A model generated the notes under the pieces. The model was not told the origin of the DNA. It did no database searches and worked only from the letters and a program-made list of their open reading frames with translations. Both the position numbers and the translations under genes were made by a program. A stretch of 64,000 nucleotides of DNA from Boletus sp. NGJ (Eukaryota; Basidiomycota; Agaricomycetes; Boletales; Boletaceae): positions 104,045 to 168,044 of the forward strand of contig JAGTXK010000242.1 in assembly GCA_019096195.1 (NCBI GenBank), read 5' to 3'. Of the stretch, positions 1 through 64,000 are shown piece after piece; positions within the stretch are counted from its first letter, which is position 1; every line of letters begins with the position of its first letter.

Positions 1-821
1 TCTGCGTGCAGGTTCGTTGCGCGATCGTTCTCAACGTGTTTTATCCGGGGCATCTCAAGAAGTATTTATACGCACGAAGATGCCGACCTTGCATTGGTAT
101 CAACACACCCAGTTGTATTCCAACATTCACATTCGCCCACCTCTTGACTGTTTCGAGAATGTGCTACAACGTCATTCAGTACCATGACTACAGCTGTGGT
201 GACTATTCTGTGGTCAGACGACAAAGGGTATGCTTCGTGGTTTGCTCGTCGGGGTTTTCAACCAAACGCTGACCTTGGCAGATGGACTGCTTTAACAAGG
301 ACTGCACGTTCAGCAGTATGCATGAGACGGTGCCGCATAACTGTGAATCGACATGCAAGCAGATGTAAGTAGTGTACATATGTCTGTCGGGCTTTCTGTG
401 TTGACACAATGGGACAAGGATGCTACCGGACCAAGCCATTATCACTCACACACACGACGGCGGGTGTCCACGCTGTACGGGCAGGACGAACGGCCGCCAT
501 TGATATGCAATGATGTGGAATAGTTGGACATTTTTCCCGACAGATATTTAAGTTGTAGCCATGTTATTTATAGATTGCAGTGTTGAATCGGATACGAAAT
601 GTTATGGACTTACTCAGGTCGTTCCTGTCCGACGAAGAGCACGGCACCGAAGCGTCGCTCGACAGCCTCGGACAGGGGCTAATTCATCCTTAAATGGGAA
701 ATACTTACATAATATCACTGCGGGACGGAGGCGTTGAGTGGATGTCGTGGATATCCTCACGTTGCGACATTGCTGTTTCTCTTTCGTCCCGCTCGTCGTA
801 TTACTCATCGTGGATGTAGCC
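1..821. other. Intergenic, 5' flank of RhoGAP gene
   Basis: No convincing gene seen. Short open frames on both strands lack family motifs and sensible splice structure. The last 100 or so bases precede the RhoGAP start at 822; an in-frame stretch upstream begins with GTG at 738, which is not expected to start a nuclear fungal gene. Confidence 0.5.
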
Positions 822-3495
822 ATGGGCGACGACGGGTATCCTCCATCTGTATGGGACTCTGCTGACCATTCCGACCCAAGTAATCCCGGTCATGCACCAT
901 ATGGCCTCACCCTGCCTGGTAACCTCTCACCCTTGCACGAATCTGCGACGACGCCGGCATTCATGTTCGCACCAGGGAAACAGTCATCACCGCCTCCTAG
1001 ATCAAGCTCCGACTCGCTAGGCAGATCGTCTACGTCCAGACGGCGAGACAGCATCCCAATCGCCGTCGACCGGAGGGATACACTGTCCACCATCCCGAGT
1101 GACGTAGCCAGCTTGGTAGAACCCAGTTTTGATGAGAACGTTCTGAGAGCGCTGTGCGAATTAGATGTGAGTAATACCGTATTGGATTTGGGGCCGGCTT
1201 ACATGTTGATACCTGGACATGGCAGTGTGGTGTGCCCTTACTGCTGGATCGCATCAAACAGAGCATGGTATCCTGTCGGGTCAGTGGTCGTCCTTCGTGC
1301 ATTCGCCACGGTGTGGCATGATACTGAGTTTGATCTATAACGACAATAGGAGGCTTCGGTCTTTTTCAAGAAACGGGCCGTTCTTGAAGAAGAGTATGGC
1401 AAGAGTCTGCAGAAACTGGCGCGCGGCACATCGGAGGTATACTCTATGAACGACGGAAAGGCTGGGTAACGTACACCGCATTTTGATCACTAACGTCAAG
1501 CTTATGCGCGTTGTCGCCAGGTCTTTCGTGCATGCGTGGCAATCCTCTATGAAGCTCCATGAAGTCATGGCCGACAACAGGTTAAGGTTTGCCCAACGGC
1601 TCAACGAAATGAGCGATGAGCTTGCTTCTCTGGCAAAAGAAGTTGATAAGAACAGGAAACAGGTTTGTTTTCAGAGACCCTCTCATCAGGAACATGCTTC
1701 TGATCTGAATGCAGACGAAAGAGTTGGCAAGCCGTTACGAGCGTGCCCTGCAAGAGGCGGAGATGAATATGGAAAAGAGCAAAACTCGGTTAGATGTGTC
1801 TTCGGAAGAACTGGAGCGTGTGCTGCTCCAGAAAGAAGGCGAACCAATTAACGAGACTGCAGTGCACGCCAAGCCCCCTGGAGTCTTGGGGGGCAAACGT
1901 GTGCTCGGAAAGGCCGTAGCCAAAGGCGGCTTACTTTTGAAGGGTAAAAATCCCGGAAATGTCAGCGTTCGGATCTCGATTAGTTTCATGTGACGCACTA
2001 ATGATCGGCTAGATCCAACGACAAGAAGACGATATTCGGTCACGCGTTTCGAGTGCATCAGACAACTACCGGAAAGCCTTCACCGACACCCAAACCATGC
2101 GACAAGAGTACTTCAATTTCCAGCTTCCTCGCATCTTACGAGTTCGTGTGTATATTCTAACGTTGTCCTCGTGCTCATCACGGATGTAGTCCCTCAAGGA
2201 GTGTGCTGATGAAATTGATCTCGGAACGCAGTACCACTTAACGAGATATTCCTTTCTATTTGAAAGCATCGTGCTTAGCGACGGATCGACCCTTGTTCCT
2301 GTTTCACCCGATGAAGGCAAGCCTATTCAAACTGTTCATTGAGCACTGGATCTTAACGTATCATTCAAAGGGACCGGTCTTAAGGCACTCATTGAATCCA
2401 TTGACAACCGCGCGGACTTTAAGACATACATGCAAAACTATGCATATGCTCATGGGGGTGCTCCTCGGGGACCAAGGCGTGAAGGTCCTGCGGAGGAAGG
2501 TTTCGTAAGTGCCTCCTCTTTAATTCATTTGAGGTATTATATCCTCAACCCCTATCAGCTTCCACCTCTACCGACCCTGGGGATAACATACGCCGTTGCG
2601 CAGCACCCACAAGTCGTCAATAATGGAGCCCACCCGCCAATCACTGATCGTGGCCGGCCCACGTTTGGTGTTGATCTGGCCGAACAGATGGCCAGAGACA
2701 ACGTCGAAATCCCGCGTATCCTAGAAAAGTGTTGTGCAGCTATAGAGAAACATGGACAATACTCGCAGGGAATTTATCGCATCAGCGGAATGGCAAGAAA
2801 GGTTAATTTGCTCAAAGAACGACTAGACAAGGGTGAGGCGAATACCTTGTTATTCAGAGCAAGTGGTTGACATTATTCTTCAGACATGGAGTCTGTGGAT
2901 CTGGACTCGGAAGAATGGACGTCCGACATCAACAACGTCACCAGTGTGCTCAAATTGTGGCTCAGGGAACTACCAGACCCTCTCCTTACCCTGAATCTCC
3001 ATCAAGGCTTCATAGACGCTGCCAGTGAGTCGATTGGCTGCTTCACTTCCCTCATATCCTAATTAAAACTAGGAATCGAAAACGACCGGCTGAGACATAT
3101 TCGGCTCCACGAACGCGTCAACGATTTGCCAGACCCAAATTATGCGACACTGAAGTACTTTATGGGTCACCTTCACAAGTTAGTCATGAGAACCTGGCAA
3201 GGATTGTACTGATAAGGTGGATATACAGAATTTCGCAGTGTGAAGCCGAAAACTCGATGTCGATTCAGAACCTTGCGATCGTCTTTGGGCCAACGCTATT
3301 TGGCCAGATATCGAGCAATGGGAGTATCTCTGGACATGGGAACGGCGGCATGGCAGATGCGGCTTTCCAGAACAAGGTGAGCGTTTCCTTTTCTTTGACG
3401 GGGAACTATCGGGCTCACATGCTTTCAAGGCCATCGAGACAATTTTAGAACACTATACCGATATATTTGTAGACGAGTCGGACGGAGGGGCGTAG
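822..3495 (+). CDS. F-BAR and RhoGAP domain protein (Rgd1-like)
   Basis: Predicted GTPase-activating protein for Rho/Cdc42-type GTPases that binds curved membrane through its F-BAR domain and acts in polarity and actin organisation (family knowledge). I read 13 exons: 822-1166, 1226-1267, 1350-1465, 1521-1662, 1715-1960, 2013-2141, 2199-2316, 2371-2504, 2559-2832, 2884-3024, 3073-3178, 3229-3376, 3430-3495, giving 668 aa with all phases consistent. Residues 1-115 are Ser/Pro-rich and disordered. An F-BAR core follows (FFKKRAVLEEEYGKSLQKLA), then a coiled coil. The RhoGAP domain is near residues 430-660, with the arginine-finger loop GQYSQGIYRISG and the motif LKLWLRELPDPLL. Intron 7 (2317-2370) starts GC (GCAAGC) rather than GT; only this splice keeps the frame. 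The start is the first ATG in frame. Confidence 0.9.
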
Positions 3496-4369
3496 GTTTT
3501 ATCCCGTCGCTTCCTATCTTCTCTTCTCTTCTTTTTTTTTTAACTTTTTGACGTTGACTGTTACCCAGCCTTGTGATACCCTTTCTCCATGGTTTCATTC
3601 TTATTGTAACCGTTGCCGTCGTATTGGACCAATGACGCACGTGTGTGTTCTCTCTCTCTCCTTTTCTTTCTTCTCTAGCCTCCCTTCTCCCTTTCCTCTA
3701 TACTTATGCATGTATCATCACGAGTTTGGATCAGCACGAATCTATACTGTCACTCCAACAAGCCGTTGTAATAAGCAGCACGTTGTTTCTTCCACCTTTT
3801 CCTTGTGGATTATGGCTGTGCGGTTCCATAGACGATCGTAGTAACCACTGATAGTTTCCGTTTAATCTACGACGGAGTACGGCTCTAAAACGTTTCCCTG
3901 CCGTCACGATGCCTGTGAGTGAACGGTGGAGATACGCGGCGTGTTCTGATCGGGTTTCTTTTGCCGTCGTGAGGTGAGATGCATCAGTTTTGAACAATCA
4001 TGTTTGTGATTGAATGAGGGCGTGTACATGGGGATAGGAGTATGGCCCTGGGTTCATAAGCGACATGAATGCTGGGGCTATCAACAAAAGAGGCAAGGAA
4101 AAGGGGGAGGGGAATGAATAGCAAGTATTCCTGGCGACCCTCGAGACACGCGGTGAAACACCAGGGGATCAGGTCACCAGGGACCCATGTGCTTCTTCGT
4201 GGTCATGACATGCGGGCTAAAACACGTATGCACGTTCGTCGTCGAGTCATTCGCAATATCAATGTAAAGAACAGAAGAAAAAAAAAAGGTGGTGTACGTT
4301 TAGTTGAGATATGTAGAACACGCACGCGAACCTTGTGCGAGCGAGGGTTTCCACAAGTCTCGCTCTTCG
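3496..4369. other. Intergenic, pyrimidine-rich
   Basis: Stretch between the RhoGAP stop and the decayed F-box gene. The first part is T/C-rich with long pyrimidine runs (about 3510-3700), fitting a 3' UTR and terminator region. I see no gene in the rest; the open frame starting at 4069 has no recognisable motif. Confidence 0.45.
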
Positions 4370-5394
4370 TCATACGTCCATTCCGTTTGAGAGGGAAAGA
4401 CGATGCGACGAAGAGAGGGACAGGTGTTCTGCTAGGCATAACAGAGCATTTCGGCGGTCATACGCAGGCCGGTATTGACTATATCTACATGGGTCGGTGA
4501 CAGGTCGAGAGTCGAGAGGCGGACGAATGCGCCGAATGAATAGGAGAGCGGATGCTGTTCGTAGCCACAAATGAGCATACTTTAGCTTTGGGCGTTTTTG
4601 GAGCGGAAAAGACAACGTCAGCGCGTGGGACTTGCGATGCCAGAGAATGCGGAGTGGTCGGTGTGCGGGAGTGCCAGCTTCACCTCGAGCGAGTGTACCA
4701 TGGAAAGGCTTCTGGATACATCTCGTAGTAGTATCGGGGTGACCGACAGGGCTGACATATCTAGGTGCCAAAGTGGGACGCTGGTCCTTGCCATTTGGGA
4801 TAAGTGACATCGTCCTGCCCAACGAGAGCAAGAGACTGGACGGGTCTCCCCGGGGGGACGGTGGCAGCTGCGCGGGGTGAGCCACAAAAACAAGTCAAGT
4901 TGAAGGAGGGGGCTATGAGCGAGATAACCAACCGCGCCGAGATGTGACGGAGGGAATGCAAGACTGTCTCGCCACTGGAAAACAGAGCGAGCCCGGTATT
5001 GAAGCATCTGGATGAGAAGGGAAGCTGAGGTAGAGGTCTAGAGATTCTAAGATTTTTTGATAGACTGATCACAGAAGAGAGGTGGGAGAGTGCTATTCTG
5101 AGGGGGGGATTCGAATAGCGATTCGTATGGACAGATATCCACCGGACACGGAGCTTTCTTAGACCGCTAGCAAGATGGGGATGAGAAGCGATGGTCAGGC
5201 AACACCTCACGGTATTTATTATGGGGAAGGTGAGATGGGTCGAAGATGAAGATGCTTGTGTACATGAGCCATTCCGCAACAGCCCTCCATTGGCGAGATA
5301 TTCGAGCCACAGAGGGGAGGTCAGATGGGAAAATGTTGTGAAAGATGCGAGTGAGGGTCCTCTCCTTTGGGAGACTGTTGGTTAGGTCGAGCAC
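4370..5394 (-). pseudogene. Decayed F-box/LRR-like gene
   Basis: Reading right to left, 5394-5170 encodes an F-box-like segment (LTRIFHNIFPSDLPSVARIS then RQWRAVAEWLMYTSI). The expected continuation (HPHLASGLRKLRV) lies in another frame from about 5205, with no intron-sized gap between them, so a frame change is needed. A third frame carries LLRDVSRSLSMVHSLEVKLAL (about 4640-4760), and the family-like C-terminus (RPAYDRRNALLCL) ends near 4370. At least two frame changes and no ATG at the F-box start point to a pseudogene, although unrecognised introns or assembly errors could explain part of it. Agaricomycetes carry many such F-box genes; a separate intact one lies at 21454-22884. Confidence 0.45.
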
Positions 5395-5656
5395 TGTACA
5401 GGAAGTGAGTGCATATCAGAATGCGAGACTGCAAGTGCAGGAAAGCTCACAGATGAGTACACTGCGACAGCACTGGTGACTCATTCGGAAAACGAGTCAC
5501 GGTACAACTTCAAGTTGTACTGCCGACCGTAATCAGGTCAATGATAGGGTTATACCTGTCAACTTCCGGAAACTCGACTCAAAGGCATCAGAAAGTGATA
5601 GCGAATAAGATTACAGTACACTAAACCGTACAACGATAAATACACAACCAAAATGT

Positions 5657-6116
<460 letters not shown>

Positions 6117-6389
6117 TTCTTAGTGAGATGGATGAAAAGTTTGTGGATGGGTTTGTTGTGTAGTGCGGTGAGCGCAAGAGATGTGGAGGATTCCCTTGAC
6201 CACTCCCGCGTCGCTATATATGGCCGACGCAGTGGCTGTGGTGAATTTGTAAACGATTTAATTGTGTTGATTTGTTGATCGCTGGAACGCGCAGCCACGT
6301 GACTACGCGACGCGACAATTTATATACGAGGCTCGTCTTGATTTGCAAAGACTCAACTACCAACCACTACCAATCACTACATTTAAGCA
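6117..6389. promoter_or_regulatory. Divergent H4/H3 promoter
   Basis: 273 bp shared between the two histone starts. TATA-like boxes are visible for each gene: TATATA at 6215-6220, about 100 bp upstream of the H4 start, and TTTATATA at 6319-6326, about 65 bp upstream of the H3 start. Coordinated S-phase control is inferred from the arrangement; I cannot name a specific factor site. Confidence 0.6.
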
Positions 6390-6959
6390 ATGGCTCGTAC
6401 CAAGCAAACTGCCCGCAAGACCACTGGTGGTAAGTGAAGATGTCTAGTTGAGGTCGAGGTGATGGTAAATGTGCTGCAGGCAAGGCGCCACGTAAACAGC
6501 TTGCAGCCAAGTCTGCTGCTCGCAAGACTGCGGCCAACGTGAGTCTGATTGTGTGCAATGTGTTCGACATTGACTGAGATTGTCTACAGACGACTGGTGG
6601 TGTGAAGAAGCCTCATCGTTTCCGTCCTGGAACAGTGGCTCTTCGTGAAATTCGTCGATACCAGAAGTCGACAGAGTTGTTGATTCGCAAGTTGCCCTTT
6701 CAACGTCTTGTTCGTGAAATTGCGCAGGACTTCAAGGTTGGTGATTCGTTCCAGCTGTGATGACTCGTGCTTACGTCGTATATGACAGACTGACCTGCGT
6801 TTCCAATCTTCTGCTGTGATGGCGCTGCAGGAGGCTGCTGAAGCATACCTTGTGTCGTTGTTTGAAGACACCAATCTTGCTGCTATCCATGCCAAGCGTG
6901 TTACTATCCAGCCAAAGGATCTTGCTCTTGCACGACGATTGCGTGGGGAGCGCTCGTAG
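6390..6959 (+). CDS. H3: Histone H3 with 2-residue insertion
   Basis: Core nucleosome histone. Four exons: 6390-6429, 6480-6538, 6590-6736, 6789-6959; 138 aa including Met, two more than the usual 136. The tail begins [20 protein letters not shown], so the residue after K9 is Thr instead of Ser10. The next segment reads [20 protein letters not shown]: relative to the common form it has two extra residues before GGVKKPH, so the K27- and K36-equivalents are displaced. The globular part ([20 protein letters not shown], then [17 protein letters not shown]) and the end RRLRGERS are canonical. The exon 2/3 junction falls inside the unusual segment, but no alternative GT/AG restores the canonical length. 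Such tails may be widespread in related fungi. Confidence 0.95.
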
Positions 6960-7100
6960 ATATCATACTTCCGTTTTATTTTGCTGTATCTTTATTGTAT
7001 TCGGAAATTCTGGAATCGCTCTTATAATCATTGTCTGATTCGTGAGACCGTGAATTAGTATAAACACCTTTCAGCATAAAGAGTAATGGATGCCCAGGCT

Positions 7101-8907
7101 TTACTGGTATATAAGGTCGATGACCGATACGAGGGCCACCTTTGGCTTCATGATGATCAACTCGGATGGTTTCTCATTCTGTCCCGCGCCAGTTCCTACC
7201 CCCGTTCGCTGCATCAATCCCAATTCCGTTGCACACAGCACAGTTTCCTTGTGTTCTTCTGTCCCTCGCATCCTATCCCCATCATCATACGAGTCCTCCA
7301 TCGCCTTATCGTCAAAAACCATGTCAGGGTGCACCACCAGCACTTCGAAATCCTCCGAGATCACCCCCGCACCGATCATTTTATTCACTTGTCCAGCAAG
7401 CGAGACGAAATGGTCGATCTTCTCTGCGAATTTCGACCAGAGCGCAGAAGTGATGTCAAGTTTAGACGTGGTGCAACCTGCTGCTAGAAGAATGTCAGTG
7501 AAACCAGAGACGATGGTTCTGTCCATGGTGCGCGCGAATTCAGGATCGCTGGTACAGGCGGTATATGTGCGGGTCAGGGCACGCCAATTCCCAGATATGG
7601 CTTGCCCCTCTATCAAGTGTCATGTATCTCGTCAGCAAGGCTCTGCAATGTATCAAAAGTCCCTTACCTGCTTCCCGTATCCTCTGGTATATTGCGTCCA
7701 TGTACACGTTATGTGACTGCTCTTCCTGTCCGGTGCTCCATGATGAGGCGAGCTCGTACAATTCGTATATCAGATAGGCCCGAAAAGCCATTTCCACAAG
7801 GATAGGGTTTTCACTATGTTTCTTTGTCCCTAGCAATTGCGTGAATCCCATACCCAAGGCTGCTGACATCCTTGTCCGTTCGATCTGAGGCGGTCTCTTG
7901 AACATAAACTTCTCGACCGCCCACTCGGCCATGAACGTGATGGTCTGCTGCACCTCTTCGTTGAGCTTCCGTAGCGTGTCGACGACCTCTGAGCCCGAGA
8001 ACGTGTCTGCAGTCGTGAGGAACCTCTGAGTGCCTTGCAATTCCAACGTGCGCTGCTCGAGGGTCACCTTCAATGAATGATACCTGTTACGCAGCGACTT
8101 GTACCCGTCGGCCTGCGCTTCATACTGCTGCCTGAGTGCAGCATAGTCTTCCTCCGCTTTTTGCTTCTGCCCCGGCGCAGCCTCACGCTCGTGATGCATA
8201 GCATTGAGCTCCTTCACCTGCTCTTCATACCGTTGCACCAGCGCCTCATAGGCGTTGTGAATCTCGTTCCTTTCTACCAGCGCTGCCTGACGGTCGTGGC
8301 GCACAGCACTGAGTTCCTCTGATCGCTCCTCGTACTGCTGCTTGAGGGTAAAATTGACATCCGCCAATGCTTGCTTTTCCTCAAGCGCCACTCCAAGTTG
8401 GTGTTTGAGAACGCTGACCTCACCAGACTGTACCTCGTAAAGGTGTTGGAGACCTGCTGATGCGGAAAGAGTCGGCTCCACGTCCTTGGCGTGTGCGAGA
8501 GGAGGGCGATCAATATCAATGTTCTCCTTCGGTGATGAATAATGCATCCCACGCGGTGTGTCCCGCCTGTCGTCGGTACGATCTCTGTGATACTGGTATT
8601 GATCTTCCTCTCTGTGTGGTCTGAACTATAGTTGCAAAACAGTGATGAGCACGTCTTTTCTCCTCTGAGTCTTTTTATTTCACACCTCATTTCTCATCCT
8701 TGAGTACATGGATCCTTCATCCTTGGAGGATGTAGTCGATCTTTTCCGGTGTTCTGTGCCATCCCGTCCTCGCTCCTCAGCATCGTGAGAGATCTGGGAT
8801 TTAGATAAGGAGCGACTCGAGGCGCTCTCGTTTCGAATGTTGGAGTAGGGGTAAGTAGCACCTCGAGCGGACGACGGCGACTGAGGCGTCATGATGACTG
8901 GAGCCAT
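7101..8907 (-). CDS. Coiled-coil protein of unknown function
   Basis: Unrecognised agaricomycete-type protein. Three exons on the minus strand: 8907-8686, 8592-7668, 7609-7101; 551 aa with consistent phases. The N-terminus (about residues 1-90) is Ser/Arg-rich and disordered. Residues about 110-270 form a long coiled coil rich in heptads (LKQQYEERSEELSAVRHDRQ, YEALVQRYEEQVKELNAMHH). The C-terminal half is a helical globular region with no motif I can name. The first ATG in exon 1 is MAPVIMTPQ; an upstream in-frame TTG at 8949 is not used. It shares a 757-bp divergent intergenic region with the Hsp70-like gene, and the two were duplicated together. A link with Hsp70-like function is only inferred from that pairing. 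Confidence 0.75.
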
Positions 8908-9664
8908 TGTCTGTCGTGTATCATCTCTCAGGATTGTCCCCGTACTCAAGATGGATGCCGTACCGGACGGGGAACAGACACTGGAACAACGCCTCGGCTA
9001 CGGCGAGAGGCGTCGTCGCCATAATTGTGTGGACGCGTAGACATGGATGCTATCAACTGCCAGATGATGCGCCTAAGGAGTTTGCACATCCGAAAGCAAC
9101 ATGCAGGATGCCCAGCCAGTGGAGAACCGGCGACCTGAATATAAAGCGGATGGGCAATGGGCCAGTTGAAGGTGAGGCATCAAACCTTACCGCTGTAATT
9201 CATATATCAGGCTGCAGGCCATCAAACCGCAGGGGGGGGGGGGTTCTTAGAAGGACCCTCATAGGGAGCCTGAGCTTGAATGGTCGTATCTATCATAGCC
9301 CATCAACATGATGTTGGTCAGGTGTTAAGCCTCACTTCCGAGTCTAGCAGGCAACGACTCAGACGTACGTCCTAGTCAACCGTCATCTACTAAGTCTTGT
9401 CAAGTCTTGTACGGCGATAGTTCAAGTAGTGGCTTGTGGCTGCTTTGCACCTGGCACTCGCATTGACGAGAACGAACGTCTGACCCTCTGCAGACTATTG
9501 GTCTTGTTACCCTAACATGCGGCAGCCTTGACCTTGCGGCCTGCGTGCCTCTCTTGGCAGGGTTCTCGACTTCTTGCTGCTGTGGAACGCTGATCTCCGC
9601 TATCAGGGTATATAAACTATGCCCCAGCCCTACGAGTTACCCACTTCAGAATCGCAGACGAGCT
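8908..9664. promoter_or_regulatory. Divergent promoter, coiled-coil/Hsp70-like pair
   Basis: Intergenic region between two outward-facing starts. A TATATAAA box lies at 9609-9616, about 50 bp upstream of the Hsp70-like ATG. A G-run sits around 9231-9242. The whole block is copied at 13320-14075 with small differences, including a shorter G-run. Confidence 0.5.
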
Positions 9665-12039
9665 ATGCTGAAGCGAAAACCATACACTGGGCTGACTCGT
9701 CAACTCGTCCTTGCATTCGATATCGGTACCACTTACAGTGGTATCTCATATTCTATCCTCCAGCCGGGGGAAATTCCCCAACCTCAAGGGGTCACGAAGT
9801 AACTCGCTTTCTGTCGTTCCATCCCCTCCTGACCCAGCTCTAGGTACCCTGGACAGGGGCAAGTAGGCGACTGCAAACTGCCGTCTGTCATGTACTATGA
9901 TCGCAAGGGAGATCTCAAAGCGGTCGGGTATGAGGCACTCAAGGATGAATTGGTCGAGGTGGCATTGGCCGAGGGATGGGTGAAGGTGGAATGGTGGGTC
10001 ATCGACGGCTCGGCGACCCACTACTCATTCTGTACTCACGTGTCGTACCAGGTGGAAACTTCACCTCCGTCCAAAACATCTGTCCTCCGCGCACATCAAG
10101 GACAGCGATATTCCGCCCCTTCCATGCGGGAAATCTGTTGTCGATGTCCTGACAGATTTCATTAGATACCTTTTCCAGTGTGCCGAAACTTACATTCAGG
10201 AATCGTACCCCAGGTACATATGGCTATCGGTCAAGGATGAGATCCAGTTCATCTTTACGCATCCCAACGGCTGGGAGGGTGCGCAGCAGCAACATATTCG
10301 ACGTGCGATTGTCCTTGCTGGGCTTGTCCCCAGCACTCCCGATGGACATGCTCGTGTGCGTTTCTTGACGGAGGGTGAAGCAGGTCTTCACTTTTGCATC
10401 TGGGACCTGTTCGCGTCGGGGGTACCTGATCAAGAACAGTACCCTCAGGGTCAGGGTGTCGTCGTCATCGATGCTGGTGGTGGCACCCTCGACTTGAGCA
10501 TGTATTCGATGAAGTTCGATCCGACGTCGTTTGAGGAGATCGCGCCTGCGGAGTGTAAGCCTTATTCTTTCTGGTACAACATTTCGTCTCATTGTTGTCT
10601 CCAGGCCGTCTCCAGGGTTCAGTATTCGTTACGCGCAGAGCAAATGGGCTGTTGCAAAGTATGCGATGTTTTCATTGTCTTACTTGTATGCTGACAGGCT
10701 TGAAAACAGAAAAGCTTCAAGGCTCGCGATATTCCAACCCAGAAATGATAGACGACATCACGCACACGTTCGACCAGACAACAAAGCTTCACATCTCTAA
10801 TGCTGAACAACCAGCCTACGTCAAGGTGGGTAGTGTCCGCGAGAACGATCCGGCGCATGACATTAAAGCCGGAAAACTAAGACTTTTGGGGTAAGATCTG
10901 TGCTAGACTGACAGAATTCTTGTAATGACCAATTGCTGTGCCTCTAGGCAAGAAGTCACCAAACTATTCGACGATTCCATCAGCGCTGTCATCAACGCGT
11001 TTGAACAGCAACGCAACTATGTGACCGTGCCCATCACCGTGGGTGCCACTCTCCGCGTCTGAATACAGACACAGGATTCATATTCGTGATTCTAGATGGC
11101 GTTCCTTATCGGTGGGTTCGGAGCGAGTGATTGGCTCTGGTCACAGCTCCAGTCGTATTTCAAGTCACAAGGTATCGAGCTTTCCCGTCCGAGTAGAGTG
11201 TGCGTGTTCGTCTTGTCCGGGCATGGGGAAAGAATTTTATTGATAGGATACAGTCATAAAGCGGTCCCCGATGGCGCCCTTTCGTTCCTTGTCGATCACC
11301 TTGTGAAAGCGCGTGTTGCACGTGCCACGTACGGCACGGGGTGTGCGGTCAAGGTCGACGAGGAAAACCCCGAGCATCTTTCGAGGAGGGAAACCTGGTT
11401 CACGAGTGCAGCTGGAGAGCTTCTTGTCCCAAAGGCATTTAAAAGAATTCTCCGCAAGGTGGGTTCCGGGTTCTTCGTCAAGGGATATTTGACGCCGATG
11501 TAATAATGCTCTTGCAGGGTGTTCAAACCAATGAACAAAAGGAATTCCGTCATTCATTTTCCCGTGTTAGAGTAGCTCAGTCGGACTTTGGCGACGAGTT
11601 GCTATCCATCTTGTGCTATCGAGGCACTTTGCCAGATCCAAAGTGGACGGATCGCGAGCAAGGCAGGTACCTCGCCATCAGTGTAATTGTCTTCTGAATT
11701 GATTCTACCAGAGTCATTCTCAAGACTTTGCATGATTCGTTTTGATGTACACGAGGCAGCAAAATCGCTGATCCCAACGAGAAAAGTATCGGGGCAAGAG
11801 GGCTTTTACTATCGTCTCGACTTTGATGTGATCATTTTGTTCGGGAGCACAGAGTTCAGTGCGCAGGTCGCCTGGAAGGTGAATGTGAGTTTCTAGAATC
11901 TGATTCTCTTGTCGCTTCTGATGTCATTATGACTTGGTCAGGGCGTCGAGACGAGGTGAGGCATGCTGTGGTGATTTTTTTGGTCCTTTCTGACTTCTGT
12001 GACAGAAGTACTGTGGCGATGATATACGATGAAGACTGA
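9665..12039 (+). CDS. Hsp70-like ATPase (HSPA12-like family)
   Basis: Hsp70-superfamily nucleotide-binding protein of the HSPA12-like type expanded in Agaricomycetes; substrate unknown. Twelve exons: 9665-9798, 9844-9993, 10052-10554, 10605-10658, 10698-10890, 10948-11038, 11096-11199, 11254-11458, 11518-11662, 11712-11884, 11942-11955, 12006-12039; 599 aa. Phosphate-1 motif DIGTTYSG is near residue 20, phosphate-2 VIDAGGGTLDLS near 230, and the adenosine motif LIGGFGASDWL follows in exon 7. The C-terminus (ETRSTVAMIYDED) is made by a 14-nt exon spliced to the last exon. No substrate-binding domain or EEVD tail is seen. Intron 9 starts GC (GCAGGT); the second copy has GCAAGT at the same place. 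Two in-frame starts exist; the ATG giving MLKRKPYTG is chosen because it follows the TATA box closely. Confidence 0.88.
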
Positions 12040-12815
12040 ACGTCGTCGTGTTCACTACGCTCTTCCAGCCATGCTTGCTGCAAGTACCCAGCCATGTGTG
12101 CCCGTTACCACTGGCGCATTTATCTGGACATTGCACCGAGCGTGTATGTATAACTAGCGTTGTTGGCTAATGTTCATAATGTCATTGTTTGATGGCTCTC
12201 TCTGTGGTCGCGTCATGCTAGTTAGGAGGTGGAGTTGGCGAGTTGCACACTCTCATTGGTATGCTCCCAGAAAAAGACTCCATTCGTCGCTAATAAACCA
12301 AACGACTAACCCATGGGTCTTTGGCTGCGCGGTAAATAACGACATGCTCACCTTGATATACTGGATCAACAGCGTCGACCTCATCTATCTGACCCTCCTC
12401 TTTCACCTCTGTGCATTAGTGTCGTCGAACTTTTTTTTGGAAGAATGGTCCCTGCGCTTGCACTCACCCTCCTTTGAGTGCCTGATGTAGACCACGACTT
12501 TGTCTGGGTCTAACTTAGCCTCCAAGGCATGCTCTATTTCAAAGGTACTTTGGAACACGTTCCGTAAGAGATTAAGCCTCTGATCGTATGGGGCATCTGA
12601 TAGTCCCCTGGCGTCACCACCAAGACTGATGTTTCAATGCTCTGTACCAATTACGCCTGACTGCTTGCAAACATTCCGAATCCCATGAATGTTTTCGGAA
12701 TCAACTACGGTGCGGGTGTCACTCTTGTTATCGACCTGGCGACTCCTCGTGGTTTGTTCCCACCAGTGTCTTACCAATTCGACTGCCGCAAACCAGCTCT
12801 TCCGGGGGTCAGATT
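12040..12815. other. Downstream part of duplication unit 1
   Basis: No intact gene recognised. The segment from about 12430 to 12800 matches 16730-16970 (for example the shared run containing CCTTTGAGTG and, later, GTTGTTCCCACC-like sequence), so it belongs to the duplicated unit. A short coding-like patch around 12685-12800 cannot be assigned to a family. Confidence 0.45.
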
Positions 12816-13319
12816 GGCATTCGCCAGTGCTTGCTTTTCCTCGAGCGCCACTCGAAGTTGGCGTTTGAGAATGCCGACCTCCCTCGACTGTGCCTTATAA
12901 AGATGTTGGAGACTTGCTGATGCGGCCCGGGGAACAATCAGCTCCACGTCCTTGGCGTGTGTGAGAGGAGGGCGATGAATATCAAAATGTTCATCTTCCT
13001 CTCTGCGTGGTCTAAACTGTAGTTGCAAAACAGTGATGAGCACGTCTTTTCTCCTCTGTTTTTTTTTTTTTTTTTTTTTTTCACCTCATCTCTCATCTTG
13101 GTCCCTTCCCCTACCCTTGGGTACATGGATCCTTCGTCCTTGGTGGATGTAGTCAATCTTTTCTGGTGTTCTGTGCCATCCCGTCCTCGCTCCTCAGCAT
13201 CATGAGAGATCTGGGATTTAGATAGAGCGACTCGAGTCGCTCTCGTTTCGAATGTGGGAGGGGTAAGTAGCACCTCGAGCGGGCGACGACGACTGAGGCG
13301 TCATGATGACTGGAGCCAT
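12816..13319 (-). pseudogene. 5' fragment of the coiled-coil gene
   Basis: Copy of exon 1 and the beginning of exon 2 of the gene at 7101-8907. It starts at the ATG at 13319 (MAPVIMTPQ) but has a 2-nt deletion near 13225-13230 that brings a stop right after the RNESDSSRSI segment. The coiled-coil part stops matching at about 12816 (after ALANANL), the breakpoint of the tandem duplication. A run of about 19 T around 13060-13080 lies in the intron. Confidence 0.8.
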
Positions 13320-14075
13320 TGTCTGTCGTGTATCATCTCTCGGGATTGTCCCCGTACTCAAGATGGACGCCGTACCGGACGGGGAACAGACACTGGAACA
13401 ACGCCTCGGCTACGGCGGGAGGCGTCGTCGCCATAATTGCCAGTGTGTGGACGCGTAGACATGGATTCTATCAACTGAATGATGCGCCTAAGGAGTTGCA
13501 CATCCGAAAGCAACATGCAGGATGCCCAGCCAGTGGAGAACCGGCGACCTGAGTATAAAGCGGATGGGCAATGGGCCAGTTGAAAATGAGGCATCAAAAC
13601 TCACCGCTGTAATTCATATATCAGGCTGCAGGCCATCAAGCCACAGGGGGGGGGTTCTTAGAAGGACCCTCATAGGGAGCCTGAGCTTGAATGGTCGTAT
13701 CTATCATGGCCCATCAACATGATGTTGGTCAGGTGTTGAGCCTCACTTCCGAGTCTAGCAGGCAACGACTCAGACGTACTACGTCCTAGTCAACCGTCAT
13801 CTACTAAGTCTTGTCAAGTCTTGTACGGCGATAGTTCAAGTAGTGGCTTGTGGCTGCTTTGCACCTGGCACTCGCATTGACGAGAACGAACGTCTGACCC
13901 TCTGCAGACTATTGGTCTTGTTACCCTAACATGCGGCAGCCTTGACCTTGCGGCCTGCGTGCCTATCTGGTTCTCGACCTTTCCTCGCTGCTGTGGAACG
14001 CTGATCTCCGCTATCAGGGTATATAAACTATGCCCCAGCCTTACGAGTTACCCACTTCAGAATCGCAGACGAGCT

Positions 14076-16461
14076 ATGCTGAAGCGAAAACCATACACTG
14101 GGCTGACTCGTCAACTCGTCCTTGCATTTGATATCGGTACCACTTACAGTGGTATCTCATATTCTATCCTCCAGCCGGGGGAAATTCCCCAGCCTGAAGG
14201 GGTGATGAAGTAACTTTGCTCGCTTTCTGTCGTTTCATCCCTTCTTGACTCAGTTCTAGGTACCCTGGACAGGGACAAGTAGGCGACTACAAACTGCCAT
14301 CTATCATGTACTATGATCACATCGGAGATCTCAAAGCGGTAGGGTATGAGGCACTCAAGGATGAATTGGTCGAGGTGGCATTGGCCGAGGGATGGGTGAA
14401 GGTGGAATGGTGGGTCATCGACGGCTCGGCGACCCACTACTCATTCTGTACTCACGTGTCGTACCAGGTGGAAACTTCACCTCCGTCCAAAACATCTGTC
14501 CTCCGCGCACATCAAGGACAGCGATATTCCGCCCCTTCCATGCGGGAAATCTGTTGTCGATGTCCTGACAGATTTCATTAGATACCTTTTCCAGTGTGCC
14601 GAAACTTACATTCAGGAATCGTACCCAAGATATATATGGCTATCGGTCAAGGATGAGATCCAGTTCATCTTTACGCATCCCAATGGCTGGGAGGGTGCGC
14701 AGCAACAAATGATTCGACGTGCGATTGTCCTTGCTGGGCTTGTCCCCCACTCCCGATGGACATGCTCGTGTGCGTTTCTTGACGGAGGGTGAAGCAGGTC
14801 TCCACTTTTGCATCTGGGACCTGTTCGCGTCGGGGGTACCTGATCAAGAACAGTATCCTCAGGGTCAAGGGGTGGTTGTCATTGATGCTGGCGGTGGTAC
14901 CCTCGACTTGAGCATGTATTCGATGAAGTTCGATCCGACGTCGTTTGAGGAGATCGCACCTGCAGAATGTAAGCCTTATTGTACTGTGATGACATTTCTT
15001 CTCATTTTTATCTCCAGGCCGTCTCCAGGGTTCAGTATTCGTTACGCGCAGAGCAAATGGGCTGTTGCAAAGTATGTGATGTTTTCACTGTCTCCTACCT
15101 GTATGCTGATGGGCTTGAAATACAGAAAAGCTTCGAGGCTCGCGTTATTCCAGCCCAAAAATGATAGACGACATCATGAACACATTCGACCAGACAACAA
15201 AACTTCATATCTGTAATGCTGAGCAACCGGCCTACATCAAGGTGGGCAGTCTCCGCGAGAACGATTTGGAGCATGACATTAAAGCTGGAAAATTGAGACT
15301 TTTGGGGTAAGATCTCTGTCCTACACACTGACGAAATTCTTGTGATGACCAATTGCTGTACCTCTAGGCAAGAAGTCACCAAACTATTCGACGACTCCAT
15401 CAGCGCTGTCATCAATGCGTTTGAACAGCAACGCAACTATGTGACCGTGCCCATCACCGTGGGTGCCACTCTCCGCGTCTGAATACAGACACTGGATTCA
15501 TATTCGTGATTCTAGATGGCGTTCCTTATCGGTGGGTTCGGAGCGAGCGATTGGCTCTGGTCACAGCTCCAGTCGTATTTCAAGTCACAAGGTATCGAGC
15601 TTTCCCGTCCGAGTAGAGTGTGCGTGTTCGTCTTGTCCGGGCATAGGGAAAGAATTTTATTGATAGGATACAGTCATAAAGCGGTCCCCGATGGCGCCCT
15701 TTCGTTCCTTGTCGATCACCTTGTGAAAGCGCGTGTTGCACGTGCCACATACGGCACGGGGTGTACAGTCAAGGTCGACGAAGATGACCCTGAGCATCTT
15801 TCGAGGAGGGAAACCTGGTTCATGAGTGCATCTGGAGAGCTTCATGTCCCAAAGGCATTTAAGGGAATTCTACGCAAGGTGGGTTCCGGGTCCTTCGTCA
15901 AGGGACATTTGACGGCGACACAATAATGTTTTTGCAGGGTGTTCAAACCAATGAACAAAAGGAATTCCGTCATTCATTTTACCATGCTAGAGCAGCTCAG
16001 TCGGACTTTGGCGACGAGTTGCTATCCATCTTGTGCTATCGAGGCACTTTGCCAGATCCACAATGGACGGATCGCGACCAAGGCAAGTTCCTCGTCACCT
16101 CTGTAATCGCTTTCTAAATCGATTCTACCAGACTCGTTCTCAACACTCTGCAGTGTTCGTCTTGATCTACGCGAGGCAGCAAAAACTTTGATCCCAACGA
16201 GAAAGGTATCAGGGCAAGAGGGCTTTTTCTATAGCCTCAACTTTGATGTGATCATTTTGTTCGGGAGCACGGAGTTCAGTGCGCAAGTCGCGTGGAAGGT
16301 GAATGTAAGCTTATCGAAACTAAGCTCTTGACGTTTCCTGATGTCATTATGATTTTGTCAGGGCGCCGAGACGAGGTAAGACATGCTCTGGTGATTTTTT
16401 TTTGGTCCTGTCTGACTTCTGTGACAGAAGCCCTGTGACGATGATATACGATGAAGACTGA
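14076..16461 (+). pseudogene. Hsp70-like second copy, inactivated
   Basis: Copy of the Hsp70-like gene at 9665-12039. Promoter, start (MLKRKPYTG), phosphate motifs (DIGTTYSG, VIDAGGGTLDLS), adenosine motif and the last exon (ending SPVTMIYDED) are preserved. Two lesions are visible. A net 2-nt deletion at about 14745 shifts the frame and leads to a stop before the phosphate-2 motif. The acceptor of the fourth intron is changed from CTGACAG to CTGATGG at about 15107-15113, and the next AG gives a frame with a stop. Together these indicate a pseudogene, unless the assembly is wrong at both sites. The GC-AG intron is kept with a perfect GCAAGT donor. Confidence 0.8.
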
Positions 16462-17510
16462 ACGTCGTCGTGTTCCCTACACCCTTCCAGCCACGCTTGG
16501 TGCAGGTACCCAGCCAAGTGTGCCCGTTACCATTGGCGCATTTATCTGGGCATTGCACAGAGCGTATATCCATCACTAGCGTTGTTCGTTAATGTTCTGG
16601 GTGTCATCGCCTGATTGTTAATAATAGCAGTCTTTGTGGTCACAATTAGCTGCCCGCGACATCCTAGTGGTAGAGTCGGTGAGTAGCACACTGTGAATGG
16701 TATGCTCCAGAAAGACTTTTTTTCTTTTGGAAGAATGGTCTCTACGCTTGCACTTGCGCTCCTTTGAGTGTCTCATCTAGACCATCCTGGATCTCGTGAA
16801 TGTTGTCGGATTCGACTACCGTATGGGCGCCACTCTTTGTGTCGGCCTGGCGCCGGCTCCCTCGTGGGTTGTTCCCACCGGCGTTTCTACCAATTTCTAC
16901 CAATTCGACTGCCTGGCGGTATCGGACAGTCCGTAGCACCCTGTTGGTCACTCAAATTCGCCGCCAGAACATAACTGACGCGATGGCGCACGTCAGCGCG
17001 TTCGGCGCATTTTCAAGTCGGCGCAGTACTTGAACGAGGTGAGCGTTAACGATGCATCCGACGGTAACAACGTTCCGTACAACAGCCTGACTACCTCCCC
17101 AGATTCACGCAGCCTGATCGGGGTACCGAATTCCTTCGCCTGTTGTTCTTGAGCAAGAGATCGAGTCGAACAATTTGCTTCTTGTCGCGCGGGGTGTGAA
17201 CTCGGAGAACTGCAACTTGCAAGTCCGAACAGATCTGTCCTTTTGATTCATGACAAGGCAGTAGCGCTCCAAACACGCCTTGGAATAATTGCTTTAGTTA
17301 ACTAGCACGGTCCTGTTGTGACTCAGTCGTTTAAATAGTTTTCCACTGACGAGGGACCTTTCCCCAGTAATCACCGGCTGCCGTGGGCTCCCTGATCCAT
17401 TCCGATTGCTTAGTCAGCGTCTGTTCTGCCACTCTTTCCAATCCGACCACGCACGGCTTCCACCTGTTGTTTTCTTCCACTCACTCATTCCTTTTGGTAC
17501 ATGACTGCGT
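16462..17510. other. Downstream flank of unit 2 and Kei1 5' region
   Basis: The first half repeats the flank of unit 1. From about 16770 to 17150 there are short coding-like patches (for example VPYNSLTTSP between GT/AG-like sites near 17040-17100) that could be remnants of an unidentified gene; I could not assemble an ORF. The last 200 bp are the Kei1 promoter region. Confidence 0.4.
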
Positions 17511-18528
17511 ATGAAACTGATGCTTCGTCCCATCTCCACTTTCCTCGGTGTCCTGGACCTCAAGACTGGCGTCACGATCGCACTACTGTTCGCAGTAAGT
17601 TGTGTTTCCCATCTACCCCCAAAAGGGACGCCACACGTCCAAATGCTCAACGTGTCATTAGCTCTTTAACAAAGCGGCTGGCGTTTACGGTCTCATTTCA
17701 GTTCTGATGGGCGCCGGGGGGTCGTTTGCGCAGCTAAGCCTGTACCTATACTCCCTCCTCGGTTTGGTCGCGCTCGGATGGGGACTCAAGGCAATCAAGG
17801 AGGTCAGTCCTCCCGATTTTCACCACCTATTGTCCCTGTTCGTGTGATTCAAATCCCATTTGCATGTCATGCTTTCTCTTCGGGGAAAAAAAAAGGAGAA
17901 CGCCCAACAGACGCTCTATTTCGCACATCTCTTTTTCGTCGATCACATGTTCTCGACGGCCTGGACGCTCTTCTTTGCTGTCGCGTGGTGGGTATATACG
18001 CCACATGATGGTCGACAAGTAGCCAATTCAGCTGCGCAAGAGGCAATTCGACTCGGTGCTGGGGTGAATCAGACCATGACCGAAGCGCAGTTGGCTGCAG
18101 CAGCCAATATTCTTTGGAACGAAGAGAAGGGCGTCGCAGCCACGGTGATCGTCCTGTCTTGGTTTGCAAAGGTGAGATGCATCATGGTTTTATCCATGGA
18201 CGTTGGCCAATCTTGCCATGGATAGATATACTTTGCGCTCCTGCTATACTCGTATGCGACGCATCTACGCAGGGGCACGTTTAACGCGATTCGGAATTGG
18301 CGTTTACGTTCCTCGGTGCCTACTGGTTATGATCCAGCATTCATGGAGGAGGAAGATGACAATGAAGAGTTCTACTTGTCTTCTTTGGGAACACGCCAAC
18401 CCAATGGCACCTCTCCACATTTACCCGACTTCGTTAGCACGCCGGGAAGGAATGAACGTCATTCCGCAAAACAGAGTCGAAGCTCACTAGGAAAATTTAC
18501 CATATCCGTGCAGGGCAACGGTCGATAA
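17511..18528 (+). CDS. KEI1: IPC synthase regulatory subunit Kei1
   Basis: Homologue of Kei1, the Golgi membrane subunit needed with Aur1 for inositol phosphorylceramide synthase activity in fungal sphingolipid synthesis (family knowledge). Four exons: 17511-17594, 17662-17802, 17896-18171, 18226-18528; 267 aa. The start MKLMLRPISTFLGVLDLKTG and the first helix (GVTIALLFA) are diagnostic, followed by hydrophobic helices (LSLYLYSLLGLVALGWGL; MFSTAWTLFFAVAWWVYTPH; ATVIVLSWFAKIYFALLLYS). The cytosolic tail from about residue 190 is acidic then Ser-rich. An ATG ten bases upstream (17501) is in another frame. It converges on the sirtuin gene, whose stop is 332 bp away. Confidence 0.9.
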
Positions 18529-18860
18529 TACTATCTTACTTATCCCCTAACATGTCATACGGACGCATATCCTGACGAGCCGTTTTTCTCTGATTCATGC
18601 AGGTGCATAGCGTCGGAACAAATCGTTCACGAGATGTACAGCAATAGCAATCACATTCCCAGGGTAGTGTCAACTGACTCGCGCTTTCTTCGCCGCAGGC
18701 TTTCGATGGCTCTTTGACTGAACGGAAGCCCCGTTCATAGTGTTGGTATATCTCTCCTTTATATCTTCCACCCATTTACCCCCTTCCGCGCCATTGAACA
18801 GCCAAACGTGGCTGCATTCTAGGTCAGTAGCATGATCAAAATCCCTAGCACAAAGCCACG
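18529..18860. other. Convergent 3' region, Kei1/sirtuin
   Basis: Spacer of 332 bp between two converging stops. No gene seen; presumably the 3' UTRs and terminators of both neighbours. Confidence 0.5.
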
Positions 18861-21289
18861 TTACCTCCCTAAGACTCTCGCGGGCTCTGCTCGACACAAC
18901 ATTTCGCTGGACGTTCTCTTCCTGTTTGTCTGAAACCGTGCCACTTTGAGTCCACCTTTGGGATCTGGACGGGGCGAAAGGCCCCATTGCAGCTGCTCGC
19001 ATAAATGGTGCACAATCTCGTCGGCATCACCAAGAAGAACAATCTGAAAACGTCTTTCGAGTCAAGCCCTTTAGCAACGAGATGACGTACATCAGGATTG
19101 ATGTGCCTTATCGGTGTCTTGTTGATAAGGATCTGATTGGCAAGGAGTGATCCCTCGTATGTAAATGACTCTCTTGGACTGTTCACTGACCTGCGGCACG
19201 GAATGTGGTAAATGAGCTATGTCAGGTCAGGTCAGCAGTTTGGTAGGACTCAATAAAGTCGAACGTACACAGAATCTCGGATACGGGAGACACCTTGAGC
19301 GATGTGCCGATGACTAACAAGAGATCAACCTTGTCTCGGTCATCCAACAGCGCTTGATCGAAGTTGTCCGTAAGTTTCTCCCCAAAGAACGTAATGTCAG
19401 GCTGTGAAGGTCGAAGGCGTACGTCAAGGGGCTTCTTCACTGACAGCGTTCGGAAGGATACCTTCATCACGCCTACAGGTAGATCGTCGCTCTCATCGCT
19501 ATCGTCCTCCCATTCGTTCCTTCTTTTCCCCTTCTTCCTTGCAGGTTTGCTCTTTTGGGCCGCAGCAGCCTTGTGTGCCTCCAAGCATGCTTTGCAGTAT
19601 GGGACGCGCTGGTCGAGGATTTCACGCTCAATTTCGATGCCTGGAACCTTGATTCGGCATTGAAGACAAGTAGCTGTCTTGAAGGAGCCGTGACATTGCA
19701 AGACGCGTGTGATGCCCGCGATGGACTCGAGCGTGTCGATGTTTTGCGTGTAATTCTGTGTGCAGTTTGATCGGTCGCTCGCCGTTAGGGCTAAACTAGA
19801 CCAAATACGTGGTGTACATACCCGAAGGAGCTACGACCCAAGCGTGGAATTTGTTCGTGACCACACTTGTGAGATTCAGTGAAAACAGTACCTTGTTTTT
19901 GTCTTCCAGGAGTTTGATGAATCGGTGACAAGGGGAGGGTATGAAATTAGATGGATATATTTGACTTGGACCATGTTGTCAGGAATTTGGTGTTTCCTGG
20001 CAGAGTAGATCTTACCTTGCGAAGGAGCTTTGCGGAAAGTGTTAGTTACCGTCCCTCGAGACTCAGATGAAGAAGTGCACTCACTAGAATACTGGATTAT
20101 TGGAGCAATGTGATGGAAGGGTGGTTAGAACGGTCCCAAGGCAGACAGAGCAGTTTTACCTGTGGGGTTTTCTTTGAAGTAGTGTATATCGAACCTGAGT
20201 GATGTTTAAAAGGCCGGTTTGATCCTGAGGAGCAAACGACGAACATTTGCTGAGGGTCGTCCAAGTCATATTGACCCTTTTCCTTCAGTGTCGCATAGAG
20301 GCCGTTGCGGGACCTAAAGTCCGGGATACCACAAGAGACACCTAGAGATGCTCAGGAAGTATGCGCGCGAATCGAAAGAAAGGTCACGTACTAATGCCCG
20401 CACCGGTCAGTACCATAATACGTTTCGAGTTGATTATGAGAGAGACCGCGTCGGAAATCGTATTGTATTGTGGAAGTTTTTCTCTTAGATGCAGTCTTGC
20501 CCAGAGTTCAGTCCAAAAGGCTTCTGCCAATTCGTCGACAGTCGACTCACTCTCTCGATATTGCCACTCTGAGGAAGAACAACAGCGTCTTTGGAAGCTT
20601 GTTTCTAAGTTCTGGACACTGCGTGGAATGTTGAAATAAAGACACGGAGGAAAGGAAGAAAGCCGTGACATACTAGACTAATACCAAATGCAAATAGTAG
20701 TTTGACAATAGGTATATCTTGTACGAGGACATATTCTCGAACGAATGAACTCATTCCTGGGCATGGTGAGTCACTAAGCCGTGATGTGGCTAGGTAAAGC
20801 ACTCACCGCGTTCCTTGAGATGGTGCATCATTTTCCGAATTTCGTCCTTGGTCCAAGCCTCTATAGCTGAATGTGGCTATGAGTTACATGTCACCGTAAA
20901 GAGCGGGATGGCGATAGAAAGAGGACATCACAGTTCGCGAATTATCACACCTACCCACCTTCTTCTTCCAAGGCACGGAGATCAGAAGTGTCAATGCCAC
21001 CGTCCTCGAGGTCTGCGATGCCAACTACTGCAGGAGTGCATTTCTCTTGTACAAGGAGAGAAAGATCTTCCGTGTCTGAGGTTTCCGTATCACTGTCGAG
21101 CTCAGTCATCTCAGTGGAGACATCCTCGCTAAGTCCCTCCAAGAGGTCCTCGATGGTGTCGGGGTCCACGTCGACGTCCTCTGTAGCGTTAAGGAACGCG
21201 CGGAGCTGCAGGGCGTGTAATGGGCTCAGTGGTTTGGATTCCGTGTCCCCATCTTGGCTCGGGGGTTTGTGCGGTCCTGGGTCACTCAT
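18861..21289 (-). CDS. Sir2/SIRT1-like NAD+-dependent deacetylase
   Basis: Class I sirtuin (Hst1/Sir2/SIRT1 type), predicted to remove acetyl groups from histones and other proteins using NAD+. Fifteen exons on the minus strand: 21289-20959, 20866-20807, 20756-20674, 20618-20551, 20483-20392, 20341-20245, 20194-20160, 20091-20085, 20027-20016, 19964-19892, 19830-19822, 19755-19269, 19216-19191, 19132-19091, 19043-18861; 1605 nt, 534 aa, every phase consistent. Motifs in order: [21 protein letters not shown], the catalytic His in QCHGSF, zinc cysteines CLQC and [26 protein letters not shown]. Residues 1-110 are acidic and disordered; a Lys-rich insert (about 340-370) follows the zinc site. Exons 8, 9 and 11 are micro-exons of 7, 12 and 9 nt; together they supply V-F-Y, S-F-A and L-L-R of the conserved core. 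Confidence 0.9.
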
Positions 21290-21453
21290 CCGTTTACCGG
21301 CGATAGTCAAAAGAACATGCACTTTGTAGTGTCACTGTCAATCAATACTCACAAGTCACGTGAGGCGGTATTTCTGCAACACGTGATCGGTAGGTTATAA
21401 GGTGCAGCTGGCGCGAATATGACTCTCGACGTACTTCTTTCTCGTCGATCATC
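21290..21453. promoter_or_regulatory. Divergent promoter, sirtuin/F-box gene
   Basis: 164 bp between the sirtuin start (minus) and the F-box gene start (plus). No clear TATA box or operator visible; its role as a shared promoter is inferred from layout. Confidence 0.4.
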
Positions 21454-22884
21454 ATGACGGTACGATGCACAGACGACTCGAACATATTTGATTTCTTCCC
21501 TTCCTCTCCGAGTTCGCACAGGTTCACTTCCCCACCCCTGGCGGAATGTCAGGCGGTCACGGTGTTTATTGATGACCTCAACTTGGTCGTTCCGAAACGG
21601 CGCACTCTACCCCTGGAGCTGATTGAATACATCATAAAGCTTTTCCACCAACGATATCGCTCGTTCCGTGCTCTCCGGGCTTTGTCGGAGGCCAGCTCTC
21701 AGTTCCGGGTGATAGCCCTGCGGAGATACATGACCTCTCTGGATATACATTCCGCGAAACAGCTTACCTCCCTCTCTAAGATGCATATATGCATGCTGTC
21801 GCGCAATTCTACATGGGACTGCGTAGGGCTTCACTGGGTAAAGTAAGCAGAGCGCATATATGCTGCGGATGACCACCCTTTAGCCTGTTTCATCCAGGCA
21901 TTTAACAGCACAATCCGGTGATCTCGCAAAGGCACCTTGGAGACCAAGTCTTATGGGCAGTTTGCGGACCCTCCATATCTCTTTCGGAGCGGAAGTGAGG
22001 TCAACACAGAAGATTCGCTCGAAGCAAATATTCGTCATCCCTTTGACGAATTCACCGATGATTCACCTCACCTCGCTAACCCTCACAGAGTTATGGCGCA
22101 TTGATGTCTTGCTCTTGAGCATGTTGTCTGGGGCTTTTCCGGGATTAATGACCCTTCATCTCAGTTGTTCCGAACACCTCGACGTGTCGTGTTGCTGGAC
22201 TTGCTTTGAAGACAGCTCTTCGGCTGTCGTTCACTCTCCTATACCTAACCATTTTCCAACAGTGGCAACATTAACGGTACGTTTACCCACCCGCTACTCA
22301 TTGATTATAAAACACTCTCGCAGAGCGCATTCGCAAAAGCACTGAAACAACTTACCAAGTTGACCGATCTCCACCTGGGAATCTTTCTCTCGGACGAAGA
22401 GATGCTCAACAACCACATCGACCACTATGACAGTCCAAGAGCCTATTCACGCATCGTTCGTACTACCTTTGGTCAGGATCGCGACCTGACACGCGCGGGA
22501 CTGGTCCTTAGTCAATCAGAATCCCCGAGTACCGCAAGCCTCGGGCATGTGTCTTTGACGGAAGACGAGGAAGACGTTGATAATTCGAAAGCCGCGGCGA
22601 ACATGACATTTGACGAGGTACCACCCTTCCCCCATGGACCTGAATTATGTCCGATTTGCTCGATCGTGGTTTCTGCCCCCGATGTGCGTACACGCGAACT
22701 CGAAGCAAGCTTGGCGCTCGCTCAGAAGCTCAAGTCCCTAAAAACAATAAGCTGGAGCTCGTTCTTTGCGTGGAAACTCCCCTCTGATGACGAAAGGAGG
22801 ATCGGAGACTGGCAAAGGGTGACCAAAGTGTACGTTCTGCGTAGTGGCGGGAGAGTGCGAGTAAGAAGACGACCTTGGGACTAG
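21454..22884 (+). CDS. F-box protein with LRR-like C-terminus
   Basis: Predicted substrate adaptor of an SCF ubiquitin ligase, of a family expanded in Agaricomycetes. Three exons: 21454-21842, 21898-22276, 22324-22884; 442 aa with matching phases (donor GTAAGC, acceptor CCAG; donor GTACGT, acceptor GCAG). The F-box lies at about residues 48-90 (RRTLPLELIEYIIKLFHQRY followed by RALRALSEASSQFRVIALRR). The rest holds irregular leucine-rich segments (LRTLHISF, LTSLTLTELWRIDVLLLSML, LTKLTDLHLGIFL). The end, YVLRSGGRVRVRRRPWD, is basic. The target is unknown. Confidence 0.8.
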
Positions 22885-23397
22885 TTGGCGTCGTCCATAC
22901 AAGCACCGTCCGCAGACGTCAGTAGGTCGTCGGGTTCTCGTAGTACTCGGGTCTTGCGCACTTACTTTGCCATGGCCCTAGTTCTCGTCTGCGCTTATGC
23001 TTTGCAACTCGTTAGGAAATGTACAACAAACGAACTGTGACAGTGTTGACATTTACGGCAGGAGTCGACTTGAGAAACACGCGCCATTAGGGAAGTACCG
23101 AAGCACATATTTGACATTGTGGCGGCGCAGAGGTGGACATCGTTGTGGGCGAACAATGGAAGGTAATGAGCCATTCGGAAGCAATCACCTCCACACCTCG
23201 ATTGGGAACAACCCACAGATCTGCGAGGGCCGGTGGCGACAGACCACAAAACAATAATGATAAGAGGATGTCATGCATTCTTCAGACTTTTCGAGTGGCA
23301 AGAGGCAATCCCCCCCTCTGACACACATCAACACCCCAATTTTAGTCCCTTCGCGATCCCCTCCCCTCCCGCTTTATCAATAATTTAATCAACTAAC
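22885..23397. other. Intergenic
   Basis: 512 bp without a convincing gene. A C/T-rich stretch just before 23397 precedes the start of the next gene and may be its promoter or 5' UTR. Confidence 0.45.
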
Positions 23398-24477
23398 ATG
23401 ACAGTTACATCTGTAGGCCAAGCCAATTCCAAGACGGCAGAGTTTGCCCGTCTCTTCGACTTGTTTGACCGCGTCGCAACGCGACGCACCCGGGCCATCA
23501 CTGGCGATACCAGCGCAGTCATCTCCACAGACGACATCGCCAACGTTCCCGCAGAGTTCGCCCCCGTACTCAAGAATTTATCCACGGTCCTGTCCCTGCG
23601 TGCGATGCGAGTCGAGGAGGATGCCCGACGCGCCCAAGCCGCGTCCACGATCAGAGCGCGTCACAACGCAGGCGCGCCCATCATGACGCCCACAACTGAA
23701 AACCCAGTGTCACGTGTTGACATGGTGGAAGAAGATCCCGAGAGCCCGACCTTTCCGCTCGGCGAGCGCTATCCGTTCACGTTCAAGCTTATGCTGCACA
23801 AGCTGTACGATCTGGACGAGTGGGCAGAGAAGGTCAAGAACGCGGTGGAGACGTCCAAGTCGCAGTTCAAACCCCTAGCAGAGCAGGTTCAGAACATCGT
23901 CAGAGACGCCACGGCGAACATGAAGGAGAGAGCGGAAAAGAGAAGCAGTGTCCGTCCTGTCCTCGGTGCTTTGGCCAAGCTTAAGCCACCAACTACAACA
24001 AGGCACCCCCATTCGCCCACGGTTCCTTCAAAGTCAGAAACAAGTCGCGTGTTAAAGAAGAGATGCATAGGTCGGAGAAAGTCTGTCAGTGATCCGATGT
24101 CGACTGGCGTTTGGGTGTACGACGCGGCCATCTCTGCCACGGAGGTCACGGGTCCTCGTCCTGCGGTAGAGATTACGCTTTCGATGCCTAGGGATGCGGG
24201 TGGCGTCGTCGAGAATCGTGCACGACATCAATCGTTGACTGCCTTGGAGGAGATTCGCGCTCGGGATACTGCGACACGCAAAGTCAAGATTTCTGTTCCT
24301 CTCCTTCAAGAGGAAGTCCCCAAGTCAGTTCCGCCGCGTCCATCATCGGTCTCGTTTGCGGAGCCCGCGCAGGAGATCATCATAACAAAGAACGTGGTGA
24401 AGAAGAGGTCGGTGATCTCTACTTTCGCTTCTGAACCGTGCAAGAGGGCCGCAGTCAAGCGATCCCTGTGCGTTTGA
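23398..24477 (+). CDS. Hypothetical protein, 359 aa
   Basis: Single-exon ORF of 359 aa with an ATG start preceded by a C/T-rich leader. I do not recognise a family. The N-terminal third is helical (EFARLFDLFDRVATRR), the middle has a conserved-looking helical block (FKLMLHKLYDLDEWAEKVKN), and the C-terminal half is basic and rich in Ser, Pro and Val, probably disordered. No signal peptide or membrane segment. Length, GC content and the absence of antisense alternatives support a real gene. It is the last unique gene before the WD40 repeat array. Confidence 0.7.
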   Translation: MTVTSVGQANSKTAEFARLFDLFDRVATRRTRAITGDTSAVISTDDIANVPAEFAPVLKNLSTVLSLRAMRVEEDARRAQAASTIRARHNAGAPIMTPTTENPVSRVDMVEEDPESPTFPLGERYPFTFKLMLHKLYDLDEWAEKVKNAVETSKSQFKPLAEQVQNIVRDATANMKERAEKRSSVRPVLGALAKLKPPTTTRHPHSPTVPSKSETSRVLKKRCIGRRKSVSDPMSTGVWVYDAAISATEVTGPRPAVEITLSMPRDAGGVVENRARHQSLTALEEIRARDTATRKVKISVPLLQEEVPKSVPPRPSSVSFAEPAQEIIITKNVVKKRSVISTFASEPCKRAAVKRSLCV

Positions 24478-24900
24478 GATTTTCGGACAATTAGTTAACA
24501 ACATGGAAAATTTAGCATAGAGACCTGTGGGGAGAAGGAATCTGACCCCGTCTTGCAATGCGGACCTGATACGATACGTACTTACGTTTTACCTTCAATT
24601 TTTGGCGATATTTGCTTGTACCTCACTGCTTTCGTGTTTTCGTAGGTTGGAATTTGACGTGGCTTTTTGATTGACGAGTCCTCGTTTATGCATGGTGCTT
24701 CGACCTTCAAAAGGTGGCGTTTGAGAGCGTAACTTTGATTGACTGAAAAGGTGCAGCGACAAAGATCATCTCCACGCACACTGGCAGGTTCGATATAAAC
24801 GTAGCGCTGACCTTTGTCGTGCCCGAGTCCACCTCATAGTACCCCGTAGCATCTCCCGCCGAATCCACCCAAAAGCCGGTTAAGAATAATTTGCACCTAC
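24478..24900. other. Intergenic
   Basis: No gene seen. It separates the orphan gene from the left edge of the WD40-associated repeat array. Confidence 0.4.
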
Positions 24901-26061
24901 ATGATCATCATGATCGAGAACGCACTTTCCCCCGCCATCCGACTCGCTCAGCCTCCCACAGTTCCAGACCTATCGCAGGTTGACGTATACCCTTCCACTC
25001 ACTTCCGCGGAATCTGAGTACTAAACAGAGACAGAGATCGCGGGCGGTCTTCAGGCCGACGGCCAAGTCATGGGCCCGAGGCCTGCGTGGCTGACATCCG
25101 AGCGATTGCATCCGCTTCTGCACCTCGACAGTGGCACGTCCCCTCCGAACTGCCAAACCCCGCGGTGGACAAATGGATCAAGGGTCACACCAGACAGGTT
25201 GCGTTCATGTTTGAGCAGTCAAGGTTGGGTAAAATCGCATTTCCGAGCGATGGATGGGGCCGTAAAGTTCAATTTTGGTACCGTGATGTCGAAGCAAGGC
25301 GGATTGTTCCTTGTTGTACGAGTTGTCAATTCTCGCTTTTCGAGTCACGTCGGACTCTCTGCGTCGTGAAGGGTTGTTTGACTCGCCGATTCGGGGGGTT
25401 CTCAAATGCTCTCCAGAGGGTTCATACCAACGACGGTTGATCGCGTACTAGTTTAGGTCGTCTGAACGTGCTGTTCTCTCGAAATGTCGCGTGCGACGGG
25501 CGGAAGTGTTGAATTCATTGTCAAGGTGCCCCTTCAAGTCACAGGTGCGTCACTGGAGAGGGCCGATGTGAAGAGCTCATCGAGGTGGATGGCGTTGGTG
25601 GAACGAATATGAGCTGGTCCACTAGCGAGCTACTGTTGACAAGGGACAATCGCGTTTGGTTGTACTCAGATCGTGACCTTTCCAAGAGGAGCTGCGGACA
25701 TCCACGAATGTTTCTCTCCACATACCGTCGTTGGGGTCAAGGAAGCGTCTTCGGGATTCGGTTAATGATGTTCGAGTGGATGAGGGCGTATCGCGCTAGG
25801 TTTGGGTGTGGGTGCCGTGCCACAACTCAGAGATATAGATCTCAGGATAACTTGACATATCTCGTTCCATGGTGTCGTCGATGTGGGGTCCGAGTTGTGC
25901 ATATGCACTGTATCATCGTAATAGTAGTGTGGTCTCGTACATCATTCAACCGACGTTGAAAGTTACTGTCAATGTCAAACAAGTCGAAGGTAGGATTTCT
26001 CTCCATCGACAAGTCCTCCAGGTGGGATGTGAGTCTATACATATACATCGAATCACCTGGA
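24901..26061. repeat. Left-edge spacer repeat of the WD40 array
   Basis: Degenerate repeat unit. An open stretch at about 25087-25440 (plus) contains the segment EQSRLGKIAFPSDGWGRKVQ. Shifted or broken versions of the same DNA recur in spacers at 29030-29240, 33190-33400, 48090-48240, 52140-52310 and 56400-56600. This copy is the most open, so it may be closest to the source gene; a possible upstream exon starts with ATG at 24901. I do not recognise the protein and treat it as repeat-derived. Confidence 0.5.
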
Positions 26062-28277
26062 TCAATCCGTCTCATCCCCGGTACTTGGGCCACAACACAT
26101 CCACCCGGGAAACGCGATCGACAACCTGAGGATAGCCTTGCCTGATTTTCGCTAATGTGATCCACTGTGAGTCTGATAGCATAAGCCCAGGAAAGTGCGC
26201 GCACCGTGAGTTGGACCCCTCCGGCGGAAGGGTGAGACGAATTATTTGCTTGCTGCGCCTAATAGGAAACAAGCTATCTTGGCATGGCACATAATCACAA
26301 GAAAAAAGACGTACTTGGTCTGCTTCTCGTGGTTTTGCAGAGCTTTGCCCGCTACGAGAAGCATCTTTCTTCGGATGGCTAGCCTGAGCATCCTTGGGAG
26401 GCGATTTGGGCTGTAAGATATAATAAGGCCCGACAGACAAACTCGAGGAACAACGAACATCTCGTTTTACAACGGGTTTCGCGACCGCTCGCTACAATGG
26501 TATATTAGACACATCCCATCCGATCATCCATCAAGGAAGGGTACTCACTCGTACACGTTGACCTGCAGCCATCCGCGAAGGTCCCTCGTTTGAGGCATCC
26601 GCTGGTGATTGGGAAGAAGATCGATTATCGACATGCCGACGCGTCTTTCTGGAAGCTCGACCGGGCTTATGTGAAGCGGCCTCTTTGTTACCCTTCTTGG
26701 TCTTCGCCTGTAGCCACCTTTTGAACTTCATAATGCCCTGAGACGACTCGATAGTGTCGAGATGATCCTCTGCATGTGCCAGTGGAGGGTAGATAACCGG
26801 TATGGCGTCCGATAGCTGTGCTACGGCATGGGACACGTCAGGGGGTGGTACTTCGTCCTCGCAATGGGCCGAGGATCCTGGAGATGATGGCTCCAGCAGT
26901 GTCAACACGCAGGAGAGAGGATAATGTAGTGATCACCAACCTCGTCAAAATCAAATTCAGGGGCGGGTGCGCTGGATGCACTTCGACCTGTGCAACTGTC
27001 GGACCTTGCTTCGAGGGGGGAAATAACGAACACATACCTCGAGGAGATCCTCATTTCCACCTTCTTTGTGTGTCGCGGACCTGAGTGGGCCTGATTCTTC
27101 CTGGTGTACAACAAGTTAGCACAACCCTTTTGGTGACAGAATGGCAAATTCCTACTGGAGAGTCAGACGGTTTGTTGTCACAGTTGCCAGAGGTTGAAGG
27201 TTGCTCGTCTGATCTTTCCTCGCGACTAGATGTCTAAAATAGTGCGTCGATGTGTGAGACGGAATGGGGCTTATCCGACGTGCCGACATTGAATGGACAT
27301 ATGCTTACATGGAATGGACCATATGAGTCAGGGAGAATACCCCCGAGGTCACGGATGACGATTTTCCCGCCATCATCCATCGCCAGATAGCCACTGTTCG
27401 GGGAGATGGCAATTGTATATATTCCTGTGCTGCCCTTGATGACAGGGTCAATGTGTGAGAGAGTCAACGTGTCCAGGAATGAGATGGTCCTGTCTGCAAA
27501 GGTAGCAATGAATTTCCCACTGGGCAGCTAGAGCAAGAGAGTAGACGTCATCGCCATCGAGAGTCTGCGATTCGGCGAGCTGCGAGCCCGTCAACACGTC
27601 AAATAACTTGATCTTGTTGTCTGCTGATGCGGCGAAAATTTGCTGGCCGTCGTTAGACCACGCAAGCAGGGTGCTTGGCCATCTTGAGGGTGTGACTGTT
27701 TCGATGGTAATGAGCTCGTCCCCACTGCGACTGTCGAAGATGCGGATCGAGCAACTATGGCTGGCAGTGGCAAAGCGCTCGCCGTTCGGGGAGAATCTGA
27801 CTGTAGTGACATAAAAGTCATGCGCCAGCGGGCCAACGAGTCTCTTCCCGCTGGTTATGCGCCAGACACTCACTGCTCTGTTGATCCCAGTTGCAAACGC
27901 GGTCGAGTCAGGGGAAACATCGACAGCATTCACCATGCTTGTGCCCTCCACGTGAATGACCTTTTTTTGCATTTCTTCATCCCACACATTTGCCCCCTCA
28001 TCAGTACCACAGACTATCCACTTGTGATCCCTTGACACAGAAATGGCGTACACAGTCTTTCCCGTTTGCTTTCCTACCTCTTGACCGTCTTCGAGTCGCC
28101 ATCGTTGAATCCCATCGTTAGTCCCACCCAAAACGTGCTTTCCGTCAGGGTGGAACGCGACTGCCCTCACGCTAGAATTGCCAGTATCAAGGACTATTGT
28201 TGGGTCTTACGGAAAACTCAGCATTGCACAATCACTCCTCAGAACTGTTACGCACCGGTCTTTATCGACGACATCAT
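26062..28277 (-). pseudogene. WD40 family copy M1, frameshifted
   Basis: First of three leftward copies. The tiny exon 1 (28277-28256, MMSSIKT) has a GTGCGT donor; exon 2 starts at 28205 and encodes propeller blades. An extra G at 27522-27524 (TGGGCAG where the other copies have TGGCAG) shifts the frame within blade 6. Blade 7 resumes in the other frame (27467-27300). The tail exons are present (basic segment near 26700, SQGIMKFKRWLQAKTKKGNK), and the last exon ends at 26062. The acceptor before exon 8 is lost (TATTAG is TATTATAT here, near 26428). Two lesions make a functional product unlikely. Confidence 0.75.
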
Positions 28278-30154
28278 CACTGATGCTGCGCGGTCGTTGG
28301 CTTCGAAGAGTGAAAGAACGAGGTGGTTTCGGTTTACTCGTGGTGCGCAAAGTTGCCTCACAAACACGCTTCCTCATTCTCAATTGGGCCGTCTCGTGGC
28401 TTTGGCGCTTATTCTTACACGGATCCCAGCTAGCTGACTTCGTTGCGGTGACCAGGCAAGTAGTCAGCATCGGCCGAACCTTCCCTCGTTCACACAGGTA
28501 GTCTTTCCCCGGGATTTGGGAGTGCTCGTTGTATCTCGGATCCTGGACTCGGCTCGCGACGAGCGTACAATCCGCATTAGACCCACTCGCGACATACCGC
28601 GCCAAAACACGCGTGCGTTCTAGGACGTTCTTCAGCAAGGATCGCTCATATTCCCGAAGAAGTTTCTCTGCAAGATGGGAGACGAATGTATGTACCACCC
28701 GATCTTGAACCACGTCACATTCACATTCATCTGTGTGACGTTTCGTGCACAGCTCACCCTCGTTGCTATAGACGTCGGACAGATGTCAGGACGTCGCAGA
28801 CATACGTACGTGTTTCTCCGGGGCTCGAATGTGCTCACACACGCGCTTCGTGGACGCCCAGTCATGGCTCTGGATGACCAATGTCATATTTCAGCACGCA
28901 CATGGAACCGACAGATATGTTTCTTCCTAAAAGCATATTTGAACCGCCGTATTTTCCCTGTCGTCCCTCGAGCGATCCAGATGAACACGTGGATCGTGGA
29001 TCACACCGGATACGCGCGCAAGCCTTGGAGGAGTCAAGGATGGGTTACATCGCATTTCGAAGCAATAGACGCGACTGCAAGAGTCCAGTTTGGTATGAGA
29101 GTATCATCGATCCGAGTGTCGATATGACGACGCCGAAGACATTGAAAACACAATCGAAGTGGGGCAGAACGTCCCTGTTGTACGATTTTATACACTGTCA
29201 TTCTTCGAGTTACGTCGGATCCTGCAAGAAAATCATCAGGTCATCGCATCTGTAACAGCTACATCCTGTTGGGTCTCCGGCCCGGCGGGAGCAGTTAGGC
29301 TTTGTCTCGCCGATTCAGCGCGTTATTGAACTTTGGTCGGAGGGTTTGACGTCCGATTTTCAAAGCTGCAGGGCTTGCAAGCGTCAGTTGTCCAACCTTT
29401 CAATCTTTCTCGTCGGACACTTGATACCCTAACTGTACATCAGGTAGTTGTGCTGGTCTTTGCAACAGGTGCTCCACTGAAACGGAACAGTAGGATCGGT
29501 GGAAATGTGCTGGAGGTAGTAACTTGAGCATGGTGAGATATTTTTCTTCATGTGCACAACTTGCGCACTCCTCCATCGTCCTCGCCAGTTCTCCCCTATT
29601 CACTTTGCATTTCCCGCAAATTATCTCCGCCTTGAGTCTGTCGGCATCTTCCACCAGGGATGGGTTATCCTGGCCTTCACACACGTCCAACACCCGCCAG
29701 AGACTCTAGCCCGGCTCTCCGCAGGACAAGCATGGCCCGCTGGCGCACTCATCACCGGCTACGGAATCTCTGGCTCTGCTTAGACCTGGGCATCTTTTTC
29801 TCTCACAGATATCCTCGTCATCATTGCCCTACATCAACGCCGGTCGTCCGAACAATCGGACCTCTCCCTATTTTTGTCTCCCTCGCATGGTGTACTTCTC
29901 TGAAGCCATCAGGATGGCGCATCTCGGGGATGTCGATCTCAGGGTGGACAGTTATAACTTGGACTTGATATATGCGCAAACAAATATGGATGCATGCAAC
30001 CTCAGTACCACTATTACTCAAATCTAGGTCACGCGCTATTGTCAACGATCGTGCCATGTTCTGTTGTCCATGTCAAGCAAGTCAGAAATAGGATATCTCT
30101 CAATCGACAAGTCCTCCGAAATGCGAGAAGACGTATTCCATCGAATCACATGGA
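28278..30154. repeat. WD40 array spacer M1-M2
   Basis: Repeated spacer of about 1.9 kb. Next to the M1 start is a conserved upstream block (28278-28900) seen before every WD40 copy. Beyond it are a broken ORF relative (28881-29250, plus) and a second conserved block (29400-30150). Its inverted counterpart is the P3-P4 spacer at about 59670-61400. Confidence 0.7.
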
Positions 30155-32385
30155 TCAATGCGTCCCGTCTCCGGTACCTGACCTACAACACATCCACGCA
30201 GGAAACGTCAACCTGAGGTTAGCCTCAAGGGTAGCCTTGCCTGCTTCTTCCTGATGTGAATCCACTGTGAGTCTGAAAACATAAACATAAGGAAAGTGCA
30301 CGCACCGTGAGACGAACCCCCCCAGCAGAGGGATGTGATTTTTGATCGTTTGCTTGTGCCACCTAACAGGAAACAGGCTACCATGACATGGCACATAACA
30401 ACAAGAAAAAGACATACTGGGTCAGCTTCTCGTGGTTTTGCAGAGCCTTGCCCACTACGAGACGCGGCTTTCTTCGAATGACTAGTGTGAGCACCCTTGG
30501 CGGGCGATTTAGGCTGCAACATCTAATAAGACCCGGCAGACAAACTCGAGGAACAACGAACATCTCGTTTTACAACGGGTTTCGCGACCGCTCGCTACAA
30601 TGGTATATTAGACACATCCCATCCGATCATCCATCAAGGAAGGGTACTCACTCGTACACGTTGACCTGCAGCCATCCGCGAAGGTCCTTCGTTTGTGGCG
30701 TCCACCCTCGCTGGCGACTGGGCAGGAGATCGACGATTGGCATGCCGACGTGACTTTCTGGGAGCTCGACCGGGCTTATGTGAAGTGGGGTCCTTGTTAC
30801 CCTTCTTCGTCTTCGCCCGTAGCCACTTTTTAAACTTTGTAATGCCCTGAGATGATTCGACAGTGTCGAGATGTTCCTCTGCACATGCCAGTGGAGGGTA
30901 GGTCGCTGGTATGGCGTCTGATAACTGCGCTACGGCATGGGACGTGTCAAGCGGCGGTGCTTCGTCCTCACAGTGGGCCGAGGATCCTGGAGATGATGGC
31001 TCCAGCAGTGTCAACACGCAGGAGAGAGGATAATGTAGTGATCACCAACCTCGTCAAAATCAAATTCAGGGGCGGGCGCGCTGGATGACACTTCGACCTG
31101 TGCAACTGTCGGACCTTGCTTCGAGGGGGGAAATAACACATACCTCGAGGAGATCCTCATTTCCACCTTCGTTGTGTGTCGGGGACCTTAGTGGACCTGA
31201 TTCTTCCTGGTGTACAACGAGTTAGCACAACCCTTTTGGTGACAGAATGGCAAATTCCTACTGGAGAGTCAGACAGTTTGTTGTCACAGTTGCCAGAGGT
31301 TGAAGGTTGCTCGTCTGATCTTTCTTTGCGACTAGATGTCTAAGATAGTGCGTCGATGTGTGAGACGGAATGGGGCTTATCCGACGTGCCGACATGGAAT
31401 GGACATATGCTTACATGGAATGGACCATATGAGTCAGGGAGAATACCCCCGAGGTCACGGATGACGATTTTCCCATCATCATCCATCGCCAGATAGCCAC
31501 TGTTTGGGGAGATGGCAATTGCATCCATCCCTGTGCTGCCCTTGATGACAGGGTCAATGTGAGAGAGAGTCAACGTGTCCAGGAATGAGATGGTCCTGTC
31601 TGCAAAGGTAGCAATGAATTTCCCACTGGCAGCTAGAGCAACAGAGTAGACGCCATCGCCATTGAGAGTCTGCGATTCGGCGAGCTGCGAGCCCGTCAAC
31701 ACGTCAAATAACTTGATCTTGTTGTCTGCTGATGCGGCGAAAATTTGCTGGCCGTCGTTAGACCATGCAAGCGGAGTGATTGGCCATGTGGAGGGTGTGA
31801 CTGTTTCGATGGTAATGAGCTCGTCCCCACTGCGACTGTCGAAGATGCGGATCGAGCAACCACAGCTGGCAGTGGCAAAGCGCTCGCCGTTCGGGGAGAA
31901 TCTGACCGCAGTGACATAAAAGTCATGCGCCAGCGGGCCAACGAGTCTCTCCCCGCTCGGTATGAGCCAGACGCTCACCGCTTCGTCAATCCCTGTTGCA
32001 AATGTGGTCGAGTCAGGGGAAACATCAACTGCATTCACGTCGTCTCTGCCCTCCACGTGAAGGACCTTTTTTTGCATCTCTTCATCCCACACATTTGCCC
32101 CCCCATTCTCAATCCCGCACACTATCCACTTGTAATTCTTCGTCACAGAAATGGCATTCAACCGCATTCCTGTTTGCTTTCCTACCTCTTGACCGTCTTC
32201 GAGTCGCCATCGTTGAATCCCATCGTTACTCCCACCCAAAATGTGCTTTCCGTCAGGATGGAACGTGACTGCCCTCACCCTAGAGCTGCCAGTATCAAGG
32301 ACTATTGTTGGGTCTTACCGAAAACTCAGCATTGCACAATCACTGTTCAGAGCTGTTACGCACCAGTCTTTGTCGACGACATCAT
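30155..32385 (-). CDS. WD40-repeat protein, copy M2 (intact)
   Basis: Predicted seven-bladed beta-propeller, a protein-interaction scaffold; partner unknown. Ten exons, minus strand: 32385-32364, 32313-31415, 31339-31262, 31206-31144, 31097-31050, 30999-30652, 30594-30562, 30522-30418, 30362-30306, 30250-30155; 582 aa, all phases consistent. Blades lie at about residues 20-305, each with a WD-like end (IQRWRLEDG, ANVWDEEMQ, VSVWLIPSG, IRIFDSRSG, IKLFDVLTG, ISFLDTLTL, IVIRDLGGI). The tail is basic and low in complexity (FKKWLRAKTKKGNK; KRDMLQPKSPAKG across the exon 7/8 join) and ends WMCCRSGTGDGTH. Without the 39-nt intron 30561-30523 the frame would stop at a TAG; conservation of the downstream exons favours the spliced form. 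No NACHT, kinase or membrane part is seen. Confidence 0.8.
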
Positions 32386-34829
32386 ATCCCTGATGTTACG
32401 CAGTCGTTGGCCTTAGAAGAGTGAAAGAACGAGGTGTTTTTGGTTTTACTCGTGGTGCGCAAAGTACTCCACGTTTCCTCATTTTCGATTGGGCCGCCTC
32501 GCGGCTTAGGCGCTTATTCTTACTCGGATCCCAGTTAGCTGACCTCGTTGCGACCATGCAAGTAGTCAGCATTGGTCAACCCTTCCCTTGTTGACACAGG
32601 AAGTCTTACCCCAGGACTTGAGTGTACTCCGTATCTCAGATGCGGGACTCGGTTCAGGACTCGCATACAATCCGCATTAGACCCACTCGCGACATACCGC
32701 GCATCGAGAACGTTTTCCAAAAGGGAGCGCTCGCGTGTTCTAGAAAAATTTCCGGGGATGCTAAGATGAGTGTATGCACCAGGCGATCTCGAGTCACGGT
32801 CAGATTCAGACTCACAAGTGTGGGCGTTTCTGTAACAGCTTGTGCTCTCTGCTATGGGGACATCACAGACGAACGTACGTGCTTCTTCAGGTCTCAAATG
32901 ATTGCGTTCACACACACATCCTGTCGACGCCAGTAATACTTTTGGAGAGCCAATGACAAGTTCCTGGGTTCAGCACGTACTGTACATGGAACTGACAGAA
33001 ATGCTTGAGCTCGCTTGCAGGTATTATGCTGAACTCTTGGAAGCGAATGCCACCAATGCGGTGTGTGCAGCAGTGTGATCGAGTTGCACGTCGTGTTCTC
33101 ATACTTTTCCCCTCAAAGTCAGTTTGACGCGTCGTGTATCCTTCCCGTTCCACGAGCAACCAAGGTGGACATGTGGATCGAGGTTCATAACAGACAGGCG
33201 CGCTCGTGTTTGAGGTGCCAAGGGTGGGTGAAATCCCATTTCAGAGTGAGGATTCGCCCGCAAAGTTCAATTTGGTATGAGTATACCATCGATCCGAGTG
33301 TTGATATGCTGATGTTGAAGCAGGGCGTATTGGTCCTTGTTGCACGACTTTATCAAATTTCACTTTCGAGTCACGTCGAACTCTCTGCGTGAAGCGTCAT
33401 CAGGTCTTGAATGGTTAGGAGGGTTTAGTGTCAATTTCAAAGTTGAAGGGCTTGCAAGCGCCTTTTGTCCAACATCAAGGTAGTTGTGTTGGAATACGAA
33501 TACATGGGTCCTTTCAAATAGGTTCTCCAGCGAAAGCGAAACCGTAACTGAGTAGCAATGGTGGGAATGTGCTGGTAACTTGGACGTGGTGAGATCTTTT
33601 GCTTTATATGCACGACTTGCACACCCCACCTCCATCATTCTCGGCCCTATTCTCTTTGCATTTATCTCTGCCTTGAGCCTGACATCTTCTACCAGGGATG
33701 GCCCTCACACACGTCCAACATCCACCCGAGTCTCCACCCCGGCTCTCCGCAGGACAAGCATGGCTCGCTGGCGCACTCATCACCGGCTAGTACGGAACCG
33801 TGCTTTTTCTGGCTCTGCTTCTGGTATCAAGATGTATACGAAAGCATTTCTTTCCCGTCTATGTCTACGTTCGGATCTCCCTTCCTTGGGTCCAATTCCC
33901 AGTTCACGCGATTACTGTTTGCCAATTATCGCGGGCCCCGGAGGTCTGAGTATGCATAAGGAACAGACGATTTTAGTCGGTGTGGACGAGTTCGGCAACG
34001 TATCCTGTCCTTACGAATTGGCTTGCCGCGTTACTGGTATGGCTCTCGGTTGGCGTCGGGTCTCCAGAGACGTGCTGAAACATTGATTTTTATGACGGGG
34101 TGTCTACAAGTTCTACAAATGTATCGTCGTCTATAGCATTTCGGTACGTCCTCGCCATCACAGGTTTCATGCAACTGCATCTTACAGTGAATATCATGAT
34201 CCGTGCACATCATGCACCTTGCAGGCTTTCTAACCTCAAACGTTACGCCTGCCCACTCGCGCCGTCCCACAAACCTGGGCATCATTTTCCCCTTACAGAT
34301 ATCCTCGCCATCATCATTGCCCTACATCAACGCCGGTCGTCCGAACAATCGGACCTCTCCCTCTCCCTATCTCTGTCTCTCTCACTATCATCGTTGTGTT
34401 CGTCTGCAGACGTTGGGATTGCGCATCTCGGGGTGGACGGTTATACTGTGACTTGACGCTTGATTCAGAAGCATCTCATTCTATGGACTCGCGCCGTCCC
34501 ACACAAACCTGGACGTACAGTTATCCTCGCCACCGCCCTTCATCAATACTGGTCGTCCAAACAATCGGACCTTCTCCCTATTTTTGTCTCTCGCTATCAT
34601 TGTTGTGCTTATCTGCAGGCGTCGGGATGGCGCATCTCGGGTCTCATTCTACGGCGTCATTGACAAATAGCGCGTGGCTTAGAGTTGTGTATTCTGGGAC
34701 ATCGATAATTTGTTCGTGCATCATCCAACCAATGAGGGTCATTGTTGTCCGTGTCAAGCAATTCAGAAATAGGACTTTCCTCCATCGACAAGTCCACGAT
34801 TAGACGTATTTTCATCGAATCATCCTGGA
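32386..34829. repeat. WD40 array spacer M2-M3
   Basis: Spacer of about 2.4 kb. The segment 32908-33392 is nearly identical, inverted, to 56407-56891 (matched coordinates sum to 89,799). It holds the conserved upstream block of M2, the degenerate ORF relative (about 33063-33392) and further repeats (33580-34460). A local internal duplication is visible around 34260-34640, where a run containing CAACGCCGGTCGTCC-like sequence appears twice. Confidence 0.75.
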
Positions 34830-37062
34830 TCAATGCGTCCCGTCTCCGGTACCTGACCTACAACACATCCACGCAGGAAACGTCAACCTGAGGTTAGCCT
34901 CGAGGGTAGCCTTGCCTGCTTCTTCCTGATGTGAATCCACTGTGAGTCTGAAAACATAAACATAAGGAAAGTGCGCGCACCGTGAGACGAACACCCCCAG
35001 CGGAGGGATGAGATTGATCGTTTGCTTGTGCCACCTGATAGGAAACAAGTTATCGTGACATGGCACATGACAACAAGAAAAAAGACGTACCGGGCCTGCT
35101 TCTTGTGGTTTTGTAGAGCCTTGCCCACTACGAGAAGCATCTTTCTTCGGACGGCTAGAGTGAGCGTTCTTGGCAGGCGATTTAGGCTGCAACATCCAAT
35201 GAGTCCGTATACACAAACTTGAGGAACTACGAACATCTCGTTTCACAACAGGTTTCGCGACCGCTCGCTACAATGGTATATTAGACACATCCCATCCGAT
35301 CATCCATCAAGGAAGGGTACTCACTCGTACACGTTGACCTGCAGCCATCCGCGAAGGTCCTTCGTTTGTGGCGTCCACCCTCGCTGGCGACTGGGAAGGA
35401 GATCGACGATCGGCACGCCGACGCGAATTTCTGGGAGCTCGACCGGGATTATGCGAAGTAGGATCTTTGTTACCCTTCTTGGTCTTCGCTTGTAGCCACC
35501 TTTTGAACTTCATAATGCCCTGAGACGACTCGACAAGATCGAGATGTTCCTCTCCACGTGCCAATGGAGGGTAGACCGTTGGTATGGCGTCTGATAACTG
35601 CGCTGCGGCATGGGACACGTCAGGGGGTGGTACTTCGTCCTCGCGATGGGAAGAGGATCCTGGAGATGGTGGCTACAGCATAGTCAACACGCAGGAGAGA
35701 GGATAATGTAGTGATCACCAACCTCGTCAAAATCAAATTCAGGGGCGGGTGCGCTGGATGACACTTCGACCTGTGCAACTGTCGGACCTTGCTTCGAGGG
35801 GGGAAATAACGAACACATACCTCGAGGAGATCCTCATTTCCACCTTCGTTTGTGTGTCGCGGGACCTGAGTGGGCCTGATTCTTCCTGGTGTACAACAAG
35901 TTAGCACAACCCTTTTGGTGACAGAATGGCAAATTCCTACTGGAGAGTCAGGCGGTTTGTTGTCACGGCTGCCAGAGGTTGAAGGCCGTTCGTCTAGTTG
36001 TCGTTCCTCGCGATTAGTTGTCTAACATAGTACGTCAATGTAGGAGACGGAATGGGGCTTATCTCATATGCCACAATTGTGAATGCTTACACGGAATGGA
36101 CCATACTCATCTGGGAGAATACCCCCGAGGTCACGGATGACAATTTTCCCATCATATTGTCCAGCCGCCAGATAGCCACTATTCGGGGAGATGGCAATTG
36201 TCCATATCCCTTGGCTGTCCTTGATGACGGGGTCAATCTGAGAGAGAGTCGACGTGTCCAGGAATGAGATGGTCCTGCCCGAAGACGTAGCAATGAATTT
36301 CCCATTTGCAGCTAGAGCAAAAGAGTAGACGTCGCTGCCAGCGGGAGTCTGCGATTCGGCGAGCTGCGAGCCCGTCAACACGTCAAATAACTTGATCTTG
36401 TTGTCTGCTGATGCGGCGAAAATTTGCTGGCCGTCGTTAGACCACGCAAGCAGGGTGCTTGGCCATCTTGAGGGTGTGACTGTTTCGATGGTAATGAGCT
36501 CGTCCCCACTGCGACTGTCGAAGATGCGGATCGAGCAACTATGGCTGGCAGTGGCAAAGCGCTCGCCATTCGGGGAGAATCTGACTGTAGTGACATAAAA
36601 GTCGTGCTTCAGCGGGCCAACGAGTCTCTTCCCGCTCGTTATGCGCCAGACGCTCACTGCTCTGTCAATCCCTGTTGCAAATGTGGTTGAATCTGGGGAA
36701 ACATCAACTGCATTCACCGAGTTTGTGCCCTCCACGTGAAGGACCTTTTTTTGCATTTCTTCATCCCACACATTTGCCCCCCCATCCTCAGTCCCGCACA
36801 CTATCCACTTGTGATCCTTCGTCACAGAAATGGCCTTCAACCACATTCCCGTTTGCTTTCCGACCTCTTGACCATCTTCGAGTCGCCATCGTCGAATACC
36901 ATCTCCACCCCCGCCTAAAACATGCTTTCCGTCAGGGTGGAACGCGACCGCCCCCACCTCGGCAGAGCCGCCCATGTCCAGCACTATTGTTGGGTCTGAC
37001 TGAACTCAGCATTGCACAATCACTGCTTAGAACTGTTACACACCAGACTTTGTCGACAACAT
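34830..37062 (-). pseudogene. WD40 family copy M3, tail frameshifted
   Basis: Third leftward copy. Exon 1 37062-37044 (MLSTKS), exon 2 36995-36091, exon 3 36021-35941. The propeller exon is fully open, with seven blades (GIRRWRLEDG to IVIRDLGGI). Exon 4 is 65 nt where intact leftward copies have 63, which shifts the frame of the remaining tail. The acceptor before exon 8 is also lost (CATTAG became CATTGG, near 35203). A truncated propeller protein could still be made; the normal tail cannot. Confidence 0.7.
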
Positions 37063-37600
37063 CCTCACTGATGGACTACGCGATCGTTGGCTTCGAAGAG
37101 TGAAAGAACGAAGTGTTTTCAGTTTACTCGTGGTGCGTCAAAGTGGCCTCGCAAACACGTTTCCTTATTCTGATCCTCGTGACTTTGGCGCTCATTCTTA
37201 CTCGGATCCCAGCTACCAGGTGACTTGGTGCGACAACCAGGTAAGCAGTCAGGCATCGGTCAAACATTCCCTCGTTGACACAGGTAGTGTTAACTTACCC
37301 CAAGACTTGGGAGTCCTCGTCGTATCTCGGATTCAGGACTCGGTTCACGACGAGCGTCCACATCAGACCCACTCCCGATATACCGTGCATTCGAGAACGC
37401 TTTCCAAGAGGGAGCGCCTCCTCTCGAGCTCCGGTTTTGCGAGCGGCGAGAAAACGTGTGCCAACTTTTACGCAAAGCGTGATTGATTTCGAGTCCAAAG
37501 ATGTTGCAGGGAAGGCAAATTGTTGTCTCTGCGTCGTTGCCTTTTACTCGTGTCCGACTGCCTCGTTGCGATCGTCTGCAACAAACACACTGGCAAGAAG
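37063..37600. repeat. Upstream block of M3; right end of left arm
   Basis: Conserved block that precedes each WD40 copy (GGGAGTCCTCG, CCCACTC and AAGAGGGAGCGC-like elements). Similarity to the other spacers fades at about 37500-37600, which I take as the inner border of the left inverted arm. Confidence 0.55.
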
Positions 37601-37863
37601 AGTTGCGGCTGTGCGCTTTCAACAGTGATGTTGACGGAACGGGCTATTGGGACAGGATGGTGAACGAGATCAATATCATGTTGCTCTATGGAGGGGATAT
37701 CTCTCTATGTCGGGTATCTCAAATGAGGGACTCCACCGTCGTCGTCAGTATCGAGAAAGGAAAATGTACAAAAACAGTAAAGATTAAATGACTCTTATGG
37801 TAGATACTCAAACCGAGGGTAATTTGGTATCGTTCATGGCCAGACTTGTGCATGATTTCCCAA

Positions 37864-40251
37864 TCACGGGACTGAGTAGCTGAGCCGAGTTTGAGGGGTA
37901 TTGACATAGCTGGCGTCGGCCTGGCTCGTGGTGTCCTCTTCCGGGGACGTGACTTTGCTGCATAATGCACTGCGTTTGCGGAGAGAGGAACCATATAAGA
38001 ACAATACCTGAGAGATCGATTGAGTAATGGTGAAGAGGCCAAGAGCGGTTGCTTACGAAGGGGATCGGCACGATGACGAGTGCTATGCCTGCGAATAACG
38101 TGTTGGTCCATTTGTATGTGAGGTCCACGAACATGTCATTGGCGAAGAGTGGAAAGGCAAAACTGCCCATGTTACCTGTATGGAAATGTCAGCTGCTGAT
38201 GCATCCACATGACGAATGCTGGACGTACGGCACAAGCTCTGCCCAGCCAGAGCAGAAGACGCATATGGGCCATAGCTGGTAAAGGAATCAGACAACACTA
38301 TCGAATTAAACTGGGATAGCAACCCTACCAGTCGGCCAAATACAAGAAGACGACCAAGTAGGCAACAAAGGCACCGAACATGAAGATCTGGACATCCAGA
38401 AATCAGGACTGTTTCGGCAGGGAGTAAGAAATAGGCTTGCTGTCAATGCAATAACTGGCCAAATCCAGTGGGACTGTTGCGAGGCAGTCCATGCAAACAT
38501 GAACATTGCAAGGGGAAACAGAGCTGCGACCAGGCATGCGAGGTATAATCTGGCTTCTGGACCCCTGCGGGCAACATTTTGTCTGCAAGTGATGTCTGAG
38601 AGCCATGTATGTTTCCGGACAGTCTTCCTCACCTGTATAATTTATCTTGATATACGTTCGCACCCAGCCCGATGAAAGCACCAACACTAAAATGCATTTT
38701 GAAAAATAATGGACAGCGATGGTAGTAATTACTTACACGATGGTGGTGTATACCATTCCGCTCTGGCCAGCATTAAACCCGTACAGTGTCTTGAAAAGAG
38801 GCGAAACGGAACTAAAATACCACAAGCCTTTAATAAGACGACACAGATAAAACAGAATGTTACCTGATCAAGCAGAACAGAACACCCCACATAAAGAACA
38901 CCCAGAGCTGCAAGAGTGGTATCATTAGACCGTCATCCGGAAAAGCTGATCCCCTCTTACACTTATGCTTGTTGCTATAGGTTCGGTGAGCAGAACCTCT
39001 ATAGACGCCCTTTGAGCCGTGGTGTTAGTGTCGAGAATTATAAACTTACGGATTGGCCGGGTGCAAGATATCCAAACAAGTTCGCGCAACGCTGGCTGTG
39101 TTCCCTCCACTCGTGCACGATACCTCAAATCCCCGGTTTCCTCCCTCATTTTCTGCGCGAGGCGCTGCAGGATGATGCTTTGACGGGTCTCCTTCATAGT
39201 GAACATGGCGACCACAAAGTAGACGCCGCTGAACCTGAAGAGATGCTTACATGAGAGGACTTAATCAAGATCAGGAGTGAAGAGACTAACATTGCATGAA
39301 GCCACTGAATCCACCTCCATTGAAGATGTGGGTCGTATTCGACCCACCCGGATACCATCGGTCCAAACCCTGTACAAGTCATGTTCACAAGGGCAAAGAG
39401 TGACATCGGAGGTCCACGCCTGATGAGATCAAGCTCTGTGTCAACCATCCGACGTCGCGTGGACAAAAATGCACCCACTCGGCTGGTTCCCAGATATCTG
39501 CAATCGTACCACCTACCAAAGTGGAACCTGTCGAGGCAAACGCGCCACCGAGGGCACGCGCGACGATGACCATCTGAATCGTATTGGACCTGCAGCTCAT
39601 TGAACAGATGTGACTTTCTCAAAGATACTAGAACGAACATTGCGGCGAGCACATAACACAACACCGAAGCAAAAGCGGTGACCAGGTAAATTGGCCTTCT
39701 CCCAACCTCTTCGCTAAATGCGGTCGAGAAGAGTGGGACAAGTGCAAATCCAAGTGGATAAACGCAAAGTGCGATCGTTGCCTGGAATTGAGTGCAGTGC
39801 AGATCGCGCACCATGGATTCAGTCCCCATCGCAAAGGACGAAGAAGCGGTGGCTGGAAGATAAAGTTAACAGTAACCGCAAGACAACATTGGTGGGCAAG
39901 TACCTGTAACACCGGTGAACCCGCAAACAACAAGCGTAGTGCACCACTTCTTGAAGCGAGAGTAAGTGACGGGGTTACGTGGATCATTGTCCTTGAACTC
40001 GACCTGAATGTACAAGTGAGCGAGCAAACCTCGCCGACGAAATCAGGATGACAAACGTAGAATGGATCGATCTGGAGTGAACTTGCAAATAACCCAGGCA
40101 CAGAGAACGCAGAATTTTCGACGTCGGAGAGGCTTTTACGGAGGTTGGACTGACTAGCAGTGTCGTGGTCAACGTGTGTAGCGGTTGGGGAGTGTTCTGA
40201 AGGGCTTGCACGGCTAGCGTATCCACCATCAGGGGTAGTTAGAGTAGACAT
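37864..40251 (-). CDS. Major facilitator superfamily transporter
   Basis: Twelve-helix proton-antiport type transporter of the fungal DHA1 drug/polyamine group; substrate unknown. Fifteen exons, minus strand: 40251-40057, 40003-39904, 39852-39639, 39589-39479, 39419-39291, 39234-39050, 38998-38961, 38907-38864, 38811-38737, 38686-38633, 38582-38441, 38387-38329, 38275-38229, 38175-38057, 38007-37864; 551 aa. N-terminal 65 residues are cytosolic and Ser/Thr-rich. Signature pieces: DNDPRNP before helix 1, a conserved R between helices 2 and 3 (SEEVGRRPIYLV), IVARALGGAFASTGSTLVGG, and DIWEPAERGPPMSLFA. Intron 11 is GC-AG (GCAAGC, 38440-38388). It is the first unique gene inside the inverted WD40 arms. 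Confidence 0.9.
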
Positions 40252-40776
40252 TTTACAATTCGAAAAGAATGAATTGGCAGTTGGAGCGTGGCGACAAGGG
40301 TACTTTGTACTTCCCCAATTTTCATATTTTGCTGTTCAGCGCCAAAGTCGAAACAAGGTTTGTTCGATTTTCTTGAGCTCATTTACTGACGGGCTAGCGG
40401 TGGAGCTGTGTTACGTAGTTCGTGAAAGGTTGGAGCGGATATGAGTGATGTCACAAAGGGCGAGCCAAATACTTGGGCGCTCCGTAAGAATGTCGCGGCG
40501 CCAAGCACCTCAGTGGTCCGAACTTCGAAGGATCGCCGTCGAGGAAGTGTTGCATTCTTGTTGGAAGGCCACTTGGTGATGCGTCAACACATGTCAGTTG
40601 AGTTACTATTAGTGTTTGGTCTGGGAGTGACAAAAAATTGACAGCGTAGGTATCATACATGGTTCTATGGTGCGTAAAGGGATGCGCATCCATTAGTAAG
40701 TCAAGGGTGCTAAAGTTAACGGACGAAGCTGGTGAGTTTTTGAACTTGCGGTGCTCAGCGGATCAACTCACCAGGA
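40252..40776. other. Intergenic, MFS 5' flank
   Basis: 525 bp between the MFS start and the Zim17 stop. The open frame at 40441-40641 has no recognisable motif and is rejected. Presumably holds the transporter promoter and the Zim17 3' end. Confidence 0.45.
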
Positions 40777-41325
40777 TTAACCGTCAGATACTTCTACAAC
40801 TCCGTCTGCGTCTAGAATTCCTCTTTGAACACGTTCACCTCGGACACGAAGAATCTCCTCTATATTCTTCAATCGGCCATCTTCGGTGTCATCCTTGAAC
40901 CAGCCAAGATTATCCGCAATTAAATGCCTGTTCACACACGTGCAAGGTGAGCGTGAACCAGAAAGCAACAGACGAACGCGCCGCACCGGTTCTTGCAACT
41001 CGGACATTGAATAAGAACAATTCCGCGCTCGTACGCACGTTTGGTGAACGTGTGTGCCGAACGATGGTTACACCCGTCGGCTGTACACGTGAATGCGATG
41101 GCAAGACGGGGTTCTGGAGGATCAGACTGGATCTGGTCTGATGTCTCTGGCGTGACTGGTGATTTCAATTGTTCACCCTTTGCCTTGACAATGACTTGCA
41201 CCAGACGTGTTTGCACGATAGGCACCCAGACGTTGGTGCACTTGCACCGGATACGACGACCTTGAGAGTGTTCTGGCCGAACGCCATGCTGGACGGAGAC
41301 CACCGACGAGCCTCGATGGCAACAT
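40777..41325 (-). CDS. ZIM17: Zim17/Hep1-like mitochondrial zinc-finger protein
   Basis: DNL-type zinc finger protein, the mitochondrial matrix co-chaperone that keeps mtHsp70 soluble and supports protein import (family knowledge). Three exons, minus strand: 41325-41248, 41183-40987, 40927-40777; 141 aa. The first exon gives a classic presequence ([20 protein letters not shown]: Arg-rich, no acidic residue). The domain reads [18 protein letters not shown], then [17 protein letters not shown]; the zinc cysteines are C-x4-C and C-x2-C, so the first pair is spaced wider than the usual C-x2-C. The HLIADNL motif is rebuilt exactly across intron 2. It is divergent from POL1, 145 bp apart. Confidence 0.88.
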
Positions 41326-41470
41326 TGTTTAATTTGCTCACCAAAGAGTGGTTATGTTCGGCATCAATGCCGAGCAAGATCAACATTGAATCTCCGCGGA
41401 TGACTGAGTATGAATACTAGCACGCGCTTGTGGCGTGCCATATTCCCATCGACCGCGACGACGACGACAC
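41326..41470. promoter_or_regulatory. Divergent promoter, ZIM17/POL1
   Basis: 145 bp between two ATG codons on opposite strands. No TATA box is clear. An MCB-like ACGCG site controlling POL1 in S phase might be expected; the nearest match is GCACGCGCTT at about 41420-41430. Confidence 0.4.
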
Positions 41471-44400
41471 ATGGTAGAACGATCACGGCGGACAGGGGGA
41501 AATGCTGACAAGCTTGCAGAGTACAAGCGCATCCGGGAAGGTGGAACTAGAAAGTGGAAGGTATGCACATCACACCTTGTGCTCGATCGTGTCTTGACGC
41601 GTCCACCAGCCCGAAGAAGATGTCGCGTTATACGACGAGGTCACTGAAGAACAGTACAAGGGTATCGTCAAGGGCAGGCTTCAGAGGGACGACTTTGTCG
41701 TGGATGATGGAATCGGCGGGTATATGGACAACGGCATGGACGATTGGACAGGTCAGGCTGATGCTGACGAGGAAGACGATGATGAAGAGGACCTGCGGAG
41801 TCGCAAGAGTTGTACGTATGCTTTAAATCATGGATCGTGTTCTTATCCTGGATAATCGAACAGCTAGGAAAAAGGCGACTGGAGCATCCGCGAAAGCAAA
41901 GGTCAAGCCAAGGGCACCCCCGCCAGTTGCTAAACCCTCCATAAGCGCGTATCGTCCAACTATATCCGCGGAGCAGGAGGAAGATTTTATGGCCAACCTG
42001 TTGGGAGGTATTGACGCGCCATCTATCCCAGCTCCCGCGCGGTCGAAGAAACGAAAGTCGTCACCCGTCTTGGATTATGATGACGTCGTGCCAGATCGTT
42101 CCTCTTCGCCAGTGCCATACCGAAAAAACACCGATACTTACAGTGGCTACTCGTCTGATGGAGCTGCGGATGACGGACCTTCGTCTAACCCACCGTCCAG
42201 CGATTTTGAAGATTACACATCAATGAAGAGCCCGAAGAAGAAAGCGCGTGTGGCAAACGGCTCATCGGTGGTGACGCCTGCTGTCGAACGTATGGGCAAG
42301 TTGGAAGTTCATAGCGGCTCAGAGGATGCAATCGACGCGTCCATGGACTTCTCAGACGTCGATATGACAGACTTCATGGATGTCGACGATATAGATGTCA
42401 AGCCTAGTGTTCCCGCCAAGAAGGAACCACCGACAACTAAACTCGACTCTAAACTCGACCCACATGGTGCAAACACAGCAAAGAAGGAAGAATTTACCGC
42501 TCCATCGTGGCTTTCTGTGTACGACTCCCTCGCAGTCGTATCTGATGACACCTTGGGGTCCAAGCCCGCGTTCTCCTCCAAGACATCCGTGAATGCCCTC
42601 GAGGACGATGGTAGTTTACACATGTTTTGGTTGGACTATCTCGAACATGGGGGTAAACTCTATCTCATTGGGAGAGTGAAAGACAAGGCTTCCGATACCT
42701 GGGCGTCCGCCTGCATTTCTATTCATGGGATGCAGCGCAATTTGTTCGTGCTACCTCGACCACTGCGCGTGGTCCAGGACGAGACAGAAGATGACCAGGT
42801 GGAGATAGTGGAGACCGACGTCGTACCAGAGAAAGCGGATGTGTACGGTGACTTTGAGAGGATACGCCGAGAAATAGGGATAAAAAGTTGGAAAGCCCGT
42901 TGGGTGACACGGAAGTATGCCTTTGACTACAAAGACGTTCCAAAGGAAACGGAGTGGATGAAAGTCGTATACTCGTATGAAGGCGAGTAATAAGCCGACG
43001 CATCGGGTGTGTAGACTAAACGTCCACAGAGCCGCAAATTCCCATGGACGCTTGTTCGCCAAATATCTACAAGATCTTTGGTACAAACACGAGCATCTTC
43101 GAGCTATTCGTTCTGAAGCGGAAGATTATGGGACCTTGCTGGCTAACAATAAAGAACGTCGTCGTGGAAAACCAAGGCGTAGGCAATTACGACACCCATT
43201 CCGTTCCTCACTGACCTGGGTGACCCAGATCTCTTGGTGTAAGCTCGAAGCAAGTGTTTCTGATCCAAAGGATGTGATCCCGACAGGCGACGGCGCTCCG
43301 GAACCACCTCCCCTGACCATCATGAGTCTAGCTGTGCGTACAGTGGTGAACCACCGCGAAAACAAACGTGAAGTAGTCTGTGTTTCGGGACGGATTTGGC
43401 GTGATGGTAGGCTTCGATCCACAACATGGTCTGCAAAGATTTTGATTTTAGGCTGCAGTACACTTGGACGATCCGACACCGCCAGAGCAGTTGCCCTGTT
43501 CAGTGCATACATTCGTACGTCCTCTGGACAGATTCCCCTCCGGCTTTGAGACCCGGGCCAAAGTCAATGGGAAAGGAATGATAACGCCTGTTGCGAACGA
43601 GCGTATGCTTCTCAGCAGCCTCCTTGGCAAGTTTCCAGTTGCTCATGGATGACGGACTGTTCTGATCGTCTCTCTAGTTACGTTGTTCAAAGCAGACGCC
43701 GATGTTTTGGTGGGCCACGATTTCCTTGGTGTTTCCCTTGACGTCCTTTTAGGACGAATGAAAGACCTCAAACCCGACCACTGGTCTCGCCTTGGACGGT
43801 TCCGGAGAGCGAGATGGATTCCAATCGGAAGACAAGGAACGAACATCAAATTCCTATCCGGCAGACTACTTTGCGACCTCGCCAGTGATGGTGCACGCGT
43901 ACGCCATCACTTTTCTCGTATGTTCTCCTGCTAATCGTTTTCACTCACAGAGTATGATCTCATCTACAACATGGTCTCTAAGCGAAATGTGCAAGACGCA
44001 TCTCAAGTCTGAACGACAAGATATTGACCCAGACGATACTGCGGCTTACTTTGACGGAAGCGTTTCCTCCCCTGATATGCTTATGACGTTCGTACGGCAC
44101 TGTGAACTGGACGCCCACTATCAGATGGCCATCGCATCCAAGGTGCAGATACTACCATTGACGAGACAACTCACGAATCTCGCTGGGAACGCTTGGTGGG
44201 TATTTCGTCCATAGGTATACTACCGAAGCCGAACAAATTACGCAACTCCTTTAGGAACAAGACCCTGAACGGTGGACGTGCGGAACGTAACGAATACATT
44301 CTGCTCCACGAATTCCACAAACTCAAGTACATCTGCCCTGACAAGACCTTTGGCAAAAAGGCTCCCAGGATCGAGCCCGAAGCCGATGACGCCGATGGTG

Positions 44401-46716
44401 AGGGCGGCACGAAAACCAGCAAAAGCAAGCGAGACAAGTACAAGGGTGGTTTGGTGTTTGAACCCAAGCGTGGCTTGTGGGACAAGTTTATTTTGGTCAT
44501 GGATTTCAATTCGCTCTATCCCAGTATCATTCAGGAGTATAATATCGATTTTACGACCGTGGAGCGAACAGTGGACGAGGTATGTAGGGTCTATTTGCAT
44601 CTGGGTTTGCGTTTCTGACGCATTTAAAGGAGGCAGAGGACAAGATTCCAGAGCCTCCGAGTTCTGAGTTGCCCCAGGGTGTCTTACCTCGCCTCATTGC
44701 AACGCTCGTGCAGCGCCGCAGACAAGTTAAATCTTTGATGAAGGACCGCTCGATAACCCATGCGAAGCTACTTCAGGTAACGGAACGATTGGATGTACAA
44801 AGCCAAGGACTAACAGTGCTCGCGCGCAACTCAGTACGACATCAAGCAACAGGCCCTCAAGCTCACTGCCAACAGTATGTACGGGTGTCTCGGCTTCGAA
44901 TACTCTAGATTCTACGCCCGCCCCCTCGCCGCCCTTACGACATTCAAGGGACGAGAGATCCTGACCCACACCCGTGAATTGGCCGAAAGTCTACAACTGG
45001 ACGTGAGTAATGAATACCCTCTGCTTGTTGTGAGCTGCCATCGACGATATGCCCCCTTCTCAGGTTGTTTATGGAGATACTGATTCTGTCTTTGTCAACT
45101 CCAACGTCACCGAACTCTCCGACGCCCTCAAGATTTCCGCAGACCTCAAGAAAGCTGTCAATGACCGGTACAAGCTCCTCGAGATCGACTTGGACGGTGT
45201 GTTTGCACGACTGTTACTCCTCCAGAAGAAGAAATATGCAGCCATCAAAGTCGAAGATGGGTCTCGGACTTCCACAGAGGTCAAGGGTCTGGACATGAAG
45301 CGTAGAGAATATTGCGCATTGTCAAAGACTGTCTCTCAGTAGGTGGTCTTGGTATTCTATTCGGTGCATACGCCTTGACTGGATGCGGTTCTGCAGATAT
45401 GTCCTAGATCAGATTTTGTCAGGGGAAACGACGGAGATCGTCGTGGAAAAGATTCACGAGTATCTGGCTACGATTGGTTCCAACGTGCGGTCTGGCAAGG
45501 TCAAGGTGGACGATTTCATCGTTTTCAAGGTGTGGGCAGTTGTAAACCGACTTTGGTGACGCTGATAAATGTGATTTGATAGCGATTGGGTAAAAATCCC
45601 GAGGATTACCCTGATGCGAAGAGCCAGCCACATGTCCAGGTCGCGTTACGGATGAAAGCAAAGGGTGGAAGCGCACGTGCGGGGGACGTCATTTCCTACA
45701 TCTTCTGTGTATCTCCCGGAGAGGAAAGCGCAAAGAATGCTCAAGCGGATCGTGCAAAGCACCCTGATGAGTTGAAGAAAGCGGCATCCAAAGAGCTCAG
45801 CATCGATTACGAGCATTATCTGGCACACCAGGTGTTACCACCCATCGAGCGGCTGTGCGATCCTATCGAGGGAACTGACAGGGCCCGGTTGGCTGAATGT
45901 CTCGGTGAGTTGTTGTACCCTCTCCGATACATGCACGACTGATGGTTTTGAAGGACTCGATCCGGGCCGTTACAAAGTCTCTGGAGGATCCGAGGCAGGT
46001 TCTGGGCTCACCACACTCGACTCACAGGTCTCCGACACAGAACGGTTCCGAAACTCTGAACCATTTCTCGTCCGGTGTCGGGGATGCCAAGGGCAGATGT
46101 CGTTCTCACCCATATGGGAACGAGAGGTAAGCCGTACCGTGCTACACATCATCAGACAAGCTCACCGAGCACATACTGCGTGCATGTACATACAGTCGTC
46201 GATCCTGCAACCTTCTGGTCCTATCTGTCCAGCATGCAATCATCGATTTGGGGAAGCCAGTCTGCAGACCCAACTGGAGGTCCAAATGCGAGCTTGTATC
46301 GGACGGTATTACGAAGGGTGGACGGTCTGCGATGATGCGACGTGTGGACACCGGACGCGCTCAATGGGCGTGTATGGTCGCCGTTGCGTACAACCGGAGT
46401 GTCGCGGCACCGCTCGGTTCGAGTACTCGGACGTCGAACTATATAATCAGTTACGATACTTTGCGATGCTGTTCGACCCGGAGAAGGCCCAGAAGGCAGC
46501 GATCGGGCAGTGCACATTTTGGTACATACTTCTTTTTTTTTTTGCTAGGCGGAAGGTGGTTCGACTCACGACTTGTCCTTAGATGAAGTTCATGGTCTTG
46601 CAACAACCAACCTGACGTTTTTGCAAGCGATGAGCGCCACGGTCCAAAAGTATATTAATCAAAGTGGTCGACGCTGGGTAGATCTCGGCGCATTGTTTTC
46701 GGTGATGAAGATGTAG
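41471..46716 (+). CDS. POL1: DNA polymerase alpha catalytic subunit
   Basis: Family B replicative polymerase that extends primase RNA primers. Exons: 41471-41560, 41610-41811, 41864-42982, 43030-43178, 43229-43406, 43459-43626, 43678-43898, 43951-44195, 44255-44579, 44630-44776, 44835-45002, 45064-45338, 45397-45529, 45583-45904, 45954-46126, 46196 to about 46500, about 46549-46716; near 1,465 aa, normal for the family. The N-terminus is the acidic Pol alpha domain ([14 protein letters not shown]). Motif A is [14 protein letters not shown], motif [14 protein letters not shown], motif [11 protein letters not shown]-terminal zinc modules: CRGC with CPAC, and CDDATC with CVQPEC. Introns 3 (GCGAGT) and 6 (GCAAGT) are GC-AG. 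The donor of the last intron is unresolved; the frame ending ALFSVMKM is clear from 46549. Confidence 0.93.
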
Positions 46717-46855
46717 ACGCATTGTTGGACATTTGACACCCTACACCTGTGGGTGTTATGTATTAGACACGCTGTACACCTCCCATTACTTTTGATGGAC
46801 GCGTTGGTATCGATATCGACTCTGAGCTCTAGCAGCAATATTAATAAATCGCCCG

Positions 46856-47632
46856 TCATGACTTTGTGTGGTCCCCCACGGTCGTATATCGACGTCGGTG
46901 ATAGAGGAGTGGCAACCTATGTAGGCTAGTATGATCTTGTTCAGCGTCCTCCGACGGAGGTACGCGTTCGACGCGAAGCACTCTCGCGATGAACAACTCC
47001 GAAGCCAACCCGGTTCCTCCAGACACCTGCTCCACCTCTTCCTCGACCTCTTCCTCGACCTCTCCCTCTCGCCTGGATTCATCATCGAACGCACGTAACC
47101 CGCGCAGATGGGCAAGGGGCCACGAAGGACCAATGAGGCGACACGATAGCGCGCCGAGTGTACCTGCGAGAATGGGGAGGCCGTCCTGAGAGAGCGTGTA
47201 GGGGACGCGTGGGTCTTGGAATGGACGCGGGTGGAGGTCGGGTCGGGCGAAGCGGTCTGCGAGATGGGGTTGGGCTGCGGAGAGGACGTTGATGATGAGG
47301 TGGGCCGATGACGCGCCTGAGGATGAGGGTGAGGGAGGGACGTGGTGGGCATTGAGTGCTGATGCCATTCGGGAGGGAACGCGGAGGGAAAAGGCGACGA
47401 GGGGGAGTGGGTCAAGTGCGATGGAGGAAAAAGAGGAGAGGGTCGCGCCGTGGTATTTGGGCGTACTGTCTGAGGTGGACGAGTGTCGTGCGCGGTCGGG
47501 GAGAAGAGCGGTGACGATAGCGACGGACTGTGCGGTCTCGCGGAGGAGCTCTCGGAGGAGTTGACGAGTGTCGTCGGTTTTTGTGTGGAGGGGTCTGGGA
47601 GGGAGGGAGAGCCAGGTCTTCAAGGGACGCAT
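46856..47632 (-). CDS. Flavin reductase-like domain protein
   Basis: Single-exon protein of 258 aa with the FMN-binding split-barrel fold of flavin reductases. The domain begins LLRETAQSVAIVTALLP and continues GATLSSFSSIALDPLPLVAF, typical of the FMN-binding region, then LIINVLSAAQ and a C-terminal strand SELFIARVLRVE. A Glu-rich insert (EGEVEEEVEEEVEQV) sits in a loop near residue 200. The ATG at 47632 is chosen; the longer frame begins with GTG. An N-terminal stretch rich in Arg, Lys and Leu without acidic residues (MRPLKTWLSLPPRPLH) could be a mitochondrial signal. It converges with POL1, 139 bp between stops. Confidence 0.82.
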   Translation of the reverse strand: MRPLKTWLSLPPRPLHTKTDDTRQLLRELLRETAQSVAIVTALLPDRARHSSTSDSTPKYHGATLSSFSSIALDPLPLVAFSLRVPSRMASALNAHHVPPSPSSSGASSAHLIINVLSAAQPHLADRFARPDLHPRPFQDPRVPYTLSQDGLPILAGTLGALSCRLIGPSWPLAHLRGLRAFDDESRREGEVEEEVEEEVEQVSGGTGLASELFIARVLRVERVPPSEDAEQDHTSLHRLPLLYHRRRYTTVGDHTKS

Positions 47633-47799
47633 GGTTGGTCTTGCACCATCCTTGCGGCACAGTGCATTCTCTTCATGAAGGTGCTGACTAATGTATGTCA
47701 CTACTTGAACTCAGTATTACTACTGAGAAGACTTTTGGAAAGGTCACGGTCGGGTTATCAACAGTTGCAGCGATGCCATCCTCGCGTCGCCCCTCTCTG

Positions 47800-48954
47800 A
47801 TGATGGTATTGATGACTTGAAGGAGGCAATATATATCATATCATTCTTCTCTGATCATCGCACACATTCAAGCGACCCAGAGATGAGACATCTAATTGTG
47901 AAAATTGTCACTAAACTGTCAAGTCATTCAACAATGTGCTGAATCAACAAGTCAAACCAAACTGCACCCGCCGGGCCGGTGAGCTAACACGAGGTAGCTG
48001 CTACACTTCATGCAGAGTCCGACGTGACTCGAAAAATGATGGTCTATAAAATCGTACAACAAGGACCAATCCGTCCTGCTTCGACGACATTATATCAGCA
48101 ATAGGATCGATGGTATACCAAACTGTACTTCTGCAGCCACATCTATCACTCGGAAATACAATTTACCCAGCCTTGACTCCTCCAAGGCGGGTACGTATTT
48201 GGTGTGAATGATGGTCGACGCGTTCATCTTTGCTGCTCGAGGGACGAGGGGAAAATACGGCGCTTCAAATATAGTGGGGCCCTGGGGAAGTATGAGCACA
48301 CGACGCGCACTGGCATTCAAGGACACCGCCGCGCATACCGCATTAATAGGGTCTGCGAGGCTTGACTGGCGTCCACGGCGCGCATGTATGTGAACACCAC
48401 CATTCGAGCCCCGAAGAAACACTTACGCACGTCTGCGACGACCGCCTGTCCGACGAATATAGCAGTGAGCGCGAGCCGTTCCCGAAACGCCACACAGATG
48501 AATGTAAATCTGATATAGTTCGAGATCAGGTGGTGTATACATTCGTCTCCCATCTTGCAGTGAAATTGTACAAGGGATTCCTGCAGAAGAACGTCCTGGA
48601 ATCACCGTGTTTTGTGCACGGTATGTCACGAGTGGGTCTAATGCGGAGTGTACGCTCGTCCTGAACCCAGTCCTGCATTCGAGCTACGACGAGGACTCCC
48701 AAGTCCCTGCGTAAGACTACCTGCGTCAACGAAGGAAGGTTTGACAAATGCTGACTGCTTGTCTGGTCGCCGCAACGAGGTCACTGAGCTGGCCCGGTCC
48801 AAGTAAGAATAAGCGCGTATGAGGCGGCCCAATTGAGAATGAAGGACTCAGGAACCGTGTTTGTGAGGCTATTTTGCGCACCACGACTCAGTAAATCACA
48901 AACACCTCGTTCTTTCACTCTTCTGAGCCAACAACTGCGTAGGCATCAGTGATA
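47800..48954. repeat. Spacer upstream of WD40 copy P1
   Basis: Inner border of the right arm near 47.9 kb. Contains a copy of the degenerate ORF (48090-48240, minus; segment EESRLGKLYF) and the conserved upstream block (about 48440-48954). Confidence 0.6.
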
Positions 48955-51177
48955 ATGTCATCAACAAAGACCGGTGCGTAACAGTCCTGAGGAGTGATTG
49001 TGCAATGTTGGGTTTTCCCCAAGACCCAATGATAGTGCTTGATACTGGCAGCTACAGGGTGAGGGCAGTCGCGTTCCACCCCGACGGAATTCATCTTTTG
49101 GGCGGGCGTAAAGATGGCGTTCGACGATGGCGACTCGAAGATCGTCAAGAGGTCGGAAAGCAAATGGAATTGACCTTGAATGCCATTTCTGTGACAAAGA
49201 ATCACAAGTGGATAGTCTGTGGTACTGAGGAGGGGGCAAATGTGTGGGATACAGAGATGCAGGAAAAGGTCATTCACGTGGAGGGCAGAGACGTGGTGAA
49301 TGCAGTCGATGTTTCCCCAGACTCGACCATGTTTGCAACCGGGATTAACAGAGCAGTGAGCGTCTGGCGTGTAGCGAGCGGGGAGAGACTCGTTGGTCCA
49401 CTGAAGCACGACTTTTATGTCACTGCGGTCAGATTCTCCCCGAACGGCGAGCGCATTGCCACTGCCGGCTCTGGTCATTCGATCCGTATTTTCGACAGTC
49501 GCAATACTCATTACCATCAAAACAGTGACACCCGAAACATGGCCAATCACTCCACTTGCATGGTCCAACGATGGCCAACAAATCTTTGCCGCCTCGAAGG
49601 ACAACAAGATCAAGTTATTTGACGTGTCGATGGGGTCGCAGCTCGCCGACTCGCCGATTCTTGGTTACGCCATGTCGATTGCTTTAGCTGCCAGTGGTAA
49701 ATTCCTTGCTGCGTTTGCACGCGGGGCCATCTCATTCCTGGACACGTCGACTCTCTCTCAAACTGGCCCTGTCATCAAGGACAGCAATAGCATATGGGCA
49801 ATTACCATCTCTCCGAACAGTGACTATCTGGCGACTGGACTACATGACGGGAAGATCGCCATTCGTGACCTCGGCGGTATTCTCCCGGATGTTTATGGTC
49901 CATCCCTTGTAAGATTTGTCCATTCAATGTCGACATGTCAGATTTAAGCCCGATTCCGTCTCACACATTGACACTATTTTAGACATCTAATCGCGATGGA
50001 ACACAACGATATGAGCAGCCTTCGACGTCTGGCAGCCGTGACAACAAACCGTCTAACTCCCTAGTAGGAGTTTGCCATTCTGTCACTAAAAGGGCTGTGC
50101 TGACCCTCTCATTGTGTATGTACACCAGGAAGAAACTGGGAAATCCAGCCCAATCGAGTCCAAGACATACGGCGAAGACCGCGATGACGATCTCCTCGAG
50201 GTATCCGTTCGCCCCTTTCCCCCTCAAAGCGAGTTCTCACGATCGCACAGGTTGAGGTGCCATCCAGCGCCCCCGCCCCTGAATTCAATTTTGACGAGGT
50301 TGGTGATCACTACATTATCCTCTCTCCTCCGTGTTGACACTGCTGTAGCCACCATCTCCAGGATCCTCTTCCCATCGTGAGGACGAAGTACCGCCCCCTG
50401 ACGCGTCCCATGCCGTAGCGCAGTTATCAGACGCCATACCTGTGATCTATCCTCCATTGACACGTGCAGAGGAACCTGTCGAGTCGTCTCAGGGCATTAT
50501 GAAGTTTAAAAGGTGGCTAGAGGCGAGGACCAAGAACGGTAACAAGGACCCTGCTTCGCATAATCCCGGTCGAGCTCCCAGGGAATCCCATCGGCCTGCC
50601 GATGGTCAGCTCTTCTTCCCAATCACCAGCGGACGCCACAAACGAGGGACCTTCGCGGATGGCTGCAGGTCAACGTGTACCAGTGAGTACTCTTCCTGGA
50701 TGGATGATGTGTCTAAAATATCACCATAGCGAGCGGTCGCGAAACCCGTTGTAAAACGAGATGTTCGTATTCCCCGAGTTTGTGTTCCGGGTCTTATTAG
50801 ATGTTACAGCCTAAATCGCCTGCCAGGGGTGCTCACGCTAGTCATCCGAAGAAAGATGCTTCTCGTAGTGGACAATGCTCTGCAAAACCACAAGAAGTAG
50901 ACCCGGTACATCTGTTTCCTGCTTATTATGTGCCATATCACGATAATTTATTTCCTGTTAGGTGGAACACGCAAACGATGCATCTCATTCCTCTGCCGGG
51001 GGGGTCCATCTTACGGTGCGCACACCTTCTTTACGGTTATGTTGTGAGACTCACAGTGGATCGCATCAGCGAGAATCAGGCAAGGCTACCCTTGAGGCTA
51101 ATGTCAGGCTTTCGATGAAGATGTCATTTCCCGCATGGATGTGTTGTAGTTCGAGTACCGGAGATGGGAGGCATTGA
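48955..51177 (+). pseudogene. WD40 family copy P1, frameshifted
   Basis: First rightward copy. Exon 1 48955-48973 (MSSTKT), exon 2 from 49024 (IVLDTGSYRVRAVAFHPDG). A net 8-nt deletion at about 49504, at the end of blade 4 (the DSRNGDELIT segment is cut), shifts the frame; blades 5-7 continue in another frame to about 49912. In the tail a second frame change lies near 50607 (the SSSQSPADATNE segment is out of frame with the preceding lysine-rich part). The last exon still ends with the family C-terminus (WMCCSSSTGDGRH) at 51177. It has no partner at the mirrored position in the left arm. Confidence 0.75.
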
Positions 51178-52860
51178 TCAGGTGATCCGATTCAATACGT
51201 ATAGTCTCGCGTTCTGGACTTGTCGATGGAGAGAAATCTTATTGCTCGACATCGACAATAAAGTCCATCGTCGGTTGGATGATGCACGAATAAATCGTGG
51301 ATGTGCCCGGCCGCAGTGCTACTATTACGAGGACATATAAGATTCTAAACCACGCGCTGTTTGTCAACGACGCCGTTGATGATTGAACGAGACATATCAA
51401 GTCCAAGTTCTATCCGTGCACCCTGACATCGACATTCAGAGATGCGCCGATGGAGGGCTACAACATTGATAGTGAGGGAGACAGAGAAATAGGGAGAGGT
51501 CCGATTGTTCCGAAGACCGGCGTTGATGTAGGGCGATGGTGATGGCGGGAATATCTGTGACGCCCTGCGAGACAAATAGCTCGTCAAAAACCCAGACCGG
51601 GACTGGGACCCCTCGATTCACCGTGATAGTCATGTTGATTCGGTATTCGGTCGGTTGCCCTGCGGTGGAGAGGATGCTAATCTCCCCTTCATCGAACAAG
51701 ATCGTGGAGACAGATTCAGATGGACGTTGTCTTTCGCGATGATGAGACGCGCGTTTAGAGATGCCAAAAAAAAAAAAACAGTTTGCATATCTACACAGCA
51801 AATGAATAGGGGAGAACTGGCAAGGATGATGAGGGTGGAGTGTGCAAGTTTTGCACATGAAGAAAAAGATCTCACCATGCTCAAGTTACTACCTCCAACA
51901 CATTTCCACCGATCCTACCCAGTTACGGTTCCGTTTCGGTGGAGAACTAGCACAACTACCTGATGTTAGGGTATCGAGAGTCCGGCGAGAAAGATTGAAA
52001 GGTTGGATGCTTTAAAAATTGGACGTCAAACCCACCAACCATTCAATAACGCGCTGGATCGGTGAGTCAAACCTAACTGCTCCCGCCAACCGGTGACCCA
52101 ACAAGATATGGCTCTTGCAGATGCGATGACCTGATGATTTTCTTGCAGGATCCGACGTAACTCGAAGAATGAAATCGTACAACAGGGACGGCCTGCCCCG
52201 CTGAGTTGTCTTCGGCGTCGTCATATCGACACTCGGATCGACGATACTCTCACACCAAATTGGACTCTAGCAGCCGCGTCCATTGCTCCGAAATGCGATT
52301 TTACCCATCCTTGAATATGAATATGCTTTGGAAGAGAAAGTAAGAGAACACGACGTGCACTCAATCACAATCTCACGCATACTGCATTAGTAGAAACCGC
52401 TTCCGAGAGCTAAGCATAATACTTGGAAGCGATCTCAAACATTGCGCGCTGAACACGGAAATTTGCCGTTGGTTGTCCAGAGACATCATTGTCGTCGACG
52501 AGGCGTGGGTGTGAGCACAACCATTCGAGCCGCAGAGAAACACGTACATATGTACCTCTGCGACGGCCACCTGCTCGACGTCTATAGCAGAAAGCGCAAG
52601 CTGTTCCCGAAAAGACTACCTGTGTCAACGAGGGAAAGTTTGACCGATGGCCTGACTGCTTGCCTGGCCGTCGCACCGACTCGGAGGTCACTGAGCTGGG
52701 TCCAATTAAAGTAAGAATAAGCGCCAAAGCCACGAGGCGGCCCGATTGAGAATGAGGAAACGTGTAAGTTGTGGGGCTACTTTGCGCACTACGAGTAAAC
52801 CGAAGACGCCTCGTTCTTTCACTCTTCGAAGCCAACGACCGCATAGGCCCATCAGTGAGG
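51178..52860. repeat. WD40 array spacer P1-P2
   Basis: Spacer repeat with the family 3' flank (51180-51400), an A-run at 51766-51779, the degenerate ORF relative (52140-52310, minus) and the conserved upstream block of P2 (52440-52860). No intact gene seen. Confidence 0.65.
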
Positions 52861-55080
52861 ATGTCGTTGACAAAGACTGGTGCGTAACAGTTCTGAGTGA
52901 TTGTGCAATGCTGAATTTTCAGTAAGACCCAAAGATAGTGCTTGAGACCAGCAGCGGGTCTAGACTGAGGGCAGTCGCGTTCCACCCTGACGGAAAGCAC
53001 ATTTTGGGTGGGGGTAACGATGGGATTCAACGATGGCGACTCGAAGACGGTCAAGAGGTAGGAAACCAAATGGGATTGACCTTTAATGCCATTTCTGTGA
53101 CGAGGAATCACAAGTGGATAGTGTGCGGCACTGATGAGGCGGGGGCAAATGTGTGGGATGAAGAAATGCAGAAAATGGTCATTCTCGTGGATGGCACAAA
53201 CTCGGTGAATGCAGTTGATGTTTCCCCAGATTCAACCACATTTGCAGCCGGGATCGACAGAGCAGTGAGCATCTGGCGAATAACGAGCGGCAAGAGACTC
53301 GTTGGCCCGCTGAAGCACGACTTTTATGTCACTGCAGTCAGATTCTCCCCGAACGGCGAGCGCTTTGCCACTGCCAGCAATGGTCGCTCGATCCGCATCT
53401 TCGACAGTCGCAATGGGGACGAGCTCATTACCATCGAAACAGTCACACCCTCCACATGGCCAATCACTCCGCTTGCATGGTCCAACGACAGCCAACAAAT
53501 CTTTACCGCATGTAACAACAAGATCAAGCTATTTGACGTGTCGACGGGGTCGCAGCTTGCCGAATCGCAGAATCTCGGTGGCGACATCTACTCTCTTGCT
53601 CTAGCTGCAAATGGGAAATTCATTGCTACGTCTTCGGGCAGTACCATCTCATTCCTGGACACGTTGAGACTCTCTGTCATTGACTCTGTCATTGAGGACA
53701 GCAATGGATTACGGGCAATTGCCATCTCCCCGAACAGTGGCTATCTGGCGACTGGACAATATGATGGGAAAATTGCCATTCGTGACCTCGGCGGCATTCT
53801 CCCGGATATTTATGGTCCATTCCATGTAAGCATTTGTCGAATTCACAATTCGGCATGTGCAATATGCCCTATCTTGCCTCCCACATTGACACTCCATGTT
53901 AGATATCTAATCGTGAGGAAACACAACCAGACGAGCGGCATTCCAATAAACCGTCTGACTCCCAAGTAGGAGTCTGCCTTTCCGTCACCAAAACGGCTGT
54001 GCTAACTCGTACACCAGGAAAAACGTAGGGAATCAGGCCCACTCGGGTCCTCAACACACAGCGAAGATGGCAATAAGGATCTCCTCGAGGTATCTGTTTG
54101 TCCTTTTCCCCCCAAAGTGAGGTCTGACCATTGCACAGGTCGAAGTGCCATCCGGCGCGTCCGCCCCTGAATTTGATTTTGACGAGGTTGGTGATCACTA
54201 CATTATCATCTCTCCTCTTCGTGTTGACACTGCTGTAGCCACCATCCCCAGGATCATCTGCCCATTGTGCAGACGAGGTACGGCCCCTTGACACGTCCGA
54301 TGGTGCAGCGCAGTTATCAGACGCCGTACCAGTGGTCTACCCTCCATTGGCACGTGCAGAGGGTCACCTCGACACTGTCGAGTCGTCTCAGGGCATTACG
54401 AAGTTTAAAAAGTGGCTACAGGCTAGGCTCAAGAAGAGTAACAAGGACCCCACTTCACATAAGCCCGATCGAGCTCCCAGAAAGTCACGTCGGCATGCTG
54501 ATCGTCGATCTCCTTCCCAGTCGCCAGCGAGAGTGGACGCCACAAACGAAGGGCCCTCACGGATGGCTGCAGGTCAACGTGTACGAGTGAGTACCCATCC
54601 TTGATAGATGCTCAGATGTAATGTGTCTAATATATCATCATAGCGAGCGGTCGCGAAACCTGTTGTGAAACGAGATGTTCGTAGTTCCTCAAGTTTGTGT
54701 ATAGGGACTCATTAGATGTTGCAGCCTAAATCGCCTGCCAAGAACGCTCACCACAGCCGTCCGAAGAAAGATGCTGCTCGTAGTGGGAAAGGCTCTACAA
54801 AACCACAAGAAGCAGGCCCGGTACGTCTTTTTTCTTGTTGTTATGTGTCATGTCATGGTAGCTTATTTACTATTAGGTAGAACAAACAAACAAACGATCT
54901 CCTCCCTCCGCTGGGGGGGTTCACCTCACGGTGCGCGCACTTTCCTTACGTTTATGTTTTGAGACTCACAGTAGATCACATCAGGAAGAAGCAGGCAAAA
55001 CTACCCTTGAGGCTACCCTCAGGTTGACGTTTCCTACGTGGATGTGTTGTAGGTCAGGTACCGGAGATGGGACACATTGA
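52861..55080 (+). CDS. WD40-repeat protein, copy P2 (intact)
   Basis: Ten exons: 52861-52879, 52927-53825, 53903-53965, 54018-54089, 54139-54186, 54239-54586, 54644-54676, 54716-54820, 54877-54930, 54985-55080; 578 aa with consistent phases. Seven propeller blades, as in M2; blade ends read IQRWRLEDG, ANVWDEEMQ, VSIWRITSG, IRIFDSRNG, IKLFDVSTG, ISFLDTLRL and IAIRDLGGI. The tail has an acidic patch (EDGNKDLLE), the strongly conserved exon 5 (VEVPSGASAPEFDFDE), a Lys-rich helix (FKKWLQARLKKSNK) and the C-terminus WMCCRSGTGDGTH. Intron 7 is only 39 nt (54677-54715). It corresponds to M3 in the inverted arm. Propeller function and partner are unknown. Confidence 0.8.
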
Positions 55081-57443
55081 TCTAGGTGATTTGATGCAAT
55101 ACGTCTATTCTCGCATTTTAGAGGACTTGTCAATGGAGAGATATCCTATTTCTGATTTGCTTGACATGGACAACAAAACATGGCATCGTTCACAAATAGC
55201 GCGTGACCTAGATTTGAGTATGTCCTCGTAATAATGGTACTATAGTCGCGTACATCCATGATTTATTCGCGCATATATCAAGTCCAAGTTGTAACTGTCC
55301 ACCTGACATCGACATCCCCGAGATGCGCCACCCGACGTCTTCAGAGAAGTACAACACTGTGAGGGAGACAGAAATAGGGAGATGTCCGATTGTTCGGACG
55401 ACAGGCGTTGATGTAGGGCGATGCTGGTAGCGAGGATATCTGTATGGGGAAAATGATGCCCAGGTTTGTGTGGGACGGCGCGAGTTGGGCAAGGAAACCT
55501 GCAAGGTGCATATGCACGGATCATGATACGTGATGATGGCGAAGACGTACCGAAATCGCTACAGACGACGACATATTACCAGAACTGATACACACCCCGT
55601 CACAATAACCTATGCTATGTTTCAGCACGCCTCTGCAAACCCGATGCCAACCGAGAGCCATACCAGCAACGAGCTGGCGAGCCAATTCGTAAGGACATAG
55701 GATACGTTGCCGAACTCGTCCACACCGATCGAAGACGTCTATTCATTATGCATACTCAGACCTCGGGGGGCCGCGATAATTGGCCAACGGTAATTGCGTG
55801 AACTGGGAGTTGGACCCAAGGAAGGAGATCCGAACGTAGACATAGACGGGAAAGAAAAGCTTTCGTATACCAGAGGGCATGAGAGCAGAGCCAGAAAAAG
55901 CACGGTTCCGTACTAGCCGGTGATGAGTGCGCCAGCGAGCCATGCTTGTTCCTGCGGAGAGGGTTGAGACTCGGGTGGATGTTGGACGTGTGTGAGGGCC
56001 ATCCCTGGTAGAAGATGTCAGGCTCAAGGCAGAGATAAATGCAAAGAGAATAGGGCCGAGAATGATGGAGGTGGGCATATAAAGCAAAAGACCTCACCAC
56101 GCCCAAGTTACCAGCACATTCCCACCATTGCTACTCAGTTACGGTTTCGTTTTTCGGTGGAGAACCTATTTCAAAGACCCATGTATTCCAATACAACTAC
56201 CTTGGTGTCGGAATATCGGAAGTTGGACGGGGAATTTTGAAGGGTTGGACAGAAAGCGCTTGCAAGCCCTGCAACTTTGAAAATTGACATTAAACCCTCC
56301 AACTGATCAATAATACGCTGGTTCGACGAGTCAAACCTAACTGCTCCCGCCGGGCCGGTGACCCAAAGCGATGTAGCTGTTACAGATGCGATGACCTGAT
56401 GACGCTTCACGCAGAGAGTTCGACGTGACTCGAAAGTGAAATTTGATAAAGTCGTGCAACAAGGACCAATACGTCCTGCTTCAACATCAGCATATCAACA
56501 CTCGGATCGATGGTATACTCATACCAAATTGAACTTTGCGGGCGAATCCTCACTCTGAAATGGGATTTCACCCATCCTTGACACCTCAAACACGACCGCG
56601 CCTGTCTGTTATGAACCTCGATCCACATGTCCACCTTGGTTGCTCGTGGAACGGGAAGGATATACGACGCGTCAAACTGACTTTGAGGGGAAAAGTATGA
56701 GAACACGACGTGCAACTCGATCACACTGCTGCACACACCGCATTGGTGGCATCCACTTCCAAGAGTTCAGCATGATACCTGCAAGCGAGCTCAAGCATTT
56801 CTGTCAGTTCCATGTACAGTACGTGCTGAACCCAGGAACTTGTCATTGGCTCTCCAAAAGTATTACTGGCGTCGACAGGATGTGTGTGTGAACGCAACCA
56901 TTTGAGACCTGAAGAAACACGCACGTTCGTCTGTGATGTCCCCATAGCAGAGAGCACAAGCTGTTACAGAAACGCCCCCACTTGTGAATCTGAATCTGAC
57001 CGTGACTCGAGATCGAGTGACGCATACATTCGTCTAGCATCCCCAGAAATTTTCTAGAGCACGCGAGCGCTCCATTTTGGAAAACGTTCTCGAATGCACG
57101 CGTGTTTTGTGCACGGTATGTCGCGAGTGGGTCTAATGCGGATTGTACACTCGTCCTGAACCGAGTCCTGCATCTGAGATACGACGAGGACTCCCAAGTC
57201 CCGGGTTAAGACTACCTGTGGCAACGACGGAACGTTTGGTCAATGTTGACTGTTTGGTTGGTCGTCGCAACCAGGTCACCTAGATCCAAGTAAGAAAAAG
57301 CGCCAAAGACACGAGGCGGCTAGGACCCAATTAAGGGTAAAGGAAACGTGTTTTGTGAGCTCACTTTGCGCACAACGAGTAAACCGAAATATCTCCTTCT
57401 TTCACTCTTCGAGCCAAGTGACTGCGTAGGGCCATCAGTGAGG
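55081..57443. repeat. WD40 array spacer P2-P3
   Basis: Inverted counterpart of the M2-M3 spacer. The core 56407-56891 is almost identical to 32908-33392 on the other strand. It also holds the 3' flank of P2, the MARWRTHHRLVRNRAFSGSA-type segment (about 55900-55960, minus) and the conserved block before P3. Confidence 0.75.
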
Positions 57444-59309
57444 ATGTCGTTGATAAAAACTGGTGCGTAACAATTCTAAGGAGTGACCGTGCAACTTGAA
57501 TGCTGAGTTTTACTAAGACCCAACGATGGTACTTGACACCGGCAGCTCTGTGGCGAAGGCAGTCGCGTTCCACCCTGACGGAAAGCACATTTTTGGCGGG
57601 GGTGACAATGGGATTCAACGGTGGCGACTCGAAGACGGTGAAGAGGTCGGAAAGCAAACGGGAATGCGGTTGAATGCCATTTCGGTGTCAAGGGATCACC
57701 AATGGATAGTGTGCGGCACTGATGAGGCGGGGGCAAGTGTGTGGGATACAGAGATGCAGGAAAAGGTCGTTGACGTGGAAGACAGAAACAGGGTGATGAC
57801 AGTCGACGTTTCGCCTGATTCGACTACATTTGCAACTGGGACCGGAGCCCCTGGCAAGGACGTGAGCGTCTGGCGCATACCGAGCGGGCAGAGACTCGTT
57901 GGCCCACTGAAGCATGACTTTTATGTCACTGCAGTCAGATTCTCCCCGAATGGCCAGCGCATTGCCACGTCCTGCAGGGAAGGCCCCATCCGTGTTTTCG
58001 ACAGTCGCAATGGGGACAAGCTCATTACCATCGAAACAGTCACACCCGAAGCTTGGCCAATCACTCCGCTTGCATGGTCCAACGACAGCCAACAAATCTT
58101 TACCGCATGTAACAACAAGATCAAGCTATTTGACGTGTCGACGGGGTCGCAGCTTGCCGAATCGCAGAATCTCGATGGCGACATCTACTCTCTTGCTCTA
58201 GCTGCAAATGGGAAATTCATTGCTACCTTTGCAGACAGAGTCATCTCATTCCTGGACACGTTGAGACTCTCTGTCATTGACTCTGTCATTGAGGACAGCA
58301 ATGTATTATGGGCAATTGCCATCTCCCCAAACAATGACTATCTGGCGACTGGACAATATGATGGGAAAATCGTCATCCGTGACCTCGGCGGCATTCTCCC
58401 GGACTCATATGGCCCATTCCTTGTAAGCATTTGTCCATTCAATTGTGGCATATGAGATAGCCCCATTCCGTCTCATACATTGACACACTATCTCAGACGT
58501 CCAATCACGAGGAAAGACAGTCAGACGAGCAGCCTTCAACCTCTGGCACCCGTGACAACAAACCGTCTGACTCCCCACTGGCAGTAGGAGTTTCCCGTTC
58601 TGTCACCAAAAGGACCATGTTAACTCACTCGTACGCCAGGAAGAACCTGGGAAATCAGGCCCACTCAGATCCCCGACACACAAAGAAGGTGGAAATGAGG
58701 ATCTCCTCGAGGTATGTGTTCGTTATTTCCCCCCTCGAAGCAAGGTCCGACAGTTGCACAGGTCGAAGTGTCATCCAGCGCACCCGCCCCTGATTTTGAT
58801 TTTGACGAGGTTGGTGATCACTACATTATCCTCTCTCCTCCGTGTTGACACTGCTGGAGCCATCATCTCCAGGATCCTCGGCCCACTGTGAGGACGAAGC
58901 ACCGCCGCTTGACACGTCCCATGCCGTAGCGCAGTTACCAGACGCGATACCAGCGACCTACCCTCCACTGGCATGTGCAGAGGAACATGTCGACATTATC
59001 GAATCGTCTCAGGGCATTACAATGTTTACAAAGTGGCTACAGATGAGGACCAAGAAGAGTAACAAGGACCCCGCTTCGCACAAACCCGGTCAATCTTCTT
59101 CCCAATCTCCAGCGACAGTGGACGCCACAAACGAGGGACCTTCGCGGATGGCTGCAGGTCTACGTGTACCTGTGAGTGCTCTTCCATGATAGACGATCTG
59201 ATGGGGTATGGCTGATATTCCATCATAGCGAGCGGTCGCGAAACCCGTTGTAAAACGAGATGTTCGTAGTTCCTCGAGATTGTGTGCTGGGTCTTATTAG
59301 ATGTTATAG
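57444..59309 (+). CDS. WD40-repeat protein, copy P3, truncated tail
   Basis: Exons: 57444-57462, 57518-58422, 58497-58583, 58640-58711, 58762-58809, 58860-59171, 59229-59261, then 59301-59309; 494 aa. The propeller is open, with a two-residue insertion in blade 3 (TGAPGKDVSVW). Exon 6 is 36 nt shorter than in the other copies (part of the basic Arg/Ser segment is missing). In exon 8 the third codon is TAG where other copies have CAG (59307-59309), so the protein ends early; sequence matching the missing C-terminal exons continues to 59667. The propeller could still fold; loss of the tail may or may not abolish function. Confidence 0.7.
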
Positions 59310-59667
59310 CCTAAACCTCCCGCCAAGGATGCTCGCCCTAGCCATCCGAAGAAGGGTGCTTCTCGTAGTGGACAAGGCCCTACAAAACCACAAGAAGTAG
59401 GCCCAGTACATCTTTTTCTTGTTATTATGTGCCTTGTCATGATAACTTATTTCCTACTAGGTAGAACAAGCAAACGATCGATCTCATTCCGTTGGTGGGG
59501 TCCGTGTCACGGTGCGCGCACAACCCTTATATTTATGCTGTGAGACTCACAGTGGATCACATCAGGAAGAAGCAGGCAAAACTACCCTAGAAGCTAACCT
59601 CAGGTTGTCAATCACGTTTCCTACGTGGATGTGTTGTAGGTCAGGTACCGGAGATGGGACACATTGA

Positions 59668-61400
59668 TGTAGGTGATTCGATGCAATACGTCTATCCTCG
59701 CAATTTGGAGGCCTTGTCGATGGAGGATTCTGACTTGCTTGACATGGACAACGACCATCGTTGGTTAGATGATGCACGAACAAATCATGGATGTACGAGA
59801 CTATAGTATGTACTACTATTACGAGGATATACATAACTCTACGCCACGCGCTATTTGTCAACAGTGCCATAGAACGAGATATCAATATATCAAGTCCCAG
59901 TTGTTATATCCGTCCACCCTGACATTGACATCCCGGAGATGCGCTATCTCGACATCTTCAGAGAAGCACAACATTCACAACGAAAGAGACAGGGTTGAAA
60001 GAGGGAGGTGTCCGGTCGTACGACCAGCGCTGTTGTAGGGCGATGATGATGGCGAGGAGGTCTGTGTGAGATATTGTAAACTGTTATTCTTCGAGTTACG
60101 TTGGCTCTGCATGAGGCGCAATTACCACTTACCAACTATCGTAGGCGCCCCGGAGGTCCGAGTGTGTATGAGGAACAGAGGTGTCGATTGGTGTGGACGA
60201 GATCGGAAGCGTATCTTATGCGTTGGCTCGCTAACCCGCTACTTGTATGGCTCTCGGTCAGCGTCAGATTTCTCGATCATTGGTTATGATGACGGGGTTT
60301 GTGCAAGGCCTGGCAATGTGTCGTCATCTATGGCAATTTTTGGTTGACCTCGTCATCATTGGTCTCATGCAACTTACACTTTGTGGTGAATATCATGATT
60401 CGCCCATTCCCACCTCGCAGGTTTTCTACTTCATACAACAAGGACCAATCCGTCCTGCTTCGACGTCATCATATGAACGCTCGGATCGATGGTATACTCA
60501 TACCAAATTGAACCGTGCGGGCCCATCCGTTACTCGGAAATGCGATTTTACCCATGCTTGACTCCTTCAACGTACCACTAGTGTGATCCACGGGTTGATC
60601 TTGGTCGCTCGAGGGACGAGGGGAGAATACGACGCTTCAAATATGCTTTGGAAGAGGGTAGGAGAACACGACCGTGACGCATTCGATCACACTGCCACGC
60701 ATAATACCGCATTGGTAGAATCTGCTCCCAGAGCTCAGCAGAGTACTTGAGAGCGATCTCAAGAATTTCTGTGAGCTCCAAGCGTGTGATGAAAAATTTG
60801 TCATTGAATGTCCAGAGGTATTACTGGCCTTGACGAAGTATGAACGCAAGAGCTGCGCCACTATTCGAGCCCCGAAGAAACGCGTACGTATGTCTGCGGC
60901 GGCCACCTGTCCGACGTCTATAGCGGTGAGGCCGAGCTGTTCCCGAAACGCCACACAGATGATTGTGAATATGACGTGGTTCGAGATCGGGTGGTGCAAC
61001 ATTTGTCTCCCATCTTGCACGAAAATTTCCTCGGGAGTACGAGCGATCCTTGCTGAAGAACGTCCTGGCCCGGGAATGCACGCGTGTTTTGTGCACGGTA
61101 TGTCGCAAGTGGGCTAATGCGCTCCTCGTGAACCGAGTCCTGGATACGAGATACGACGAGCACTCCCAAGTCCCGGCATAGGATTACCTGCGTCAACACG
61201 GGAAGGTTTGGCCGATGCTGACTGCTTGCCTGGTCGCCGCAATGAGGTCAGCTAGCTGGGATCCGAATAAGCGCCAAAGACACGAGGCGGCCCAATTGAG
61301 AATGGGGGAAAAGTGTTTGTAAGGCTACTACGAGTAAAACGAAAACATCTCGTTCTCTCACACTTCCAAGCCAAGTGACTGCGTAGGACCATCAGTGAGG
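59668..61400. repeat. WD40 array spacer P3-P4
   Basis: Inverted counterpart of the M1-M2 spacer. Contains the 3' flank of P3 (59670-59820), a block at 60060-60560 and the conserved upstream block (60640-61400) before P4. Confidence 0.65.
61085..61400 (+). promoter_or_regulatory. Conserved block upstream of WD40 starts
   Basis: Example of a roughly 300-500 bp block before every WD40 start (also about 28278-28640, 32386-32780, 37063-37480, 48600-48954, 52600-52860, 57090-57443). Recurrent elements include TTTGTGCACGGTATGTCGC, the CGAGGCGGCCCAATTGAGAA-like element and a TCGTTCTTTCACTCTTCGAA-like element about 40-100 bp before the ATG. Proposed as the family promoter from position and conservation alone. 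Confidence 0.45.
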
Positions 61401-63648
61401 ATGTCGTCGATAAAAACTGGTGCGTAACAATTCTGAGGAGTGACCGTGCAACTTGAATGCTGAATTTTACTAAGACCCAACGATGGTACTTGACACCGGC
61501 AGCTTTGTGGTGAGGGCAGTCGCGTTCCACCCTGACGGAAAGCACATTTTTAGCGGGGGTGACAATGGGATTCGACGGTGGCGACTCGAAGATGGTCAAG
61601 AGGTAGGAAAGCAAATGGGAATGTCCCTGAATGCCATTTCTGTGACGAAGGATCGCAAGTGGATAGTATGCGGCACTGATGAGGCGGGGGCAAATGTGTG
61701 GGATACAGAGATGCAGGAAAAGGTCGTTGACGTGGAAGACAGAAACACGGTGAATGCAGTTGATGTTTCCCCAGATTCAACCACATTTGCAGCCGGGATC
61801 GACAGAGCAGTGAGCATCTGGCGAATAACGAGCGGGAAGAGACTCGTTGGCCCGCTGAAGCATGACTTTTATGTCACTGCAGTCAGATTCTCCCCGAACG
61901 GCGAGCGCTTTGCCACGTCCTGCAGGGAAGGCCCCATCCGTGTTTTCGATAGTCGCAATGGGGACGAGCTCATTACCATCGAAACAGTCACACCCTCCAC
62001 ATGGCCAATCACTCCGCTTGCATGGTCCAACAATGGCCAGCAAATTTTCGCTGCATCAACAGACAACAAGATCAAGTTATTTGACGTGTCGACGGGGTCG
62101 CGGCTCGCTGAATCGCAGACCCTCGGTGGCGGCAATGTCTACTCTCTTGCTCTAGCTGCAAATGGGAAATTCATTGCTACCTTTGCAGACAGAGTCATCT
62201 CATTCCTGGACACGTTGAGACTCTCTGTCATTGACTCTGTCATTGAGGACAGCAATGGATTACGGGCAATTGCCATCTCCCCGAACAGTGGCTATTTGGC
62301 GACTGGACAATATGATGGGAAAATTGCCATTCGTGACCTCGGCGGCATTCTCCCGGATGTTTATGGTCCATTCCATGTAAGCATTTGTCCAATTCACAAT
62401 TCGGCATGTGCAATATGCCCTATCTTGCCTCCCACATTGACGCTCCATGTTAGATATCTAATCGCGAGGAAACACAACCAGACGAGCGGCATTCCAATAA
62501 ACCGTCTGACTCCCAAGTAGGAGTTTGCCATTCTGTCACCAAAAGGACCATGTTAACTCACTCGTACGCCAGGAAAATCTTAGGAAATCAGGCCCACTCG
62601 GGTCCTCAACACACAGCGAAGATGGCAACGAGGATCTCCTCGAGGTATCTGTTTGTCCTTTTCCCCAAAAAGCGAGGTCTGACAATTGCACAGGTTGAAG
62701 TGCCATCCGGCGCATCCGCCCCTGAATTTGATTTTGACGAGGTTGGCGATCACTACATTATCCTCTCTCCTTCGTATTGACACTGCTGTAGCCCCCATCT
62801 CCAGAATCGTCTGCCCATTGTGAGGACGAAGTACCACTCCCTGACGCGTTCGATGCCGTAGCGCAGTTGTCAGAAGCCATACCGGCAATCTACCCTCCAT
62901 TGGCATGTGCAGGGGAGCGACTCGACAGTATCGAGTCGTCTCAGGGCATTTCAAAGTTTGCAAAGTGGCTTCGGGCGAAGACCAAGAAGGGTAACAAGGA
63001 CCCCACTCCGCATAAGCCCGGTCGAGCTCCCAGGAAATCGCGTCGGCCTGCCGATCGTCGATCTCCTTCCTACTCACCAGTGAGAGTGGACGCCACAAAC
63101 GAAGGACCTTTGCGGATGGCTGCAGGTCAACGTGTACGAGTGAGTACCCATCCTTGATTGATGATTGGATGCAATGTGTCTAAAATATCATCATAGCGAG
63201 CGGTGGCGAAACCTGTTGTCAAACGAGATGTATGTTATCCCTCGAGTTTGTGTGCAGGGACTCATTAGATGTTACAGCCTAAATCGCCTGCCAAGGATGT
63301 TCATGCTAATCATTCGAAGAAAGCCGCGTCTCGTAGCGGGCAAGGCTCTGCAAAACCACAGGAAGCAGGCCCAGTGCGTCTTCTCTCTTGTCGTTATGCG
63401 CCATGTCATGATCTGTTAGCCGGAACAGGCAAATGATGAATCTCATCCCTCTGCCGAAGGGGTCCATCTCACGGTGCGCGCGCTTCCCTTACTCTTATTT
63501 TGTGACTTTTGTCAGACTCAGTGGATCACATCAGCGAGAATCAGGCAAGGCTACCCTCGAGGCTAACGTTAACGTCAGGCTTTCGATGAAGATGACGTTT
63601 CCCGCATGGATGTGTTGTGGCTCAAGTACCGGGGATGGGAGGCATTGA
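61401..63648 (+). CDS. WD40-repeat protein, copy P4 (intact)
   Basis: Ten exons: 61401-61419, 61475-62376, 62454-62516, 62573-62644, 62694-62741, 62792-63139, 63197-63229, 63269-63373, 63420-63473, 63535-63648; 585 aa, phases consistent. Propeller as in the other copies, with blade 4 ending SCREGPIRVFDSRNG, shared with P3. Intron 7 (63230-63268, 39 nt) has a strong GTATGT donor, the best evidence that exon 7 stops there instead of running to the TAG at 63266. The tail ends WMCCGSSTGDGRH after a slightly longer last exon. Corresponds to M1 in the left arm. Confidence 0.8.
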
Positions 63649-64000
63649 TCCAGGTGATTCGATGCAATACGTATAGTCTCACATCCTGGAAGACTTGTAG
63701 ATGGAACAAAAAATCCTACTTTCGACTTGTTTGACATCGACAACCTATTTCATCGTTGGTTGCATGCATGCATAAATCGTTGATGTACCTGACTACAGTG
63801 TTACTACTCGTACTACGAGAATATGCACAACTCTACGCCGCATGCTATTTGATATAGAGAAGGGGAATGGCATCCACACCCGAACCCAGCACGATGCGCA
63901 TATCCACTCCTCGTGAAACAAAATAGTAAGAGGCCAAGCTTACGCATACGAATAACTTGAAGATCACCTTGCCATCTGCAGCACATCCCTGCCCGGACAG
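63649..64000. repeat. Spacer downstream of P4, window edge
   Basis: Start of another spacer unit with the family 3' flank; the array may continue beyond the window. No gene seen up to 64000. Confidence 0.5.

Follow-up and report, generated by a model that had tools for sequence, protein, structure and literature searches.

POL1, which is essential for replication, sits in Boletus sp. NGJ between two arrays of WD40 genes that swap sequence, and this setting raises the question of how the arrays arose and whether they duplicate or endanger the genes that they enclose. The window, i.e., the whole stretch of 64,000 nucleotides analyzed here, corresponds to positions 104045-168044 of contig C19 in a genome assembly of 32.8 Mb and 141 contigs. 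The contig stops at base 168044, which is window position 64000, so the right edge of the window is the contig end. Among the papers listed by a literature search, none dealt with this WD40 gene cluster.

Organization of the locus

Self-comparison of the window revealed seven related units of about 2.6 kb each, of which three lie on the minus and four on the plus strand. Together with Pfam searches, it placed all seven WD40 copies on the strands given in the original prediction, M1-M3 pointing leftward and P1-P4 rightward. Gene-scale matches among the units (79-88% over about 2-2.7 kb, E = 0 in the BLAST self-comparison) are far beyond chance. Among the genes that had been placed between the arms, POL1, ZIM17 (zf-DNL) and the flavin reductase were recovered, but the MFS transporter is represented only by an MFS-like ORF below the Pfam cut-off. 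The genes are as follows.

25967..28602, minus strand: WD40 gene M1; propeller exon with a frame change after about 234 codons
30062..32730, minus strand: WD40 gene M2; open propeller exon
34743..37417, minus strand: WD40 gene M3; open propeller exon, homology ending at about 37417
39197..39865, minus strand: MFS-like ORF (Pfam MFS_1, 29.7 bits, under the cut-off of 33.4)
40834..41351, minus strand: ZIM17 (zf-DNL), in two matched stretches
41827..46579, plus strand: POL1, DNA polymerase alpha catalytic subunit; limits approximate, from ORFs
46859..47710, minus strand: flavin-reductase-like gene (PF01613)
48615..51246, plus strand: WD40 gene P1; propeller exon with a frame change after about 162 codons
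52612..55175, plus strand: WD40 gene P2; open propeller exon
57067..59752, plus strand: WD40 gene P3; open propeller exon, a mosaic of P-like, M-like and C82-like tracts
61092..63744, plus strand: WD40 gene P4; open propeller exon, predicted seven-bladed propeller

The arrangement of two WD40 arrays facing away from each other around a POL1 core is real, and it is mirror-like in part. The core genes are neighbours of the arrays and need not have any part in array function. To the left of M1, two short stretches at 25164-25364 are about 79-84% similar to the WD40 upstream spacers, as if a trace of a former further WD40 copy were left there; a DUF2880 match at 25018-25437 falls below the Pfam cut-off. 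Elsewhere in the window, 8599-12175 and 12990-16597 form a direct duplication of about 3.6 kb with 92% identity.

The WD40 genes and their predicted protein

WD40 repeats were found above the Pfam cut-off in the central exon of all seven copies (PF00400, 60-117 bits versus a cut-off of 27), the intactness of the genes being scored on this propeller exon. The AlphaFold2 model of the P4 exon (308 residues) is a propeller with 27 strands and a pLDDT of 87.5, and its best structural matches are WD40 propellers such as 5yzv and WDR5 in the PDB; the predicted fold of this exon is a closed seven-bladed propeller. Values of dN/dS between 0.33 and 0.59 over 21 pairs of seven open copies (five from the window and two from contig C68) indicate that the copies are, on average, apparently under purifying selection. 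The proteins most likely serve as binding scaffolds. Pfam searches detected no extra domain in eight ORFs in and around the P2 unit or in one spacer ORF of the M arm, and a NACHT or NB-ARC NTPase domain was absent from these ORFs as well as from the Pfam matches listed for the WD40 exons (the best 25 for most exons).

With one propeller exon as the query, at least 123 family matches, some of them partial, were found on 35 contigs. Among the matches listed, neighbours within 30 kb of each other are mostly in tandem (60 of 71), with six divergent pairs, this locus included, and five convergent ones. The cluster is thus ordinary in kind, one of several in a large, sequence-swapping WD40 family, which may be typical of Boletales. 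On contigs C22, C81 and C71, WD40 matches of equal score lie on opposite strands, and two opposite-strand pairs on C22 have one coordinate sum, 486532; this pattern suggests either long near-perfect palindromes or fold-back assembly errors.

Mirror symmetry and probable sequence exchange

The two arms had been described as mirror images, with M3/P2, M2/P3 and M1/P4 pairing by position. All three pairs do show inverted matches in mirror order in the self-comparison of the window (coordinate sums 89,680-89,918), and the match of 32908-33392 with 56407-56891 reversed is correct (eight mismatches in 485 bases). Much of the regularity of the sums is expected from the similar unit length and spacing of two arrays of one family, and for M1/P4 the even sums can be just a product of similar unit length and spacing. 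In cross-arm identity, P2 is nearest to M3 (87.1%) and P3 to M2 (85.6%), in line with the mirror. P4, by contrast, shows its lowest identity with M1 (83.7%), and M1/P4 do not pair. Pairing is strong in the spacers of M2 and P3.

32820..33406, minus strand: upstream spacer of M2; partner of 56393-56979 reversed, likely an inter-arm conversion tract
33536..34030, minus strand: distal spacer of M2; partner of 55670-56151 reversed
55670..56151, plus strand: distal spacer of P3; partner of 33536-34030
56393..56979, plus strand: upstream spacer of P3; partner of 32820-33406

The upstream spacers are 98.0% identical over 587 aligned bases and the distal spacers 93.9% identical over 475, whereas the gene body reaches 85.0%. 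The binomial values, 1e-26 and 1e-9 respectively, apply to stretches that were selected after inspection. This spacer type is also present between WD40 copies on contig C82 (C82:313663-315084, 81-82%), and that part of the array therefore exists three times. The mirror holds for one two-gene block, M3-spacer-M2 versus P2-spacer-P3.

Such pairing invites the explanation that a whole three-gene arm was copied once, cleanly and inverted, and that the arms have only diverged since. The ordered inverted matches of all three pairs, the cross-arm proximity of M3/P2 and M2/P3, and the M2/P3 spacers speak for it. Under it, every unit and spacer would match its mirror partner best, and this is not what was found: the upstream spacer of M1 scores highest with that of P2 and then with that of P3, rather than with that of P4; P4 departs from M1 as described; M3 lacks a homologous upstream spacer or flank in the comparison of units; and the propeller exons cluster largely by arm. 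The M1/P4 mismatch, the M3 flank and the exon grouping already disfavour this history, which we regard as improbable. In the exon tree, M1 groups with M2, M3 with the C82 copies, and P2 with P3 plus P4, while P1 stands with the C68 copies outside the rest and, by this position, may be an older copy. The 3' tree leaves five of its eight inner branches open and places P3 with the M copies.

Sequence exchange was assessed by a GENECONV-style shuffle test (500 shuffles, p 0.05) on nine copies, seven from the window and two from C82, where three further partial matches were left out. Significant shared tracts between copies, the criterion for a concertedly evolving array, were found: 24 tracts passed (largest p 0.026), 12 within an arm, four between arms and eight involving C82, although these tracts overlap and are not independent events. 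The four inter-arm tracts (M1-P3, M3-P3 and M2-P3 twice) all lie in P3, at two neighbouring places. The shuffle test is blind to rate variation along the gene, and some tracts may be conserved sites; as a whole, the tracts, whether they lie within or between arms or are shared with C82, are best read as the product of gene conversion.

Taken together, the locus is probably a local cluster of a large fungal WD40 family that was built by tandem duplication and at least one inverted block and then reworked by gene conversion. Each family gene probably carries one seven-bladed propeller exon, and tandem duplication probably gave rise to the copies. A gene-spacer-gene block, at least one, was probably also copied in inverted orientation across POL1-ZIM17; its spacer type is present once more on C82. 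Short conversion tracts would then have shifted sequence inside each arm, from arm to arm and from contig to contig; as a result, the exons came to group largely by arm and the upstream spacers of M2 and P3 stayed, or again became, nearly identical. We infer this order of events from the patterns described above.

Stability of the core

The original prediction further held that arms of this size and similarity could let the essential core invert or be lost by recombination. Inverted arms do surround an essential core and share tracts, but the identical stretches are short, and neither inversion nor loss is seen. In its strongest form, the arms would actively flip the core as an inversion switch. 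The M2/P3 spacer stretch, 98% identical over 587 bases, would suit such a switch, but the longest exact inverted match between the arms is just 123 bases, with four matches reaching at least 100, and BLAST pieces put the identity between opposite-arm genes at 80.2-86.3%. POL1 searches of the contigs found no inverted or core-less version of the locus and no second full-length POL1: the full-length matches of one piece of POL1 and of its zinc-finger domain are confined to C19. A recombination event that flips the core is conceivable; an active switch is very unlikely.

Core pieces beside other arrays

Pieces of the core do occur near other WD40 arrays, on C68, which was read in part, and on C26, which is known from matches alone. 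On C68, WD40 genes occupy 3-13191 on the minus strand and 22710-27115 on the plus strand, and two POL1 pieces lie at about 13682-13953 (one 80% alike over 122 alignment columns, the other 74% over 127). As with POL1 and P1 in the window, the pieces are upstream of the neighbouring WD40 gene and on the same strand; they contain gaps and are 42 bases apart, versus about 1.5 kb in POL1. On C26, an open frame of 94 codons contains a zf-DNL match that exceeds the cut-off and covers positions 2-37 of 64. It is flanked on either side by a WD40 gene and lies on the opposite strand, the placement that ZIM17 has in the window, and DNA similarity of 74% continues over the second ZIM17 part, so that C26 may hold a second working ZIM17.

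These sequences suggest that core pieces were duplicated together with arrays and then at least partly decayed; the POL1 fragments and the partial ZIM17 fit duplication and decay of core pieces, not loss of a working core. It is a tentative and rather unlikely extension that divergent WD40 arrays act as carriers, recurrently duplicating the POL1-ZIM17 block to C68 and C26, where it would have decayed. Its details, namely that the copied POL1 was reduced to two fragments, that ZIM17 was kept at least in part and that the orientation to the WD40 neighbour was unchanged, are put forward with equal reserve. If arrays are such carriers, the locus would allow the rate at which they duplicate or endanger essential neighbours to be measured; if not, the cluster is an ordinary one in a family that has expanded.

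The right arm and contig C103

The locus is least secure in the placement of P2-P4. Another contig, C103, repeats about 14.5 kb of the right arm at 99.3-99.98%. Queries of 16 kb and 10.8 kb were uninformative on such near-identical copies, even the self match being outside the matches listed, and short pieces were used instead.

49543..64000, no strand assigned: stretch recurring on C103:27138-41597, with C103:32500-32999 outside the comparison

Window 55403-64000 equals C103:33000-41597 with two mismatches in 8598 bases, and window 49543-54903 is 99.3% identical to C103:27138-32499, with 34 separate differences. For the P2 propeller exon, the match on C103 covers 241 of the 324 query residues and contains one stop, versus 308 residues and no stop on C19. 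The C103 counterpart of P1 is 91-93% similar to that of C19 and is interrupted by insertions (C103:13778-27138), one of which bears LTRs 95.8% alike. The paired LTRs and a reading of the ORFs make these insertions putative LTR retrotransposons; the LTR element is seemingly bordered by CCACC. To the left of C103:11808, no match to C19 was found at E 1e-8 (C19:1-4044 being outside the comparison). Beyond P4, the 8.4 kb of C103 compared gave no further window match, and part of this flank is a repeat found on other contigs.

Between the two contigs, 15 of 16 substitution entries in 49688-52827 are C or G in the window and another base, mostly T or A, on C103, and from 53635 on all nine entries run the opposite way. 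Within 49688-54788, C103 lacks four single bases in the first part, and the window lacks five in the second. With a CpG-type pattern considered, the contexts of the differences were mixed; mutation bias or polishing errors could account for the direction.

It is possible, although we think it somewhat doubtful, that the right arm beyond about 49.5 kb stems from an assembly artefact or an unresolved bubble, the assembly of C19 having run on into C103 sequence, or that C19 and C103 are two haplotypes of a dikaryon. The contig end at window 64000, the near-identical repeat (two mismatches in 8598 bases plus the 99.3% stretch), and a P1 that differs by 7-9% on C103 and is cut by insertions, one with LTRs, are consistent with this explanation. 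Against it, the P1 of C19 is distinct, uninterrupted and joined to the core, which makes the M arm, core and P1 independent of C103; POL1 was not found on C103; and no second full-length copy was found for two tested pieces of C19, which means that the doubling does not extend over the whole contig. The worry that the arms are mis-joined is real for P2-P4. In BLAST pieces, the difference between M and P genes is 14-20%, and it is P2-P4 that recur on C103 and reach the contig end. C103 could represent either the other haplotype or a second locus, and P2-P4 of C19 may have been joined through it. The artefact or bubble variant is compatible with the preferred history of tandem duplication, at least one inverted block and gene conversion for the remaining locus.

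Comparison with known systems

The hnwd/NWD allorecognition genes of Podospora anserina (het-d, het-e and het-r) are reported to be STAND genes whose WD repeats are under concerted evolution (PMC2873952). They resemble the present genes as fungal paralogous WD-repeat genes that recombine within and between members. In contrast to these STAND genes, no NTPase domain was found in the ORFs tested here, and the propeller seems to be a single ordinary seven-bladed one. The head-to-tail copies, shared tracts and some broken frames are those of concertedly evolving tandem arrays; in contrast to the usual arrays, two opposed sub-arrays here enclose an unrelated block. Large palindromes that undergo gene conversion, such as that reported for the willow sex chromosome (PMC7023750), likewise have inverted arms and signs of exchange, but the opposite-arm genes of this locus are 80-86% alike, and only local tracts approach 98%.
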